From contig NC_134850.1 of the NCBI RefSeq assembly GCF_965363235.1, positions 35,623,102 through 35,687,101 of the forward strand: DNA of 64,000 nucleotides. The letters run 5' to 3'. A program made the position numbers and the translations under genes. Positions 1-64,000 of the stretch are shown in pieces. Source of the DNA: Mytilus galloprovincialis. Lineage: Eukaryota > Mollusca > Bivalvia > Mytilida > Mytilidae. Position 1 is the first letter of the stretch, and each line of letters begins with the position of its first letter. Below the pieces are notes generated by a model. That model was not told the DNA's origin and ran no database searches. It saw only the letters and a list, made by a program, of their open reading frames with translations.

Positions 1-917
1 TGGATAATGATAGTGCAAATGGGCATCCATGTACTGGGGACACATTCTTGTTTAAATTACATACAAGTTTAATTCAGTTTACCAAAAATTGTCACTACCT
101 GTACCTATCGCTTTTTGTCTGAACTAGACAGAGCCAAAAAACCAGACATGGTGGGGGAGCATTAACAATGTATAAGTTTGTGATTACATCTAGTTTATAG
201 TGAACCACTTTTGGTATGCAGTTGTATAAGTGTAGGCATTTCTTATTTCCATGAAAAATATTTTCCTCTGTCCCTATGTCATGGTTTATTGACTTTGAAA
301 CTTTTGCTTAGTTTACTTGTTTTATTTTGTGATTAGGTTCAAGGGGATTCATTAGTGGCATTAGTATTATTTTATCCAAATTTCAATAGAAGAAGTAACG
401 AAATTATTTTCAGTTTGTAAGTTTTTATTTGTATAACGTCATGTTTAGCAATGAAATCTATGCACCAAAATCATTTATGAAGTTTTGCAGAATTTTATTT
501 TATTTCAAGTTTATACATTTTTCCAACTGTTACAACTTATTATTTGTTTGTAATGCATTAGATTTGGAATAACAGTACGTACTATAGTTGAAGAGTTGCC
601 ACCTCAATTTTGATTTGATGGTTACAAATATCCGTTTTACTGTGTCCACTACCTGTCACCAGTTAAACTGCATTTACGAATCACTTCAACTAGAGTACTT
701 TCATTCCTATGTGTGAGGTTGTGCATCCAACTATGGAATGGTCCTTTATAGACCTAGTTACCATGGAAACTGTTCAAATATAATAAAAAATATTGGCAAG
801 GTAGCCTGGCATCATGAAGTGACATCTGCTATTGCTTGCCAATTCTAGTTATTTTTCTTTTTGTATGGTTAACAATCTAGTTTTAATATTGTGACTTGAC
901 ATAACTTTTTTCTGTAG

Positions 918-3900
918 GAACCAAAGAAGTACCAAAAGACTTAAAAAGTCTTCAACAGGAGGCTCAAACCCACATGAACAAGTTGTATTGTAAGTGTAAT
1001 GTCTTTTACTCTACTTCATATGAAATTTCAGCTGCAATGTGGAAAACCTTAATGCTGAGTTTATAAATCTCGTAATAATAATGTTAACTTGAAGAAAAAA
1101 TAAAATTAAGAATGGAAATGGGGAATGTGTCAAAGAGACAACAACCCGACCAAATAAAAAACAACAGCAGAAGGTCACCAACAGGTCTTCAATGTAGCGA
1201 GAAATTCCCGCACCCGGAGGCGTCCTTCAGCTGGCCCCTTGAAGAAAAAAGTCCATTTATAAGTTTAATACGGATTAACAGGTACAACGTTTTAACAAAA
1301 CTTCCTTCTGGATATTAGCTTTTGATCATAAACAAGTTTTTATTCAAGTTTGGTACAAATCCAGAATAGCTTAAAAGTTATTAAAATTTTTAAAACTTTG
1401 ACCACAAAATAGAAATAAAATAGAGAATGGAAATAGGGAATGTGCCAAAGAGACAAAAACCCGACCATATAAACAGACAACAGCAAAAGGTCACCAATAG
1501 ATCTTCAAATTCTGGAATGTATTGTTTCCTGGCCCAAAAAACTAAGTCAATTTATAATTATGTACAGAAATTTTTTTATTTTCTTTTTAACAAATTGACT
1601 TCTGAATACTATCTCATTGTCATAAACAAGCTTCTGTCCAAGTTTGGTAGAATTTGAGGAAAGTCATTAACATTTTAACCACAGAGTGAATTTAATGCTT
1701 CCCAGCAGAAAAACTAAGTCTATTTACAAGAATATGTCATTAAATTTTAAAAACTTTAAACACAGATTGAATTTAATGTTTCCAAGCAGAAAAACAGGGT
1801 CTATTTCGTGTAAAATACGGAAAGTTGAATTTTATTTTTACAAAATTTACTTCTGGATACTATTTAATGATCATAAATAAGCTTCTGTCCACGTTACAAA
1901 TTCAGGATAGCTTAAGAAAGCTATTAACATTTCAAAAAACTTTAACCACAGAGTGACTATTTGTGGACGCGGACGAAACAGAATGTAGGATTGCTTTGTC
2001 TAACTTTTTTGTTTAAACTTAAATGCTCAACAAAAATAATCAAATGTGTTTTAGTAAATACTGTTTTATATAATTTTTTTTTTAGCAAAAGCAGTGGGAA
2101 AAAAACAAGCTTTCCCGTACACAAAAGTTAAAAAAGGAATAATAGAAGTGAATGGTATCCCCCTTGATGTTCTCCCCCTTAAACCTATGTCAGATTATGG
2201 GGAGAAAAAAATGAAAATGTTTTTAAACATAAAGGAAATTTCGGTAGAAGTGTAAGTACAATTAGACATTTTAACTTTTATATCCATCCTGCAATTAATA
2301 GAGTGGAACAATGGTGAACAGTGTTTTTGGTCTGCACATCTTCTCAAGTTAGTTAAGTCTCCGTCCTGTACACTAGAAAACCAACATCATTTTACGCTTA
2401 TTGATATAAAATACCATTTGTCAACCATGCATCTTCAATGTCACAAATTATTTTTAAAATTATAATTAATTAAAGCTATATAAAAAGAGTCAACAAATAC
2501 ATTTTTATAGTTATTGCCCTTTGACAGACAGGTATATAAACTAATGCACATACTTAAGAAATTTATGCATGTTTTAGAAGTAAATTTTACCAGTTTTTCA
2601 ATTTTATTGTTTATTTCAGGCCCACATCTCCTGAATATGAGGTATTATCATTACCAGTTGACAATGGTAAATAAATATAACATACTTTATTTAAATGTCT
2701 TTTATAAATTTTGTCCTGATTATGCCTGAAATATTTGCCACAGCAAATGACAATCAATCCTATTTTAATTGCAAGCTTTAGTCAAAATGTAACTTATACA
2801 CAATGCTTATTACTACAAAACACAGATCAAGTTTGAATATTGGTGGTGTCACTGTTCTAGAGTTATGCCCCTTTATAAATGGAAAAATTGCAATTTTTTT
2901 CGTTTCCATTCCCTTACTTTAGTGTACCTCAACAAAATATTATGAAACCTTATAAACACAAAATACAAATCAAGTTTGAACTTAGGAAGCGTCACTTTAA
3001 CCATTCCACAATTATGCCTCTTTATAAATGGAAAAATTACAAAAATGTGAGTTTCCATTCTCTTATTTAAGTAACTTCCAAATTTTTTTCAGATGAAAAT
3101 GCAACCACCTGTTAATTGTTAATGTCAGAGATTTGATTGAAACAATAATGACAGGTTGTAATGGGCATTATTTGTGTGCATGCAGTTTTATTGGAATTAA
3201 AACTTCTAGTTTATGTCTATTATCAATTATCTTTCAGCTATAGAAACAGAATTGAATATAAAGGTGCAGAAGGCTGTTGAGGAGGATAACTTGATTGGTA
3301 GTAATTTTATTTTATTTAGTGATTAGTTCATAATAACATCTGTAAACATTAAAAATATTGAAGCAAATTTCCCAAAAAATCTGCCAACCGGTTTTACATA
3401 ATGGTGTTTTTATCAAATTTCATTCATTGCTATATGTGTACCAAAATATATATATATTTTCCACAAAAATATATTTATTTCTTCATAAAACTGTTGTTAC
3501 ATTATCAGAAGGTCAGTTTATTTTTAAGTTAACAAAAAATAGCAGGACTTTAAGTTATATATGTAATGAGTTTCTGGGCAAAAAATATATTCATTTAGTT
3601 ATCCAATGATGATACTGACCTATATACATTAACCTTATATGATCATATTTTAACCTTTTGATATCTTAACATACATCTATAAAGTGAAATTAAATTTTCT
3701 GATCAGCTCTGATCTAGTCTGATCTGTTTACATTGCTGAACAATTGACCTGTTCAGTCTGCTGCAAACATCTGACCATACATCAACTAAAAAAAACATTC
3801 CAAAAGTTCCTAAAATTAACCTTACAACAACAACAGCATACAAGAAAGACTAAAATACATTAAAAAATATAACTCTCAAAAAGTAACTCAATTAAATAAT

Positions 3901-6900
3901 TCATTATTCTGTGGTAAAACATAGATTAATAAGAGCAATTTATATATCCCTCAGCTAGATGACTTGCTAAACTGGTTCAAAATTGCATGTACAGTGAGAT
4001 TTTAGAATTCTTATATGAGTATATACCATTTGCCTAGATTGTAAAAGGCTACCATAAAAAAAAACTTGAAAAATCATAAGATTACTTTGACCAAGAGCTA
4101 TTCTGTTCCATATAGAAGTCATAAAATACATGTTTTATTAATTTCAATCAGAAAAAATGCAAAAATAAGAACATGGATTCAAGTCTTAACTGCATGCATG
4201 TTGTATGACCATAAAAGGCTAACATACTTGAGTATGCCAATTTAAGAGCTTAAATTTCCCATAAGCAGGACGGTTGACCAAAACAGAAGATTAAACATGA
4301 TTACTTACATCATGTTTGACTTATTTTCATTGGAATAGGTACAACTTCTAAAAATTGGATTTCTGGTGATTCTCTGTAATAGGAAGTACACTACTAATTA
4401 ATGGCCCCATTGCTTTCTATGTTAAATTCCTCAATTTCGAGTGGTCACAGCTAATTTATCTTAGGTTCAAATAAAGTGACAATCATTGCATGTCAAAGCA
4501 ACACCTTCTGGTGTCCTATACTGAAAAAATTAAAATACCTTAAATGGCATATAAGAAAGAACTGGTTCCCGGAACTTCGGATGTACCAAAACAGGTACTT
4601 CTGATCTGACAAAAAGGCAAAATGTACCCTCCTTTTTAAATTTCATGCCATTTGTGTATTATTCAAATTTATCAGTCAAAAAATTTTCTACAATGATCAC
4701 CAGTCATGCAGCTTTCATTTGATAACAAAATTAATAAAAAAATCTAAATATTTTGAAAGTTATGTCCATGCGTAGGAACTATTTTGTGTTAAATATGTAT
4801 TACTTTCTGGTATGTGCTTTCTTGCTGGGCCCGAATTAGTGGTGTTACACCTAGAGCACAAAAATTTGGGAACGAAATTTGGGACACCAAACATGTCTGC
4901 TCTATGGTCGGGTTGTTGTCTCTTTGGCACATTCCCCACTTAAAAAAAAAAAAAAAACTATAATAGAACTTTCGTCATATGTTGTTTTCATGGTTACAAG
5001 ACGAAGTTAAATGTGAATTTGGTTTTTATTTTCTAAATATCTTTTACCCAAGTCTAGTTAATAGAAAATGTATTATTTTCTGATGGATCATGACTACAAT
5101 ACACTGTCGCAAAAATTCTGAGATTTTAAACCAGGTTTTTAATCCTGCTTAGTCTGAAAATTCAATAATTGATTTAACATTTTTAAAATATATTTATCAC
5201 AATTAAAAAATGATGTGTTTAGTGAGCAAAAGATTGGATATAGGGAAATGTAGTGAACATCACAAATTCTTATAAGATGCTCCTCTTTCGCTTTGTAAAC
5301 ATGGCCATGTTCAATTCAAATAGATCATGGTAAACATGTGAATAACATATGTTGTATTTTGAACGGTGCAGGAGATCAAATCAGACATTTCTATTACTTA
5401 ATTGAAAAAAAGAAGTGAAAACTAACTATGGCACTGTAATTCAAATTCAAATTCATACACAATGATACAGATAATGATTATAATGTTATGCATATTTCCT
5501 TTAGCAATGCTTTATGGACAATACTTTGTTTTATAAAAACTTTTTTTTCAAACCAAGAAAATTTGGTAATGAAAAGTAAATATTGGAGATGCAGTGAAAA
5601 TTACCCTATTAATGATTTTATTTTTGTAGAACCTGGAAGTGAAGAACTACTCTACAATTTACTGGTGACTCCTGAGGTTGAAGAAAACCTGTATTCACTT
5701 GCATCACCAGCAGTCACACACATACTCCCATCACAACCAGTCACACATACACTACCATCACTACCAGTCACACAAACACAACCAAACAAAACAACAGTCA
5801 AAAGATCATTAAAAAAAACATCAGCCAAACAAACATTCACACTAAAAAAAACACCAGCCAAACAAACACTCACACTAAAAAAAACACCAGTTACTCATGC
5901 ATTCACATCACCACCAGTCACACATACAGTACCATCACCACCAGTCACACATACACTACCATCACCACCAGTCACACATACACTACCATCACCACCAGTC
6001 ACACTAGCACTCACTTCACCACCAGTCACACATACACTACCATCATCACCAGTCACACATACACTACCATCACCACCAGTCACACATACACTACCATCAC
6101 CACCAGTCACACTAGCACTCACTTCACCACCAGTCACACATACACTACCATCACCACCAGTCACACTAGCACTCACTTCACCACCAGTCACACATACAGT
6201 ACCATCACCACCAGTCACACATACACTCACTTCACCAGTCACACATACAGTACCATCACCACTAGTCACACATACACTACCATCACCACCAGTCACACAT
6301 ACACTCACATCACCACCAGTCACACTAGCACTCACATCACCACCAGTCACACATACACTCACATCACCACCAGTCACACATACACTCACATCACCACCAG
6401 TCACACATACAGTACCATCACCACCAGTCACACATACACTCACATCACCACCAGTCACACATACAGTACCATCACCACTAGTCACACATACACTACCATC
6501 AACACCAGTCACACATACAATCACATCACCACCAGTCACACATACACTACCATCACCACCAGTCACAACTACACTACCATCACCACCAGTCACACATACA
6601 CTCACATCACCACCAGTCACATCACCACCAGTCACACAAACACTCACATTATCACCAGTAACACTAGCACTCACTTCACCACCAGTCACACATACAGTAC
6701 CATCACCACCAGTCACATCACCACCAGTCACACTAGCATTCACATCACCACCAGTCACACATACCAGCAAAAGACCAAGGGGGACAGCTGCTAACAGGAC
6801 AAAAGCCACTAAAAAGAGAAAGAACAACAAAGGTAATAAAAGTGCAAGTTAGAATTTCAATTGTAACTAGAATGACACAGAAAAAGCTCTGCATTATCTG

Positions 6901-7447
6901 GATTTATCAGTCATCTGTTATTTTCTAATAATTCACTTGAACAGAAATTATTTATATGATATTATGTATTTGGTATATTTATAACATGTCAAATATCTTG
7001 ACAAATTGTGTTTTTGATGTTTATGGCATAGTTAAAATATAAATTTTTGATTAGAAATAATGCAATTGAATGTTAAAATTAACTTCTTCTAATTAACAAA
7101 CTATTAAAATTGATATTTTGACTAACTGACATTTCGTTTTTGTTTAAATTCATCATTAACATTGCTGTACATATAGACTTAGGTCAGTTTCACCAAAAAG
7201 ATGACTAAGATTCATATAGATCACTTTGCTATGAAATAAATGAACTTCTTTATTTTTCATATAACTACAATGTTTTATTTTTCTTTCAGAATGGGGAGTG
7301 AAAGGCATCATTGCCACAAGAACAGTAGAAAATTCACGACAATATTTGATTCATTGGGATGGATTTAGCCATGACCATGATTCATGGGAGCCAGAATGTA
7401 ATCTGACTCCAAGTCTAATTGGACAGTTTTTTGCCAATAAAATTTGA
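918..7447 (+). CDS. Inverted second copy of the chromodomain gene, exons 6-11 (partial)
   Basis: Exons at 918-989, 2086-2251, 2620-2666, 3238-3297, 5630-6832 and 7290-7447 have the same boundaries and phases as exons 6-11 of the minus-strand copy. No frame break is present. Exon 10 is 27 bp longer, with one extra 9-residue repeat. The last exon carries the chromodomain (WGVKGI..., QYLIHWDGF, DSWEPE) and stops at 7445-7447; an AATAAA follows near 7466. Exons 1-5 would lie left of the window, so I cannot tell whether this copy is complete. Confidence 0.82.
1080..1960. repeat. Mytilid-type dispersed repeats in diverged ~300-bp tandem (left arm)
   Basis: Copies of the GGGGAATGTGTCAAAGAGACAACAACCCGACC family at 1112-1245 and 1427-1510 are followed by three related blocks (GATCATAAAYAAGC-TTCTGTCCAAGTT and AACTTTRACCACAGAGTG). 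I recognise the first motif as very abundant in Mytilus sequence. The apparent 64-76-residue frames here are repeat translations. Confidence 0.7.
2760..3072. repeat. ~144-bp diverged tandem pair in an intron (left arm)
   Basis: Two units at ~2820 and ~2964 share ATCAAGTTTGAAY, GTCACT, TTATGCCYCTTTATAAATGG and a poly-A/T segment. This is a widespread molluscan repeat type by recollection. It lies in the intron between exons 8 and 9 of the left chromodomain gene copy; the mirror copy is at 38861-39173. Confidence 0.65.
4384..4530 (-). repeat. ~150-bp dispersed repeat, copy 1 (left arm)
   Basis: Read on the minus strand: GGACACCAGAAGGTGTTGC, ATGATTGTCACTTTATTTGAA, TGTGACCACTCGAAATTGAG and GGGGCCATTAATTAGT. 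The same family occurs mirrored at 37403-37549, and as an independent, diverged copy at 47235-47393. Confidence 0.8.
4816..4965 (-). repeat. Mytilid dispersed repeat fragment (left arm)
   Basis: Contains GGTCGGGTTGTTGTCTCTTTGG preceded by GTGTTACACCTAGAGCAC and followed by a poly-A tract at 4946-4962. The mirror copy is at about 36968-37117, with a longer homopolymer, and lies next to the right-arm-only MITE. Confidence 0.7.
5890..6768 (+). repeat. 27-bp coding minisatellite, left copy
   Basis: About 32 units of a 27-bp repeat inside exon 10 encode variants of a 9-residue motif, PVTHTLPSP, PVTHTVPSP, PVTHTLTSP or PVTLALTSP. The domain is rich in Thr, Pro and Ser and has many Ser-Pro/Thr-Pro sites. 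Upstream (5790-5890) are shorter Lys-rich repeats of the type KKT(S/P)AKQT. The unit length is a multiple of three, so copy number can change without breaking the frame. Confidence 0.92.
7290..7447 (+). CDS. Chromodomain-encoding terminal exon, left copy
   Basis: After the acceptor at 7281-7289 the frame reads W-G-V-K-G-I-I, a variable linker, Q-Y-L-I-H-W-D-G-F, then D-S-W-E-P-E-x-N-L. This is the diagnostic order of HP1/CDY-class chromodomains. Aromatic residues occupy all three expected methyl-lysine cage positions (W, W, F). The domain is the extreme C-terminus, ending 13 residues after the NL. Chromodomains at protein ends also occur in chromoviral integrases, but no integrase or reverse transcriptase sequence is adjacent. 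Confidence 0.9.
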
Positions 7448-7479
7448 ATTAAATTTTTTATATAATAAATACAATTTAA

Positions 7480-8490
7480 CAACTGACCACCAGCGATCCT
7501 GGATTTAAGCCAATATATAAGCTGCGTTGAATAGAAATCGACCTTATGCTAGTACACATTTATATGTACATATAAACAGCTGTGATTGGTTTTAGGAACA
7601 TTCAACATGTTCAAATATGAAATATCTAATATTTAATGTTCTTAGTACAACTTAAAGTTTCTAACAGTTATAGACTTTTGATATAGATTGTTTTTCCAGC
7701 CAAAATAGGATAACAGATATCCAGTTGCATAAAGTGTATTTCTATCGAAAACTGAGCATACAATGTTATAGAGTCTTCAAGAAAGAACATTATTTGCAAT
7801 AAAACAACTCTTCAACAGTTATCATGGATTTAAGTAATTGTACATTATTTGGCCTTCAACAATAAATAATCTGTACACTAAATCAAGTATCCACCGAAAT
7901 ACTTGATTTCAAGCAATAATATGTAATCTGGCCTTCAACGATGAAGCATTGTTACAATAAAACAACTTGCCACCAGAGACAGTGAATTTAAGAAAATGAA
8001 TGTTACATAGCTGGTCATAAACAATGAATAATAGTAACAATAAAACAACTCTCCAACAGATATTGTGCATTCAACAATGAATAATCTGTACAAAAATGCA
8101 ATTTTCCACAGAGTATATGGATTTAAGCAAATAAAAGTTATCTGGCCGTCAACAATGATAAATTGTTAACTTACAATAAGTCAGCTCTCCAAAATGTATT
8201 GTGGATTTAAGTAATTGTATGTTTTCTGACCTTGAATAATAAAGAAATAAAACAACTCGCCACCAGAGCCTTTAACAATGATGAATTATCACAATAAGAC
8301 AACTCTCCACCAGAGCCTTCAACAATGATGATTATTACAATAAGACAACTCTCCAAAATGTATCATGGATTTAAGCAACTGGATGTTATTTTGGTCTTCA
8401 ACAATGAATAATCAGTACAATTATACAATTCTCCACCAGAAAACCTTGATTTTAGCAATTAAATGTAATCTAGCCTTTAACAATGATTGT
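7480..8490. repeat. Degenerate ~100-bp tandem repeat downstream of the chromodomain gene (left arm)
   Basis: About nine diverged units built around ACAATAAAACAACTCTCCA, a GGATTTAAG core and CTTCAACAATGAATAAT. Spacing varies from about 60 to 120 bp. It begins just past the stop codon and putative polyadenylation site at ~7466, so it is probably intergenic or in a long 3' UTR. Confidence 0.7.
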
Positions 8491-8715
8491 TTTTTGGCGA
8501 GCCTGCAAATTTTATATCAGAAACCTTGACATAGGGATAGTGATCAGGTGGTGGAGGCGCTAGCTTTAGTTTTCACTTAACCTTGACCTTATTTCACATA
8601 TCAGTGATAAAGGTTAAGTTTTGGTGCATGGTCAAGTCCATATCTCAGATACTATAAGCAATAGGTCATCTATATTCAGTGTATTTAAGGACTGTAAGGT
8701 GTAGATATTCAACTG

Positions 8716-9607
8716 GAATGCATGGTTGGGTAAGGACCTGTTTAATTACGAATGTAACAATAATTATTGAGGCTACGGTTACATTGCGTTTATATTGTTA
8801 CATGGAAAACAGCGATGTACGATGGGACTAGTAATATGTACTGAATAATAAAAGTTGAAGACATTCATTTTATATTTACCATACATACAATTTCTTCATT
8901 GTAATTTTTATTTACAATGACAGTTTCTACAAATCCAGTATTACTAAGTGTTTTTTAAAAGCATGTATAAGTCCTACACATTTTTGATGAACGAAAATAC
9001 GTCCTCCATGGATACATGTACATACAGAAGTTCCCAGTATTTTAATTAAGTTACAGTTAGCAAACTTTGCTTTTGATGTATCACCTTTTTTAGAACTGCG
9101 TTTGTATAGTTGTATGAAATTTGTGTCTTAATATTGTTGTTTCATTTAAAACGCATCCCAACTGCCAAGTTTTAATTTGTTCACCCTAAACAAAATTGGT
9201 AATAGAAATATCTTCATCCATTGTTCAAAGTATAATGACAGTAATAAGAGTAGGTGTGCAGTGCAGTTAAATACTTTAAAGTGAAACCATTAACCCATAT
9301 TTTTCGCCTTTGACATTACTAATGTGAAGTAGTATCTAAAGTTAAGAAAATCAAAACCATTAATACGTATAACTATAATTAAACACCATTTGTTGAATAA
9401 TAATATTTATTATTTATCATTATTTAATTTACAAGTATTATTTAGTACATATGAAAGAATTAAGCAATAAAACTATTATAGAAGATTTGAGTTTAATAAT
9501 CTAGCGTACATTGCTGTTTTTCATGTAACAATAACGTTATGTAACCGTAGCCTCAATAATTATTGTTACATTCGTAATTAATCGGTTCCTTACCCAACTT
9601 TGCATTC
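8716..9607. mobile_element. Element with ~105-bp terminal inverted repeats (left arm)
   Basis: 8716-8822 and 9505-9607 are inverted copies of each other, starting GAATGCA and containing GGGTAAGG, ACGAATGTAACAATAATTATTG and GGCTACGGTTACAT. The ~680-bp interior shows no transposase. I see no clear target-site duplication, so the boundaries are approximate. A further GTTACAT/ATGTAAC-rich stretch continues to about 9675. Confidence 0.65.
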
Positions 9608-10014
9608 TGACAATTAGTCCCCAATGTAACAATATTATTTTTATTATTGTTACATTTCCATGTAACCGTAGCCAGTGCCAACTTATTAATGAATAAATGC
9701 ATGATATATATGTGGCTCGATGTCAATAACCATTTAGTTCTCGCCTTGCCTTCCCGGTCATTCAATTTGATGAACTGCACTAACTTTTAATTACATGTAC
9801 ATACGTCAAAAATACTTATAGAGCATGTTAACATTGTCAGAAAAAAAATTAAAAAATTGTTTGCAGTCTCGATGAAATATGATTGATGACAAAGGCTTTA
9901 TGCACGTTCTGTACCTGTCAAATTTAAATTATGAAAACATTACTTAGTATTCTACAGTAAATATCTAGCTAGTAATGGAAAACCGATCTTTCTGTATACA
10001 AAAATAATGAGTCT

Positions 10015-11180
10015 GCGGTTTTTAGATAGTCTGTAAGTATTGTCTGTAATTCTTAGATACAGTTTGTAAGTATTGTCTGAGGTTCTTATATACAATTGTA
10101 AGTTTTGTCCAAGGTTCTTAGAGTTAGTCTGTAATTCTTAAATACAGTCTGTAAGCATTGTCTGTAGTTCTTAGATAGTCTGTAAGTATTGTCTATAGTT
10201 CTTAGATAGTCTGTAAGTATTGTCTGTAGTTCTTAGATACGGTCTGTAAGTATTGTCTGTAGTTCTTAGATACGGTCTGTAAGTATTGTCTGTAGTTCTT
10301 AGATAGTCTGTAAGTATTGTCTATAGTTCTTAGATACAGTCTGTAAGTATTGTCTGTAGTTCTTAGATACAGTCTGTAAGTATTGTCTGTAGTTCTTAGA
10401 TAGTCTGTAAGTATTGTCTGTAGTTCTTAGATACGGTCTGTAAGTATTGTCTGTAGTTTTTAGATACGGTCTGTAAGTATTGTCTGTAGTTCTTAGATAG
10501 TCTGTAAGTATTGTCTATAGTTCTTAGATACAGTCTGTAAGTATTGTCTATAGTTCTTAGATACAGTCTGTAAGTATTGTCTGTAGTTCTTAGATACAGT
10601 CTGTAAGTATTGTCTGTAGTTCTTAGATAGTCTGTAAGTATTGTCTATAGTTCTTAGATACAGTCTGTAAGTATTGTCTATAGTTCTTAGATACGGTCTG
10701 TAAGTATTGTCTATAGTTCTTAGATACGGTCTGTAAGTATTGTCTATAGTTCTTAGATACGGTCTGTAAGTATTGTCTATAGTTCTTAGATACGGTCTGT
10801 AAGTATTGTCTATAGTTCTTAGATACGGTCTGTAAGTATTGTCTATAGTTCTTAGATACGGTCTGTAAGTATTGTCTATAGTTCTTAGATACGGTCTGTA
10901 AGTATTGTCTATAGTTCTTAGATACAGTCTGTAAGTATTGTCTGAGGTTCTTATATACAATTGTAATTTTTGTCCGAGGTTCTTAGAGTTAGTCTGTAAG
11001 TAGTGTCTGCAGTTCTTAGATACAGTCTGTAAGTATACTAGTCGGAGGTATTCATATACAGTTTGTAAGTATTGTCTGAGGTTCCTATATACAGATGTAA
11101 GTTTTGTCTCAGATAATTAGATTTAGTCTGTAAGTATAGTCTGCAGTTCTTAGATAGTCTGTAAGTATTGTCTGTAATTC
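10015..11180. repeat. 33/31-bp tandem array (left arm)
   Basis: More than 30 units of TCTGTAAGTATTGTCTRTAG-TTCTTAGATACRG, mostly 33 bp, with a 31-bp variant lacking AC near the end. A homogeneous block of 33-bp units (about 10660-10930) is open in one frame on the minus strand, because 33 is divisible by three. Units near both ends are more diverged, as expected for array growth from the centre. Confidence 0.92.
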
Positions 11181-12260
11181 ATCTTTAATATTATCTCGTC
11201 TTGAACATGAATGAAATATTTGCCACTGGACGTAAATAAATTGCTGGACAGACGTCTAGCGGTTACATGACCGAATTATTGTATTCATCATTAATATTTT
11301 ATCCGACGTCCTGAACATGAATGAAATATTTGTCGCTGGACGTACAGCCAACATTAATCAATCAGTCTAGCGGTAATATGGTCTAACTATTGTATTTATC
11401 TTTAATATGATCTCTTCCTGAACATGAATGAAATATTTGCTACTTGACGTAAATAGTTTGATGGACAGACGTCTAGCAGTGGTTTCATGACCTAACTATT
11501 TTATTTATCTGTAATATGATATCTTTCCGCTGACCATGAATAAAATATTTGAATTCGGGACGTGAATAGATTGCTGGACTGACGTCTAGCGGTTACATGA
11601 CCGAACTATTGTATTTATCATTAATATGATATCCGACGTCCTGAACATGAATGAAATATTTGTCACTGGACATACAGCCAACTTCAAATAATCAGTCTAG
11701 CGGTAATATGGTCTAACTATTGTATTCATCTTTAATATGATTTCTTCCTGAACATGAATGAAATATTTGCTACTTGACGAAAATAGTTTGATGGACAGTC
11801 GTCTAGCAGTGGTTTCATGACCTAACTATTTTATTTATCTGTAATATGATATCTTTCCGCTGACCATGTATAAAATATTTGAACTCGGGACGTAAATAGT
11901 TTGCTGGACTGACGTCTAGCGGTTACATGACTTAACTTTTGTTTTCATCTTTGATATGGTCTCTTCCTGAACATGAATGAAATAGTTGTCACTGGACGTA
12001 AAACCAACACCATTCAATCAGTCTAGCATTAATATGACCTTACTATTGTATTCATCTTTAATATGATCTCTTCCTGAACATGAATGAAATATTTGCCACT
12101 CAGTGACGTAAATAGTTTGCTGGACAGGCGTCTAGCGGTTACATGACCGAACTATTGTTTTCATCTTTAATATGGTCTCTTCCTGAACATAATTGAAATA
12201 GTTGTCACTGGAAGTACAGCAAACATCAAGCAATAAATCTAGCGGTTACAAGACCGGTAG
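11170..12260. repeat. ~110-bp satellite with 330-bp higher-order period (left arm)
   Basis: GTCTAGC landmarks at about 11253, 11364, 11471, 11583, 11694, 11801, 11913, 12021, 12129 and 12237 give periods of 111, 107, 112, 111, 107, 112, then 108. Units three apart (for example 11364/11694 and 11471/11801) share the same variants. The unit contains GTCCAGYGRCAAATATTTCATTCATG when read on the minus strand. Confidence 0.88.
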
Positions 12261-12352
12261 CAAATCTGGTAAAACGACACACTAAAAGACAACTTCAATG
12301 GAAATGCCAAATGAATTTCCATTTTTCTACAGAGTTATTCGATTCGTATAAG

Positions 12353-12373
12353 CTATATATATATATATATATA
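12353..12373. repeat. TA microsatellite (left arm)
   Basis: About ten TA dinucleotides in a run, close to the end of the ~110-bp satellite. The mirror copy is at about 29421-29441. Confidence 0.85.
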
Positions 12374-12639
12374 AAGTTCATACACCATATCACCAATTAG
12401 GCATATACTATTCCATGGATATAGACGCTATATATCGTCCATACACCAACAGACCAATGAGACATACAACAATGGGATACATAATTATTTCAGAGCCACC
12501 GCGTCCGTTGTTTTTATTGAACCACTTGGAAGATTGTAAGTTACATTCTGGTAGACCTTAATGATTTTTACCGATTGAAACCGTCAACACATCGGATTTA
12601 TTTTTACTTAATATGTGTTATACTTTGTCCACGTCCCTT

Positions 12640-13230
12640 CTTTTAAAAGATTTTTTTTTTCACAGTTCTACACAACATAAATTTATTTCGCTGAACAGTT
12701 GGGACAAATTCAAACTCTATCCCACTCTTTCTTTTGTAATATGGAACCTTGTTGTACAATTTTAGAGAGACCCATGCCATACACAAGTTATTGTCTGGAA
12801 AATAGAAAACTTGAAATGCTTGTTTTCGGACTTGTACCGAAATCCTGGCATGTTTGGGCCAATAATCCTCAAACTCAATCCCATTCTTCCCTTTGTGATA
12901 AGGAACCTTGTTGTACGATGTTAGCCGCGAGATCCATTCACACAAGTTATTTTTCTGAAACTACAAAAATGCTTGTTTTGGTCCTTAATTTCTGATCGTT
13001 TGGCACCATAAGCACACAAAAAATCCCAACCTTCCACTTGTGGTCAAATTTCAGAGCAGTCACAATACTTATTCCTAAAAGGTTAGGACCCAATCCAAAC
13101 TTTTGTATTGAACCCAAGACTATATGTGTTTATTGTGTTATAGTAGTCTCAGATTGAACCTTCTTAAAAAAATCAAAGATCAATTCACTTAAAATAAAGT
13201 TATTGTCCGAAAAAATTTTGGCAGTTGCAT
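12640..13230. repeat. Degenerate ~150-165-bp tandem repeat, mollusc type (left arm)
   Basis: Three diverged units share CAATCCCA-YYYTTC-CTTTGTGRT, GGAACCTTGTTGTAC, ACAAGTTATTGTC and AATGCTTGTTTT. I recall very similar tandem repeats across bivalve genomes, but have not verified this. Open frames across it are chance products of low-complexity sequence. Confidence 0.6.
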
Positions 13231-14459
13231 AAAAATGCATGTATCAAGTCAGGAATGTGACAGTTGTTATCCATTCTTTTGATTAGGGACTTACCGTTTC
13301 AATTTTTCCTCGGACTGTTCAGTATTTTTTAGTTCTTTGTTTTTATGGATATTGTATATACAAGTACAATCTAAATATCATCATGCTATGCTCACAAAGA
13401 CGAGTTATAAAAGATTAGAATTTGAATCAGAATGGGAAACGACTTCTTTCTAGTGTGCTGGATAGGTGAAGCCAACTGCTGATGTTTACAGATATAGTTC
13501 ATATCTCTGGTTACTTATATAAATTAAATTTTTAATTCTACTTTCCCTGTTCTTCTCATGTACAAGTCCCAGTTATTAATAGTAAGGTTTGTTTGATTGT
13601 TGTTAATAATCGAAAGAGTGAGTTTAAGAAGACGACAACTAAATTTTGCTGTCCTACACAAACTTTATTCTACAATAATTGGACAATTACTTGTAAAAGA
13701 ATTGTCTCCCTAGTAACATGAGGTACTGTTTAGATGGTGTGCAAGAAATGAAGTGATTTTTCAGGTTTTATTACAGTAATGTGGTTACATCATATTGATA
13801 TAGATATACACATATTGTAAGGTGTAGGTCCAAGTCATCGATTATGGAAATGAGATCTTAAGACTGGTTTCTTGAGTGATAATTATGGTATTTTAACTTT
13901 GGGTTTCCTTTTCCTTGTATTTACACCAATATTCAATATTCCAATTTATTACACATATTAGTATATGAATGATAAACTATGCTCGTCTCTGCAAGTGGAG
14001 TCATGTGAGAGTTAAGCATGTTATTTCATGCTGGTTTCAGTTCATGAATTGGAAGATAAGTACATTATGTCTTTGACGAAGAGTTGCCTCAATATCACAC
14101 ACACTTCATATTAATTTTATAGTCATTTATTGTGGTTCCATATTTTTCTCTTCCAAGATACCATAAGCAATTGTTGACATATTATATGTAAGAAATAATT
14201 GTATGGTGTCAGCTGTCGGAATTAGACCTTGACTCAAGGTTCAAGTTACATTAGTCACTGGAATAATTTTCTTTGATATATACTAAAAGAGGGGCAAAAA
14301 AAAATGTACCATCCTGTCTCAAGTCTGCATAATTACTATTCAATGTAAAGAACAACATTGGGTATAGGTTATATAATTTTATTTATAAAGATATTTAGGT
14401 TCCTTAAAGTTGTTAAACATCTGTACAATATCATTAAATCAAAAACAATCAAGCAATAA
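13231..14459. other. Intergenic, nothing recognised (left arm)
   Basis: AT-rich sequence without open frames, terminal repeats or tandem structure that I can see. The mirror is 27335-28563. Confidence 0.6.
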
Positions 14460-15074
14460 AAGTTTTAAAAAGCATAGTTTGATTTGCAGCAGGCCAAGTT
14501 TACAGGCTTATTCCATCCATGCCAGGGACTTATAACCTTACGACCTTTCACAGTGTGCCAGCGGGTTATATCCTGTTCTGCAAATCATAACATGCAATCC
14601 CCCTCCCAACTTTCGTTAAATTCCTACCTGAAATATATTAACAGCAAGTTTTTTTTACCAAAACAAACATCTCTATAGTCAAGAATGTTATTAGTTCTAT
14701 ATTAAAAAATTAAAACAATAATGTTTAGGGTTACTTTTAATTTATCATCATCAAGCAACACCAAGAATTTTGTGATTACAACCAATTCACATGATCTATT
14801 CAGACATATATAAACTGCATATAAACTTGTCCAGATTGTATTAATTCCAAAACAATCAATTATAAATAAAAGTTTTAAAAAGCATAGTTTGATTTGCAGC
14901 AGGCCAAGTTTACAGGCTTGTTCCATCCATGCCAGGGACTTATAACCTTACGACCTTTCACAGTGCGCCAGGGGGTTATATCCTGTTCTGCAAATCATTT
15001 TATGCACCCACTCCTAAAATTTCAACCTGATTAATCTCAACAGCAAGTTCCTCTAAATAGTAAAATTAACAACT
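14460..15074 (-). repeat. Diverged tandem duplication with a shared ~37-codon open segment (left arm)
   Basis: Mirror of 26720-27334. Both duplicated blocks keep the same open frame on the minus strand as in the right arm. Confidence 0.5.
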
Positions 15075-15313
15075 CATTTGTTTTAATAACCTTTCTATAT
15101 TGCAAAATTTATGAATTAAAAATGCAATAATTTTAACTTTAGACGGCCCACCAATAAGAACAAAAGGCATGAAAATTAAAGAATATTAATAAACTTTAAA
15201 AAAAAAATCACCTTTTTTTTAACCAGGTACATTTTCTGACATGATTTTTTTTAAAAGCTTCTCCTGTTGAAATTGATCTAATCTAACACTAAAAAATCAT
15301 TGTTCTCAATTTC

Positions 15314-16114
15314 CTAAAAAAATATTGTTGTCATTTCTTCTTTGGTTGGTAAATTTAAGGATCTGGACAATTCAGTATTCAATTTATCATGAACTATTCT
15401 TGGTACAATAGAAACATCTGTAACAGTGTGTTCAAATAATGTGAAACATGAATGAAAAAGTGTTTCAATCTAAAAATGTTTCACAAGCAGGTAATTAATT
15501 TTGCCTAAATGGAACCGGTTTCCTTTTAAAGGTAAAAGATTGTTGATTGTGTCAAAAATTTCCTTACTCTGTTTACTTAAATAAAGTAAATATTTATTTA
15601 TTTTAATGTCAATATTATTACTTTCTTCTTCTGCATGGTCAATCAAACATTTGGACTGAACAGCCTTTTGTTGGTTTTCAGATATCTTTCTCGATTCCAA
15701 CTGATCATATATTTCTGATTCAAGTGACAAAAATTGTTTAGAATCCAAATTTGTGTTGTTAATAGCATTCAGTTAGTCCACTCCTTTTTTTATCTTTAGA
15801 AAGTTGCTTGAGAACTGTTTGCTTATACGGATTCCAATGGCTTGACCCTCTGAAACCAGAAATTGTTTAGAATCCAAATTTGTGTTGTTAATAGCATTTA
15901 GTTTGTCCACTCCTTTTTTTATCTTTAGAAAGTTGCTCGAGAACTGTTTGCTTATACGGATTCCAATGGCTTGACCCTCTGAAACCAGAAATTGTTTAGA
16001 ATCCAAATTTGTGTTGTTAATAGCATTCAGTTTGTCTACTTCTTTTTATATCTTTAGAAAGTTGCTTGAGAACTGTTTGCTTATACGGATTCCAATGGCT
16101 TGACCCTCTGAAAA
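15314..16114 (-). pseudogene. Tandem truncated duplications of the terminal exon (left arm)
   Basis: Mirror image of 25680-26480, with the same three short blocks and the same degraded long copy. Its presence in both arms shows that the exon tandem arose before the palindrome. Confidence 0.75.
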
Positions 16115-17890
16115 ATTGAGTTTTAAAACCAAGTGCTATTTACTGACATGGTTTAAGCTTTTCCTTTATTTATCGATCTAATAATTGTGTCGTCAACACA
16201 AAAAAGCACTGTTATCAATTTAAATATCATCTTCATCTAATTCCTCGTCACTGTCCTTTTCTATATAAATACTGTTCAAATCATTAGTTTCAAACTGCTC
16301 AATTTCCTGAAATATTGTTGTCATTTCTTCTTCGGTTGGTAAATTTAAGGATCTTGACAATTCAGTATTCAATTTATCATGAACTATTCTTGGTACAATA
16401 GAAACATCTGTAACAGTGTGTTCAAATAATGTGAAACATGAATGAAAAAGTGTTTCAATATTAAAATGTTTCACAAACAGGTAATTAATTTTGCCTAAAT
16501 GGAACCGGTTTCCTTCTAAAGGTAAAAGATTGTTGATTGTGTCAATAATTTCCTTACTCTGTTTACTTAAATAAAGTAAATATTTTTTTTATTTCAATGT
16601 CAATATTATTACTTTCTTCTTCTGCATGGTCAATCAAACATTTGGACTGAACAGCCTTTTGTTGGTTTTCAGATATCTTTCTCGATTCCAACTGATCATA
16701 TATTTCTGATTCAAGTGACAAAAATTGTTTAGAATCCAAATTTGTGTTGTTAATAGCATTCAGTTTGTCCACTTCTTTTTTTATCTTTAGAAAGTTGCTT
16801 GAGAACTGTTTGCTTATACGGATTCCAATGGCTTGACCCTCTGAAAAATTGATATAACAAATTATTGATTGGCTCTCAGAAAAAAGGACATAACACTGAT
16901 AAAAATAATGGTAACATGTTATTAACGTGTCAAGTAAAACGGTAAATAGAGAGTTGTACAGAAAAACATTTGTGAACAGTTCGCAATGAAAAGCAGGTTA
17001 TATGACACTTGATTTTGTATTTTGAAGGACTCATTTGTAGTTTGAGAAAAATGCAATAAAAAATTCCTATATGGCTATTTACAAATAGTTGCTGAGAGGT
17101 AAACCTTAAAATTTAACACATTGTATAGCTTGACGTATAAAGCTTGAATCACAACTTCTTAGAAAGCCATACATAATTATAGAAAAAAAAATGTCAATTC
17201 ATTGAAAATTGAATTGAAATTATAAATTTGACTCTATGGGTGATTAATTAAGTTTTGAATTGTCTACCGATGGTACCATGTAAGTTTAAATACATGTAGA
17301 ACAGCTCTTCTGAATATAATACTAGTTATACATTTTCATACCTGCATATTTCTTCATCAAGCTAGACAAATATTGCCGGTCAGTTGCAAGTTCCTTTAAT
17401 TTCACTAAACATGCCCTTTTTCTCTTTGTCTGAGCTGATTCTAAAAGCAGTTGTCCTTGATCTGAAGTAAGCTGAAGCTGGGTGAAATTTGTTTTTTTCT
17501 TCAACTTTGAACAATCTGATATTAGCCTAGAAAAGAAGACATTATAATAGAACAAATGAATTTTGTTTTTAAGTGGGGTTAAAATTTCACTCCATAATGT
17601 AAAATTGAAAACTTATAACATTTTTAATTATTGCACAACTAAACTGTAATCACAAGTGTATTTAGCGTAAGATCTAATGATAAAGTATCATCACATGTTT
17701 TAAGTGCAACCCTTACAAATAAAAAAAAATAAACCAAATTTTTTTTTAAAGTTGAAATTAAAAGTTGAAGTGTTCATCCATTTGCAGTTGAGTTTTTTAT
17801 GTTTTTTTTTAGTTTGAAGGTTAAATTCATTTCTTCAGTTGTATAGGTTATACGGCCATGAGCTGATATTTGAAAAGTTCACATATTTAA

Positions 17891-18089
17891 GGACGACATC
17901 AAAAGTTCAATGAAGGATAAAAAAAACTTAATTCGTATAGTTTTTTCAATGACCCCCCCTCCCTCTAAACTTAATTTGGAAAAAAATGATTGACCCATAT
18001 GGATATCTTGCAGAAGTTCAACCCCACCCCAAACTATTTTGAATTAAGTTTTTTTTTTTTTATCTTACATCGATCTTTGATGTTATCCC
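17891..18089. mobile_element. 199-bp TTAA-flanked MITE (left arm)
   Basis: The ends GGACGACATC and GATGTTATCCC belong to ~48-bp imperfect inverted repeats, and TTAA flanks both sides (17887-17890 and 18090-18093). TTAA targets are typical of piggyBac and Kolobok elements. It sits in the intron between two exons of the coiled-coil gene. Confidence 0.78.
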
Positions 18090-19779
18090 TTAATGACTGT
18101 AATAATATCCATATTCAAATTAATGCATGTACACATTTTTTTCCCAAAGCATGTTTCATCTATGACAAACAATCATCAACAAATGCCAGAAAACTTTGTA
18201 ATGTCTCTGTATGATTACAGAAAAGGTTAAAGTGCTAGTGCTTACATAATAATAAGGAATATAACAATAATATATTAAAAATGTTACATATATATGTGTC
18301 AAATTCACCTTTCAATGCGTCTTTCCATTTCCACCTTTTCATCATCTGCTTCATTTATATCTAATAGTTGCCTGTAAAAAAAACACAATAGTGTAACAAC
18401 AATGCACAAGCATTGTAGCAGTTGTAGCAGGAACTACCACAGCAGACTAAATTAAATCATAAAAAAAAGGAAAGGTAAGTCAGTATTTTCATTTTTTTTA
18501 TATCTTATTTTGGCACTATGATTTTGGATGAAGTGATTCATATTTCCATGGTCTGAGTTGTCTATAGGCCAAATTGACCTGTGTATTTAATGAGTAGATT
18601 TTGAATGTTTTTTTTTTTATTTGATACTAAAATAAACTCGAGTGTCTTGTTGTTAAATCTAAAAACTAAAAGGAACAGAAAATAGAATTATCAAAAGCAT
18701 TTATGTAGTTTCTTATTTAATCCCCCCCCCAAAAAAAAGAATCTAGTTGCAATTTAACTACCACCTGGAATATTGGTTGTATTTCCCAATTTCATTGATA
18801 ACCGTGTTAAAATTCCAATAACTGGCCATGGTCCTTTTTCGCAAAATACCCAGATATACCCCTTATGTCCAACAATTTCAATTAGTTACTTCCTAAATAA
18901 CAGAAATTAAATGATGTAGTCAGCTGGTTCTACAATAAGAGTTGGTTGGCTTACTGTGACATACATATATTCTGTTTTGGATTTGATTTAAGACTTATTT
19001 TAACACTGATTTGGGGCATTTTAAGGCAGCCAGTCATTTAAGATAAGAGCAGAATGGGTTTAAACTCCTGACCTCATGTTGACTCACTAGTGATTATAGT
19101 AATAACTTAAATCACTCAGCCATCAAAGTTCTAATTTTGTTTTGGCCTTCAGGAAAAAGTTGTAGATAACATTATATTCTGTCCTAAGATCATGTTAGTT
19201 TTCAAAACTAGCTTTTAAGAACATAAACCCTCAATCCACCTTTTTTTTTTATTTCACAATGGGTTCTAAATGTTTTACAAGGATGAGCCACATGATTTGT
19301 TTTTCATTCAAGTTCTCAATTGAACTGCTTGAAACTCACTTTTTGGATTCAATCTGATGCAGGAGTTCAGCATACTGCTCATCTGTAGTCAAAGGCAGAG
19401 CTAAATGAATAAATTTAAAGAACTAGTATAATATATTTAAAAATAAATAATATAAAGTTGCCTGCATTTTTCCAAAAATAGAAAAGATTGTGAGGTAATA
19501 GTATTAAGTGTATTTTGAGATTCTGGACTTGTGTTACTGTACTAATTTTCAACCAATATCTTAGATCATTCTTCATAGAAAGTAAATTAACCTGTCAAGG
19601 CTTTTACTTTGAATGAGTGGCAAATGTGTAGTATGTGCAGGATGTTGCTGCACAACAAATCTAAACATTAATTACACGTTACAACTCAAAATTATAAAAT
19701 ATTTCTTATGGAAGGCTACCAATGAAAACTATTATAAATTATTTCGTATCGGTTGGGAATAAGATTCTCTTATTGGATA

Positions 19780-20395
19780 AAAAGGGGTCATGACATTCAT
19801 TAATCTTCAGTAATAAATTCCATTGGTCATTAACAGAACAATATGGACCAGAAAACCGGTTGTTAATGAACTTTTACATGATATGGACCGGTGGGGCGTG
19901 GTTTAGGTCTGATAATGACCGTTGGGGCGTGGTTTCCCTTTGATAATGACTGTTGGGGTGTGGTCTCTCTGCTATTAATGACCAATGGGGCGTGGTTTCT
20001 CTGTTTAGAAAGATGTACTTTTTATAAAGCATGTTCCTGATTTTAATATTGAATTTAAGTTGTTGAATTGTTTATTATATGTTTTCGTTAATAGTAAAAT
20101 TAAAGAGAACTTAATTAAGAATTTATATACTGAAAAGTTGCACTAAAATGAATGGCAGTATTACTACGACTGGTCTTCACTCTTTGCTATAGAAATCGTA
20201 CAACTACTCGAGTTCGCTTTAGGCGTTTTGAATTTATGAGAATTTCCTAAAACATGGTTTCTCAATGAAATAACCATGATAGTTCTTGAAAAACTGGTCA
20301 TTATCATGATATATGTACTTCCCACAGGACAGTGGTATTGACTAAGAAAGTGATAATGACTGAGCCAAAGGCGAGGTCATTATTGCTGTTGCAAT
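19780..20395. repeat. Repeat block with tandem GGGGCGTGG motifs, left of the palindrome centre
   Basis: Four ~30-bp-spaced motifs: GGGGCGTGG at 19893-19901, 19924-19932 and 19987-19995, and GGGGTGTGG at 19955-19963, each next to TAATGACC. GGTCATTA/TAATGACC motifs recur to 20385. GGGGCGTGG resembles KLF/Sp-type binding sites, but it may simply be part of a dispersed repeat. Confidence 0.55.
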
Positions 20396-20462
20396 ATAAG
20401 TTTACTTCCCAAGGTCTTTCCTGTAAAATGCATATTGAATCACGCTTAGTCAAATATTTATG

Positions 20463-21321
20463 CAGAGGACTATGCATTATACCAGACGTACCACAAAAAG
20501 CATTCATATTATTCCTCACCTTTCCTTTCTTTTCTGTTGGATTGTGTTTTCCATTCTTCCTTCCAGGTTTGAATCACATTTTTAGATTCTGTAATAAAGA
20601 AATAAGTTTAAAGTTCTGTCTACTCTTGAATAAATATATTGGCCATGACGACTTGAAATTAAATCTCAGTCAAAAGTCTGGAACTGTTTAAAAATTGGGT
20701 TGTTATAAGAACCCTATAACAAAGAACAAAATTCATCTTACTTTGTACTTGAACATGATAAATTTTCCTTAAACTAAGCAAAGTTATATACATGTAAATG
20801 TGCACTTGCATAAGGTCTATTTCTATCTGACGAAGCTCATATATTATCAATCAGCTTTTTTATGAATACTTCTTTTACAAATTAATTTGACTTTTATACT
20901 GCATTTTTAAAATTGGTAAAGATTCTGTCAATAAATATTACTCAATAAAATAACAAAAAAAGCATGTTATTATATGACTATAAAACAATAGTTAACTTTT
21001 GATTTTAGTTGAATATCATATCTCGGGTTAATAAATATTGATTCTTACATTGATCTGTTAGCATATTTTGATTCATCAAGTTAGCTAAAAAATTTATGAC
21101 CCTTAAAATCATCCAACAATCTCCGAGATCACCGTCATCAAAAGTCAATAATTGTATATTATCAATATAAATATATTGTTTGAGTGCCAGTGAGAAAAAG
21201 ACCTATGTATGTACTTCTTGAGAACTATATCTTGCATAATTTCATCAAAAAGTATTGAAACAGGGTATCAAATTACTTGATATTAATAAAATAAAATGGG
21301 TTAACTTACATTAAAACTAAA
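20463..21321. other. Asymmetric spacer of the palindrome
   Basis: This 859-bp stretch has no mirrored partner. It contains one candidate minus-strand exon (20520-20588) of the coiled-coil gene, 57 bp inside the left boundary. The rest is AT-rich, with no transposon ends or convincing promoter that I can see. I looked for an upstream minus-strand first exon in a compatible phase and found none. Confidence 0.9.
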
Positions 21322-21388
21322 CATAAATATTTGACTAAGCGTGATTCAATATGCATTTTACAGGAAAGACCTTGGGAAGTAAACTTAT

Positions 21389-22005
21389 ATTGCAACAGCA
21401 ATAATGACCTCGCCTTTGGCTCAGTCATTATCACTTTCTTAGTCAATACCACTGTCCTGTGGGAAGTACATATATCATGATAATGACCAGTTTTTCAAGA
21501 ACTATCATGGTTATTTCATTGAGAAACCATGTTTTAGGAAATTCTCATAAATTCAAAACGCCTAAAGCGAACTCGAGTAGTTGTACGATTTCTATAGCAA
21601 AGAGTGAAGACCAGTCGTAGTAATACTGCCATTCATTTTAGTGCAACTTTTCAGTATATAAATTCTTAATTAAGTTCTCTTTAATTTTACTATTAACGAA
21701 AACATATAATAAACAATTCAACAACTTAAATTCAATATTAAAATCAGGAACATGCTTTATAAAAAGTACATCTTTCTAAACAGAGAAACCACGCCCCATT
21801 GGTCATTAATAGCAGAGAGACCACACCCCAACAGTCATTATCAAAGGGAAACCACGCCCCAACGGTCATTATCAGACCTAAACCACGCCCCACCGGTCCA
21901 TATCATGTAAAAGTTCATTAACAACCGGTTTTCTGGTCCATATTGTTCTGTTAATGACCAATGGAATTTATTACTGAAGATTAATGAATGTCATGACCCC
22001 TTTTT
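21389..22005. repeat. Repeat block with tandem CCACGCCCC motifs, right of the palindrome centre
   Basis: Mirror of 19780-20395, with CCACGCCCC at 21789-21797, 21852-21860 and 21883-21891, and CCACACCCC at 21821-21829. The two blocks flank the spacer symmetrically. Confidence 0.55.
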
Positions 22006-22383
22006 ATCCAATAAGAGAATCTTATTCCCAACCGATACGAAATAATTTATAATAGTTTTCACTGGTAGCCTTCCATAAGAAATATTTTATAATTTTGAGT
22101 TGTAACGTGTAATTAATGTTTAGATTTGTTGTGCAGCAACATCCTGCACATACTACACATTTGCCACTCATTCAAAGTAAAAGCCTTGACAGGTTAATTT
22201 ACTTTCTATGAAGAATGATCTAAGATATTGGTTGAAAATTAGTACAGTAACACAAGTCCAGAATCTCAAAATACACTTAATACTATTACCTCACAATCTT
22301 TTCTATTTTTGGAAAAATGCAGGCAACTTTATATTATTTATTTTTAAATATATTATACTAGTTCTTTAAATTTATTCATTTAG

Positions 22384-25300
22384 CTCTGCCTTTGACTACA
22401 GATGAGCAGTATGCTGAACTCCTGCATCAGATTGAATCCAAAAAGTGAGTTTCAAGCAGTTCAATTGAGAACTTGAATGAAAAACAAATCATGTGGCTCA
22501 TCCTTGTAAAACATTTAGAACCCATTGTGAAATAAAAAAAAAAAGGTGGATTGAGGGTTTATGTTCTTAAAAGCTAGTTTTGAAAGCTAACATGATCTTA
22601 GGACAGAATATAATGGTATCTACAACTTTTTCCTGAAGGCCAAAACAAAATTAGAACTTTGATGGCTGAGTGATTTAAGTTATTACTATAATCACTAGTG
22701 AGTCAACATGAGGTCAGGAGTTTAAACCCATTCTGCTCTTATCTTAAATGACTGGCTGCCTTAAAATGCCCCAAATCAGTGTTAGAATAAGTCTTAAATC
22801 AAATCCAAAACAGAATATATGTATGTCACAGTAAGCCAACCAACTCTTATTGTAGAACCAGCTGACTACATCATTTAATTTCTGTTATTTAGGAAGTAAC
22901 TAATTGAAATTGTTGGACATAAGGGGTATATCTGGGTATTTTGCGAAAAAGGACCATGGCCAGTTATTGGAATTTTAACACGGTTATCAATGAAATTGGG
23001 AAATACAACCAATATTCCAGGTGGTAGTTAAATTGCAACTAGATTCTTTTTTTTGGGGGGGGGGGATTAAATAAGAAACTACATAAATGCTTTTGATAAT
23101 TCTATTTTCTGTTCCTTTTAGTTTTTAGATTTAACAACAAGACACTCGAGTTTATTTTAGTATCAAATAAAAAAAAAACATTCAAAATCTACTCATTAAA
23201 TACACAGGTCAATTTGACCTATAGACAACTCAGACCATGGAAATATGAATCACTTCATCCAAAATCATAGTGCCAAAATAAGATATAAAAAAAATGAAAA
23301 TACTGACTTACCTTTCCTTTTTTTTATGATTTAATTTAGTCTGCTGTGGTAGTTCCTGCTACAACTGCTACAATGCTTGTGCATTGTTGTTACACTATTG
23401 TGTTTTTTTTACAGGCAACTATTAGATATAAATGAAGCAGATGATGAAAAGGTGGAAATGGAAAGACGCATTGAAAGGTGAATTTGACACATATATATGT
23501 AACATTTTTAATATATTATTGTTATATTCCTTATTATTATGTAAGCACTAACACTTTAACCTTTTCTGCAATCATACAGAGACATTACAAAGTTTTCTGG
23601 CATTTGTTGATGATTGTTTGTCATAGATGAAACATGCTTTGGGAAAAAAATGTGTACATGCATTAATTTGAATATGGATATTATTACAGTCATTAAGGGA
23701 TAACATCAAAGATCAATGTAAGATAAAAAAAAAAAAACTTAATTCAAAATAGTTTGGGGGTGGGGTTGAACTGCTGCAAGATATCCATATGGGTCAATCA
23801 TTTTTTTCCAAATTAAGTTTAGAGGGAGGGGGGGTCATTGAAAAAACTATACGAATTAAGTTTTTTTTATCCTTCATTGAACTTTTGATGTCGTCCTTAA
23901 ATATGTGAACTTTTCAAATATCAGCTCATGGACGTATAACCTATACAACTGAAGAAATGAATTTAACCTTCAAACTAAAAAAAAACATAAAAAACTCAAC
24001 TGCAAATGGATGAACACTTCAACTTTTAATTTCAACTTTAAAAAAAAATTTGGTTTATTTTTTTTTATTTGTAAGGGTTGCACTTAAAACATGTGATGAT
24101 ACTTTATCTGTTGATCATTAGATCTTACGCTAAATACACTTGTGATTACAGTTTAGTTGTGCAATAATTAAAAATGTTATAAGTTTTCAATTTTACATTA
24201 TGGAGTGAAATTTTAACCCCACTTAAAAACAAAATTCATTTGTTCTATTATAATGTCTTCTTTTCTAGGCTAATATCAGATTGTTCAAAGTTGAAGAAAA
24301 AAACAAATTTAACCCAGCTTCAGCTTACTTCAGATCAAGGACAACTGCTTTTAGAATCAGCTCAGACAAAGAGAAAAAGGGCATGTTTAGTGAAATTAAA
24401 GGAACTTGCAACTGACCGGCAATATTTGTCTAGCTTGATGAAGAAATATGCAGGTATGAAAATGTATAACTAGTATTATATTCAGAAGAGCTGTTCTACA
24501 TGTATTTAAACTTACATGGTACCATCGGTAGACAATTCAAAACTTAATTAATCACCCATAGAGTCAAATTTATAATTTCAATTCAATTTTCAATGAATTG
24601 ACATTTTTTTTTCTATAATTATGTATGGCTTTCTAAGAAGTTGTGATTCAAGCTTTATACGTCAAGCTATACAATGTGTTAAATTTTAAGGTTTACCTCT
24701 CAGCAACTATTTGTAAATAGCCATATAGGAATTTTTTATTGCATTTTTCTCAAACTACAAATGAGTCCTTCAAAATACAAAATCAAGTGTCATATAACCT
24801 GCTTTTCATTGCGAACTGTTCACAAATGTTTTTCTGTACAACTCTCTATTTACCGTTTTACTTGACACGTTAATAACATGTTACCATTATTTTTATCAGT
24901 GTTATGTCCTTTTTTCTGAGAGCCAATCAATAATTTGTTATATCAATTTTTCAGAGGGTCAAGCCATTGGAATCCGTATAAGCAAACAGTTCTCAAGCAA
25001 CTTTCTAAAGATAAAAAAAGAAGTGGACAAACTGAATGCTATTAACAACACAAATTTGGATTCTAAACAATTTTTGTCACTTGAATCAGAAATATATGAT
25101 CAGTTGGAATCGAGAAAGATATCTGAAAACCAACAAAAGGCTGTTCAGTCCAAATGTTTGATTGACCATGCAGAAGAAGAAAGTAATAATATTGACATTG
25201 AAATAAAAAAATATTTACTTTATTTAAGTAAACAGAGTAAGGAAATTATTGACACAATCAACAATCTTTTACCTTTAGAAGGAAACCGGTTCCATTTAGG

Positions 25301-25574
25301 CAAAATTAATTACCTGTTTGTGAAACATTTTTATATTGAAACACTTTTTCATTCATGTTTCACATTATTTGAACACACTGTTACAGATGTTTCTATTGTA
25401 CCAAGAATAGTTCATGATAAATTGAATACTGAATTGTCAAGATCCTTAAATTTACCAACCGAAGAAGAAATGACAACAATATTTCAGGAAATTGAGCAGT
25501 TTGAAACTAATGATTTGAACAGTATTTATATAGAAAAGGACAGTGACGAGGAATTAGATGAAGATGATATTTAA
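22384..25574 (+). CDS. Coiled-coil, KDZ transposase-like C-terminal gene, right copy (5' exon missing)
   Basis: Exons 22384-22444, 23415-23477, 24269-24453 and 24955-25574 splice in phase. The last exon is open for 205 codons and ends in an acidic tail (DSDEELDEDDI-stop). Residues are mostly charged and leucine-rich, consistent with coiled coils. The WKEEW exon found for the left copy is absent here, because the palindrome boundary at 21322 cuts the intron before it. With no start codon in the first exon this copy is incomplete unless a new 5' exon was acquired from spacer sequence. Codons match the left copy except for scattered changes (one Leu/Phe in exon 24269-24453). Confidence 0.6.
23697..23896. 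mobile_element. 200-bp TTAA-flanked MITE (right arm)
   Basis: Mirror copy of 17891-18089 with the same TTAA flanks (23693-23696 and 23897-23900). It was therefore inserted before the palindrome formed. Poly-A/T tracts differ in length between the copies. Confidence 0.78.
24955..25574 (+). CDS. Long terminal exon of the coiled-coil gene, intact version
   Basis: The acceptor TTTTTCAG ends at 24954. The exon encodes EGQAIGIRISKQ, then a heptad-like region, then a Leu/Phe-rich segment (FHSCFTLFEHTV), and ends with an acidic tail. The same exon is partly duplicated immediately downstream (25680-26480), so it is the parental copy of that tandem. The equivalent left-arm exon is broken by one base. 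Confidence 0.65.
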
Positions 25575-25679
25575 ATTGATAACAGTGCTTTTTTGTGTTG
25601 ACGACACAATTATTAGATCGATAAATAAAGGAAAAGCTTAAACCATGTCAGTAAATAGCACTTGGTTTTAAAACTCAAT

Positions 25680-26480
25680 TTTTCAGAGGGTCAAGCCATT
25701 GGAATCCGTATAAGCAAACAGTTCTCAAGCAACTTTCTAAAGATATAAAAAGAAGTAGACAAACTGAATGCTATTAACAACACAAATTTGGATTCTAAAC
25801 AATTTCTGGTTTCAGAGGGTCAAGCCATTGGAATCCGTATAAGCAAACAGTTCTCGAGCAACTTTCTAAAGATAAAAAAAGGAGTGGACAAACTAAATGC
25901 TATTAATAACACAAATTTGGATTCTAAACAATTTCTGGTTTCAGAGGGTCAAGCCATTGGAATCCGTATAAGCAAACAGTTCTCAAGCAACTTTCTAAAG
26001 ATAAAAAAAGGAGTGGACTAACTGAATGCTATTAACAACACAAATTTGGATTCTAAACAATTTTTGTCACTTGAATCAGAAATATATGATCAGTTGGAAT
26101 CGAGAAAGATATCTGAGAACCAACAAAAGGCTGTTCAGTCCAAATGTTTGATTGACCATGCAGAAGAAGAAAGTAATAATATTGACATTAAAATAAATAA
26201 ATATTTACTTTATTTAAGTAAACAGAGTAAGGAAATTTTTGACACAATCAACAATCTTTTACCTTTAAAAGGAAACCGGTTCCATTTAGGCAAAATTAAT
26301 TACCTGCTTGTGAAACATTTTTAGATTGAAACTCTTTTTCATTCATGTTTCACATTATTTGAACACACTGTTACAGATGTTTCTATTGTACCAAGAATAG
26401 TTCATGATAAATTGAATACTGAATTGTCCAGATCCTTAAATTTACCAACCAAAGAAGAAATGACAACAATATTTTTTTAG
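25680..26480 (+). pseudogene. Tandem truncated duplications of the terminal exon (right arm)
   Basis: Starting with the same TTTTCAG acceptor, the first ~110 bp of the terminal exon is repeated three times in a row (blocks beginning with GGGTCAAGCCATTGG at about 25687, 25818 and 25945). A longer second copy runs to about 26480. That copy has an in-frame TAG at ~26322 and an insertion of T residues at ~26471, so it is not coding. The pattern suggests repeated unequal exchange after the original exon duplicated. Confidence 0.75.
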
Positions 26481-26719
26481 GAAATTGAGAACAATGATTT
26501 TTTAGTGTTAGATTAGATCAATTTCAACAGGAGAAGCTTTTAAAAAAAATCATGTCAGAAAATGTACCTGGTTAAAAAAAAGGTGATTTTTTTTTTAAAG
26601 TTTATTAATATTCTTTAATTTTCATGCCTTTTGTTCTTATTGGTGGGCCGTCTAAAGTTAAAATTATTGCATTTTTAATTCATAAATTTTGCAATATAGA
26701 AAGGTTATTAAAACAAATG

Positions 26720-27334
26720 AGTTGTTAATTTTACTATTTAGAGGAACTTGCTGTTGAGATTAATCAGGTTGAAATTTTAGGAGTGGGTGCATAAAATGAT
26801 TTGCAGAACAGGATATAACCCCCTGGCGCACTGTGAAAGGTCGTAAGGTTATAAGTCCCTGGCATGGATGGAACAAGCCTGTAAACTTGGCCTGCTGCAA
26901 ATCAAACTATGCTTTTTAAAACTTTTATTTATAATTGATTGTTTTGGAATTAATACAATCTGGACAAGTTTATATGCAGTTTATATATGTCTGAATATAT
27001 CATGTGAATTGGTTGTAATCACAAAATTCTTGGTGTTGCTTGATGATGATAAATTAAAAGTAACCCTAAACATTATTGTTTTAATTTTTTAATATAGAAC
27101 TAATAACATTCTTGACTATAGAGATGTTTGTTTTGGTAAAAAAAACTTGCTGTTAATATATTTCAGGTAGGAATTTAACGAAAGTTGGGAGGGGGATTGC
27201 ATGTTATGATTTGCAGAACAGGATATAACCCGCTGGCACACTGTGAAAGGTCGTAAGGTTATAAGTCCCTGGCATGGATGGAATAAGCCTGTAAACTTGG
27301 CCTGCTGCAAATCAAACTATGCTTTTTAAAACTT
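26720..27334 (+). repeat. Diverged tandem duplication with a shared ~37-codon open segment (right arm)
   Basis: Two copies about 410 bp apart (26801-26920 and 27209-27330) share a block that follows TTTGCAG and reads QDIT-P/R-W, KGRKVISPWHGWNKP, then stops after NYAF. The flanks (AACTTGCTGTT...) are also duplicated. The frame is open in both copies but short, and it is not linked in phase to a known exon. It may be a decayed alternative 3' exon of the coiled-coil gene or an unrelated repeat. Confidence 0.5.
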
Positions 27335-28563
27335 TTATTGCTTGATTGTTTTTGATTTAATGATATTGTACAGATGTTTAACAACTTTAAGGAACCTAAA
27401 TATCTTTATAAATAAAATTATATAACCTATACCCAATGTTGTTCTTTACATTGAATAGTAATTATGCAGACTTGAGACAGGATGGTACATTTTTTTTTGC
27501 CCCTCTTTTAGTATATATCAAAGAAAATTATTCCAGTGACTAATGTAACTTGAACCTTGAGTCAAGGTCTAATTCCGACAGCTGACACCATACAATTATT
27601 TCTTACATATAATATGTCAACAATTGCTTATGGTATCTTCGAAGAGAAAAATATGGAACCACAATAAATGACTATAAAATTAATATGAAGTGTGTGTGAT
27701 ATTGAGGCAACTCTTCGTCAAAGACATAATGTACTTATCTTCCAATTCATGAACTGAAACCAGCATGAAATAACATGCTTAACTCTCACATGACTCCACT
27801 TGCAGAGACGAGCATAGTTTATCATTCATATACTAATATGTGTAATAAATTGGAATATTGAATATTGGTGTAAATACAAGGAAAAGGAAACCCAAAGTTA
27901 AAATACCATAATTATCACTCAAGAAACCAGTCTTAAGATCTCATTTCCATAATCGATGACTTGGACCTACACCTTACAATATGTGTATATCTATATCAAT
28001 ATGATGTAACCACATTACTGTAATAAAACCTGAAAAATCACTTCATTTCTTGCACACCATCTAAACAGTACCTCATGTTACTAGGGAGACAATTCTTTTA
28101 CAAGTAATTGTCCAATTATTGTAGAATAAAGTTTGTGTAGGACAGCAAAATGTAGTTGTCGTCTTCTTAAACTCACTCTTTCGATTATTAACAACAATCA
28201 AACAAACCTTACTATTAATAACTGGGACTTGTACATGAGAAGAACAGGGAAAGTAGAATTAAAAATTTAATTTATATAAGTAACCAGAGATATGAACTAT
28301 ATCTGTAAACATCAGCAGTTGGCTTCACCTATCCAGCACACTAGAAAGAAGTCGTTTCCCATTCTGATTCAAATTCTAATCTTTTATAACTCGTCTTTGT
28401 GAGCATAGCATGATGATATTTAGATTGTACTTGTATATACAATATCCATAAAAACAAAGAACTAAAAAATACTGAACAGTCCGAGGAAAAATTGAAACGG
28501 TAAGTCCCTAATCAAAAGAATGGATAACAACTGTCACATTCCTGACTTGATACATGCATTTTT

Positions 28564-29154
28564 ATGCAACTGCCAAAATTTTTTCGGACAATAACTTTAT
28601 TTTAAGTGAATTGATCTTTGATTTTTTTAAGAAGGTTCAATCTGAGACTACTATAACACAATAAACACATATAGTCTTGGGTTCAATACAAAAGTTTGGA
28701 TTGGGTCCTAACCTTTTAGGAATAAGTATTGTGACTGCTCTGAAATTTGACCACAAGTGGAAGGTTGGGATTTTTTGTGTGCTTATGGTGCCAAACGATC
28801 AGAAATTAAGGACCAAAACAAGCATTTTTGTAGTTTCAGAAAAATAACTTGTGTGAATGGATCTCGCGGCTAACATCGTACAACAAGGTTCCTTATCACA
28901 AAGGGAAGAATGGGATTGAGTTTGAGGATTATTGGCCCAAACATGCCAGGATTTCGGTACAAGTCCGAAAACAAGCATTTCAAGTTTTCTATTTTCCAGA
29001 CAATAACTTGTGTATGGCATGGGTCTCTCTAAAATTGTACAACAAGGTTCCATATTACAAAAGAAAGAGTGGGATAGAGTTTGAATTTGTCCCAACTGTT
29101 CAGCGAAATAAATTTATGTTGTGTAGAACTGTGAAAAAAAAAATCTTTTAAAAG
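28564..29154. repeat. Degenerate ~150-165-bp tandem repeat, mollusc type (right arm)
   Basis: Mirror of 12640-13230. The two 98-100-residue overlapping frames here on opposite strands are not supported as genes. Confidence 0.6.
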
Positions 29155-29533
29155 AAGGGACGTGGACAAAGTATAACACATATTAAGTAAAAATAAATCC
29201 GATGTGTTGACGGTTTCAATCGGTAAAAATCATTAAGGTCTACCAGAATGTAACTTACAATCTTCCAAGTGGTTCAATAAAAACAACGGACGCGGTGGCT
29301 CTGAAATAATTATGTATCCCATTGTTGTATGTCTCATTGGTCTGTTGGTGTATGGACGATATATAGCGTCTATATCCATGGAATAGTATATGCCTAATTG
29401 GTGATATGGTGTATGAACTTTATATATATATATATATATAGCTTATACGAATCGAATAACTCTGTAGAAAAATGGAAATTCATTTGGCATTTCCATTGAA
29501 GTTGTCTTTTAGTGTGTCGTTTTACCAGATTTG

Positions 29534-30624
29534 CTACCGGTCTTGTAACCGCTAGATTTATTGCTTGATGTTTGCTGTACTTCCAGTGACAACTATTTCA
29601 ATTATGTTCAGGAAGAGACCATATTAAAGATGAAAACAATAGTTCGGTCATGTAACCGCTAGACGCCTGTCCAGCAAACTATTTACGTCACTGAGTGGCA
29701 AATATTTCATTCATGTTCAGGAAGAGATCATATTAAAGATGAATACAATAGTAAGGTCATATTAATGCTAGACTGATTGAATGGTGTTGGTTTTACGTCC
29801 AGTGACAACTATTTCATTCATGTTCAGGAAGAGACCATATCAAAGATGAAAACAAAAGTTAAGTCATGTAACCGCTAGACGTCAGTCCAGCAAACTATTT
29901 ACGTCCCGAGTTCAAATATTTTATACATGGTCAGCGGAAAGATATCATATTACAGATAAATAAAATAGTTAGGTCATGAAACCACTGCTAGACGACTGTC
30001 CATCAAACTATTTACGTCAAGTAGCAAATATTTCATTCATGTTCAGGAAGAAATCATATTAAAGATAAATACAATAGTTAGACCATATTACCGCTAGACT
30101 GATTATTTGAAGTTGGCTGTATGTCCAGTGACAAATATTTCATTCATGTTCAGGACGTCGGATATCATATTAATGATGAATACAATAGTTCGGTCATGTA
30201 ACCGCTAGACGTCAGTCCAGCAATCTATTCACGTCCCGAATTCAAATATTTTATTCATGGTCAGCGGAAAGATATCATATTACAGATAAATAAAATAGTT
30301 AGGTCATGAAACCACTGCTAGACGTCTGTCCATCAAACTATTTACGTCAAGTAGCAAATATTTCATTCATGTTCAGGAAGAGATCATATTAAAGATAAAT
30401 ACAATAGTTAGACCATATTACCGCTAGACTGATTGATTGATGTTGGCTGTACGTCCAGCGACAAATATTTCATTCATGTTCAGGACGTCGGATAAAATAT
30501 TAATGATGAATACAATAATTCGGTCATGTAACCGCTAGACGTCTGTCCAGCAATTTATTTACGTCCAGTGGCAAATATTTCATTCATGTTCAAGACGAGA
30601 TAATATTAAAGATGAATTACAGAC
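29534..30624. repeat. ~110-bp satellite with 330-bp higher-order period (right arm)
   Basis: Mirror of 11170-12260 with the same three-unit higher-order order. It directly abuts the 33-bp array, as in the left arm. Confidence 0.88.
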
Positions 30625-31779
30625 AATACTTACAGACTATCTAAGAACTGCAGACTATACTTACAGACTAAATCTAATTATCTGAGACAAAACTTACATC
30701 TGTATATAGGAACCTCAGACAATACTTACAAACTGTATATGAATACCTCCGACTAGTATACTTACAGACTGTATCTAAGAACTGCAGACACTACTTACAG
30801 ACTAACTCTAAGAACCTCGAACAAAAATTACAATTGTATATAAGAACCTCAGACAATACTTACAGACTGTATCTAAGAACTATAGACAATACTTACAGAC
30901 CGTATCTAAGAACTATAGACAATACTTACAGACCGTATCTAAGAACTATAGACAATACTTACAGACCGTATCTAAGAACTATAGACAATACTTACAGACC
31001 GTATCTAAGAACTATAGACAATACTTACAGACCGTATCTAAGAACTATAGACAATACTTACAGACCGTATCTAAGAACTATAGACAATACTTACAGACCG
31101 TATCTAAGAACTATAGACAATACTTACAGACTGTATCTAAGAACTATAGACAATACTTACAGACTATCTAAGAACTACAGACAATACTTACAGACTGTAT
31201 CTAAGAACTACAGACAATACTTACAGACTGTATCTAAGAACTATAGACAATACTTACAGACTGTATCTAAGAACTATAGACAATACTTACAGACTATCTA
31301 AGAACTACAGACAATACTTACAGACCGTATCTAAAAACTACAGACAATACTTACAGACCGTATCTAAGAACTACAGACAATACTTACAGACTATCTAAGA
31401 ACTACAGACAATACTTACAGACTGTATCTAAGAACTACAGACAATACTTACAGACTGTATCTAAGAACTATAGACAATACTTACAGACTATCTAAGAACT
31501 ACAGACAATACTTACAGACCGTATCTAAGAACTACAGACAATACTTACAGACCGTATCTAAGAACTACAGACAATACTTACAGACTATCTAAGAACTATA
31601 GACAATACTTACAGACTATCTAAGAACTACAGACAATGCTTACAGACTGTATTTAAGAATTACAGACTAACTCTAAGAACCTTGGACAAAACTTACAATT
31701 GTATATAAGAACCTCAGACAATACTTACAAACTGTATCTAAGAATTACAGACAATACTTACAGACTATCTAAAAACCGC
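30614..31779. repeat. 33/31-bp tandem array (right arm)
   Basis: Mirror of 10015-11180, of the same length and the same order of unit variants. Such arrays normally change copy number quickly, so the identical length points to a young palindrome. Confidence 0.92.
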
Positions 31780-32186
31780 AGACTCATTATTTTTGTATAC
31801 AGAAAGATCGGTTTTCCATTACTAGCTAGATATTTACTGTAGAATACTAAGTAATGTTTTCATAATTTAAATTTGACAGGTACAGAACGTGCATAAAGCC
31901 TTTGTCATCAATCATATTTCATCGAGACTGCAAACAATTTTTTAATTTTTTTTCTGACAATGTTAACATGCTCTATAAGTATTTTTGACGTATGTACATG
32001 TAATTAAAAGTTAGTGCAGTTCATCAAATTGAATGACCAGGAAGGCAAGGCGAGAACTAAATGGTTATTGACATCGAGCCACATATATATCATGCATTTA
32101 TTCATTAATAAGTTGGCACTGGCTACGGTTACATGGAAATGTAACAATAATAAAAATAATATTGTTACATTGGGGACTAATTGTCA

Positions 32187-33078
32187 GAATGCAAAGTTGG
32201 GTAAGGAACCGATTAATTACGAATGTAACAATAATTATTGAGGCTACGGTTACATAACGTTATTGTTACATGAAAAACAGCAATGTACGCTAGATTATTA
32301 AACTCAAATCTTCTATAATAGTTTTATTGCTTAATTCTTTCATATGTACTAAATAATACTTGTAAATTAAATAATGATAAATAATAAATATTATTATTCA
32401 ACAAATGGTGTTTAATTATAGTTATACGTATTAATGGTTTTGATTTTCTTAACTTTAGATACTACTTCACATTAGTAATGTCAAAGGCGAAAAATATGGG
32501 TTAATGGTTTCACTTTAAAGTATTTAACTGCACTGCACACCTACTCTTATTACTGTCATTATACTTTGAACAATGGATGAAGATATTTCTATTACCAATT
32601 TTGTTTAGGGTGAACAAATTAAAACTTGGCAGTTGGGATGCGTTTTAAATGAAACAACAATATTAAGACACAAATTTCATACAACTATACAAACGCAGTT
32701 CTAAAAAAGGTGATACATCAAAAGCAAAGTTTGCTAACTGTAACTTAATTAAAATACTGGGAACTTCTGTATGTACATGTATCCATGGAGGACGTATTTT
32801 CGTTCATCAAAAATGTGTAGGACTTATACATGCTTTTAAAAAACACTTAGTAATACTGGATTTGTAGAAACTGTCATTGTAAATAAAAATTACAATGAAG
32901 AAATTGTATGTATGGTAAATATAAAATGAATGTCTTCAACTTTTATTATTCAGTACATATTACTAGTCCCATCGTACATCGCTGTTTTCCATGTAACAAT
33001 ATAAACGCAATGTAACCGTAGCCTCAATAATTATTGTTACATTCGTAATTAAACAGGTCCTTACCCAACCATGCATTC
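32187..33078. mobile_element. Element with ~105-bp terminal inverted repeats (right arm)
   Basis: Mirror of 8716-9607 with the same terminal repeats and interior. Its presence in both arms places the insertion before the inverted duplication. Confidence 0.65.
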
Positions 33079-33303
33079 CAGTTGAATATCTACACCTTAC
33101 AGTCCTTAAATACACTGAATATAGATGACCTATTGCTTATAGTATCTGAGATATGGACTTGACCATGCACCAAAACTTAACCTTTATCACTGATCTGTGA
33201 AATAAGGTCAAGGTTAAGTGAAAACTAAAGCTAGCGCCTCCACCACCTGATCACTATCCCTATGTCAAGGTTTCTGATATAAAATTTGCAGGCTCGCCAA
33301 AAA

Positions 33304-34314
33304 ACAATCATTGTTAAAGGCTAGATTACATTTAATTGCTAAAATCAAGGTTTTCTGGTGGAGAATTGTATAATTGTACTGATTATTCATTGTTGAAGAC
33401 CAAAATAACATCCAGTTGCTTAAATCCATGATACATTTTGGAGAGTTGTCTTATTGTAATAATCATCATTGTTGAAGGCTCTGGTGGAGAGTTGTCTTAT
33501 TGTGATAATTCATCATTGTTAAAGGCTCTGGTGGCGAGTTGTTTTATTTCTTTATTATTCAAGGTCAGAAAACATACAATTACTTAAATCCACAATACAT
33601 TTTGGAGAGCTGACTTATTGTAAGTTAACAATTTATCATTGTTGACGGCCAGATAACTTTTATTTGCTTAAATCCATATACTCTGTGGATAATTGCATTT
33701 TTGTACAGATTATTCATTGTTGAATGCACAATATCTGTTGGAGAGTTGTTTTATTGTTACTATTATTCATTGTTTATGACCAGCTATGTAACATTCATTT
33801 TCTTAAATTCACTGTCTCTGGTGGCAAGTTGTTTTATTGTAACAATGCTTCATCGTTGAAGGCCAGATTACATATTATTGCTTGAAATCAAGTATTTCGG
33901 TGGATACTTGATTTAGTGTACAGATTATTTATTGTTGAAGGCCAAATAATGTACAATTACTTAAATCCATGATAACTGTTGAAGAGTTGTTTTATTGCAA
34001 ATAATGTTCTTTCTTGAAGACTCTATAACATTGTATGCTCAGTTTTCGATAGAAATACACTTTATGCAACTGGATATCTGTTATCCTATTTTGGCTGGAA
34101 AAACAATCTATATCAAAAGTCTATAACTGTTAGAAACTTTAAGTTGTACTAAGAACATTAAATATTAGATATTTCATATTTGAACATGTTGAATGTTCCT
34201 AAAACCAATCACAGCTGTTTATATGTACATATAAATGTGTACTAGCATAAGGTCAATTTCTATTCAACGCAGCTTATATATTGGCTTAAATCCAGGATCG
34301 CTGGTGGTCAGTTG
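33304..34314. repeat. Degenerate ~100-bp tandem repeat (right arm)
   Basis: Mirror of 7480-8490, lying downstream of the minus-strand chromodomain gene stop at 34347. Confidence 0.7.
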
Positions 34315-34346
34315 TTTAATTGTATTTATTATATAAAAAATTTAAT

Positions 34347-34504
34347 TCAAATTTTATTGGCAAAAAACTGTCCAATTAGACTTGGAGTCAGATTACATTC
34401 TGGCTCCCATGAATCATGGTCATGGCTAAATCCATCCCAATGAATCAAATATTGTCGTGAATTTTCTACTGTTCTTGTGGCAATGATGCCTTTCACTCCC
34501 CATT
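34347..34504 (-). CDS. Chromodomain-encoding terminal exon, right copy
   Basis: Mirror of 7290-7447, the same 158-nt length and the same key chromodomain residues, with the stop at 34347-34349. The cage residues and the WEPE motif are intact, so if either gene copy is expressed the reader domain should be functional. It is the last exon of the complete 11-exon gene. Confidence 0.9.
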
Positions 34505-37500
34505 CTGAAAGAAAAATAAAACATTGTAGTTATATGAAAAATAAAGAAGTTCATTTATTTCATAGCAAAGTGATCTATATGAATCTTAGTCATCTTTTTG
34601 GTGAAACTGACCTAAGTCTATATGTACAGCAATGTTAATGATGAATTTAAACAAAAACGAAATGTCAGTTAGTCAAAATATCAATTTTAATAGTTTGTTA
34701 ATTAGAAGAAGTTAATTTTAACATTCAATTGCATTATTTCTAATCAAAAATTTATATTTTAACTATGCCATAAACATCAAAAACACAATTTGTCAAGATA
34801 TTTGACATGTTATAAATATACCAAATACATAATATCATATAAATAATTTCTGTTCAAGTGAATTATTAGAAAATAACAGATGACTGATAAATCCAGATAA
34901 TGCAGAGCTTTTTCTGTGTCATTCTAGTTACAATTGAAATTCTAACTTGCACTTTTATTACCTTTGTTGTTCTTTCTCTTTTTAGTGGCTTTTGTCCTGT
35001 TAGCAGCTGTCCCCCTTGGTCTTTTGCTGGTATGTGTGACTGGTGGTGATGTGAATGCTAGTGTGACTGGTGGTGATGTGACTGGTGGTGATGGTACTGT
35101 ATGTGTGACTGGTGGTGAAGTGAGTGCTAGTGTTACTGGTGATAATGTGAGTGTTTGTGTGACTGGTGGTGATGTGACTGGTGGTGATGTGAGTGTATGT
35201 GTGACTGGTGGTGATGGTAGTGTAGTTGTGACTGGTGGTGATGGTAGTGTATGTGTGACTGGTGGTGATGTGATTGTATGTGTGACTGGTGTTGATGGTA
35301 GTGTATGTGTGACTAGTGGTGATGGTACTGTATGTGTGACTGGTGGTGATGTGAGTGTATGTGTGACTGGTGGTGATGGTACTGTATGTGTGACTGGTGG
35401 TGATGTGAGTGTATGTGTGACTGGTGGTGATGTGAGTGTATGTGTGACTGGTGGTGATGTGAGTGCTAGTGTGACTGGTGGTGATGTGAGTGTATGTGTG
35501 ACTGGTGGTGATGGTAGTGTATGTGTGACTAGTGGTGATGGTACTGTATGTGTGACTGGTGAAGTGAGTGTATGTGTGACTGGTGGTGATGGTACTGTAT
35601 GTGTGACTGGTGGTGAAGTGAGTGCTAGTGTGACTGGTGGTGATGGTAGTGTATGTGTGACTGGTGGTGAAGTGAGTGCTAGTGTGACTGGTGGTGATGG
35701 TAGTGTATGTGTGACTGGTGGTGATGGTAGTGTATGTGTGACTGGTGATGATGGTAGTGTATGTGTGACTGGTGGTGAAGTGAGTGCTAGTGTGACTGGT
35801 GGTGATGGTAGTGTATGTGTGACTGGTGGTGATGGTACTGTATGTGTGACTGGTGGTGATGTGAATGCATGAGTAACTGGTGTTTTTTTTAGTGTGAGTG
35901 TTTGTTTGGCTGGTGTTTTTTTTAGTGTGAATGTTTGTTTGGCTGATGTTTTTTTTAATGATCTTTTGACTGTTGTTTTGTTTGGTTGTGTTTGTGTGAC
36001 TGGTAGTGATGGTAGTGTATGTGTGACTGGTTGTGATGGGAGTATGTGTGTGACTGCTGGTGATGCAAGTGAATACAGGTTTTCTTCAACCTCAGGAGTC
36101 ACCAGTAAATTGTAGAGTAGTTCTTCACTTCCAGGTTCTACAAAAATAAAATCATTAATAGGGTAATTTTCACTGCATCTCCAATATTTACTTTTCATTA
36201 CCAAATTTTCTTGGTTTGAAAAAAAAAGTTTTTATAAAACAAAGTATTGTCCATAAAGCATTGCTAAAGGAAATATGCATAACATTATAATCATTATCTG
36301 TATCATTGTGTATGAATTTGAATTTGAATTACAGTGCCATAGTTAGTTTTCACTTCTTTTTTTCAATTAAGTAACAGAAATGTCTGATTTGATCTCCTGC
36401 ACCGTTCAAAATACAACATATGTTATTCACATGTTTACCATGATCTATTTGAATTGAACATGGCCATGTTTACAAAGCGAAAGAGGAGCATCTTATAAGA
36501 ATTTGTGATGTTCACTACATTTCCCTATATCCAATCTTTTGCTCACTAAACACATCATTTTTTAATTGTGATAAATATATTTTAAAAATGTTAAATCAAT
36601 TATTGAATTTTCAGGCTAAGCAGGATTAAAAACCTGGTTTAAAATCTCAGAATTTTTGCGACAGTGTATTGTAGTCATGATCCATCAGAAAATAATACAT
36701 TTTCTATTAACTAGACTTGGGTAAAAGATATTTAGAAAATAAAAACCAAATTCACATTTAACTTGCAGTGGCGGATCCAGAGGGGGGGTTCCGGGGGTCC
36801 GCACCCCCCTTTATTTTGGCCGATCAATGCATTTGAATCGGGACATATGTTTGCACCCCCCCTGCACCCCCCCCCTTTGCCCTGGGCTAGCACCCCCCCT
36901 TTCGAAAATTCCTGCATCCGCCACTGACTTGTAACCATGAAAACAACATATGACGAAAGTTCTATTATAGTTTTTTTTTTTTTTTTTAAGTGGGGAATGT
37001 GCCAAAGAGACAACAACCCGACCATAGAGCAGACATGTTTGGTGTCCCAAATTTCGTTCCCAAATTTTTGTGCTCTAGGTGTAACACCACTAATTCGGGC
37101 CCAGCAAGAAAGCACATACCAGAAAGTAATACATATTTAACACAAAATAGTTCCTACGCATGGACATAACTTTCAAAATATTTAGATTTTTTTATTAATT
37201 TTGTTATCAAATGAAAGCTGCATGACTGGTGATCATTGTAGAAAATTTTTTGACTGATAAATTTGAATAATACACAAATGGCATGAAATTTAAAAAGGAG
37301 GGTACATTTTGCCTTTTTGTCAGATCAGAAGTACCTGTTTTGGTACATCCGAAGTTCCGGGAACCAGTTCTTTCTTATATGCCATTTAAGGTATTTTAAT
37401 TTTTTCAGTATAGGACACCAGAAGGTGTTGCTTTGACATGCAATGATTGTCACTTTATTTGAACCTAAGATAAATTAGCTGTGACCACTCGAAATTGAGG

Positions 37501-40500
37501 AATTTAACATAGAAAGCAATGGGGCCATTAATTAGTAGTGTACTTCCTATTACAGAGAATCACCAGAAATCCAATTTTTAGAAGTTGTACCTATTCCAAT
37601 GAAAATAAGTCAAACATGATGTAAGTAATCATGTTTAATCTTCTGTTTTGGTCAACCGTCCTGCTTATGGGAAATTTAAGCTCTTAAATTGGCATACTCA
37701 AGTATGTTAGCCTTTTATGGTCATACAACATGCATGCAGTTAAGACTTGAATCCATGTTCTTATTTTTGCATTTTTTCTGATTGAAATTAATAAAACATG
37801 TATTTTATGACTTCTATATGGAACAGAATAGCTCTTGGTCAAAGTAATCTTATGATTTTTCAAGTTTTTTTTTTTTTATGGTAGCCTTTTACAATCTAGG
37901 CAAATGGTATATACTCATATAAGAATTCTAAAATCTCACTGTACATGCAATTTTGAACCAGTTTAGCAAGTCATCTAGCTGAGGGATATATAAATTGCTC
38001 TTATTAATCTATGTTTTACCACAGAATAATGAATTATTTAATTGAGTTACTTTTTGAGAGTTATATTTTTTAATGTATTTTAGTCTTTCTTGTATGCTGT
38101 TGTTGTTGTAAGGTTAATTTTAGGAACTTTTGGAATGTTTTTTTTAGTTGATGTATGGTCAGATGTTTGCAGCAGACTGAACAGGTCAATTGTTCAGCAA
38201 TGTAAACAGATCAGACTAGATCAGAGCTGATCAGAAAATTTAATTTCACTTTATAGATGTATGTTAAGATATCAAAAGGTTAAAATATGATCATATAAGG
38301 TTAATGTATATAGGTCAGTATCATCATTGGATAACTAAATGAATATATTTTTTGCCCAGAAACTCATTACATATATAACTTAAAGTCCTGCTATTTTTTG
38401 TTAACTTAAAAATAAACTGACCTTCTGATAATGTAACAACAGTTTTATGAAGAAATAAATATATTTTTGTGGAAAATATATATATATTTTGGTACACATA
38501 TAGCAATGAATGAAATTTGATAAAAACACCATTATGTAAAACCGGTTGGCAGATTTTTTGGGAAATTTGCTTCAATATTTTTAATGTTTACAGATGTTAT
38601 TATGAACTAATCACTAAATAAAATAAAATTACTACCAATCAAGTTATCCTCCTCAACAGCCTTCTGCACCTTTATATTCAATTCTGTTTCTATAGCTGAA
38701 AGATAATTGATAATAGACATAAACTAGAAGTTTTAATTCCAATAAAACTGCATGCACACAAATAATGCCCATTACAACCTGTCATTATTGTTTCAATCAA
38801 ATCTCTGACATTAACAATTAACAGGTGGTTGCATTTTCATCTGAAAAAAATTTGGAAGTTACTTAAATAAGAGAATGGAAACTCACATTTTTGTAATTTT
38901 TCCATTTATAAAGAGGCATAATTGTGGAATGGTTAAAGTGACGCTTCCTAAGTTCAAACTTGATTTGTATTTTGTGTTTATAAGGTTTCATAATATTTTG
39001 TTGAGGTACACTAAAGTAAGGGAATGGAAACGAAAAAAATTGCAATTTTTCCATTTATAAAGGGGCATAACTCTAGAACAGTGACACCACCAATATTCAA
39101 ACTTGATCTGTGTTTTGTAGTAATAAGCATTGTGTATAAGTTACATTTTGACTAAAGCTTGCAATTAAAATAGGATTGATTGTCATTTGCTGTGGCAAAT
39201 ATTTCAGGCATAATCAGGACAAAATTTATAAAAGACATTTAAATAAAGTATGTTATATTTATTTACCATTGTCAACTGGTAATGATAATACCTCATATTC
39301 AGGAGATGTGGGCCTGAAATAAACAATAAAATTGAAAAACTGGTAAAATTTACTTCTAAAACATGCATAAATTTCTTAAGTATGTGCATTAGTTTATATA
39401 CCTGTCTGTCAAAGGGCAATAACTATAAAAATGTATTTGTTGACTCTTTTTATATAGCTTTAATTAATTATAATTTTAAAAATAATTTGTGACATTGAAG
39501 ATGCATGGTTGACAAATGGTATTTTATATCAATAAGCGTAAAATGATGTTGGTTTTCTAGTGTACAGGACGGAGACTTACCTAACTTGAGAAGATGTGCA
39601 GACCAAAAACACTGTTCACCATTGTTCCACTCTATTAATTGCAGGATGGATATAAAAGTTAAAATGTCTAATTGTACTTACACTTCTACCGAAATTTCCT
39701 TTATGTTTAAAAACATTTTCATTTTTTTCTCCCCATAATCTGACATAGGTTTAAGGGGGAGAACATCAAGGGGGATACCATTCACTTCTATTATTCCTTT
39801 TTTAACTTTTGTGTACGGGAAAGCTTGTTTTTTTCCCACTGCTTTTGCTAAAAAAAAAATTATATAAAACAGTATTTACTAAAACACATTTGATTATTTT
39901 TGTTGAGCATTTAAGTTTAAACAAAAAAGTTAGACAAAGCAATCCTACATTCTGTTTCGTCCGCGTCCACAAATAGTCACTCTGTGGTTAAAGTTTTTTG
40001 AAATGTTAATAGCTTTCTTAAACTATCCTGAATTTGTAACGTGGACAGAAGCTTATTTATGATCATTAAATAGTATCCAGAAGTAAATTTTGTAAAAATA
40101 AAATTCAACTTTCCGTATTTTACACGAAATAGACCCTGTTTTTCTGCTTGGAAACATTAAATTCAATCTGTGTTTAAAGTTTTTAAAATTTAATGACATA
40201 TTCTTGTAAATAGACTTAGTTTTTCTGCTGGGAAGCATTAAATTCACTCTGTGGTTAAAATTTAATGACTTTCCTCAAATTCTACCAAACTTGGACAGAA
40301 GCTTGTTTATGACAATGAGATAGTATTCAGAAGTCAATTTGTTAAAAAGAAAATAAAAAAATTTCTGTACATAATTATAAATTGACTTAGTTTTTCTGCC
40401 AGGAAACAATACATTCCAGAATTTGAAGATCTATTGGTGACCTTTTGCTGTTGTCTGTTTATATGGTCGGGTTTTTGTCTCTTTGGCACATTCCCTATTT

Positions 40501-43500
40501 CCATTCTCTATTTTATTTCTATTTTGTGGTCAAAGTTTTAAAAATTTTAATAACTTTTAAGCTATTCTGGATTTGTACCAAACTTGAATAAAAACTTGTT
40601 TATGATCAAAAGCTAATATCCAGAAGGAAGTTTTGTTAAAACGTTGTACCTGTTAATCCGTATTAAACTTATAAATGGACTTTTTTCTTCAAGGGGCCAG
40701 CTGAAGGACGCCTCCGGGTGCGGGAATTTCTCGCTACATTGAAGACCTGTTGGTGACCTTCTGCTGTTGTTTTTATTTGGTCGGGTTGTTGTCTCTTTGA
40801 CACATTCCCCATTTTCATTCTTAATTTTATTTTTTCTTCAAGTTAACATTATTATTACGAGATTTATAAACTCAGCATTAAGGTTTTCCACATTGCAGCT
40901 GAAATTTCATATGAAGTAGAGTAAAAGACATTACACTTACAATACAACTTGTTCATGTGGGTTTGAGCCTCCTGTTGAAGACTTTTTAAGTCTTTTGGTA
41001 CTTCTTTGGTTCCTACAGAAAAAAGTTATGTCAAGTCACAATATTAAAACTAGATTGTTAACCATACAAAAAGAAAAATAACTAGAATTGGCAAGCAATA
41101 GCAGATGTCACTTCATAATGCCAGGCTACCTTGCCAATATTTTTTATTATATTTGAACAGTTTCCATGGTAACTAGGTCTATAAAGGACCATTCCATAGT
41201 TGGATGCACAACCTCACACATAGGAATGAAAGTACTCTAGTTGAAGTGATTCGTAAATGCAGTTTAACTGGTGACAGGTAGTGGACACAGTAAAACGGAT
41301 ATTTGTAACCATCAAATCAAAATTGAGGTGGCAACTCTTCAACTATAGTACGTACTGTTATTCCAAATCTAATGCATTACAAACAAATAATAAGTTGTAA
41401 CAGTTGGAAAAATGTATAAACTTGAAATAAAATAAAATTCTGCAAAACTTCATAAATGATTTTGGTGCATAGATTTCATTGCTAAACATGACGTTATACA
41501 AATAAAAACTTACAAACTGAAAATAATTTCGTTACTTCTTCTATTGAAATTTGGATAAAATAATACTAATGCCACTAATGAATCCCCTTGAACCTAATCA
41601 CAAAATAAAACAAGTAAACTAAGCAAAAGTTTCAAAGTCAATAAACCATGACATAGGGACAGAGGAAAATATTTTTCATGGAAATAAGAAATGCCTACAC
41701 TTATACAACTGCATACCAAAAGTGGTTCACTATAAACTAGATGTAATCACAAACTTATACATTGTTAATGCTCCCCCACCATGTCTGGTTTTTTGGCTCT
41801 GTCTAGTTCAGACAAAAAGCGATAGGTACAGGTAGTGACAATTTTTGGTAAACTGAATTAAACTTGTATGTAATTTAAACAAGAATGTGTCCCCAGTACA
41901 TGGATGCCCATTTGCACTATCATTATCCATGTTCAGTGGACTGTGAAAATGGAACAAAAACTCTAATTTGGCATTATAATTAGAAAGATCATCACAGGAA
42001 ACATGTATAAAAAGTTTCAAGTTGATTGGAATTCAATTTAATCCAAAAGCTAAAAACCTCAACCAAAAACTTAAACCTGAAGTGAAACAGACAGAAAAAC
42101 AAACAAAAGATAACAAACAAACAAATGCACAGAGCAGAAAACAAAATGCCCATAAATAGGGCATACAAATGTTAAAATTCTGACCTAGTGAATGAAAAGC
42201 AAACAAATTCTGCAGGATGTCCTCTGATTTAAGGAAGGCAGCAGATTTTCCATCTCCTAAAAGGATCTGGGATCCAGTGTTGGTGTCAATGCCTACCAGA
42301 GCTACATCTATACCATGCTTTTCAAGTTCAACAATCTGAAGGGAAAAAGAAAAATATTTTTTTATGGTCTGACTGAGGATTAAAATAATATCAAACAAAC
42401 CTAGATAAAAAAAAATTGTGCACACTCACTATTTATTGATATTTATTGATATTTATTTATCAAGAGCCTAGTTTGCGCACCTGTAATTTTTTGCTTAAAT
42501 CTTTTATCAATAACTATTTTTGACTTTCAATATACATTTATTTGTGGCTTAAAAAATGCCTTTTCAGGAGGATTGCGGGTATAAGATTTTCAGAAAAAAA
42601 TAACATTTGTTTTTCATTACAAATTCTATTAATTACCTTTAGTAGTTGTTACTTTATCATACGGTACAAAAATAATTCCAATAGTTGGCGGCTTAACTGT
42701 TGGCCCCATGTGACACTAAAAATGTAGGTATCATTGAAAAAGCTCCAAATTATCTCCCTTTGGTGCAAAAATGCCATTATTTGGCATTAAAATTAAACGG
42801 ACGAAGATGATGGTGGATGCCAAGTTATGGAAAATGCTCACTTTAGCATGCATCAAAACACATACACATATTGCCGGTAACTGAAAAAATGTTGCCATCA
42901 TATTACAAGTTGGGTCTTCAGGAAAGTTTATTTTATAAGCAAATCAGAATAAAATTGTTTAAGGAGGCTCGCGGGTATAAGATTTTCAGAAAAAATTCAA
43001 ACATTCATTTTTCTTTACAAATTTTATTAATTACCTTTAGTAGTTGTTACTTTATTTTATGGTACAAGAATTTTTTTTAAAAAATCAATACATGTTGGCC
43101 CCAGGTGACTTTTAAAATTTAGATATCATTGAAAAAGCTCCAAATTATCTCCCTTTGGTGCAAAAGTGACATTTTTTTGGCTAAAAATGAAATATCTTTT
43201 TTAACTCATCGGTGACCTATATTTTTTATTGTTGTTTTCCAAAAGGCTGTACATAAACTAAAAAATTGTAAAATTTAACAAATTTCTGTAATTTAGTTCT
43301 TTTTTTATTTCGATATTACCAATATTTCTCATATTAGTTCAACAGAAAAAAAGGACATTAACAAATATGTAATCTTTTTTCGAAGGCAGATTGTGAGCAT
43401 AAATGCACGGTGACCCCATATTTTTATTTAATTTTTCCATTAGGTATAAGATAAAGTTAATTTATAGAAAAATATAGAGAAATCCTATATTAAATAAAAC

Positions 43501-46500
43501 AAGAGGCTGTCACAACGACAGCAAACCGGATTTATTAATATTTATTTGTGTCCTGGCAATATCACAAGAACCATTACTGATGAATGGTGAAAGTGAAAAT
43601 CGTCAATATCAAATTTGACCTCCATTTTGTCATCAGTATCAACATCTTAAAATTTGAAAAGCTTAGATTGAATGGTTCATGAGTAAATGCAACAACGTGA
43701 ATGGAAACGCCATTTCACAATCTTTCAAGAACCATAACTCCTGAACGGTAAAAGTCAAAATAGTCATTATTGAACTTGACCTCTAATTTGCCATCAGTAA
43801 CAACATATAAAAATTTCAAAAGCTTTGGTTGAATGGTTCATGAGAAAATGCACGGACACGACTGGAAACACCATTTTTCAATCTTTCAAGAACCATAACT
43901 CCTGAACGGTAAAAGTCGAAATCGTCATTATTGAACTTGACCTCTATTTTGTCATCAGTAACAACATATTAAAATTTGGGAAGCTTTGGTAAAACAGTTC
44001 ATGCGTAAATGCACGGACACGACTGGAAACACCATTTTTCAATCTTTCAAGAACCATAACTCCTGAACGGTAAAAGTCAAAATCGTCATTATTAAACTTG
44101 ACCTCCATTTTGTCATCAGTAACAACATATTAAAATTTGGGAAGCTTAGGTAGAACAGTTCATGCGTAAATGCACGGACACGACTGGAAACTCCATTTTT
44201 CAATCTTTCAAGAACTATAACTCCTGAACGGTAAAAGTCAAAATCGCCATTATGGGACTTGATCTCCATTTTGTCATCAGTAACAACATATTAAAATTTG
44301 GAAAGCTTAGGTAGAACAGTTCATGCGTAAATGCAGGGACACGACTGGAAACTCCATTTTTCAATCTTTCAAGAACCATAACTCCTGAACGGTAAAAGTC
44401 AAAATTGCCATTATTGAACTTGACCTTCATTTAGTTGTCAGTAACAACATATTAAAATTTTAAAAGCTTTGGTTGAACGGTTCATGAGGTAATGCACGGA
44501 CAACATTTGATTCCCGCCCGCCCACCCGGCCTCCCGGCCGCCCGCCCGACCGACCGCCCGCCGTACATCCCCAAATCAATAACCGACATTTTTGTTACAA
44601 AAATCCGGTTAAAAATCGATTTAGACCCGCGAGCCCCCTTAAATCAAATAATAATTAAAAAAAATAAGTCTCACATGTTCTCTGATAATCTTAAGCCTTT
44701 TAAAGGCATCTTTCTGTTGTGGTTGAGGTGGTACCACTGGATTTTCCTTTGCCTTCTGTTTATATGCCTCCTTTTCCTCCTGCCCTAACAAATTCCAGGC
44801 AGGTGCCCAGTCTGCTATGTCATTGAATTGATCTTAAATAAACAAATATAAAATTAGGTTAATCAACTGTCTAACCTGACTGATTCTTTTAAGAATAAGC
44901 AAACACAAGTTTTTCCATTAATTCTTCTTTAAAAAAGGTCAAAAGAAAAACTTTTTAAACCTTCAATTGAGGCTACTATTCATTGATGCCAAATTTCATC
45001 AAATTTTTATGAGCAGCTCAAGTAAATATTCTTTAGGCTACTGCAATTAGTGAAGTCAGTCAAGCAGGCATGGGATACTCTTAACCAGCTGTAATCGATA
45101 ACATTTTGAAGTGAAGTCCTCTGTAATCAGTAATCCTGTCATTTCTGATTACAAGTAATCACAATGTAATCAATTACATTGCCAAAAAAGGTGTAATCAT
45201 GATTATTTTTTTATTCTTTTTAGATTACATTCAAATGATTACTTGCTGGTTACAAATTTTGTATACTGGTATATTGGAAAATAGTATTTGATAGACAATA
45301 TGAAAGTGTAAAGCATGAATAAAAAATCATAAAACTAGTATTCACTATGATGGGACTTTTCTTAATGTGATATCATCTTATAACCACTTATAACTTTATT
45401 GATATTGCAATTAAGACAATAAAATTTTAATACTCAAGCTCTATTGTTTGTTAAAAAATGAAGGTAGTGAATAACACCAGTCCTGTAAAAATATATATGG
45501 ATGTGTCAATTATGTCCTCACAGACAATAAAACAATACTTGATTGATTTTTTTATTATTTGTCCAAGTTTTTTAAAAATTAGGCAGTTGCCGAGTTGGTT
45601 AAAACTTGTAGAAAAAACAAAGTTATATCTCTTACATAGAGAAAAGACACTTGTCTATAGCTATGTTATAAAATTACACATGTTACACTGTACTGGTCTA
45701 AATTCTTTTAAATAAGATTAATAAATTATGGCTTTAAAAAAAGATACAAAAATTAGCTTTTTCCTGAGGATAAAAAGTTATTAGAAATTCTTTAGTATTG
45801 CATATACAATGTAATCATAAGTAATCATCATTACTTTAAAGAAAAATAATCTCATGTAATCAATTACATTTGAAATAAGGTGTAATTGTAATGTAATGGA
45901 TTACATTTTATAAGCAAAGTAATTGTAATTTAATCGATTATATTTTAAAGTAATTGACCCCATCCCTGCAGTCAAGTGTAAGAAGTAACTGCATGATCAA
46001 TAATATGTTATTTGCTTTTTTTAAGGAATTGGGATGCTTTTCTCTTTAAACAAATTTTTAATTCAACTTATTTTAGAGTTGAAATAACGTTAGATTTCTT
46101 TTAAATGCACAGTCATGAGTGAAAGTAACTCCTGCATATGCATACTTTGTCAGATGTAAATTCATTTTGTACATGCTGACTTATCACTATACACAAAGTA
46201 TAATAGGTGTACAGAAATAATTTTTAGTATAAAATCACCATGAATTTATATATTTAAATATGTCCACATGTAAATTGACTTCAAGTATACTGTATCCATC
46301 AGATGTAGCAAAAATAGCAGGCTGTAGAAATATAATAAACTGCATAGAAAATCACACTTACAATGTTAATATAAATATCTGTTCATGACTTCATCCCATC
46401 CACGACCAAGGGCAATATAAAATAACCCATTTAGAAAGCCATAACTAATAATGGCTTATATCAAAAGGATTTGAGATAACATGGAGATTTGTTCCATGGC

Positions 46501-49500
46501 AAATCATAACATCTTTTTTATTTATATATATGCAGGTATAGGTGGTACAATGTATATATTTATCTATAGATTGTCTTTTTCAATGATTAATCATATATAA
46601 CATTTCTATAAAATATTATCACAAAAATGTAAAACTAATTGGAAAAAAAGTAATGAATTAAAAGACTAATTTACAATTTAAATCTTTTTTTACAACACAG
46701 ACTTATTAATTAATGTATACAATATATTTATAGGGTTGAAGATTTGAACAACAGTACTAATAATATACAATTATTAACTTTTGATGAGGTTGATATAATA
46801 TTTTTTGTCACCATAACGAAAAAAAAATCATAAAACCAGGAACTTGCAAGACGTCATGAATCTATATTTAGGTACACATAGTCCAGTCATACTAAGATTT
46901 AACCTCAAACTAATTGCAACAGAAAATGTTTTAGTTCTAATCTATAGCATTATGCCCTTTTTATACACAAGAAAAAAGTCCCATAAAATGTAACTTGAGA
47001 AAAACTCAAAATCAGCATTTTAAATTTCCTATGGAAATTGACATTGGAAGGGGAGATAACTCTTGCAAAAATGAGTCTTTTTTGGTCCGTCTTTGGTTAT
47101 TTTTCTTGAAATTCATGTAAAGTATGAGACTTTGATTGGGTTATAAGTATGTGTTTGACTATATTATTTAATATCCTGCTCATGAAATGTACAAACCAAA
47201 CAAAACCAAAGTGTTATGGGTAGTTTTATGTTGATTTTTTCAGTACAGGACACCAGAAGGTGTTGCTTTGACATGTAATGATTGTCACTTTATTTGAACT
47301 TAAGTTAAAAGAGCTGTGACCACTCGAAATTGAGGAATTTAACATAGAAAGCAATGGGGCCATTAATTAGTGGTGTACTTCCTTTAGATTAACCTCTTGC
47401 CATTTTAGCCCCAGTTAAAATAACGATAGGCTATATATATTAACATACATGTATGCAGTTTACCTTTTTTCTCTCTAACAAAACAATTATACCCAGTCAT
47501 TCCTTTGAGGTATAATGTCCGTGGCTGTGCTTCATATTTCCTTCCCTCCACGACTTTTTTATAATTGCCAATCCAGTCCTTAAATTATTAGTATAAAATA
47601 AATTCAATCAGGCACATATGACTCCAAAATGACAAAGGTGAAATTGTAAAAAAATCAAATTAGACTTTTAGTATCTCACAATTATTAAGCTATTTTATCT
47701 GAGTGGTTACATGTTATATGTAGAATCATTCAAGGTATATAAGGTCCATAATCAATTTTATTCATATGGATATTTTTATACTATAGTTTTTTTTTCCTGA
47801 TTTTATTAGAATGACGCTATAAATTATCTATGCAATATGAACGTAGATAACGAATTAATCCCCGGTCTTAGTTTGAATTGGAAGAGTTTTAGGGAAATTT
47901 GGGTACAAAGTGTTGCATAAAATCAATGTTTTTTTCATGATCTAAAATACATGTAGTTTAATTGAAATTTGGAAATTTGACATTTTTTTTACAAGGTGTA
48001 GGGTACTTACCTTTGGTCAAACCCTACAGGTAGTCAAATATAAGACGTTTTTTTAATCCTGAGACAGAGAAACTGGATGGATTCAAATTTGGTGCTCAAT
48101 GTTGTGAGAGTTATGTCATAGATGGTGTGACGTGACTGACGTCAAAGTGGGTCATTTGCATAGCTAGGTCAGTAGTCCCATTCCTTCAATGAGGCAGTCA
48201 AGTGATGCATTTAATGAAATGAGTGTAAATGATCGGCATAATAGGACAAATCATTAATGAATTATTAAAATATTTAAATTACAGTCATCATGAATAATCT
48301 ACAGAATTTTATATTTCACAAGCGTGAAGTTCCCTGGGATAATAGTAAGCAATGTCCAGGAATATGGGTTAGCAACACCCAGGGGCTATGGGTTTTGTAA
48401 TGACGTGCGTTAACCAATCAAAATCATAGAAGTATATTAAGCCGGGGATAATATTTAATAGGTATGAATTTATTAATTGTTTGTTCAAGATTGGTATTGC
48501 ATGTGAGCAAATGCATGTACACTGTATTGTAAAATGACACAATGATACAACATACATGTGAATTCCATCAAAACAGTTGAATAGAATATCAAAATCAGAA
48601 AAACTATTAACATGTATAAACTTTGAATTAATATATATGACTGGATACACCATGTACAGTGTTTTGGTATTAATCCAAATCCAAATCCTTTGTTACAGTT
48701 TGAAAGCCTATTTAATAATGCAATGTATTACATGAAAATTTAAAGTCACCATTGCCAAGTTGACATATAAATTAAAATACCTTGATAACCTGTAACGGCA
48801 GTCCTGTTCTTTCAACAGCCTTGTTGTGCAGCACACTGCTTTTTATACCTTTGCAGTCCATGCCTTGGGCAAACAGCTCCTTCAAAATATCCTTGGTCTC
48901 CTCTGATAAGTTTGTTTTCTGAAATATATTTACACTGTGAGCGGTTTTAGTATTAACTTTATCATGTTTATACTAAATACATTTCATATCGAGGTGAAAC
49001 CTTTAGTCAAAGGAACCTTAAAGTAATGCTTTTAAACAAGCATTTGTTCACTTATCTACATTGGCTAGAGGTATAAGGAGACGGTTCAGATCTCATAAAC
49101 ATGTTTAACCCTGCTGCAATTTTGCTCCTGTCCCAAGTCCGGAGCCTCTGGCCTTTGTTAGTCTTGTATGATTTTTAATTTTAGTTTCTTGTGTATCTTT
49201 CAGAGTTTAGTATGATGTCCATTATCACTGAACTAGTATACATATTTATTAAGGGGCCAGCTGAAAGACACCTCTGGGTGCGGGAGTTTCTTGATACATT
49301 GAAGACCCATTGGTGGCCTTTGGCTGTTGTCTGCTCTATGGTCGGGTTGTTGTCGCTTTGACACATTCCTCATTTCCTTTCTCAACTTTATTTGTTACTG
49401 GTTTTATCAATGAAAAGAATATTACATAATTATAAAGGAAATATGGTTATCAAATAATATAAATAATATTTCTAATATCAGCATAAGGTCATCTATAAAA

Positions 49501-51804
49501 AAATTCTTTTACAAGCTTAAGCATATTCATTGATGGCCCTTGGCTGTTTTGTGCTTTATAGTTGGTTTGTTGACTCTTTTAAACATTCCTCGTGTCCATT
49601 CTTTTAATATTTTTCATGTGTATAAAAAAAGAAGAAGAAGAAGAAGTTGCTGTTTTTCTAACCATTATTAGAATACTATGGATGCAATTTGTTTTAATCT
49701 TAATTTTCACACTTAGTGCAGTAGTAGTTCTAATCTTTATTTTTATAAATTCAACAAATTATATCATTGGTCATTGTGTCAAGTTTAAGAGTAAATTAAA
49801 ATAATTAAAGCAATTAGAAATAAAGGCCTCAAGAGTCAAGATGTTTTCCTCTGCTCAGGTAATTCTGAGTATTATTTTAGATGTCAACACAGCCATAGTT
49901 CCTATTAAGTGGTCAGTTTGTTATAATAAGGCTTATATCCCTATGAGGATGTGGATAGGAAAAAAGAAAAAAAATAATGAAGTGGGTGGACATAAAGGAC
50001 AGAAAATATCATTTGAAGATAATAGTAATTCATGTGATTACATAATAGCCAGTGTTTTAAAGATAAAGGATCTCCTGTAGTTGGTGATCGCAATACTGGT
50101 ATACTAGTATTGTGCACAATACTGGTATAAAAAATTTGTACCAGTATTGTGTTTTCTTAAATAAACAATACATATATAGGTAATTAATCTTTTATCAAAG
50201 GTGTCAAATATACAGTGAAACCTGACTAAACCGAACCCTTTCGGGACTTGAGATTTTGTTCGGTTTTGGCAGGTATTCGGTTTCATCAGGTTCACAATGC
50301 ATAAAATGTGATATGATTGGTCTTCAGAACAAGTTTGGATTAGACAGGTTTCCGGTTTATTCAGGGTTCGGTTTAATCAGGTTTCACTGTATATGCATAA
50401 TGAAATATGACATGACAATTTAATAAGGAATAATTGTATGTTTAACTGATGGAACATTGTGATTGTCATAAAGGAAGTTTTGAATTTTCTGATGTTTTTT
50501 CCTTAACATTGCTTAAGGAAACCATACTGTCTCAGCATTTTAACAAACTCTTTACTTTCTTCTATGTTTTCTTTTAGCTATCTCTTTTCAGGTCTCAGTA
50601 GTATATTTTAGTGTCTATATTTTATTAAGATGGTATTTCTGCAAATCCTCCCTCCACACTTCCTATATTGATATTTAGGTATTCAGTCTTTGTGTACTTT
50701 CTCTTACTAGATTATAAACTTTTTCAGATATCACCTGAACAGCTCTCTAACTGTCGGAGTGCTTGCCAAGTACAAAAATGTATAAGTATTTGTACCACAT
50801 CTACATCTACACTATTGATCTGCAGTGGAAATCCATAACGCAGATACTGCTGTGCAAACGTCAACCTGCGTGCTCAGTATTTACAAGTGCAATTAAAGAA
50901 GAAGAAGATATATCTGTTACAAATTGTATTGCCCATATATATGGTTCTGAAGTGACTATGGTACTAATCTACCAAAAAAAAGTAACAATACTGGTACAAA
51001 ATTTGTATACCAGTATTGTGGACAATAGTGGTATACCAGTATTGCGATTACCAACTACAGGAGATCCAAGATAAAGAATAATAAGTGAAAACAATTAACA
51101 CTAAAGAAATGAAAAGTTTTTCACCCCATCCCCCATTAACAAAAACAAGTGCGAGTTATTTAACATACGAATGTGGATAGTACCCCCCTTTTTTCCATTG
51201 ACAGAAACTACTGTCTGTGAGTAAACGGTAGTCAATTCTATTAATATGTTATTTTTCAAAGGTATATAAGAAAATAAGCTTCCCGTTTAAAATCCATTGG
51301 AGGTCCTCCGATAAACCGCAACTAATATTTTTTGTAGCGGCCACTTTCCTATTACTGGATGTCCGCCATTTTGACTTAACGGTCACGTGACAAAAGTAAA
51401 AATCCCGCCGCGGACAAATTCTTAGCATTTTACATTTACTGGAAAACATTTTAAAATCATGTAATAAATCTCATATATATATAATATTATAGATTTTGTA
51501 TGAGAGCATCATTGGTTGCAAGCGTCTATTTTTTTCAATTTCAATTGCTACGAAGTTTCTAGAAAGTAGTTGCATAGTCTGCATATATAGTGCATCCAGT
51601 ACGCACAAAGGAAGCAACGTTCATATATCATTATTATAACAAGAAAATCTGCTTAGTTCATAGTACCATTATAGGGTATGGATAACGCAGCACTGCAACA
51701 TCACATTTCAGTCTGCAATAAAGATGGGCACAGGTTCAGCCCTGTAATATTTCAAATATCTCTAGTCGGACAGATGATAAAACATTAAAATAGCTTACCG
51801 ACAT
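34347..51804 (-). CDS. HTH-HMG box-chromodomain nuclear protein (11 exons)
   Basis: Predicted coding exons, 5' to 3' on the minus strand: 51804-51799, 48918-48781, 47578-47464, 44832-44675, 42335-42185, 41012-40941, 39847-39682, 39313-39267, 38695-38636, 36137-34962, 34504-34347. Every junction is GT-AG and all phases agree, giving 2247 nt and 748 residues. Residues 4-58 look homeodomain-like, with helix-3 positions W50, I51, N53 and K55. Residues 72-117 resemble an HMG box (Y78, F81, W95/W99, EEK at 105-107, Y110). Residues 140-300 match nothing I know. Residues ~305-696 are mostly 9-residue Thr/Pro/Ser repeats ending in a basic, NLS-like stretch. Residues 697-735 are a chromodomain with a possible methyl-lysine cage W698, W719, F722. 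A role as a DNA-binding chromatin reader is inferred. I know no named gene with this order. The start is the only ATG-containing short exon in phase with exon 2; an earlier exon is possible. Confidence 0.82.
35014..35877 (-). repeat. 27-bp coding minisatellite, right copy
   Basis: Inverted counterpart of 5890-6768 with one unit fewer: a PVTHTLPSP unit near the 5' end of the array is absent. The remaining order of unit variants is the same as in the left copy, which dates the copy-number change to after the arm duplication or to allelic variation. Confidence 0.9.
36766..36926. mobile_element. 161-bp MITE present only in the right arm
   Basis: The termini CAGTGGCGGATCCAG and CTGCATCCGCCACTG are inverted repeats of 15 bp with one mismatch. 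The element is flanked by the 5-bp direct repeat ACTTG (36761-36765 and 36927-36931). The interior is G/C-homopolymer rich. The left arm at the paired site (~5003-5013) has no element, but six extra bases remain relative to a clean empty site. The CAG start suggests hAT, although hAT elements usually duplicate 8 bp, so the superfamily is uncertain. Confidence 0.85.
36968..37117 (+). repeat. Mytilid dispersed repeat fragment (right arm)
   Basis: Mirror of 4816-4965. Minus-strand open frames running through this repeat and the neighbouring MITE (36732-37115) are composites of two repeats and not genes. Confidence 0.7.
37403..37549 (+). repeat. ~150-bp dispersed repeat, copy 2 (right arm)
   Basis: Mirror of 4384-4530, in the intron before exon 10 of the complete chromodomain gene. 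Confidence 0.8.
38861..39173. repeat. ~144-bp diverged tandem pair in an intron (right arm)
   Basis: Mirror of 2760-3072, in the corresponding intron of the complete chromodomain gene. Confidence 0.65.
39973..40853. repeat. Mytilid-type dispersed repeats in diverged ~300-bp tandem (right arm)
   Basis: Mirror of 1080-1960. Here the family is in its sense form: GGGGCCAGCTGAAGGACGCC, the GTGCGGGAATTTCTCGC block, then GGTCGGGTTGTTGTCTCTTTG. Confidence 0.7.
42541..43200 (+). repeat. Diverged ~410-bp tandem pair in intron 4
   Basis: Blocks at 42566-42790 and 42963-43190 share GCGGGTATAAGATTTTCAG, ATTAATTACCTTTAGTAG, GTTACTTTAT and AAAAAGCTCCAAATTATCTC. Coding potential is absent. The position is just upstream (minus-strand sense) of exon 5. 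Confidence 0.75.
43500..44640 (+). repeat. 161-bp tandem element, pearl/BIV160-like
   Basis: CTGAACGG landmarks at 43741, 43902, 44063, 44224 and 44385 are exactly 161 bp apart, with a more diverged first unit near 43580. The array is preceded by AACAAGAGGCTGTCACAACG and followed by a C-rich tail (44510-44565) and AATCCGGTTA. A unique head, ~160-bp tandem core and unique tail is the organisation described for pearl elements of bivalves. Intron 4 of the chromodomain gene contains it. Confidence 0.8.
45065..45968. mobile_element. 904-bp non-autonomous hAT-like element
   Basis: It starts CAGGCATGGG and ends CCCATCCCTG (inverted repeats with one mismatch). It is flanked by a perfect 8-bp duplication, CAGTCAAG, at 45057-45064 and 45969-45976. 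Subterminal regions are packed with TAATCRATTACA-type motifs in both orientations (45090-45260 and 45780-45960). The 8-bp duplication and CAG termini are hAT hallmarks. No transposase frame is visible. It lies in intron 3 of the chromodomain gene. Confidence 0.85.
45977..47234. other. Intron sequence, nothing recognised
   Basis: Lies in intron 3 of the chromodomain gene between the hAT-like element and a dispersed repeat. It is AT-rich, and I see no exon-like block or transposon end. Confidence 0.55.
47235..47393 (+). repeat. ~150-bp dispersed repeat, copy 3 (unique region)
   Basis: Same family as 37403-37549, with about ten differences, just downstream of exon 3 of the chromodomain gene in the intron. 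Because it is outside the palindrome it is a separate insertion of a dispersed family. No terminal inverted repeats or duplications are evident. Confidence 0.8.
47579..48780. other. Intron 2 of the chromodomain gene
   Basis: About 1.2 kb between exons 2 and 3. The acceptor region of exon 3 contains a TACTAAT branch-point-like motif just upstream of AATTTAAG. The 94-codon minus-strand frame at 48369-48653 shows no splice support and is probably chance. Confidence 0.55.
49070..49392 (+). repeat. Long copy of the mytilid dispersed repeat, intron 1
   Basis: It contains the longer form: AACCCTGCTGCAATTTTGC, CCCAAGTCCGGAGCCTCTGG, TATCACTGAACTAGTATA, GGGGCCAGCTGAAAG and GGTCGGGTTGTTGTCGCTTTG. The strong match to a mytilid high-copy family (from memory) is the main taxonomic clue in the window. 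It is in intron 1 of the chromodomain gene. Confidence 0.75.
50068..51067. mobile_element. 1000-bp long-TIR MITE in intron 1
   Basis: Inverted terminal repeats of about 85 bp begin GGATCTCCTGTAGTTGG and contain repeated CAATACTGGTA motifs. The perfect 8-bp direct repeat AAGATAAA flanks it (50060-50067 and 51068-51075). Long terminal repeats with an 8-9-bp duplication suggest a Mutator-like origin, but this is only an inference. The interior contains another, nested MITE. No transposase is encoded. Confidence 0.82.
50213..50389. mobile_element. 177-bp TA-flanked MITE nested in the 1000-bp element
   Basis: The termini begin CAGTGAAACCTGACTAAACC and match in inverted orientation over 26 bp with one mismatch. 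TA dinucleotides flank both ends (50211-50212 and 50390-50391). This fits a Tc1/mariner or pogo-type derivative. It inserted after the host element, giving a relative age. Confidence 0.82.
51340..51425. promoter_or_regulatory. CpG-containing cluster in intron 1
   Basis: A short stretch contains GTCCGCCATTTTGAC (YY1-like), GGTCACGTGAC (E-box palindrome) and ATCCCGCCGCGG (E2F-like), and is CpG-richer than its surroundings. It may be an alternative promoter or an enhancer within intron 1, about 400 bp downstream of the start codon. Motif recognition only. Confidence 0.35.
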
Positions 51805-52066
51805 GTCTAGTTGAGATGTACGAGAAATAAAAGGAAAACTTGAACGTGCTTTTTATGTTATTTGAAAATGGCTAATGTTAGAACTCTTTGAAAAGCATGC
51901 TGGGAAACTGCAATTGATTGGTTATAATTGCTGCATAAAATCATTCTATTCAACAGGATAACCCAATACTATATAGTAACATAGTATACTATGTTATCGG
52001 CTGAACAGCATAACCCCACATAACCTAACATCTATTGAATAGGAAAACTCCAGTTGCATCGGGTGA
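51805..52066 (-). promoter_or_regulatory. Promoter-like interval upstream of the chromodomain gene
   Basis: On the minus strand, TTCCCAGCATGC (51906-51895) matches the core of the ZNF143/Staf-type element, and an inverted CCAAT box (CCAAT at 51921-51917) lies next to it. Both are about 90-120 bp upstream of the ATG at 51804-51802. No TATA box is evident on this strand. The tandem array begins on the other side, transcribed in the opposite direction, so the interval could be bidirectional. Motif calls are by eye. Confidence 0.5.
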
Positions 52067-52175
52067 TATAAAGGTGTCGTCCTAAAGTTAAACAACGAAC
52101 TGACTAGTGTAACTTAAAATATAAAGTTAAAACTTTATAAAGTTTATATTTAAAGGTCTCCACCCTAAAATAGTG

Positions 52176-52244
52176 ATGGACACAAAGACCTTTAAACACA
52201 GGCCCTCTTTTACAGATGCTGTACCCTCCCTACCTTTCTTGTAA
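52176..52244 (+). CDS. Candidate 22-residue microgene of the array, unit 1
   Basis: After a TATA-like GATATAAAGG at ~52065-52074 the first ATG is at 52176, with G at -3 and G at +4. The frame encodes 22 residues beginning MDTKTFKHRPS and ending SLPF plus Leu or Phe, then TAA. AATAAA lies 72 nt beyond (52316-52321). The other copies are at 53876-53944, 55572-55640, 57269-57337, 58968-59036, 60663-60731 and 62361-62429. Between unit 1 and the rest the frame has two silent and two conservative changes (Phe/Ile, Leu/Phe), with no stop or frameshift. The peptide has no signal sequence and matches nothing I know. It could instead be a non-coding transcript. Confidence 0.35.
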   Translation: MDTKTFKHRPSFTDAVPSLPFL

Positions 52245-53223
52245 ACCTTCTGACGCTTCTTAGTCATATACTTGTTTGAAACAAGTACAAACTGATATTA
52301 TAATTTATGTTTCTTAATAAATCAACCATTACTACAAGGCATTGATGAACACATTTTATTAATTGTAGCTGCTTCATGTCCAGCGACAAATATATCAGTC
52401 ACATTTCAAAAAAGATAGTAACATATAGGTGTTGCAAAAAATTGCTTTAGTTAATTTAAAACTCCAGTTAATAGATCATACAAAGCATTCAAGAAGAACT
52501 TTTAATCATCGATGAATCTGCTTCATGTCCAACGACAAATATATCAGTCATAATACATGTATGTGTTGCAAAACATTGCCTTAGTCAATTTAAAATCCCT
52601 TCAACGGATTCTTGTTTACCAAACCAAATACGGTGTAGGAAAGGGTCTTGATAAACCCTGATTTATTTAATTGCTTTTTTGGTGTTTAATGCCACTTTCA
52701 TCACCACTGGATTTGTCATTGCGGACAGGTTTTTTTTATCAGCAAAAAAAAAAAACAGCTTGAAAAAAAACCAAACAAATGGTAGCATCAGCAAAGTGAA
52801 TATGTCATTCATATATATCTGTAGTCGTTGGGATGCTGTCTCATTGAGAGAAACTCGCATCTCCTTTTCTCCGTTCAGCGTCCACATGTCGTTTGCATAT
52901 TTTTGTCACTAGGTTGCGGTATCATTGACGTTTACCCCACAATCTGTTTGTCGCACACTATATATTTGCAAACATGCAGTTAAAAATGTTATTGCATATG
53001 TATAATAAAGTGAGAAAATGCAGAAGAGAAGACCAAAGGACTTAATAGAAAAAAAAAGCAACGATATTTTTCTTTCTTCAAAAACGACCTGTTTGGTCAC
53101 TCGTATATTGGTTGTCTATAAATATAGTTCCTGACATATTTATGAATGTAAACTATAAGTATACTGTGTCTTTTATGTGAAAATGTATAGCTTAACATTA
53201 TAAGTTATTTGTTTGATAGTGAT

Positions 53224-53427
53224 ATGTATCATCATTTCTTGAAATTTGAACTTTTTCGGATTGCATTGTGGGATGAAGTGTCAAAAATGTATGAAAGGCA
53301 ACTCTGTCTACTTAATCAGCGTAAAAATCGTTGTTTTAAAAGTGCGACTTTTCCCATGTGTCTAAATGACTTTATATTTCATGTCATTAAGCAGTTCATA
53401 ATAAGTAAGCACACGAGTTTGTTTTAA
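53224..53427 (+). CDS. 67-codon frame conserved in array units (doubtful)
   Basis: It opens with ATG and begins MYHHFLKFELF; it ends in SLF (type A) or SLC (type B). Copies are at 54923-55126, 56620-56823, 58318-58521, 60014-60217, 61710-61913 and 63408-63611. Only two differences separate the types (one silent His codon, one Phe/Cys), too few to judge selection. No promoter is obvious nearby. I do not recognise the product. Confidence 0.2.
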   Translation: MYHHFLKFELFRIALWDEVSKMYERQLCLLNQRKNRCFKSATFPMCLNDFIFHVIKQFIISKHTSLF

Positions 53428-53762
53428 GATGTACTACAGATTTCAACTTTTGTTTTATTTAGTAACTGTAAATCTTAAAAAATGTGTGTTTGCCAAAAAA
53501 AAAAAAAAAAAAAAAATATGTCTTCACTGGGAACTCCAGAGCTGAAACCTACAGACTTCAGTTTAGCAGGGACGTAACTCTATTGCCATTTTGCGCATAT
53601 AATCTTTACAGACACAGTCAGTGTATCACAATTGTGCTTCCCAACGAAATGTCTACTTAGCAACCGAATGATGCATCCAAATAATGACTGCGCGATACAT
53701 TCTCCGAAATTTTGCAATCCTTGGTCATAAAACACACCCTTTCGTAGTAAGACAAAAAAATC

Positions 53763-53771
53763 TATATATAA
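53763..53771 (+). promoter_or_regulatory. TATA box of the array microgene
   Basis: TATATATAAAG sits 113 bp before the microgene ATG, with no other ATG between. It recurs at the same place in units 3-8 (55459, 57156, 58855, 60550, 62248, 63944). Unit 1 has only the weaker GATATAAAGG, because the array edge cuts here. Confidence 0.45.
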
Positions 53772-53968
53772 AGCTTTCGTCCTAAAGTTAAACAACTAAC
53801 TGACTAGTGTAACTTAAAATATAAAGTTAAAACTTTATAAAGTTTATACTTAAAGGTCTCCACACTAAAATAGTGATGGACACAAAGACCTTCAAACACA
53901 GGCCCTCTATTACTGATGCTGTACCCTCCCTACCTTTCTTTTAAATCTTCTGACACTTCTTAGTCATA

Positions 53969-53987
53969 TACTTGTTTGAAACAAGTA
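53969..53987 (+). other. Hairpin in the microgene 3' region
   Basis: TACTTGTTT and AAACAAGTA are perfect inverted 9-mers around one G, between the microgene stop and its AATAAA. It is present in every unit. It does not match the histone mRNA stem-loop consensus. It could be an RNA hairpin or a palindromic protein-binding site. Confidence 0.5.
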
Positions 53988-54015
53988 CAAACTGATATTA
54001 TAATTTATGTTTCTT

Positions 54016-54021
54016 AATAAA
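54016..54021 (+). terminator. Polyadenylation signal of the array microgene
   Basis: AATAAA follows the microgene stop by 72 nt and is conserved in all units (unit 1: 52316-52321), predicting a transcript of about 250 nt. Confidence 0.45.
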
Positions 54022-55458
54022 TCAATCAATACTACAAGGCATTGATGAACACATTTTATTAGATGTAGCTGCTTCATGTCCAGCGACAAATATATCAGTC
54101 ACATTTCAAAAAAGATAGTAACATATAGGTGTTGCAAAACATTGCTTTAGTTAATTTAAAACTCCAGTTAATAGATCATACAAAGCATTCAAGAAGAACT
54201 TTAAATCATCGATGAATCTGCTTCATGTCCAACGTCAAATATATCAGTCATAATACATGTATGTGTTGCAAAACATTGCCTTAGTCAATTTAAAATCCCT
54301 TCAACGGATTCTTGTTTACCAAACCAAATACGGTGTAGGAAAGGGTCTTGATAAACCCTGATTTATTTTATTGCTTTTTTGGTGTTTAATGCCACTTTCA
54401 TCACTACTGGCTTTGTCATTGCGGACAGGTTCTTTTTATCAGCAAAAAAAAAAAACAGCTTGAAAAAAACCCAAACAAATGGTAGCATCAGCAAAGTGAA
54501 TATGTCATTCATATATATCTGTAGTCGTTGGGATGCTGTTTCATTGAGAGAAACTCGCATCTCCTTTTCTCCGTTCATCGTCCACATGTCGTTTGCATAT
54601 TTTTGTCGCTAGGTTGCGGTCTCATTGACGTTTACCCCACAATCTGTTTGTCGCACACTATATATTTGCAAACATGCAGTTAAAAATGTTATTGCATATG
54701 TATAATAAAGTGAGAAAATGCAGAAGAGAAGACCAAAGGACTTAATAGAAAAAAAAGCAAGGATATTTTTCTTTCTTCAAAAACGACCTGTTTGGTCACT
54801 CGTATATTGGTTGTCTATAAATATAGTTCCTGACATATTTATGAATGTAAACTATAAGTATACTGTGTCTTTTATGTGAAAATGTATAGCTTAACATTAT
54901 AAGTTATTTGTTTGATAGTGATATGTATCACCATTTCTTGAAATTTGAACTTTTTCGGATTGCATTGTGGGATGAAGTGTCAAAAATGTATGAAAGGCAA
55001 CTCTGTCTACTTAATCAGCGTAAAAATCGTTGTTTTAAAAGTGCGACTTTTCCCATGTGTCTAAATGACTTTATATTTCATGTCATTAAGCAGTTCATAA
55101 TAAGTAAGCACACGAGTTTGTGTTAAGATGTACTACAGATTTCAACTTTTGTTTTATTTAGTAACTGTAAATCTTAAAAAATGTGTGTTTGCCAAAAAAA
55201 AAAAAAAAAAAATATGTCTTCACTGGGAACTCCAGAGCTGAAACCTACAGACTTCAGTTTAGCAGGGACGTAACTCTATTGCCATTTTGCGCATATAATC
55301 TTTACAGACACAGTCAGTGTATCACAATTGTGCTTCCCAACGACATGTCTACTTAGCTACCGAATGATGCATCCAAATAATGACTGCGCGATACATTCTC
55401 CGAAATTTTGCAATCCTTGGTCATAAAACACACCCTTTCGTAGTAAGACAAAAAAATC

Positions 55459-57155
55459 TATATATAAAGGTGTCGTCCGAAAGTTAAACAACTAACTGAC
55501 TAGTGTAACTTAAAATATAAAGTTAAAACTTTATAAAGTTTATACTTAAAGGTCTCCACACTAAAATAGTGATGGACACAAAGACCTTTAAACACAGGCC
55601 CTCTATTACTGATGCTGTACCCTCCCTACCTTTCTTTTAAATCTTCTGACACTTCTTAGTCATATACTTGTTTGAAACAAGTACAAACTGATATTATAAT
55701 TTATGTTTCTTAATAAATCAATCAATACTACAAGGCATTGATGAACACATTTTATTAGATGTAGCTGCTTCATGTCCAGCGACAAATATATCAGTCACAT
55801 TTCAAAAAAGATAGTAACATATAGGTGTTGCAAAACATTGCTTTAGTTAATTTAAAACTCCAGTTAATAGATCATACAAAGCATTCAAGAAGAACTTTAA
55901 ATCATCGATGAATCTGCTTCATGTCCAACGTCAAATATATCAGTCATAATACATGTATGTGTTGCAAAACATTGCCTTAGTCAATTTAAAATCCCTTCAA
56001 CGGATTCTTGTTTACCAAACCAAATACGGTGTAGGAAAGGGTCTTGATAAACCCTGATTTATTTTATTGCTTTTTTGGTGTTTAATGCCACTTTCATCAC
56101 TACTGGCTTTGTCATTGCGGACAGGTTCTTTTTATCAGCAAAAAAAAAAAAACAGCTTGAAAAAAACCCAAACAAATGGTAGCATCAGCAAAGTGAATAT
56201 GTCATTCATATATATCTGTAGTCGTTGGGATGCTGTTTCATTGAGAGAAACTCGCATCTCCTTTTCTCCGTTCATCGTCCACATGTCGTTTGCATATTTT
56301 TGTCGCTAGGTTGCGGTCTCATTGACGTTTACCCCACAATCTGTTTGTCGCACACTATATATTTGCAAACATGCAGTTAAAAATGTTATTGCATATGTAT
56401 AATAAAGTGAGAAAATGCAGAAGAGAAGACCAAAGGACTTAATAGAAAAAAAAGCAAGGATATTTTTCTTTCTTCAAAAACGACCTGTTTGGTCACTCGT
56501 ATATTGGTTGTCTATAAATATAGTTCCTGACATATTTATGAATGTAAACTATAAGTATACTGTGTCTTTTATGTGAAAATGTATAGCTTAACATTATAAG
56601 TTATTTGTTTGATAGTGATATGTATCACCATTTCTTGAAATTTGAACTTTTTCGGATTGCATTGTGGGATGAAGTGTCAAAAATGTATGAAAGGCAACTC
56701 TGTCTACTTAATCAGCGTAAAAATCGTTGTTTTAAAAGTGCGACTTTTCCCATGTGTCTAAATGACTTTATATTTCATGTCATTAAGCAGTTCATAATAA
56801 GTAAGCACACGAGTTTGTGTTAAGATGTACTACAGATTTCAACTTTTGTTTTATTTAGTAACTGTAAATCTTAAAAAATGTGTGTTTGCCAAAAAAAAAA
56901 AAAAAAAAATATGTCTTCACTGGGAACTCCAGAGCTGAAACCTACAGACTTCAGTTTAGCAGGGACGTAACTCTATTGCCATTTTGCGCATATAATCTTT
57001 ACAGACACAGTCAGTGTATCACAATTGTGCTTCCCAACGACATGTCTACTTAGCTACCGAATGATGCATCCAAATAATGACTGCGCGATACATTCTCCGA
57101 AATTTTGCAATCCTTGGTCATAAAACACACCCTTTCGTAGTAAGACAAAAAAATC
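55459..57155 (+). repeat. Array unit 3 (type B)
   Basis: Type-B markers throughout, with the AAAGGTGTCGTCCGA junction. Confidence 0.9.
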
Positions 57156-58854
57156 TATATATAAAGGTGTCGTCCGAAAGTTAAACAACTAACTGACTAG
57201 TGTAACTTAAAATATAAAGTTAAAACTTTATAAAGTTTATACTTAAAGGTCTCCACACTAAAATAGTGATGGACACAAAGACCTTTAAACACAGGCCCTC
57301 TATTACTGATGCTGTACCCTCCCTACCTTTCTTTTAAATCTTCTGACACTTCTTAGTCATATACTTGTTTGAAACAAGTACAAACTGATATTATAATTTA
57401 TGTTTCTTAATAAATCAATCAATACTACAAGGCATTGATGAACACATTTTATTAGATGTAGCTGCTTCATGTCCAGCGACAAATATATCAGTCACATTTC
57501 AAAAAAGATAGTAACATATAGGTGTTGCAAAACATTGCTTTAGTTAATTTAAAACTCCAGTTAATAGATCATACAAAGCATTCAAGAAGAACTTTAAATC
57601 ATCGATGAATCTGCTTCATGTCCAACGTCAAATATATCAGTCATAATACATGTATGTGTTGCAAAACATTGCCTTAGTCAATTTAAAATCCCTTCAACGG
57701 ATTCTTGTTTACCAAACCAAATACGGTGTAGGAAAGGGTCTTGATAAACCCTGATTTATTTTATTGCTTTTTTGGTGTTTAATGCCACTTTCATCACTAC
57801 TGGCTTTGTCATTGCGAACAGGTTCTTTTTATCAGCAAAAAAAAAAAAACAGCTTGAAAAAAACCCAAACAAATGGTAGCATCAGCAAAGTGAATATGTC
57901 ATTCATATATATCTGTAGTCGTTGGGATGCTGTTTCATTGAGAGAAACTCGCATCTCCTTTTCTCCGTTCAGCGTCCACATGTCGTTTGCATATTTTTGT
58001 CACTAGGTTGCGGTATCATTGACGTTTACCCCACAATCTGTTTGTCGCACACTATATATTTGCAAACATGCAGTTAAAAATGTTATTGCATATGTATAAT
58101 AAAGTGAGAAAATGCAGAAGAGAAGACCAAAGGACTTAATAGAAAAAAAAAGCAACGATATTTTTCTTTCTTCAAAAACGACCTGTTTGGTCACTCGTAT
58201 ATTGGTTGTCTATAAATATAGTTCCTGACATATTTATGAATGTAAACTATAAGTATACTGTGTCTTTTATGTGAAAATGTATAGCTTAACATTATAAGTT
58301 ATTTGTTTGATAGTGATATGTATCATCATTTCTTGAAATTTGAACTTTTTCGGATTGCATTGTGGGATGAAGTGTCAAAAATGTATGAAAGGCAACTCTG
58401 TCTACTTAATCAGCGTAAAAATCGTTGTTTTAAAAGTGCGACTTTTCCCATGTGTCTAAATGACTTTATATTTCATGTCATTAAGCAGTTCATAATAAGT
58501 AAGCACACGAGTTTGTTTTAAGATGTACTACAGATTTCAACTTTTGTTTTATTTAGTAACTGTAAATCTTAAAAAATGTGTGTTTGCCAAAAAAAAAAAA
58601 AAAAAAAATATGTCTTCACTGGGAACTCCAGAGCTGAAACCTACAGACTTCAGTTTAGCAGGGACGTAACTCTATTGCCATTTTGCGCATATAATCTTTA
58701 CAGACACAGTCAGTGTATCACAATTGTGCTTCCCAACGACATGTCTACTTAGCTACCGAATGATGCATCCAAATAATGACTGCGCGATACATTCTCCGAA
58801 ATTTTGCAATCCTTGGTCATAAAACACACCCTTTCGTAGTAAGACAAAAAAATC
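57156..58854 (+). repeat. Array unit 4 (B-A-B mosaic)
   Basis: Type-B start, type-A centre (CACTAGG, GCAACGATA, TCATCATT, SLF), then type-B end (GACATGTC). This is the clearest patchwork copy and suggests gene conversion. Confidence 0.9.
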
Positions 58855-60549
58855 TATATATAAAGGTGTCGTCCGAAAGTTAAACAACTAACTGACTAGT
58901 GTAACTTAAAATATAAAGTTAAAACTTTATAAAGTTTATACTTAAAGGTCTCCACACTAAAATAGTGATGGACACAAAGACCTTTAAACACAGGCCCTCT
59001 ATTACTGATGCTGTACCCTCCCTACCTTTCTTTTAAATCTTCTGACACTTCTTAGTCATATACTTGTTTGAAACAAGTACAAACTGATATTATAATTTAT
59101 GTTTCTTAATAAATCAATCAATACTACAAGGCATTGATGAACACATTTTATTAGATGTAGCTGCTTCATGTCCAGCGACAAATATATCAGTCACATTTCA
59201 AAAAAGATAGTAACATATAGGTGTTGCAAAACATTGCTTTAGTTAATTTAAAACTCCAGTTAATAGATCATACAAAGCATTCAAGAAGAACTTTAAATCA
59301 TCGATGAATCTGCTTCATGTCCAACGTCAAATATATCAGTCATAATACATGTATGTGTTGCAAAACATTGCCTTAGTCAATTTAAAATCCCTTCAACGGA
59401 TTCTTGTTTACCAAACCAAATACGGTGTAGGAAAGGGTCTTGATAAACCCTGATTTATTTTATTGCTTTTTTGGTGTTTAATGCCACTTTCATCACTACT
59501 GGCTTTGTCATTGCGGACAGGTTCTTTTTATCAGCAAAAAAAAAAACAGCTTGAAAAAAACCCAAACAAATGGTAGCATCAGCAAAGTGAATATGTCATT
59601 CATATATATCTGTAGTCGTTGGGATGCTGTTTCATTGAGAGAAACTCGCATCTCCTTTTCTCCGTTCATCGTCCACATGTCGTTTGCATATTTTTGTCGC
59701 TAGGTTGCGGTCTCATTGACGTTTACCCCACAATCTGTTTGTCGCACACTATATATTTGCAAACATGCAGTTAAAAATGTTATTGCATATGTATAATAAA
59801 GTGAGAAAATGCAGAAGAGAAGACCAAAGGACTTAATAGAAAAAAAAGCAAGGATATTTTTCTTTCTTCAAAAACGACCTGTTTGGTCACTCGTATATTG
59901 GTTGTCTATAAATATAGTTCCTGACATATTTATGAATGTAAACTATAAGTATACTGTGTCTTTTATGTGAAAATGTATAGCTTAACATTATAAGTTATTT
60001 GTTTGATAGTGATATGTATCACCATTTCTTGAAATTTGAACTTTTTCGGATTGCATTGTGGGATGAAGTGTCAAAAATGTATGAAAGGCAACTCTGTCTA
60101 CTTAATCAGCGTAAAAATCGTTGTTTTAAAAGTGCGACTTTTCCCATGTGTCTAAATGACTTTATATTTCATGTCATTAAGCAGTTCATAATAAGTAAGC
60201 ACACGAGTTTGTGTTAAGATGTACTACAGATTTCAACTTTTGTTTTATTTAGTAACTGTAAATCTTAAAAAATGTGTGTTTGCCAAAAAAAAAAAAAAAA
60301 AAATATGTCTTCACTGGGAACTCCAGAGCTGAAACCTACAGACTTCAGTTTAGCAGGGACGTAACTCTATTGCCATTTTGCGCATATAATCTTTACAGAC
60401 ACAGTCAGTGTATCACAATTGTGCTTCCCAACGACATGTCTACTTAGCTACCGAATGATGCATCCAAATAATGACTGCGCGATACATTCTCCGAAATTTT
60501 GCAATCCTTGGTCATAAAACACACCCTTTCGTAGTAAGACAAAAAAATC
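58855..60549 (+). repeat. Array unit 5 (type B)
   Basis: Type-B markers throughout, practically the same as unit 3 apart from poly-A lengths. Confidence 0.9.
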
Positions 60550-62247
60550 TATATATAAAGGTGTCGTCCGAAAGTTAAACAACTAACTGACTAGTGTAAC
60601 TTAAAATATAAAGTTAAAACTTTATAAAGTTTATACTTAAAGGTCTCCACACTAAAATAGTGATGGACACAAAGACCTTTAAACACAGGCCCTCTATTAC
60701 TGATGCTGTACCCTCCCTACCTTTCTTTTAAATCTTCTGACACTTCTTAGTCATATACTTGTTTGAAACAAGTACAAACTGATATTATAATTTATGTTTC
60801 TTAATAAATCAATCAATACTACAAGGCATTGATGAACACATTTTATTAGATGTAGCTGCTTCATGTCCAGCGACAAATATATCAGTCACATTTCAAAAAA
60901 GATAGTAACATATAGGTGTTGCAAAACATTGCTTTAGTTAATTTAAAACTCCAGTTAATAGATCATACAAAGCATTCAAGAAGAACTTTAAATCATCGAT
61001 GAATCTGCTTCATGTCCAACGTCAAATATATCAGTCATAATACATGTATGTGTTGCAAAACATTGCCTTAGTCAATTTAAAATCCCTTCAACGGATTCTT
61101 GTTTACCAAACCAAATACGGTGTAGGAAAGGGTCTTGATAAACCCTGATTTATTTTATTGCTTTTTTGGTGTTTAATGCCACTTTCATCACTACTGGCTT
61201 TGTCATTGCGGACAGGTTCTTTTTATCAGCAAAAAAAAAAACAGCTTGAAAAAAACCCAAACAAATGGTAGCATCAGCAAAGTGAATATGTCATTCATAT
61301 ATATCTGTAGTCGTTGGGATGCTGTTTCATTGAGAGAAACTCGCATCTCCTTTTCTCCGTTCAGCGTCCACATGTCGTTTGCATATTTTTGTCACTAGGT
61401 TGCGGTATCATTGACGTTTACCCCACAATCTGTTTGTCGCACACTATATATTTGCAAACATGCAGTTAAAAATGTTATTGCATATGTATAATAAAGTGAG
61501 AAAATGCAGAAGAGAAGACCAAAGGACTTAATAGAAAAAAAAAGCAACGATATTTTTCTTTCTTCAAAAACGACCTGTTTGGTCACTCGTATATTGGTTG
61601 TCTATAAATATAGTTCCTGACATATTTATGAATGTAAACTATAAGTATACTGTGTCTTTTATGTGAAAATGTATAGCTTAACATTATAAGTTATTTGTTT
61701 GATAGTGATATGTATCATCATTTCTTGAAATTTGAACTTTTTCGGATTGCATTGTGGGATGAAGTGTCAAAAATGTATGAAAGGCAACTCTGTCTACTTA
61801 ATCAGCGTAAAAATCGTTGTTTTAAAAGTGCGACTTTTCCCATGTGTCTAAATGACTTTATATTTCATGTCATTAAGCAGTTCATAATAAGTAAGCACAC
61901 GAGTTTGTTTTAAGATGTACTACAGATTTCAACTTTTGTTTTATTTAGTAACTGTAAATCTTAAAAAATGTGTGTTTGCCAAAAAAAAAAAAAAAAAAAA
62001 ATATGTCTTCACTGGGAACTCCAGAGCTGAAACCTACAGACTTCAGTTTAGCAGGGACGTAACTCTATTGCCATTTTGCGCATATAATCTTTACAGACAC
62101 AGTCAGTGTATCACAATTGTGCTTCCCAACGAAATGTCTACTTAGCAACCGAATGATGCATCCAAATAATGACTGCGCGATACATTCTCCGAAATTTTGC
62201 AATCCTTGGTCATAAAACACACCCTTTCGTAGTAAGACAAAAAAATC
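60550..62247 (+). repeat. Array unit 6 (B start, A centre and end)
   Basis: Type-B beginning, then type-A from the CACTAGG marker to GAAATGTC and GCAACCG. Its second half and its junction with unit 7 match unit 1 and the unit 1-2 junction. Confidence 0.9.
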
Positions 62248-63943
62248 TATATATAAAGCTTTCGTCCTAAAGTTAAACAACTAACTGACTAGTGTAACTT
62301 AAAATATAAAGTTAAAACTTTATAAAGTTTATACTTAAAGGTCTCCACACTAAAATAGTGATGGACACAAAGACCTTCAAACACAGGCCCTCTATTACTG
62401 ATGCTGTACCCTCCCTACCTTTCTTTTAAATCTTCTGACACTTCTTAGTCATATACTTGTTTGAAACAAGTACAAACTGATATTATAATTTATGTTTCTT
62501 AATAAATCAATCAATACTACAAGGCATTGATGAACACATTTTATTAGATGTAGCTGCTTCATGTCCAGCGACAAATATATCAGTCACATTTCAAAAAAGA
62601 TAGTAACATATAGGTGTTGCAAAACATTGCTTTAGTTAATTTAAAACTCCAGTTAATAGATCATACAAAGCATTCAAGAAGAACTTTAAATCATCGATGA
62701 ATCTGCTTCATGTCCAACGTCAAATATATCAGTCATAATACATGTATGTGTTGCAAAACATTGCCTTAGTCAATTTAAAATCCCTTCAACGGATTCTTGT
62801 TTACCAAACCAAATACGGTGTAGGAAAGGGTCTTGATAAACCCTGATTTATTTTATTGCTTTTTTGGTGTTTAATGCCACTTTCATCACTACTGGCTTTG
62901 TCATTGCGGACAGGTTCTTTTTATCAGCAAAAAAAAAAAACAGCTTGAAAAAAACCCAAACAAATGGTAGCATCAGCAAAGTGAATATGTCATTCATATA
63001 TATCTGTAGTCGTTGGGATGCTGTTTCATTGAGAGAAACTCGCATCTCCTTTTCTCCGTTCATCGTCCACATGTCGTTTGCATATTTTTGTCGCTAGGTT
63101 GCGGTCTCATTGACGTTTACCCCACAATCTGTTTGTCGCACACTATATATTTGCAAACATGCAGTTAAAAATGTTATTGCATATGTATAATAAAGTGAGA
63201 AAATGCAGAAGAGAAGACCAAAGGACTTAATAGAAAAAAAAGCAAGGATATTTTTCTTTCTTCAAAAACGACCTGTTTGGTCACTCGTATATTGGTTGTC
63301 TATAAATATAGTTCCTGACATATTTATGAATGTAAACTATAAGTATACTGTGTCTTTTATGTGAAAATGTATAGCTTAACATTATAAGTTATTTGTTTGA
63401 TAGTGATATGTATCACCATTTCTTGAAATTTGAACTTTTTCGGATTGCATTGTGGGATGAAGTGTCAAAAATGTATGAAAGGCAACTCTGTCTACTTAAT
63501 CAGCGTAAAAATCGTTGTTTTAAAAGTGCGACTTTTCCCATGTGTCTAAATGACTTTATATTTCATGTCATTAAGCAGTTCATAATAAGTAAGCACACGA
63601 GTTTGTGTTAAGATGTACTACAGATTTCAACTTTTGTTTTATTTAGTAACTGTAAATCTTAAAAAATGTGTGTTTGCCAAAAAAAAAAAAAAAAAAATAT
63701 GTCTTCACTGGGAACTCCAGAGCTGAAACCTACAGACTTCAGTTTAGCAGGGACGTAACTCTATTGCCATTTTGCGCATATAATCTTTACAGACACAGTC
63801 AGTGTATCACAATTGTGCTTCCCAACGACATGTCTACTTAGCTACCGAATGATGCATCCAAATAATGACTGCGCGATACATTCTCCGAAATTTTGCAATC
63901 CTTGGTCATAAAACACACCCTTTCGTAGTAAGACAAAAAAATC
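62248..63943 (+). repeat. Array unit 7 (copy of unit 2 type)
   Basis: Starts with AAAGCTTTCGTCCTA and ACCTTCAAACAC, as only unit 2 does, then type-B. The start of unit 8 (63944-64000) follows. Confidence 0.9.
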
Positions 63944-64000
63944 TATATATAAAGGTGTCGTCCGAAAGTTAAACAACTAACTGACTAGTGTAACTTAAAA

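Follow-up and report, generated by a model that had tools for sequence, protein, structure and literature searches.

A 65-kb palindrome in Mytilus galloprovincialis is probably a rearranged derivative of a giant KDZ transposon

The window analyzed here, a stretch of 64,000 nucleotides of the Mytilus galloprovincialis genome (C13:35623102-35687101; the assembly totals 1.385 Gb over 331 contigs), lies across a palindrome of about 65 kb. Based on comparison with related copies elsewhere in the assembly, we propose that this palindrome is probably a derivative of a giant KDZ transposon, formed from two near-identical copies that lay tail to tail and were fused by a deletion. Coordinates without a contig name are in window numbering, with negative values to the left of the window.

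Results

Extent of the palindrome and comparison of its arms

Self-comparison of the window gave two inverted arms (1-20462 and 21322-41929) separated by a unique spacer of 859 bp, as the original prediction had described. The predicted arm length of 20.5 kb was right in exceeding 20 kb but is only a lower bound, because the window edge truncates the left arm. The genome sequence to the left of the window carries the palindrome on at 99.85-99.9% identity to -12791, for which the partner position is 52065, and the full palindrome is C13:35610310-35675166, a total of 64,857 bp made up of a left arm of 33,254 bp, the spacer and a right arm of 30,744 bp (Table 1).

The arms match at 99.5% over 15 kb, which far exceeds chance. 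Alignment of the in-window parts shows 38 substitutions, of which 22 are transitions, and 14 indels; among the latter are a 160-bp element that the left arm lacks and a 27-bp unit that the right arm lacks. The scattered substitutions and few indels that had been predicted are confirmed, as is the mirror order of genes, satellites and transposons. Over the 27,594 paired bases from -9999 to 20462 there are 45 substitutions (0.16%), two of which are alignment noise at an excision footprint, a divergence in keeping with the recent origin suggested previously. The first differences appear about 0.7 kb from the spacer. Equal array lengths between the arms, also predicted, were found for the 33-bp array (1,054 bp) and for an array to which TRF assigns a 330-bp period (980 bp), but not for the 27-bp array, which differs by one unit. 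A tandem array of 161 bp (5.8 copies) is present at 43565-44502 in the outer right arm and is also seen left of the window. No tRNA genes were found, and no Rfam family reached its gathering score.

Table 1. Features of the palindrome and its surroundings in window coordinates
Feature	Position	Strand	Remarks
Left arm, in-window part	1..20462	+	extends to -12791 (C13:35610310), ending at left-type TIR
Second gene, left arm, in-window part	911..7444	+	exons 911-997, 2085-2252, 3234-3311; repeat-rich 5626-6801
Excision footprint of hAT-like MITE, left arm	4997..5007	+	C1a and C1b have the uninserted site
Chromodomain exon, left arm	7265-7444	+	placed by mirror position
KDZ transposase 3' exons, left arm	16262..19401	-	P0001 residues 592-887; frame broken at T run near 16583
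Unique spacer, 859 bp	20463..21321	+	single transposase exon inside (residues 569-592)
KDZ transposase exon	20518..20589	-	P0001 residues 569-592; single copy, in spacer
Inner junction, 3-bp microhomology CAT	21322..21324	+	CATTGCC elsewhere, CATAAAT here
Right arm (second copy, inverted)	21322..52065	-	ends at left-type TIR
KDZ transposase 3' exons, right arm	22383..25571	+	P0001 residues 592-900; further degenerate copies 25680-26498
Second gene, right arm	34350..48924	-	exons 48924-48781, 47584-47453, 44833-44672, 42335-42183
Second gene, right arm, further exons	41019-40933, 39848-39681, 38699-38622	-	
Second gene, right arm, 3' part	repeat-rich 36141-34993; chromodomain 34529-34350	-	
hAT-like MITE, 160 bp, right arm only	36765..36924	-	excised from left arm
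Further MITE (about 180 bp), found in the right arm alone	50213..50389	+	absent from left arm, C1a, C1b and C10
124-bp TIR, right end	51942..52065	-	identical to palindrome's left end at C13:35610310
Right flank, array of 1.7-kb units	52066..64000	+	first unit cut exactly at palindrome's end; extends past window

The inner junction and the ordinary order of the element

A genome search with the spacer (best 40 of 666 candidates) returned four other near-complete copies, at C11:7.33 Mb, C1:49.59 Mb (C1a), C1:50.30 Mb (C1b) and C10:21.98 Mb, with the first 20 bp missing from the two on C1. All four read arm, spacer and then a further sequence, termed X, which is the same in each and starts with CATTGCC. 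We therefore take arm-spacer-X to be the ordinary order and C13 to be rearranged, the inverted arm, which starts with CATAAAT, having taken the place of X. A microhomology of at least the 3 bp seen at this junction is expected in 7.3% of random joins within this sequence (chance 0.073). The 50-kb contexts of the four other spacer copies contain no palindrome of the arm; inverted matches above 500 bp occur only in that of C10, where they reach at most 2.0 kb and are unrelated to the C13 structure. With a 3-kb query from X (best 40 of 1,378 candidates), X was complete at C11 and at two places on C1, fragmented at C10 and diverged at C5 and at another C10 locus (C10b), and at C13 nothing was found beyond 150-bp repeats within the arms.

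Terminal inverted repeats and flanks

Beyond X, where the similarity between C1a and C1b ceases, the outer end of the arm is found again in inverted orientation; it is a terminal inverted repeat (TIR), CACCCGAT...ATCGGGTG. C1a and C1b are 39.7 kb each, with the layout TIR(left)-arm-spacer-X-TIR(right) and a 7-bp target duplication at each. They are arranged tail to tail at a distance of 695 kb and show 4 mismatches over 34.7 kb. This near-identical pair (C1:49558337-49598031 and 50293257-50332971) could reflect recent transposition, or else be a candidate for duplication during assembly. Searching the whole genome with the 124-bp end, with 27 of 27 candidates scored, yielded 27 matches, which form 11 opposed pairs spanning 28-79 kb and 5 singles. 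When both ends of the ten pairs besides C13 were read, an exact 7-bp target duplication was present in seven (TTTATAT at C1a, TTGAGAA at C1b, and others on C5, C7, C3 and twice on C11) and absent from C10, C10b and C12, the right end of C10b also being degraded. These duplication-less pairs (C10:21948863-22003716, C10:21420046-21498630 and C12:37964212-38004826) are perhaps recombinant or rearranged elements.

At C13, both ends are left-type TIRs that match at 100%, and the arms stop there to the base. The layout is TIR(left)-arm-spacer-inverted arm-TIR(left), with X, the transposase core and the right TIR all missing; none of the TIR matches in the assembly (27 of 27 candidates scored) is a right-hand end of this locus. 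Its two flanks are unlike each other and lack a target duplication, the sequences at the two ends being CAAGAAC versus ATATAAA. The left flank has no counterpart of the array on the right: 7.1 kb of it finds no match in the right flank at 52066-64000 and 87399-93399, and the absence of the array rests on this flank comparison, since the array search (best 6 of 999 candidates) missed the window's own copies. The 1.7-kb array, read at 52066-64000, would extend to about 87728 (C13:35710829), with further copies at 35701116-35710829, and has relatives at C6:70.73 Mb, C1:69.91 Mb and C13:53.01 Mb (best 6 of 999 candidates).

The KDZ transposase gene

In ordinary copies X carries the transposase core. 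Pieces of the C1a X match the KDZ profile PF18758 in order (4-45, 52-101, 101-133 and 169-216), the second and fourth passing the curated cut-off singly, and C1a also contains a CxC2 cysteine cluster (E=3.2e-8, above cut-off); NCBIfam gave no match for the four pieces. A Mytilus edulis protein of 900 residues, P0001, matches KDZ with E=1.9e-47 and aligns from residue 1 to 900 to C1a exon by exon, the transposase gene of the C1 copies extending over X, the spacer and the inner arm. By protein-to-locus mapping, C13 retains residues 569-592 once in the spacer and residues 592-900 twice, inverted, in the arms (residues 632-900 are listed there in the genome-wide P0001 search). The KDZ core (P0001 residues 316-530) is absent from the locus and the C13 palindrome is therefore a non-autonomous derivative with no transposase of its own. 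The one-base indel at the T run at 16583, which breaks the 3' frame in the left arm only, is either a true mutation or a homopolymer error.

Among the best 51 of 245 candidates, transposase exons lie within at least six of the ten non-palindromic TIR pairs (C1a, C1b, C10, C10b, C5 and C11:40.93-40.99 Mb), the remaining four pairs showing none, and also outside any TIR pair, in the C11:7.33 Mb copy, at C4:46.7 Mb and at C11:32.8, 34.5 and 34.8 Mb. The target duplication of the family is 7 bp, the Kyakuja-type length, and not the 8 bp of the Zisupton type. With its KDZ domain, CxC cluster, TIRs and 7-bp duplications, the family is a giant DNA transposon of the KDZ (Kyakuja-Dileera-Zisupton) superfamily. 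An annotated mussel protein, P0010 (LOC143047159), carries a Sec1 domain (PF00995) ahead of the N-terminal part of the transposase and represents either a host-transposon fusion or a gene-model error.

The second gene

The outer arm carries a second gene that runs in the opposite direction to the transposase gene. Its exon at 34350-34529 encodes a chromodomain (profile score 3.3e-11), and its Mytilus relatives have a chromodomain and GTF2I-like repeats (one of four above cut-off). The 27-bp satellite is part of an open reading frame with matches to these relatives, and as a minisatellite (34945-36231; mirror 5440-6852) it is an open coding repeat of nine residues, VTHTLPSPP-like, upstream of the chromodomain exon. 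In M. coruscus, proteins matching the transposase and the second gene are both on a contig of 134,128 bases, presumably one and the same. When 21 window or locus ORFs were compared with Pfam, a Polinton or viral identity was unsupported, although with this coverage further genes may have escaped notice; the repeat-rich ORF at 34945-36231 gave a match to PF15449 'Retinal' above its cut-off, which was judged low complexity, while CodY, GapR, Jagunal, HMG_box_2, Siva and Holin_BhlA fell below their curated cut-offs and were set aside.

History of the arms

In alignable blocks the left arm diverges by 1.34% from C1a, 1.88% from C11 and 4.44% from C10. Judged by divergence, the C13 arms are sisters, being 0.16% apart versus 1.34% from C1a. 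A tree of a 1.1-kb segment also pairs the two C13 arms (0.972); the same tree sets C10 beside them (0.917) despite C10 being the most distant by overall divergence, and the segment is short, such that we trust the tree for the pairing of the arms only. When polarized by the other copies, the 45 substitutions comprise 20 derived in the right arm, 16 derived in the left, 4 mixed and 5 unassigned. Since the arms split, the left arm has gained a LINE fragment of 2.6-2.8 kb with a 694-codon frame, which C1a lacks as judged by spacing, and the right arm has gained the MITE at 50213-50389. The footprint left by the hAT-like MITE has the flipped terminal bases that are typical of hAT excision.

Discussion

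We put forward a mechanism in which a recent copy of the element would have inserted in the opposite orientation on the same chromosome, giving the tail-to-tail arrangement now seen in C1a and C1b, after which a deletion would have removed the facing halves of the two copies plus everything between them, the remaining ends being joined at the 3-bp microhomology. Such a fusion would explain the two left ends, the unrelated flanks, the missing duplication, the missing X and right TIR, and the microhomology. The right end falls inside a 1.7-kb array unit and the left flank has no array, as two separate insertions would predict. The presumed starting arrangement is present today in C1a and C1b. 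Against deletion fusion, two independent breakpoints would have to fall within 862 bp of the same position in the element (probability 0.043), the spacer and microhomology fit a fold-back junction too, and the missing target duplication is unspecific, being shared by three of the ten ordinary pairs. It should be noted that a single assembly was compared and that the precursors of the palindrome were not seen there as separate insertions.

The coincidence of two breakpoints is not required if the palindrome arose by fold-back (copy-back) on one element, which we consider possible but doubtful. Here a break in X would be followed by resection, intrastrand annealing at CAT and self-primed copying to the end of the element, on a free or transposase-cut molecule, and the resulting palindrome with two left ends would then be integrated whole or be captured at a break. 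The original prediction had named a foldback inverted duplication, and the inner junction does fit, its 859-bp spacer and 3-bp microhomology being within the range of human fold-back junctions (PMC3907307), of which the 21 sequenced in that study have spacers of 766-70,466 bp and 13 have 2-8 bp of microhomology. The outer ends do not fit. Fold-back within the chromosome is expected to mirror the flank, yet no mirror is present there, and a palindrome inserted as one unit is expected to have a 7-bp duplication and like flanks on both sides, neither of which is seen; the array on the right side only also disfavors insertion as one unit. While human fold-back inverted duplications likewise have a short, single-copy spacer and an inner junction marked by microhomology, their arms run into the chromosome, whereas the arms at C13 end at transposon TIRs (PMC3907307).

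Those same ends bear on two further readings that the original prediction had raised. That the palindrome resembles those of sex chromosomes, with gene-bearing arms kept alike by arm-to-arm gene conversion, is in our view very unlikely, even though the arms are highly identical and two of their arrays are of equal length. The differences between them are mildly clustered (P 0.02-0.04 by three measures) and one stretch of 4 kb contains no substitutions, so that some arm-to-arm gene conversion may have occurred. However, the sequence is a transposon within TIR bounds, with both arms ending exactly at its terminus, and recent copying suffices for the identity: sister copies should differ little, C1a and C1b are even more alike at a distance of 695 kb, and three arm-specific transposon events have stayed unconverted. 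An assembly artefact, in which two haplotypes or two copies of the element were joined in opposite orientation, has if anything still less to recommend it. Near-identical repeats are difficult to assemble, but the flanks are free of the mirror, which ends at the TIR, the assembly holds no left-over right TIR (27 of 27 scored) or X (best 40 of 1,378) of the C13 locus, and the join would depend on 3 bp; a fold-back read of a single molecule would not give differences starting about 0.7 kb from the spacer. The mirror does not pass into the flanks, 7.1 kb of left flank finding no match in the right flank at 52066-64000 and 87399-93399, and this contradicts a simple haplotype join. We infer that the palindrome is a genuine genomic structure and not a haplotype join, and deletion fusion of two tail-to-tail copies remains the origin that we propose.

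The parent element is like the KDZ transposons Zisupton, Kyakuja and Cryptococcus KDZ1, as described in PMC12730594 and PMC12810828, in its KDZ core, CxC cluster, CA..TG termini and TIRs, and its 7-bp duplications have the length reported there for Kyakuja. In contrast, the mussel elements are 28-79 kb versus about 11 kb for KDZ1, their duplications are 7 bp versus 8 bp in Zisupton and KDZ1, and they have TIRs, whereas the reported 7-bp Kyakuja elements are without them (PMC12730594, PMC12810828). Relative to KDZ transposons as known from those descriptions, a chromodomain gene has been added. The giant transposons Teratorn and Polinton/Maverick (PMC6431247) are also large and carry several genes, and Teratorn and Polinton have TIRs too, but the mussel element differs from them in its KDZ transposase. 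The words Zisupton, KDZ and Kyakuja are absent from the main text of that review of giant transposons and from the main text of a survey of bivalve transposons (PMC10294476), KDZ is reported in an oyster genome paper only as a domain enrichment (PMC10546077), and there was no report of giant KDZ elements in molluscs among the matches listed from the open-licence literature.

In its anatomy the C13 palindrome resembles, at a larger scale, maize Mu killer, the inverted-duplicated derivative of MuDR, which likewise has two same-end TIRs, a partial inverted duplication of the transposase gene and loss of the middle of the element (PMC3440606). The two differ in that Mu killer belongs to Mutator and is about 4 kb while C13 is KDZ and about 65 kb, and in that Mu killer keeps the 5' part of the transposase gene, next to the TIR, while C13 keeps the 3' part (PMC3440606). 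A transposase supplied in trans might mobilize the palindrome, and the layout of C13 would let inward read-through transcripts form a long hairpin RNA. By analogy, and as an unlikely extension, the palindromic KDZ derivative could be an animal counterpart of Mu killer, transcribed inward from its left ends across the spacer and silencing the giant KDZ family in trans through a very long hairpin or antisense RNA; in a second form of the same idea, the palindrome with two left ends would itself be a mobile unit.

The essence of our proposal is that an apparent giant palindrome is recast as a transposon story, that of a mussel family with TIRs spanning 28-79 kb, several members of which have a KDZ transposase. 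It appears that two near-identical copies in opposite orientation can collapse to give a palindrome of 65 kb, and such a collapse would be a route to gene-bearing palindromes without selection for gene conversion. Whether a mirror extends past the ends of an element also provides a check for haplotype misjoins that needs the sequence only. Finally, C13 offers a concrete locus at which to study, in an animal, the possible silencing of parent elements by inverted transposon derivatives.
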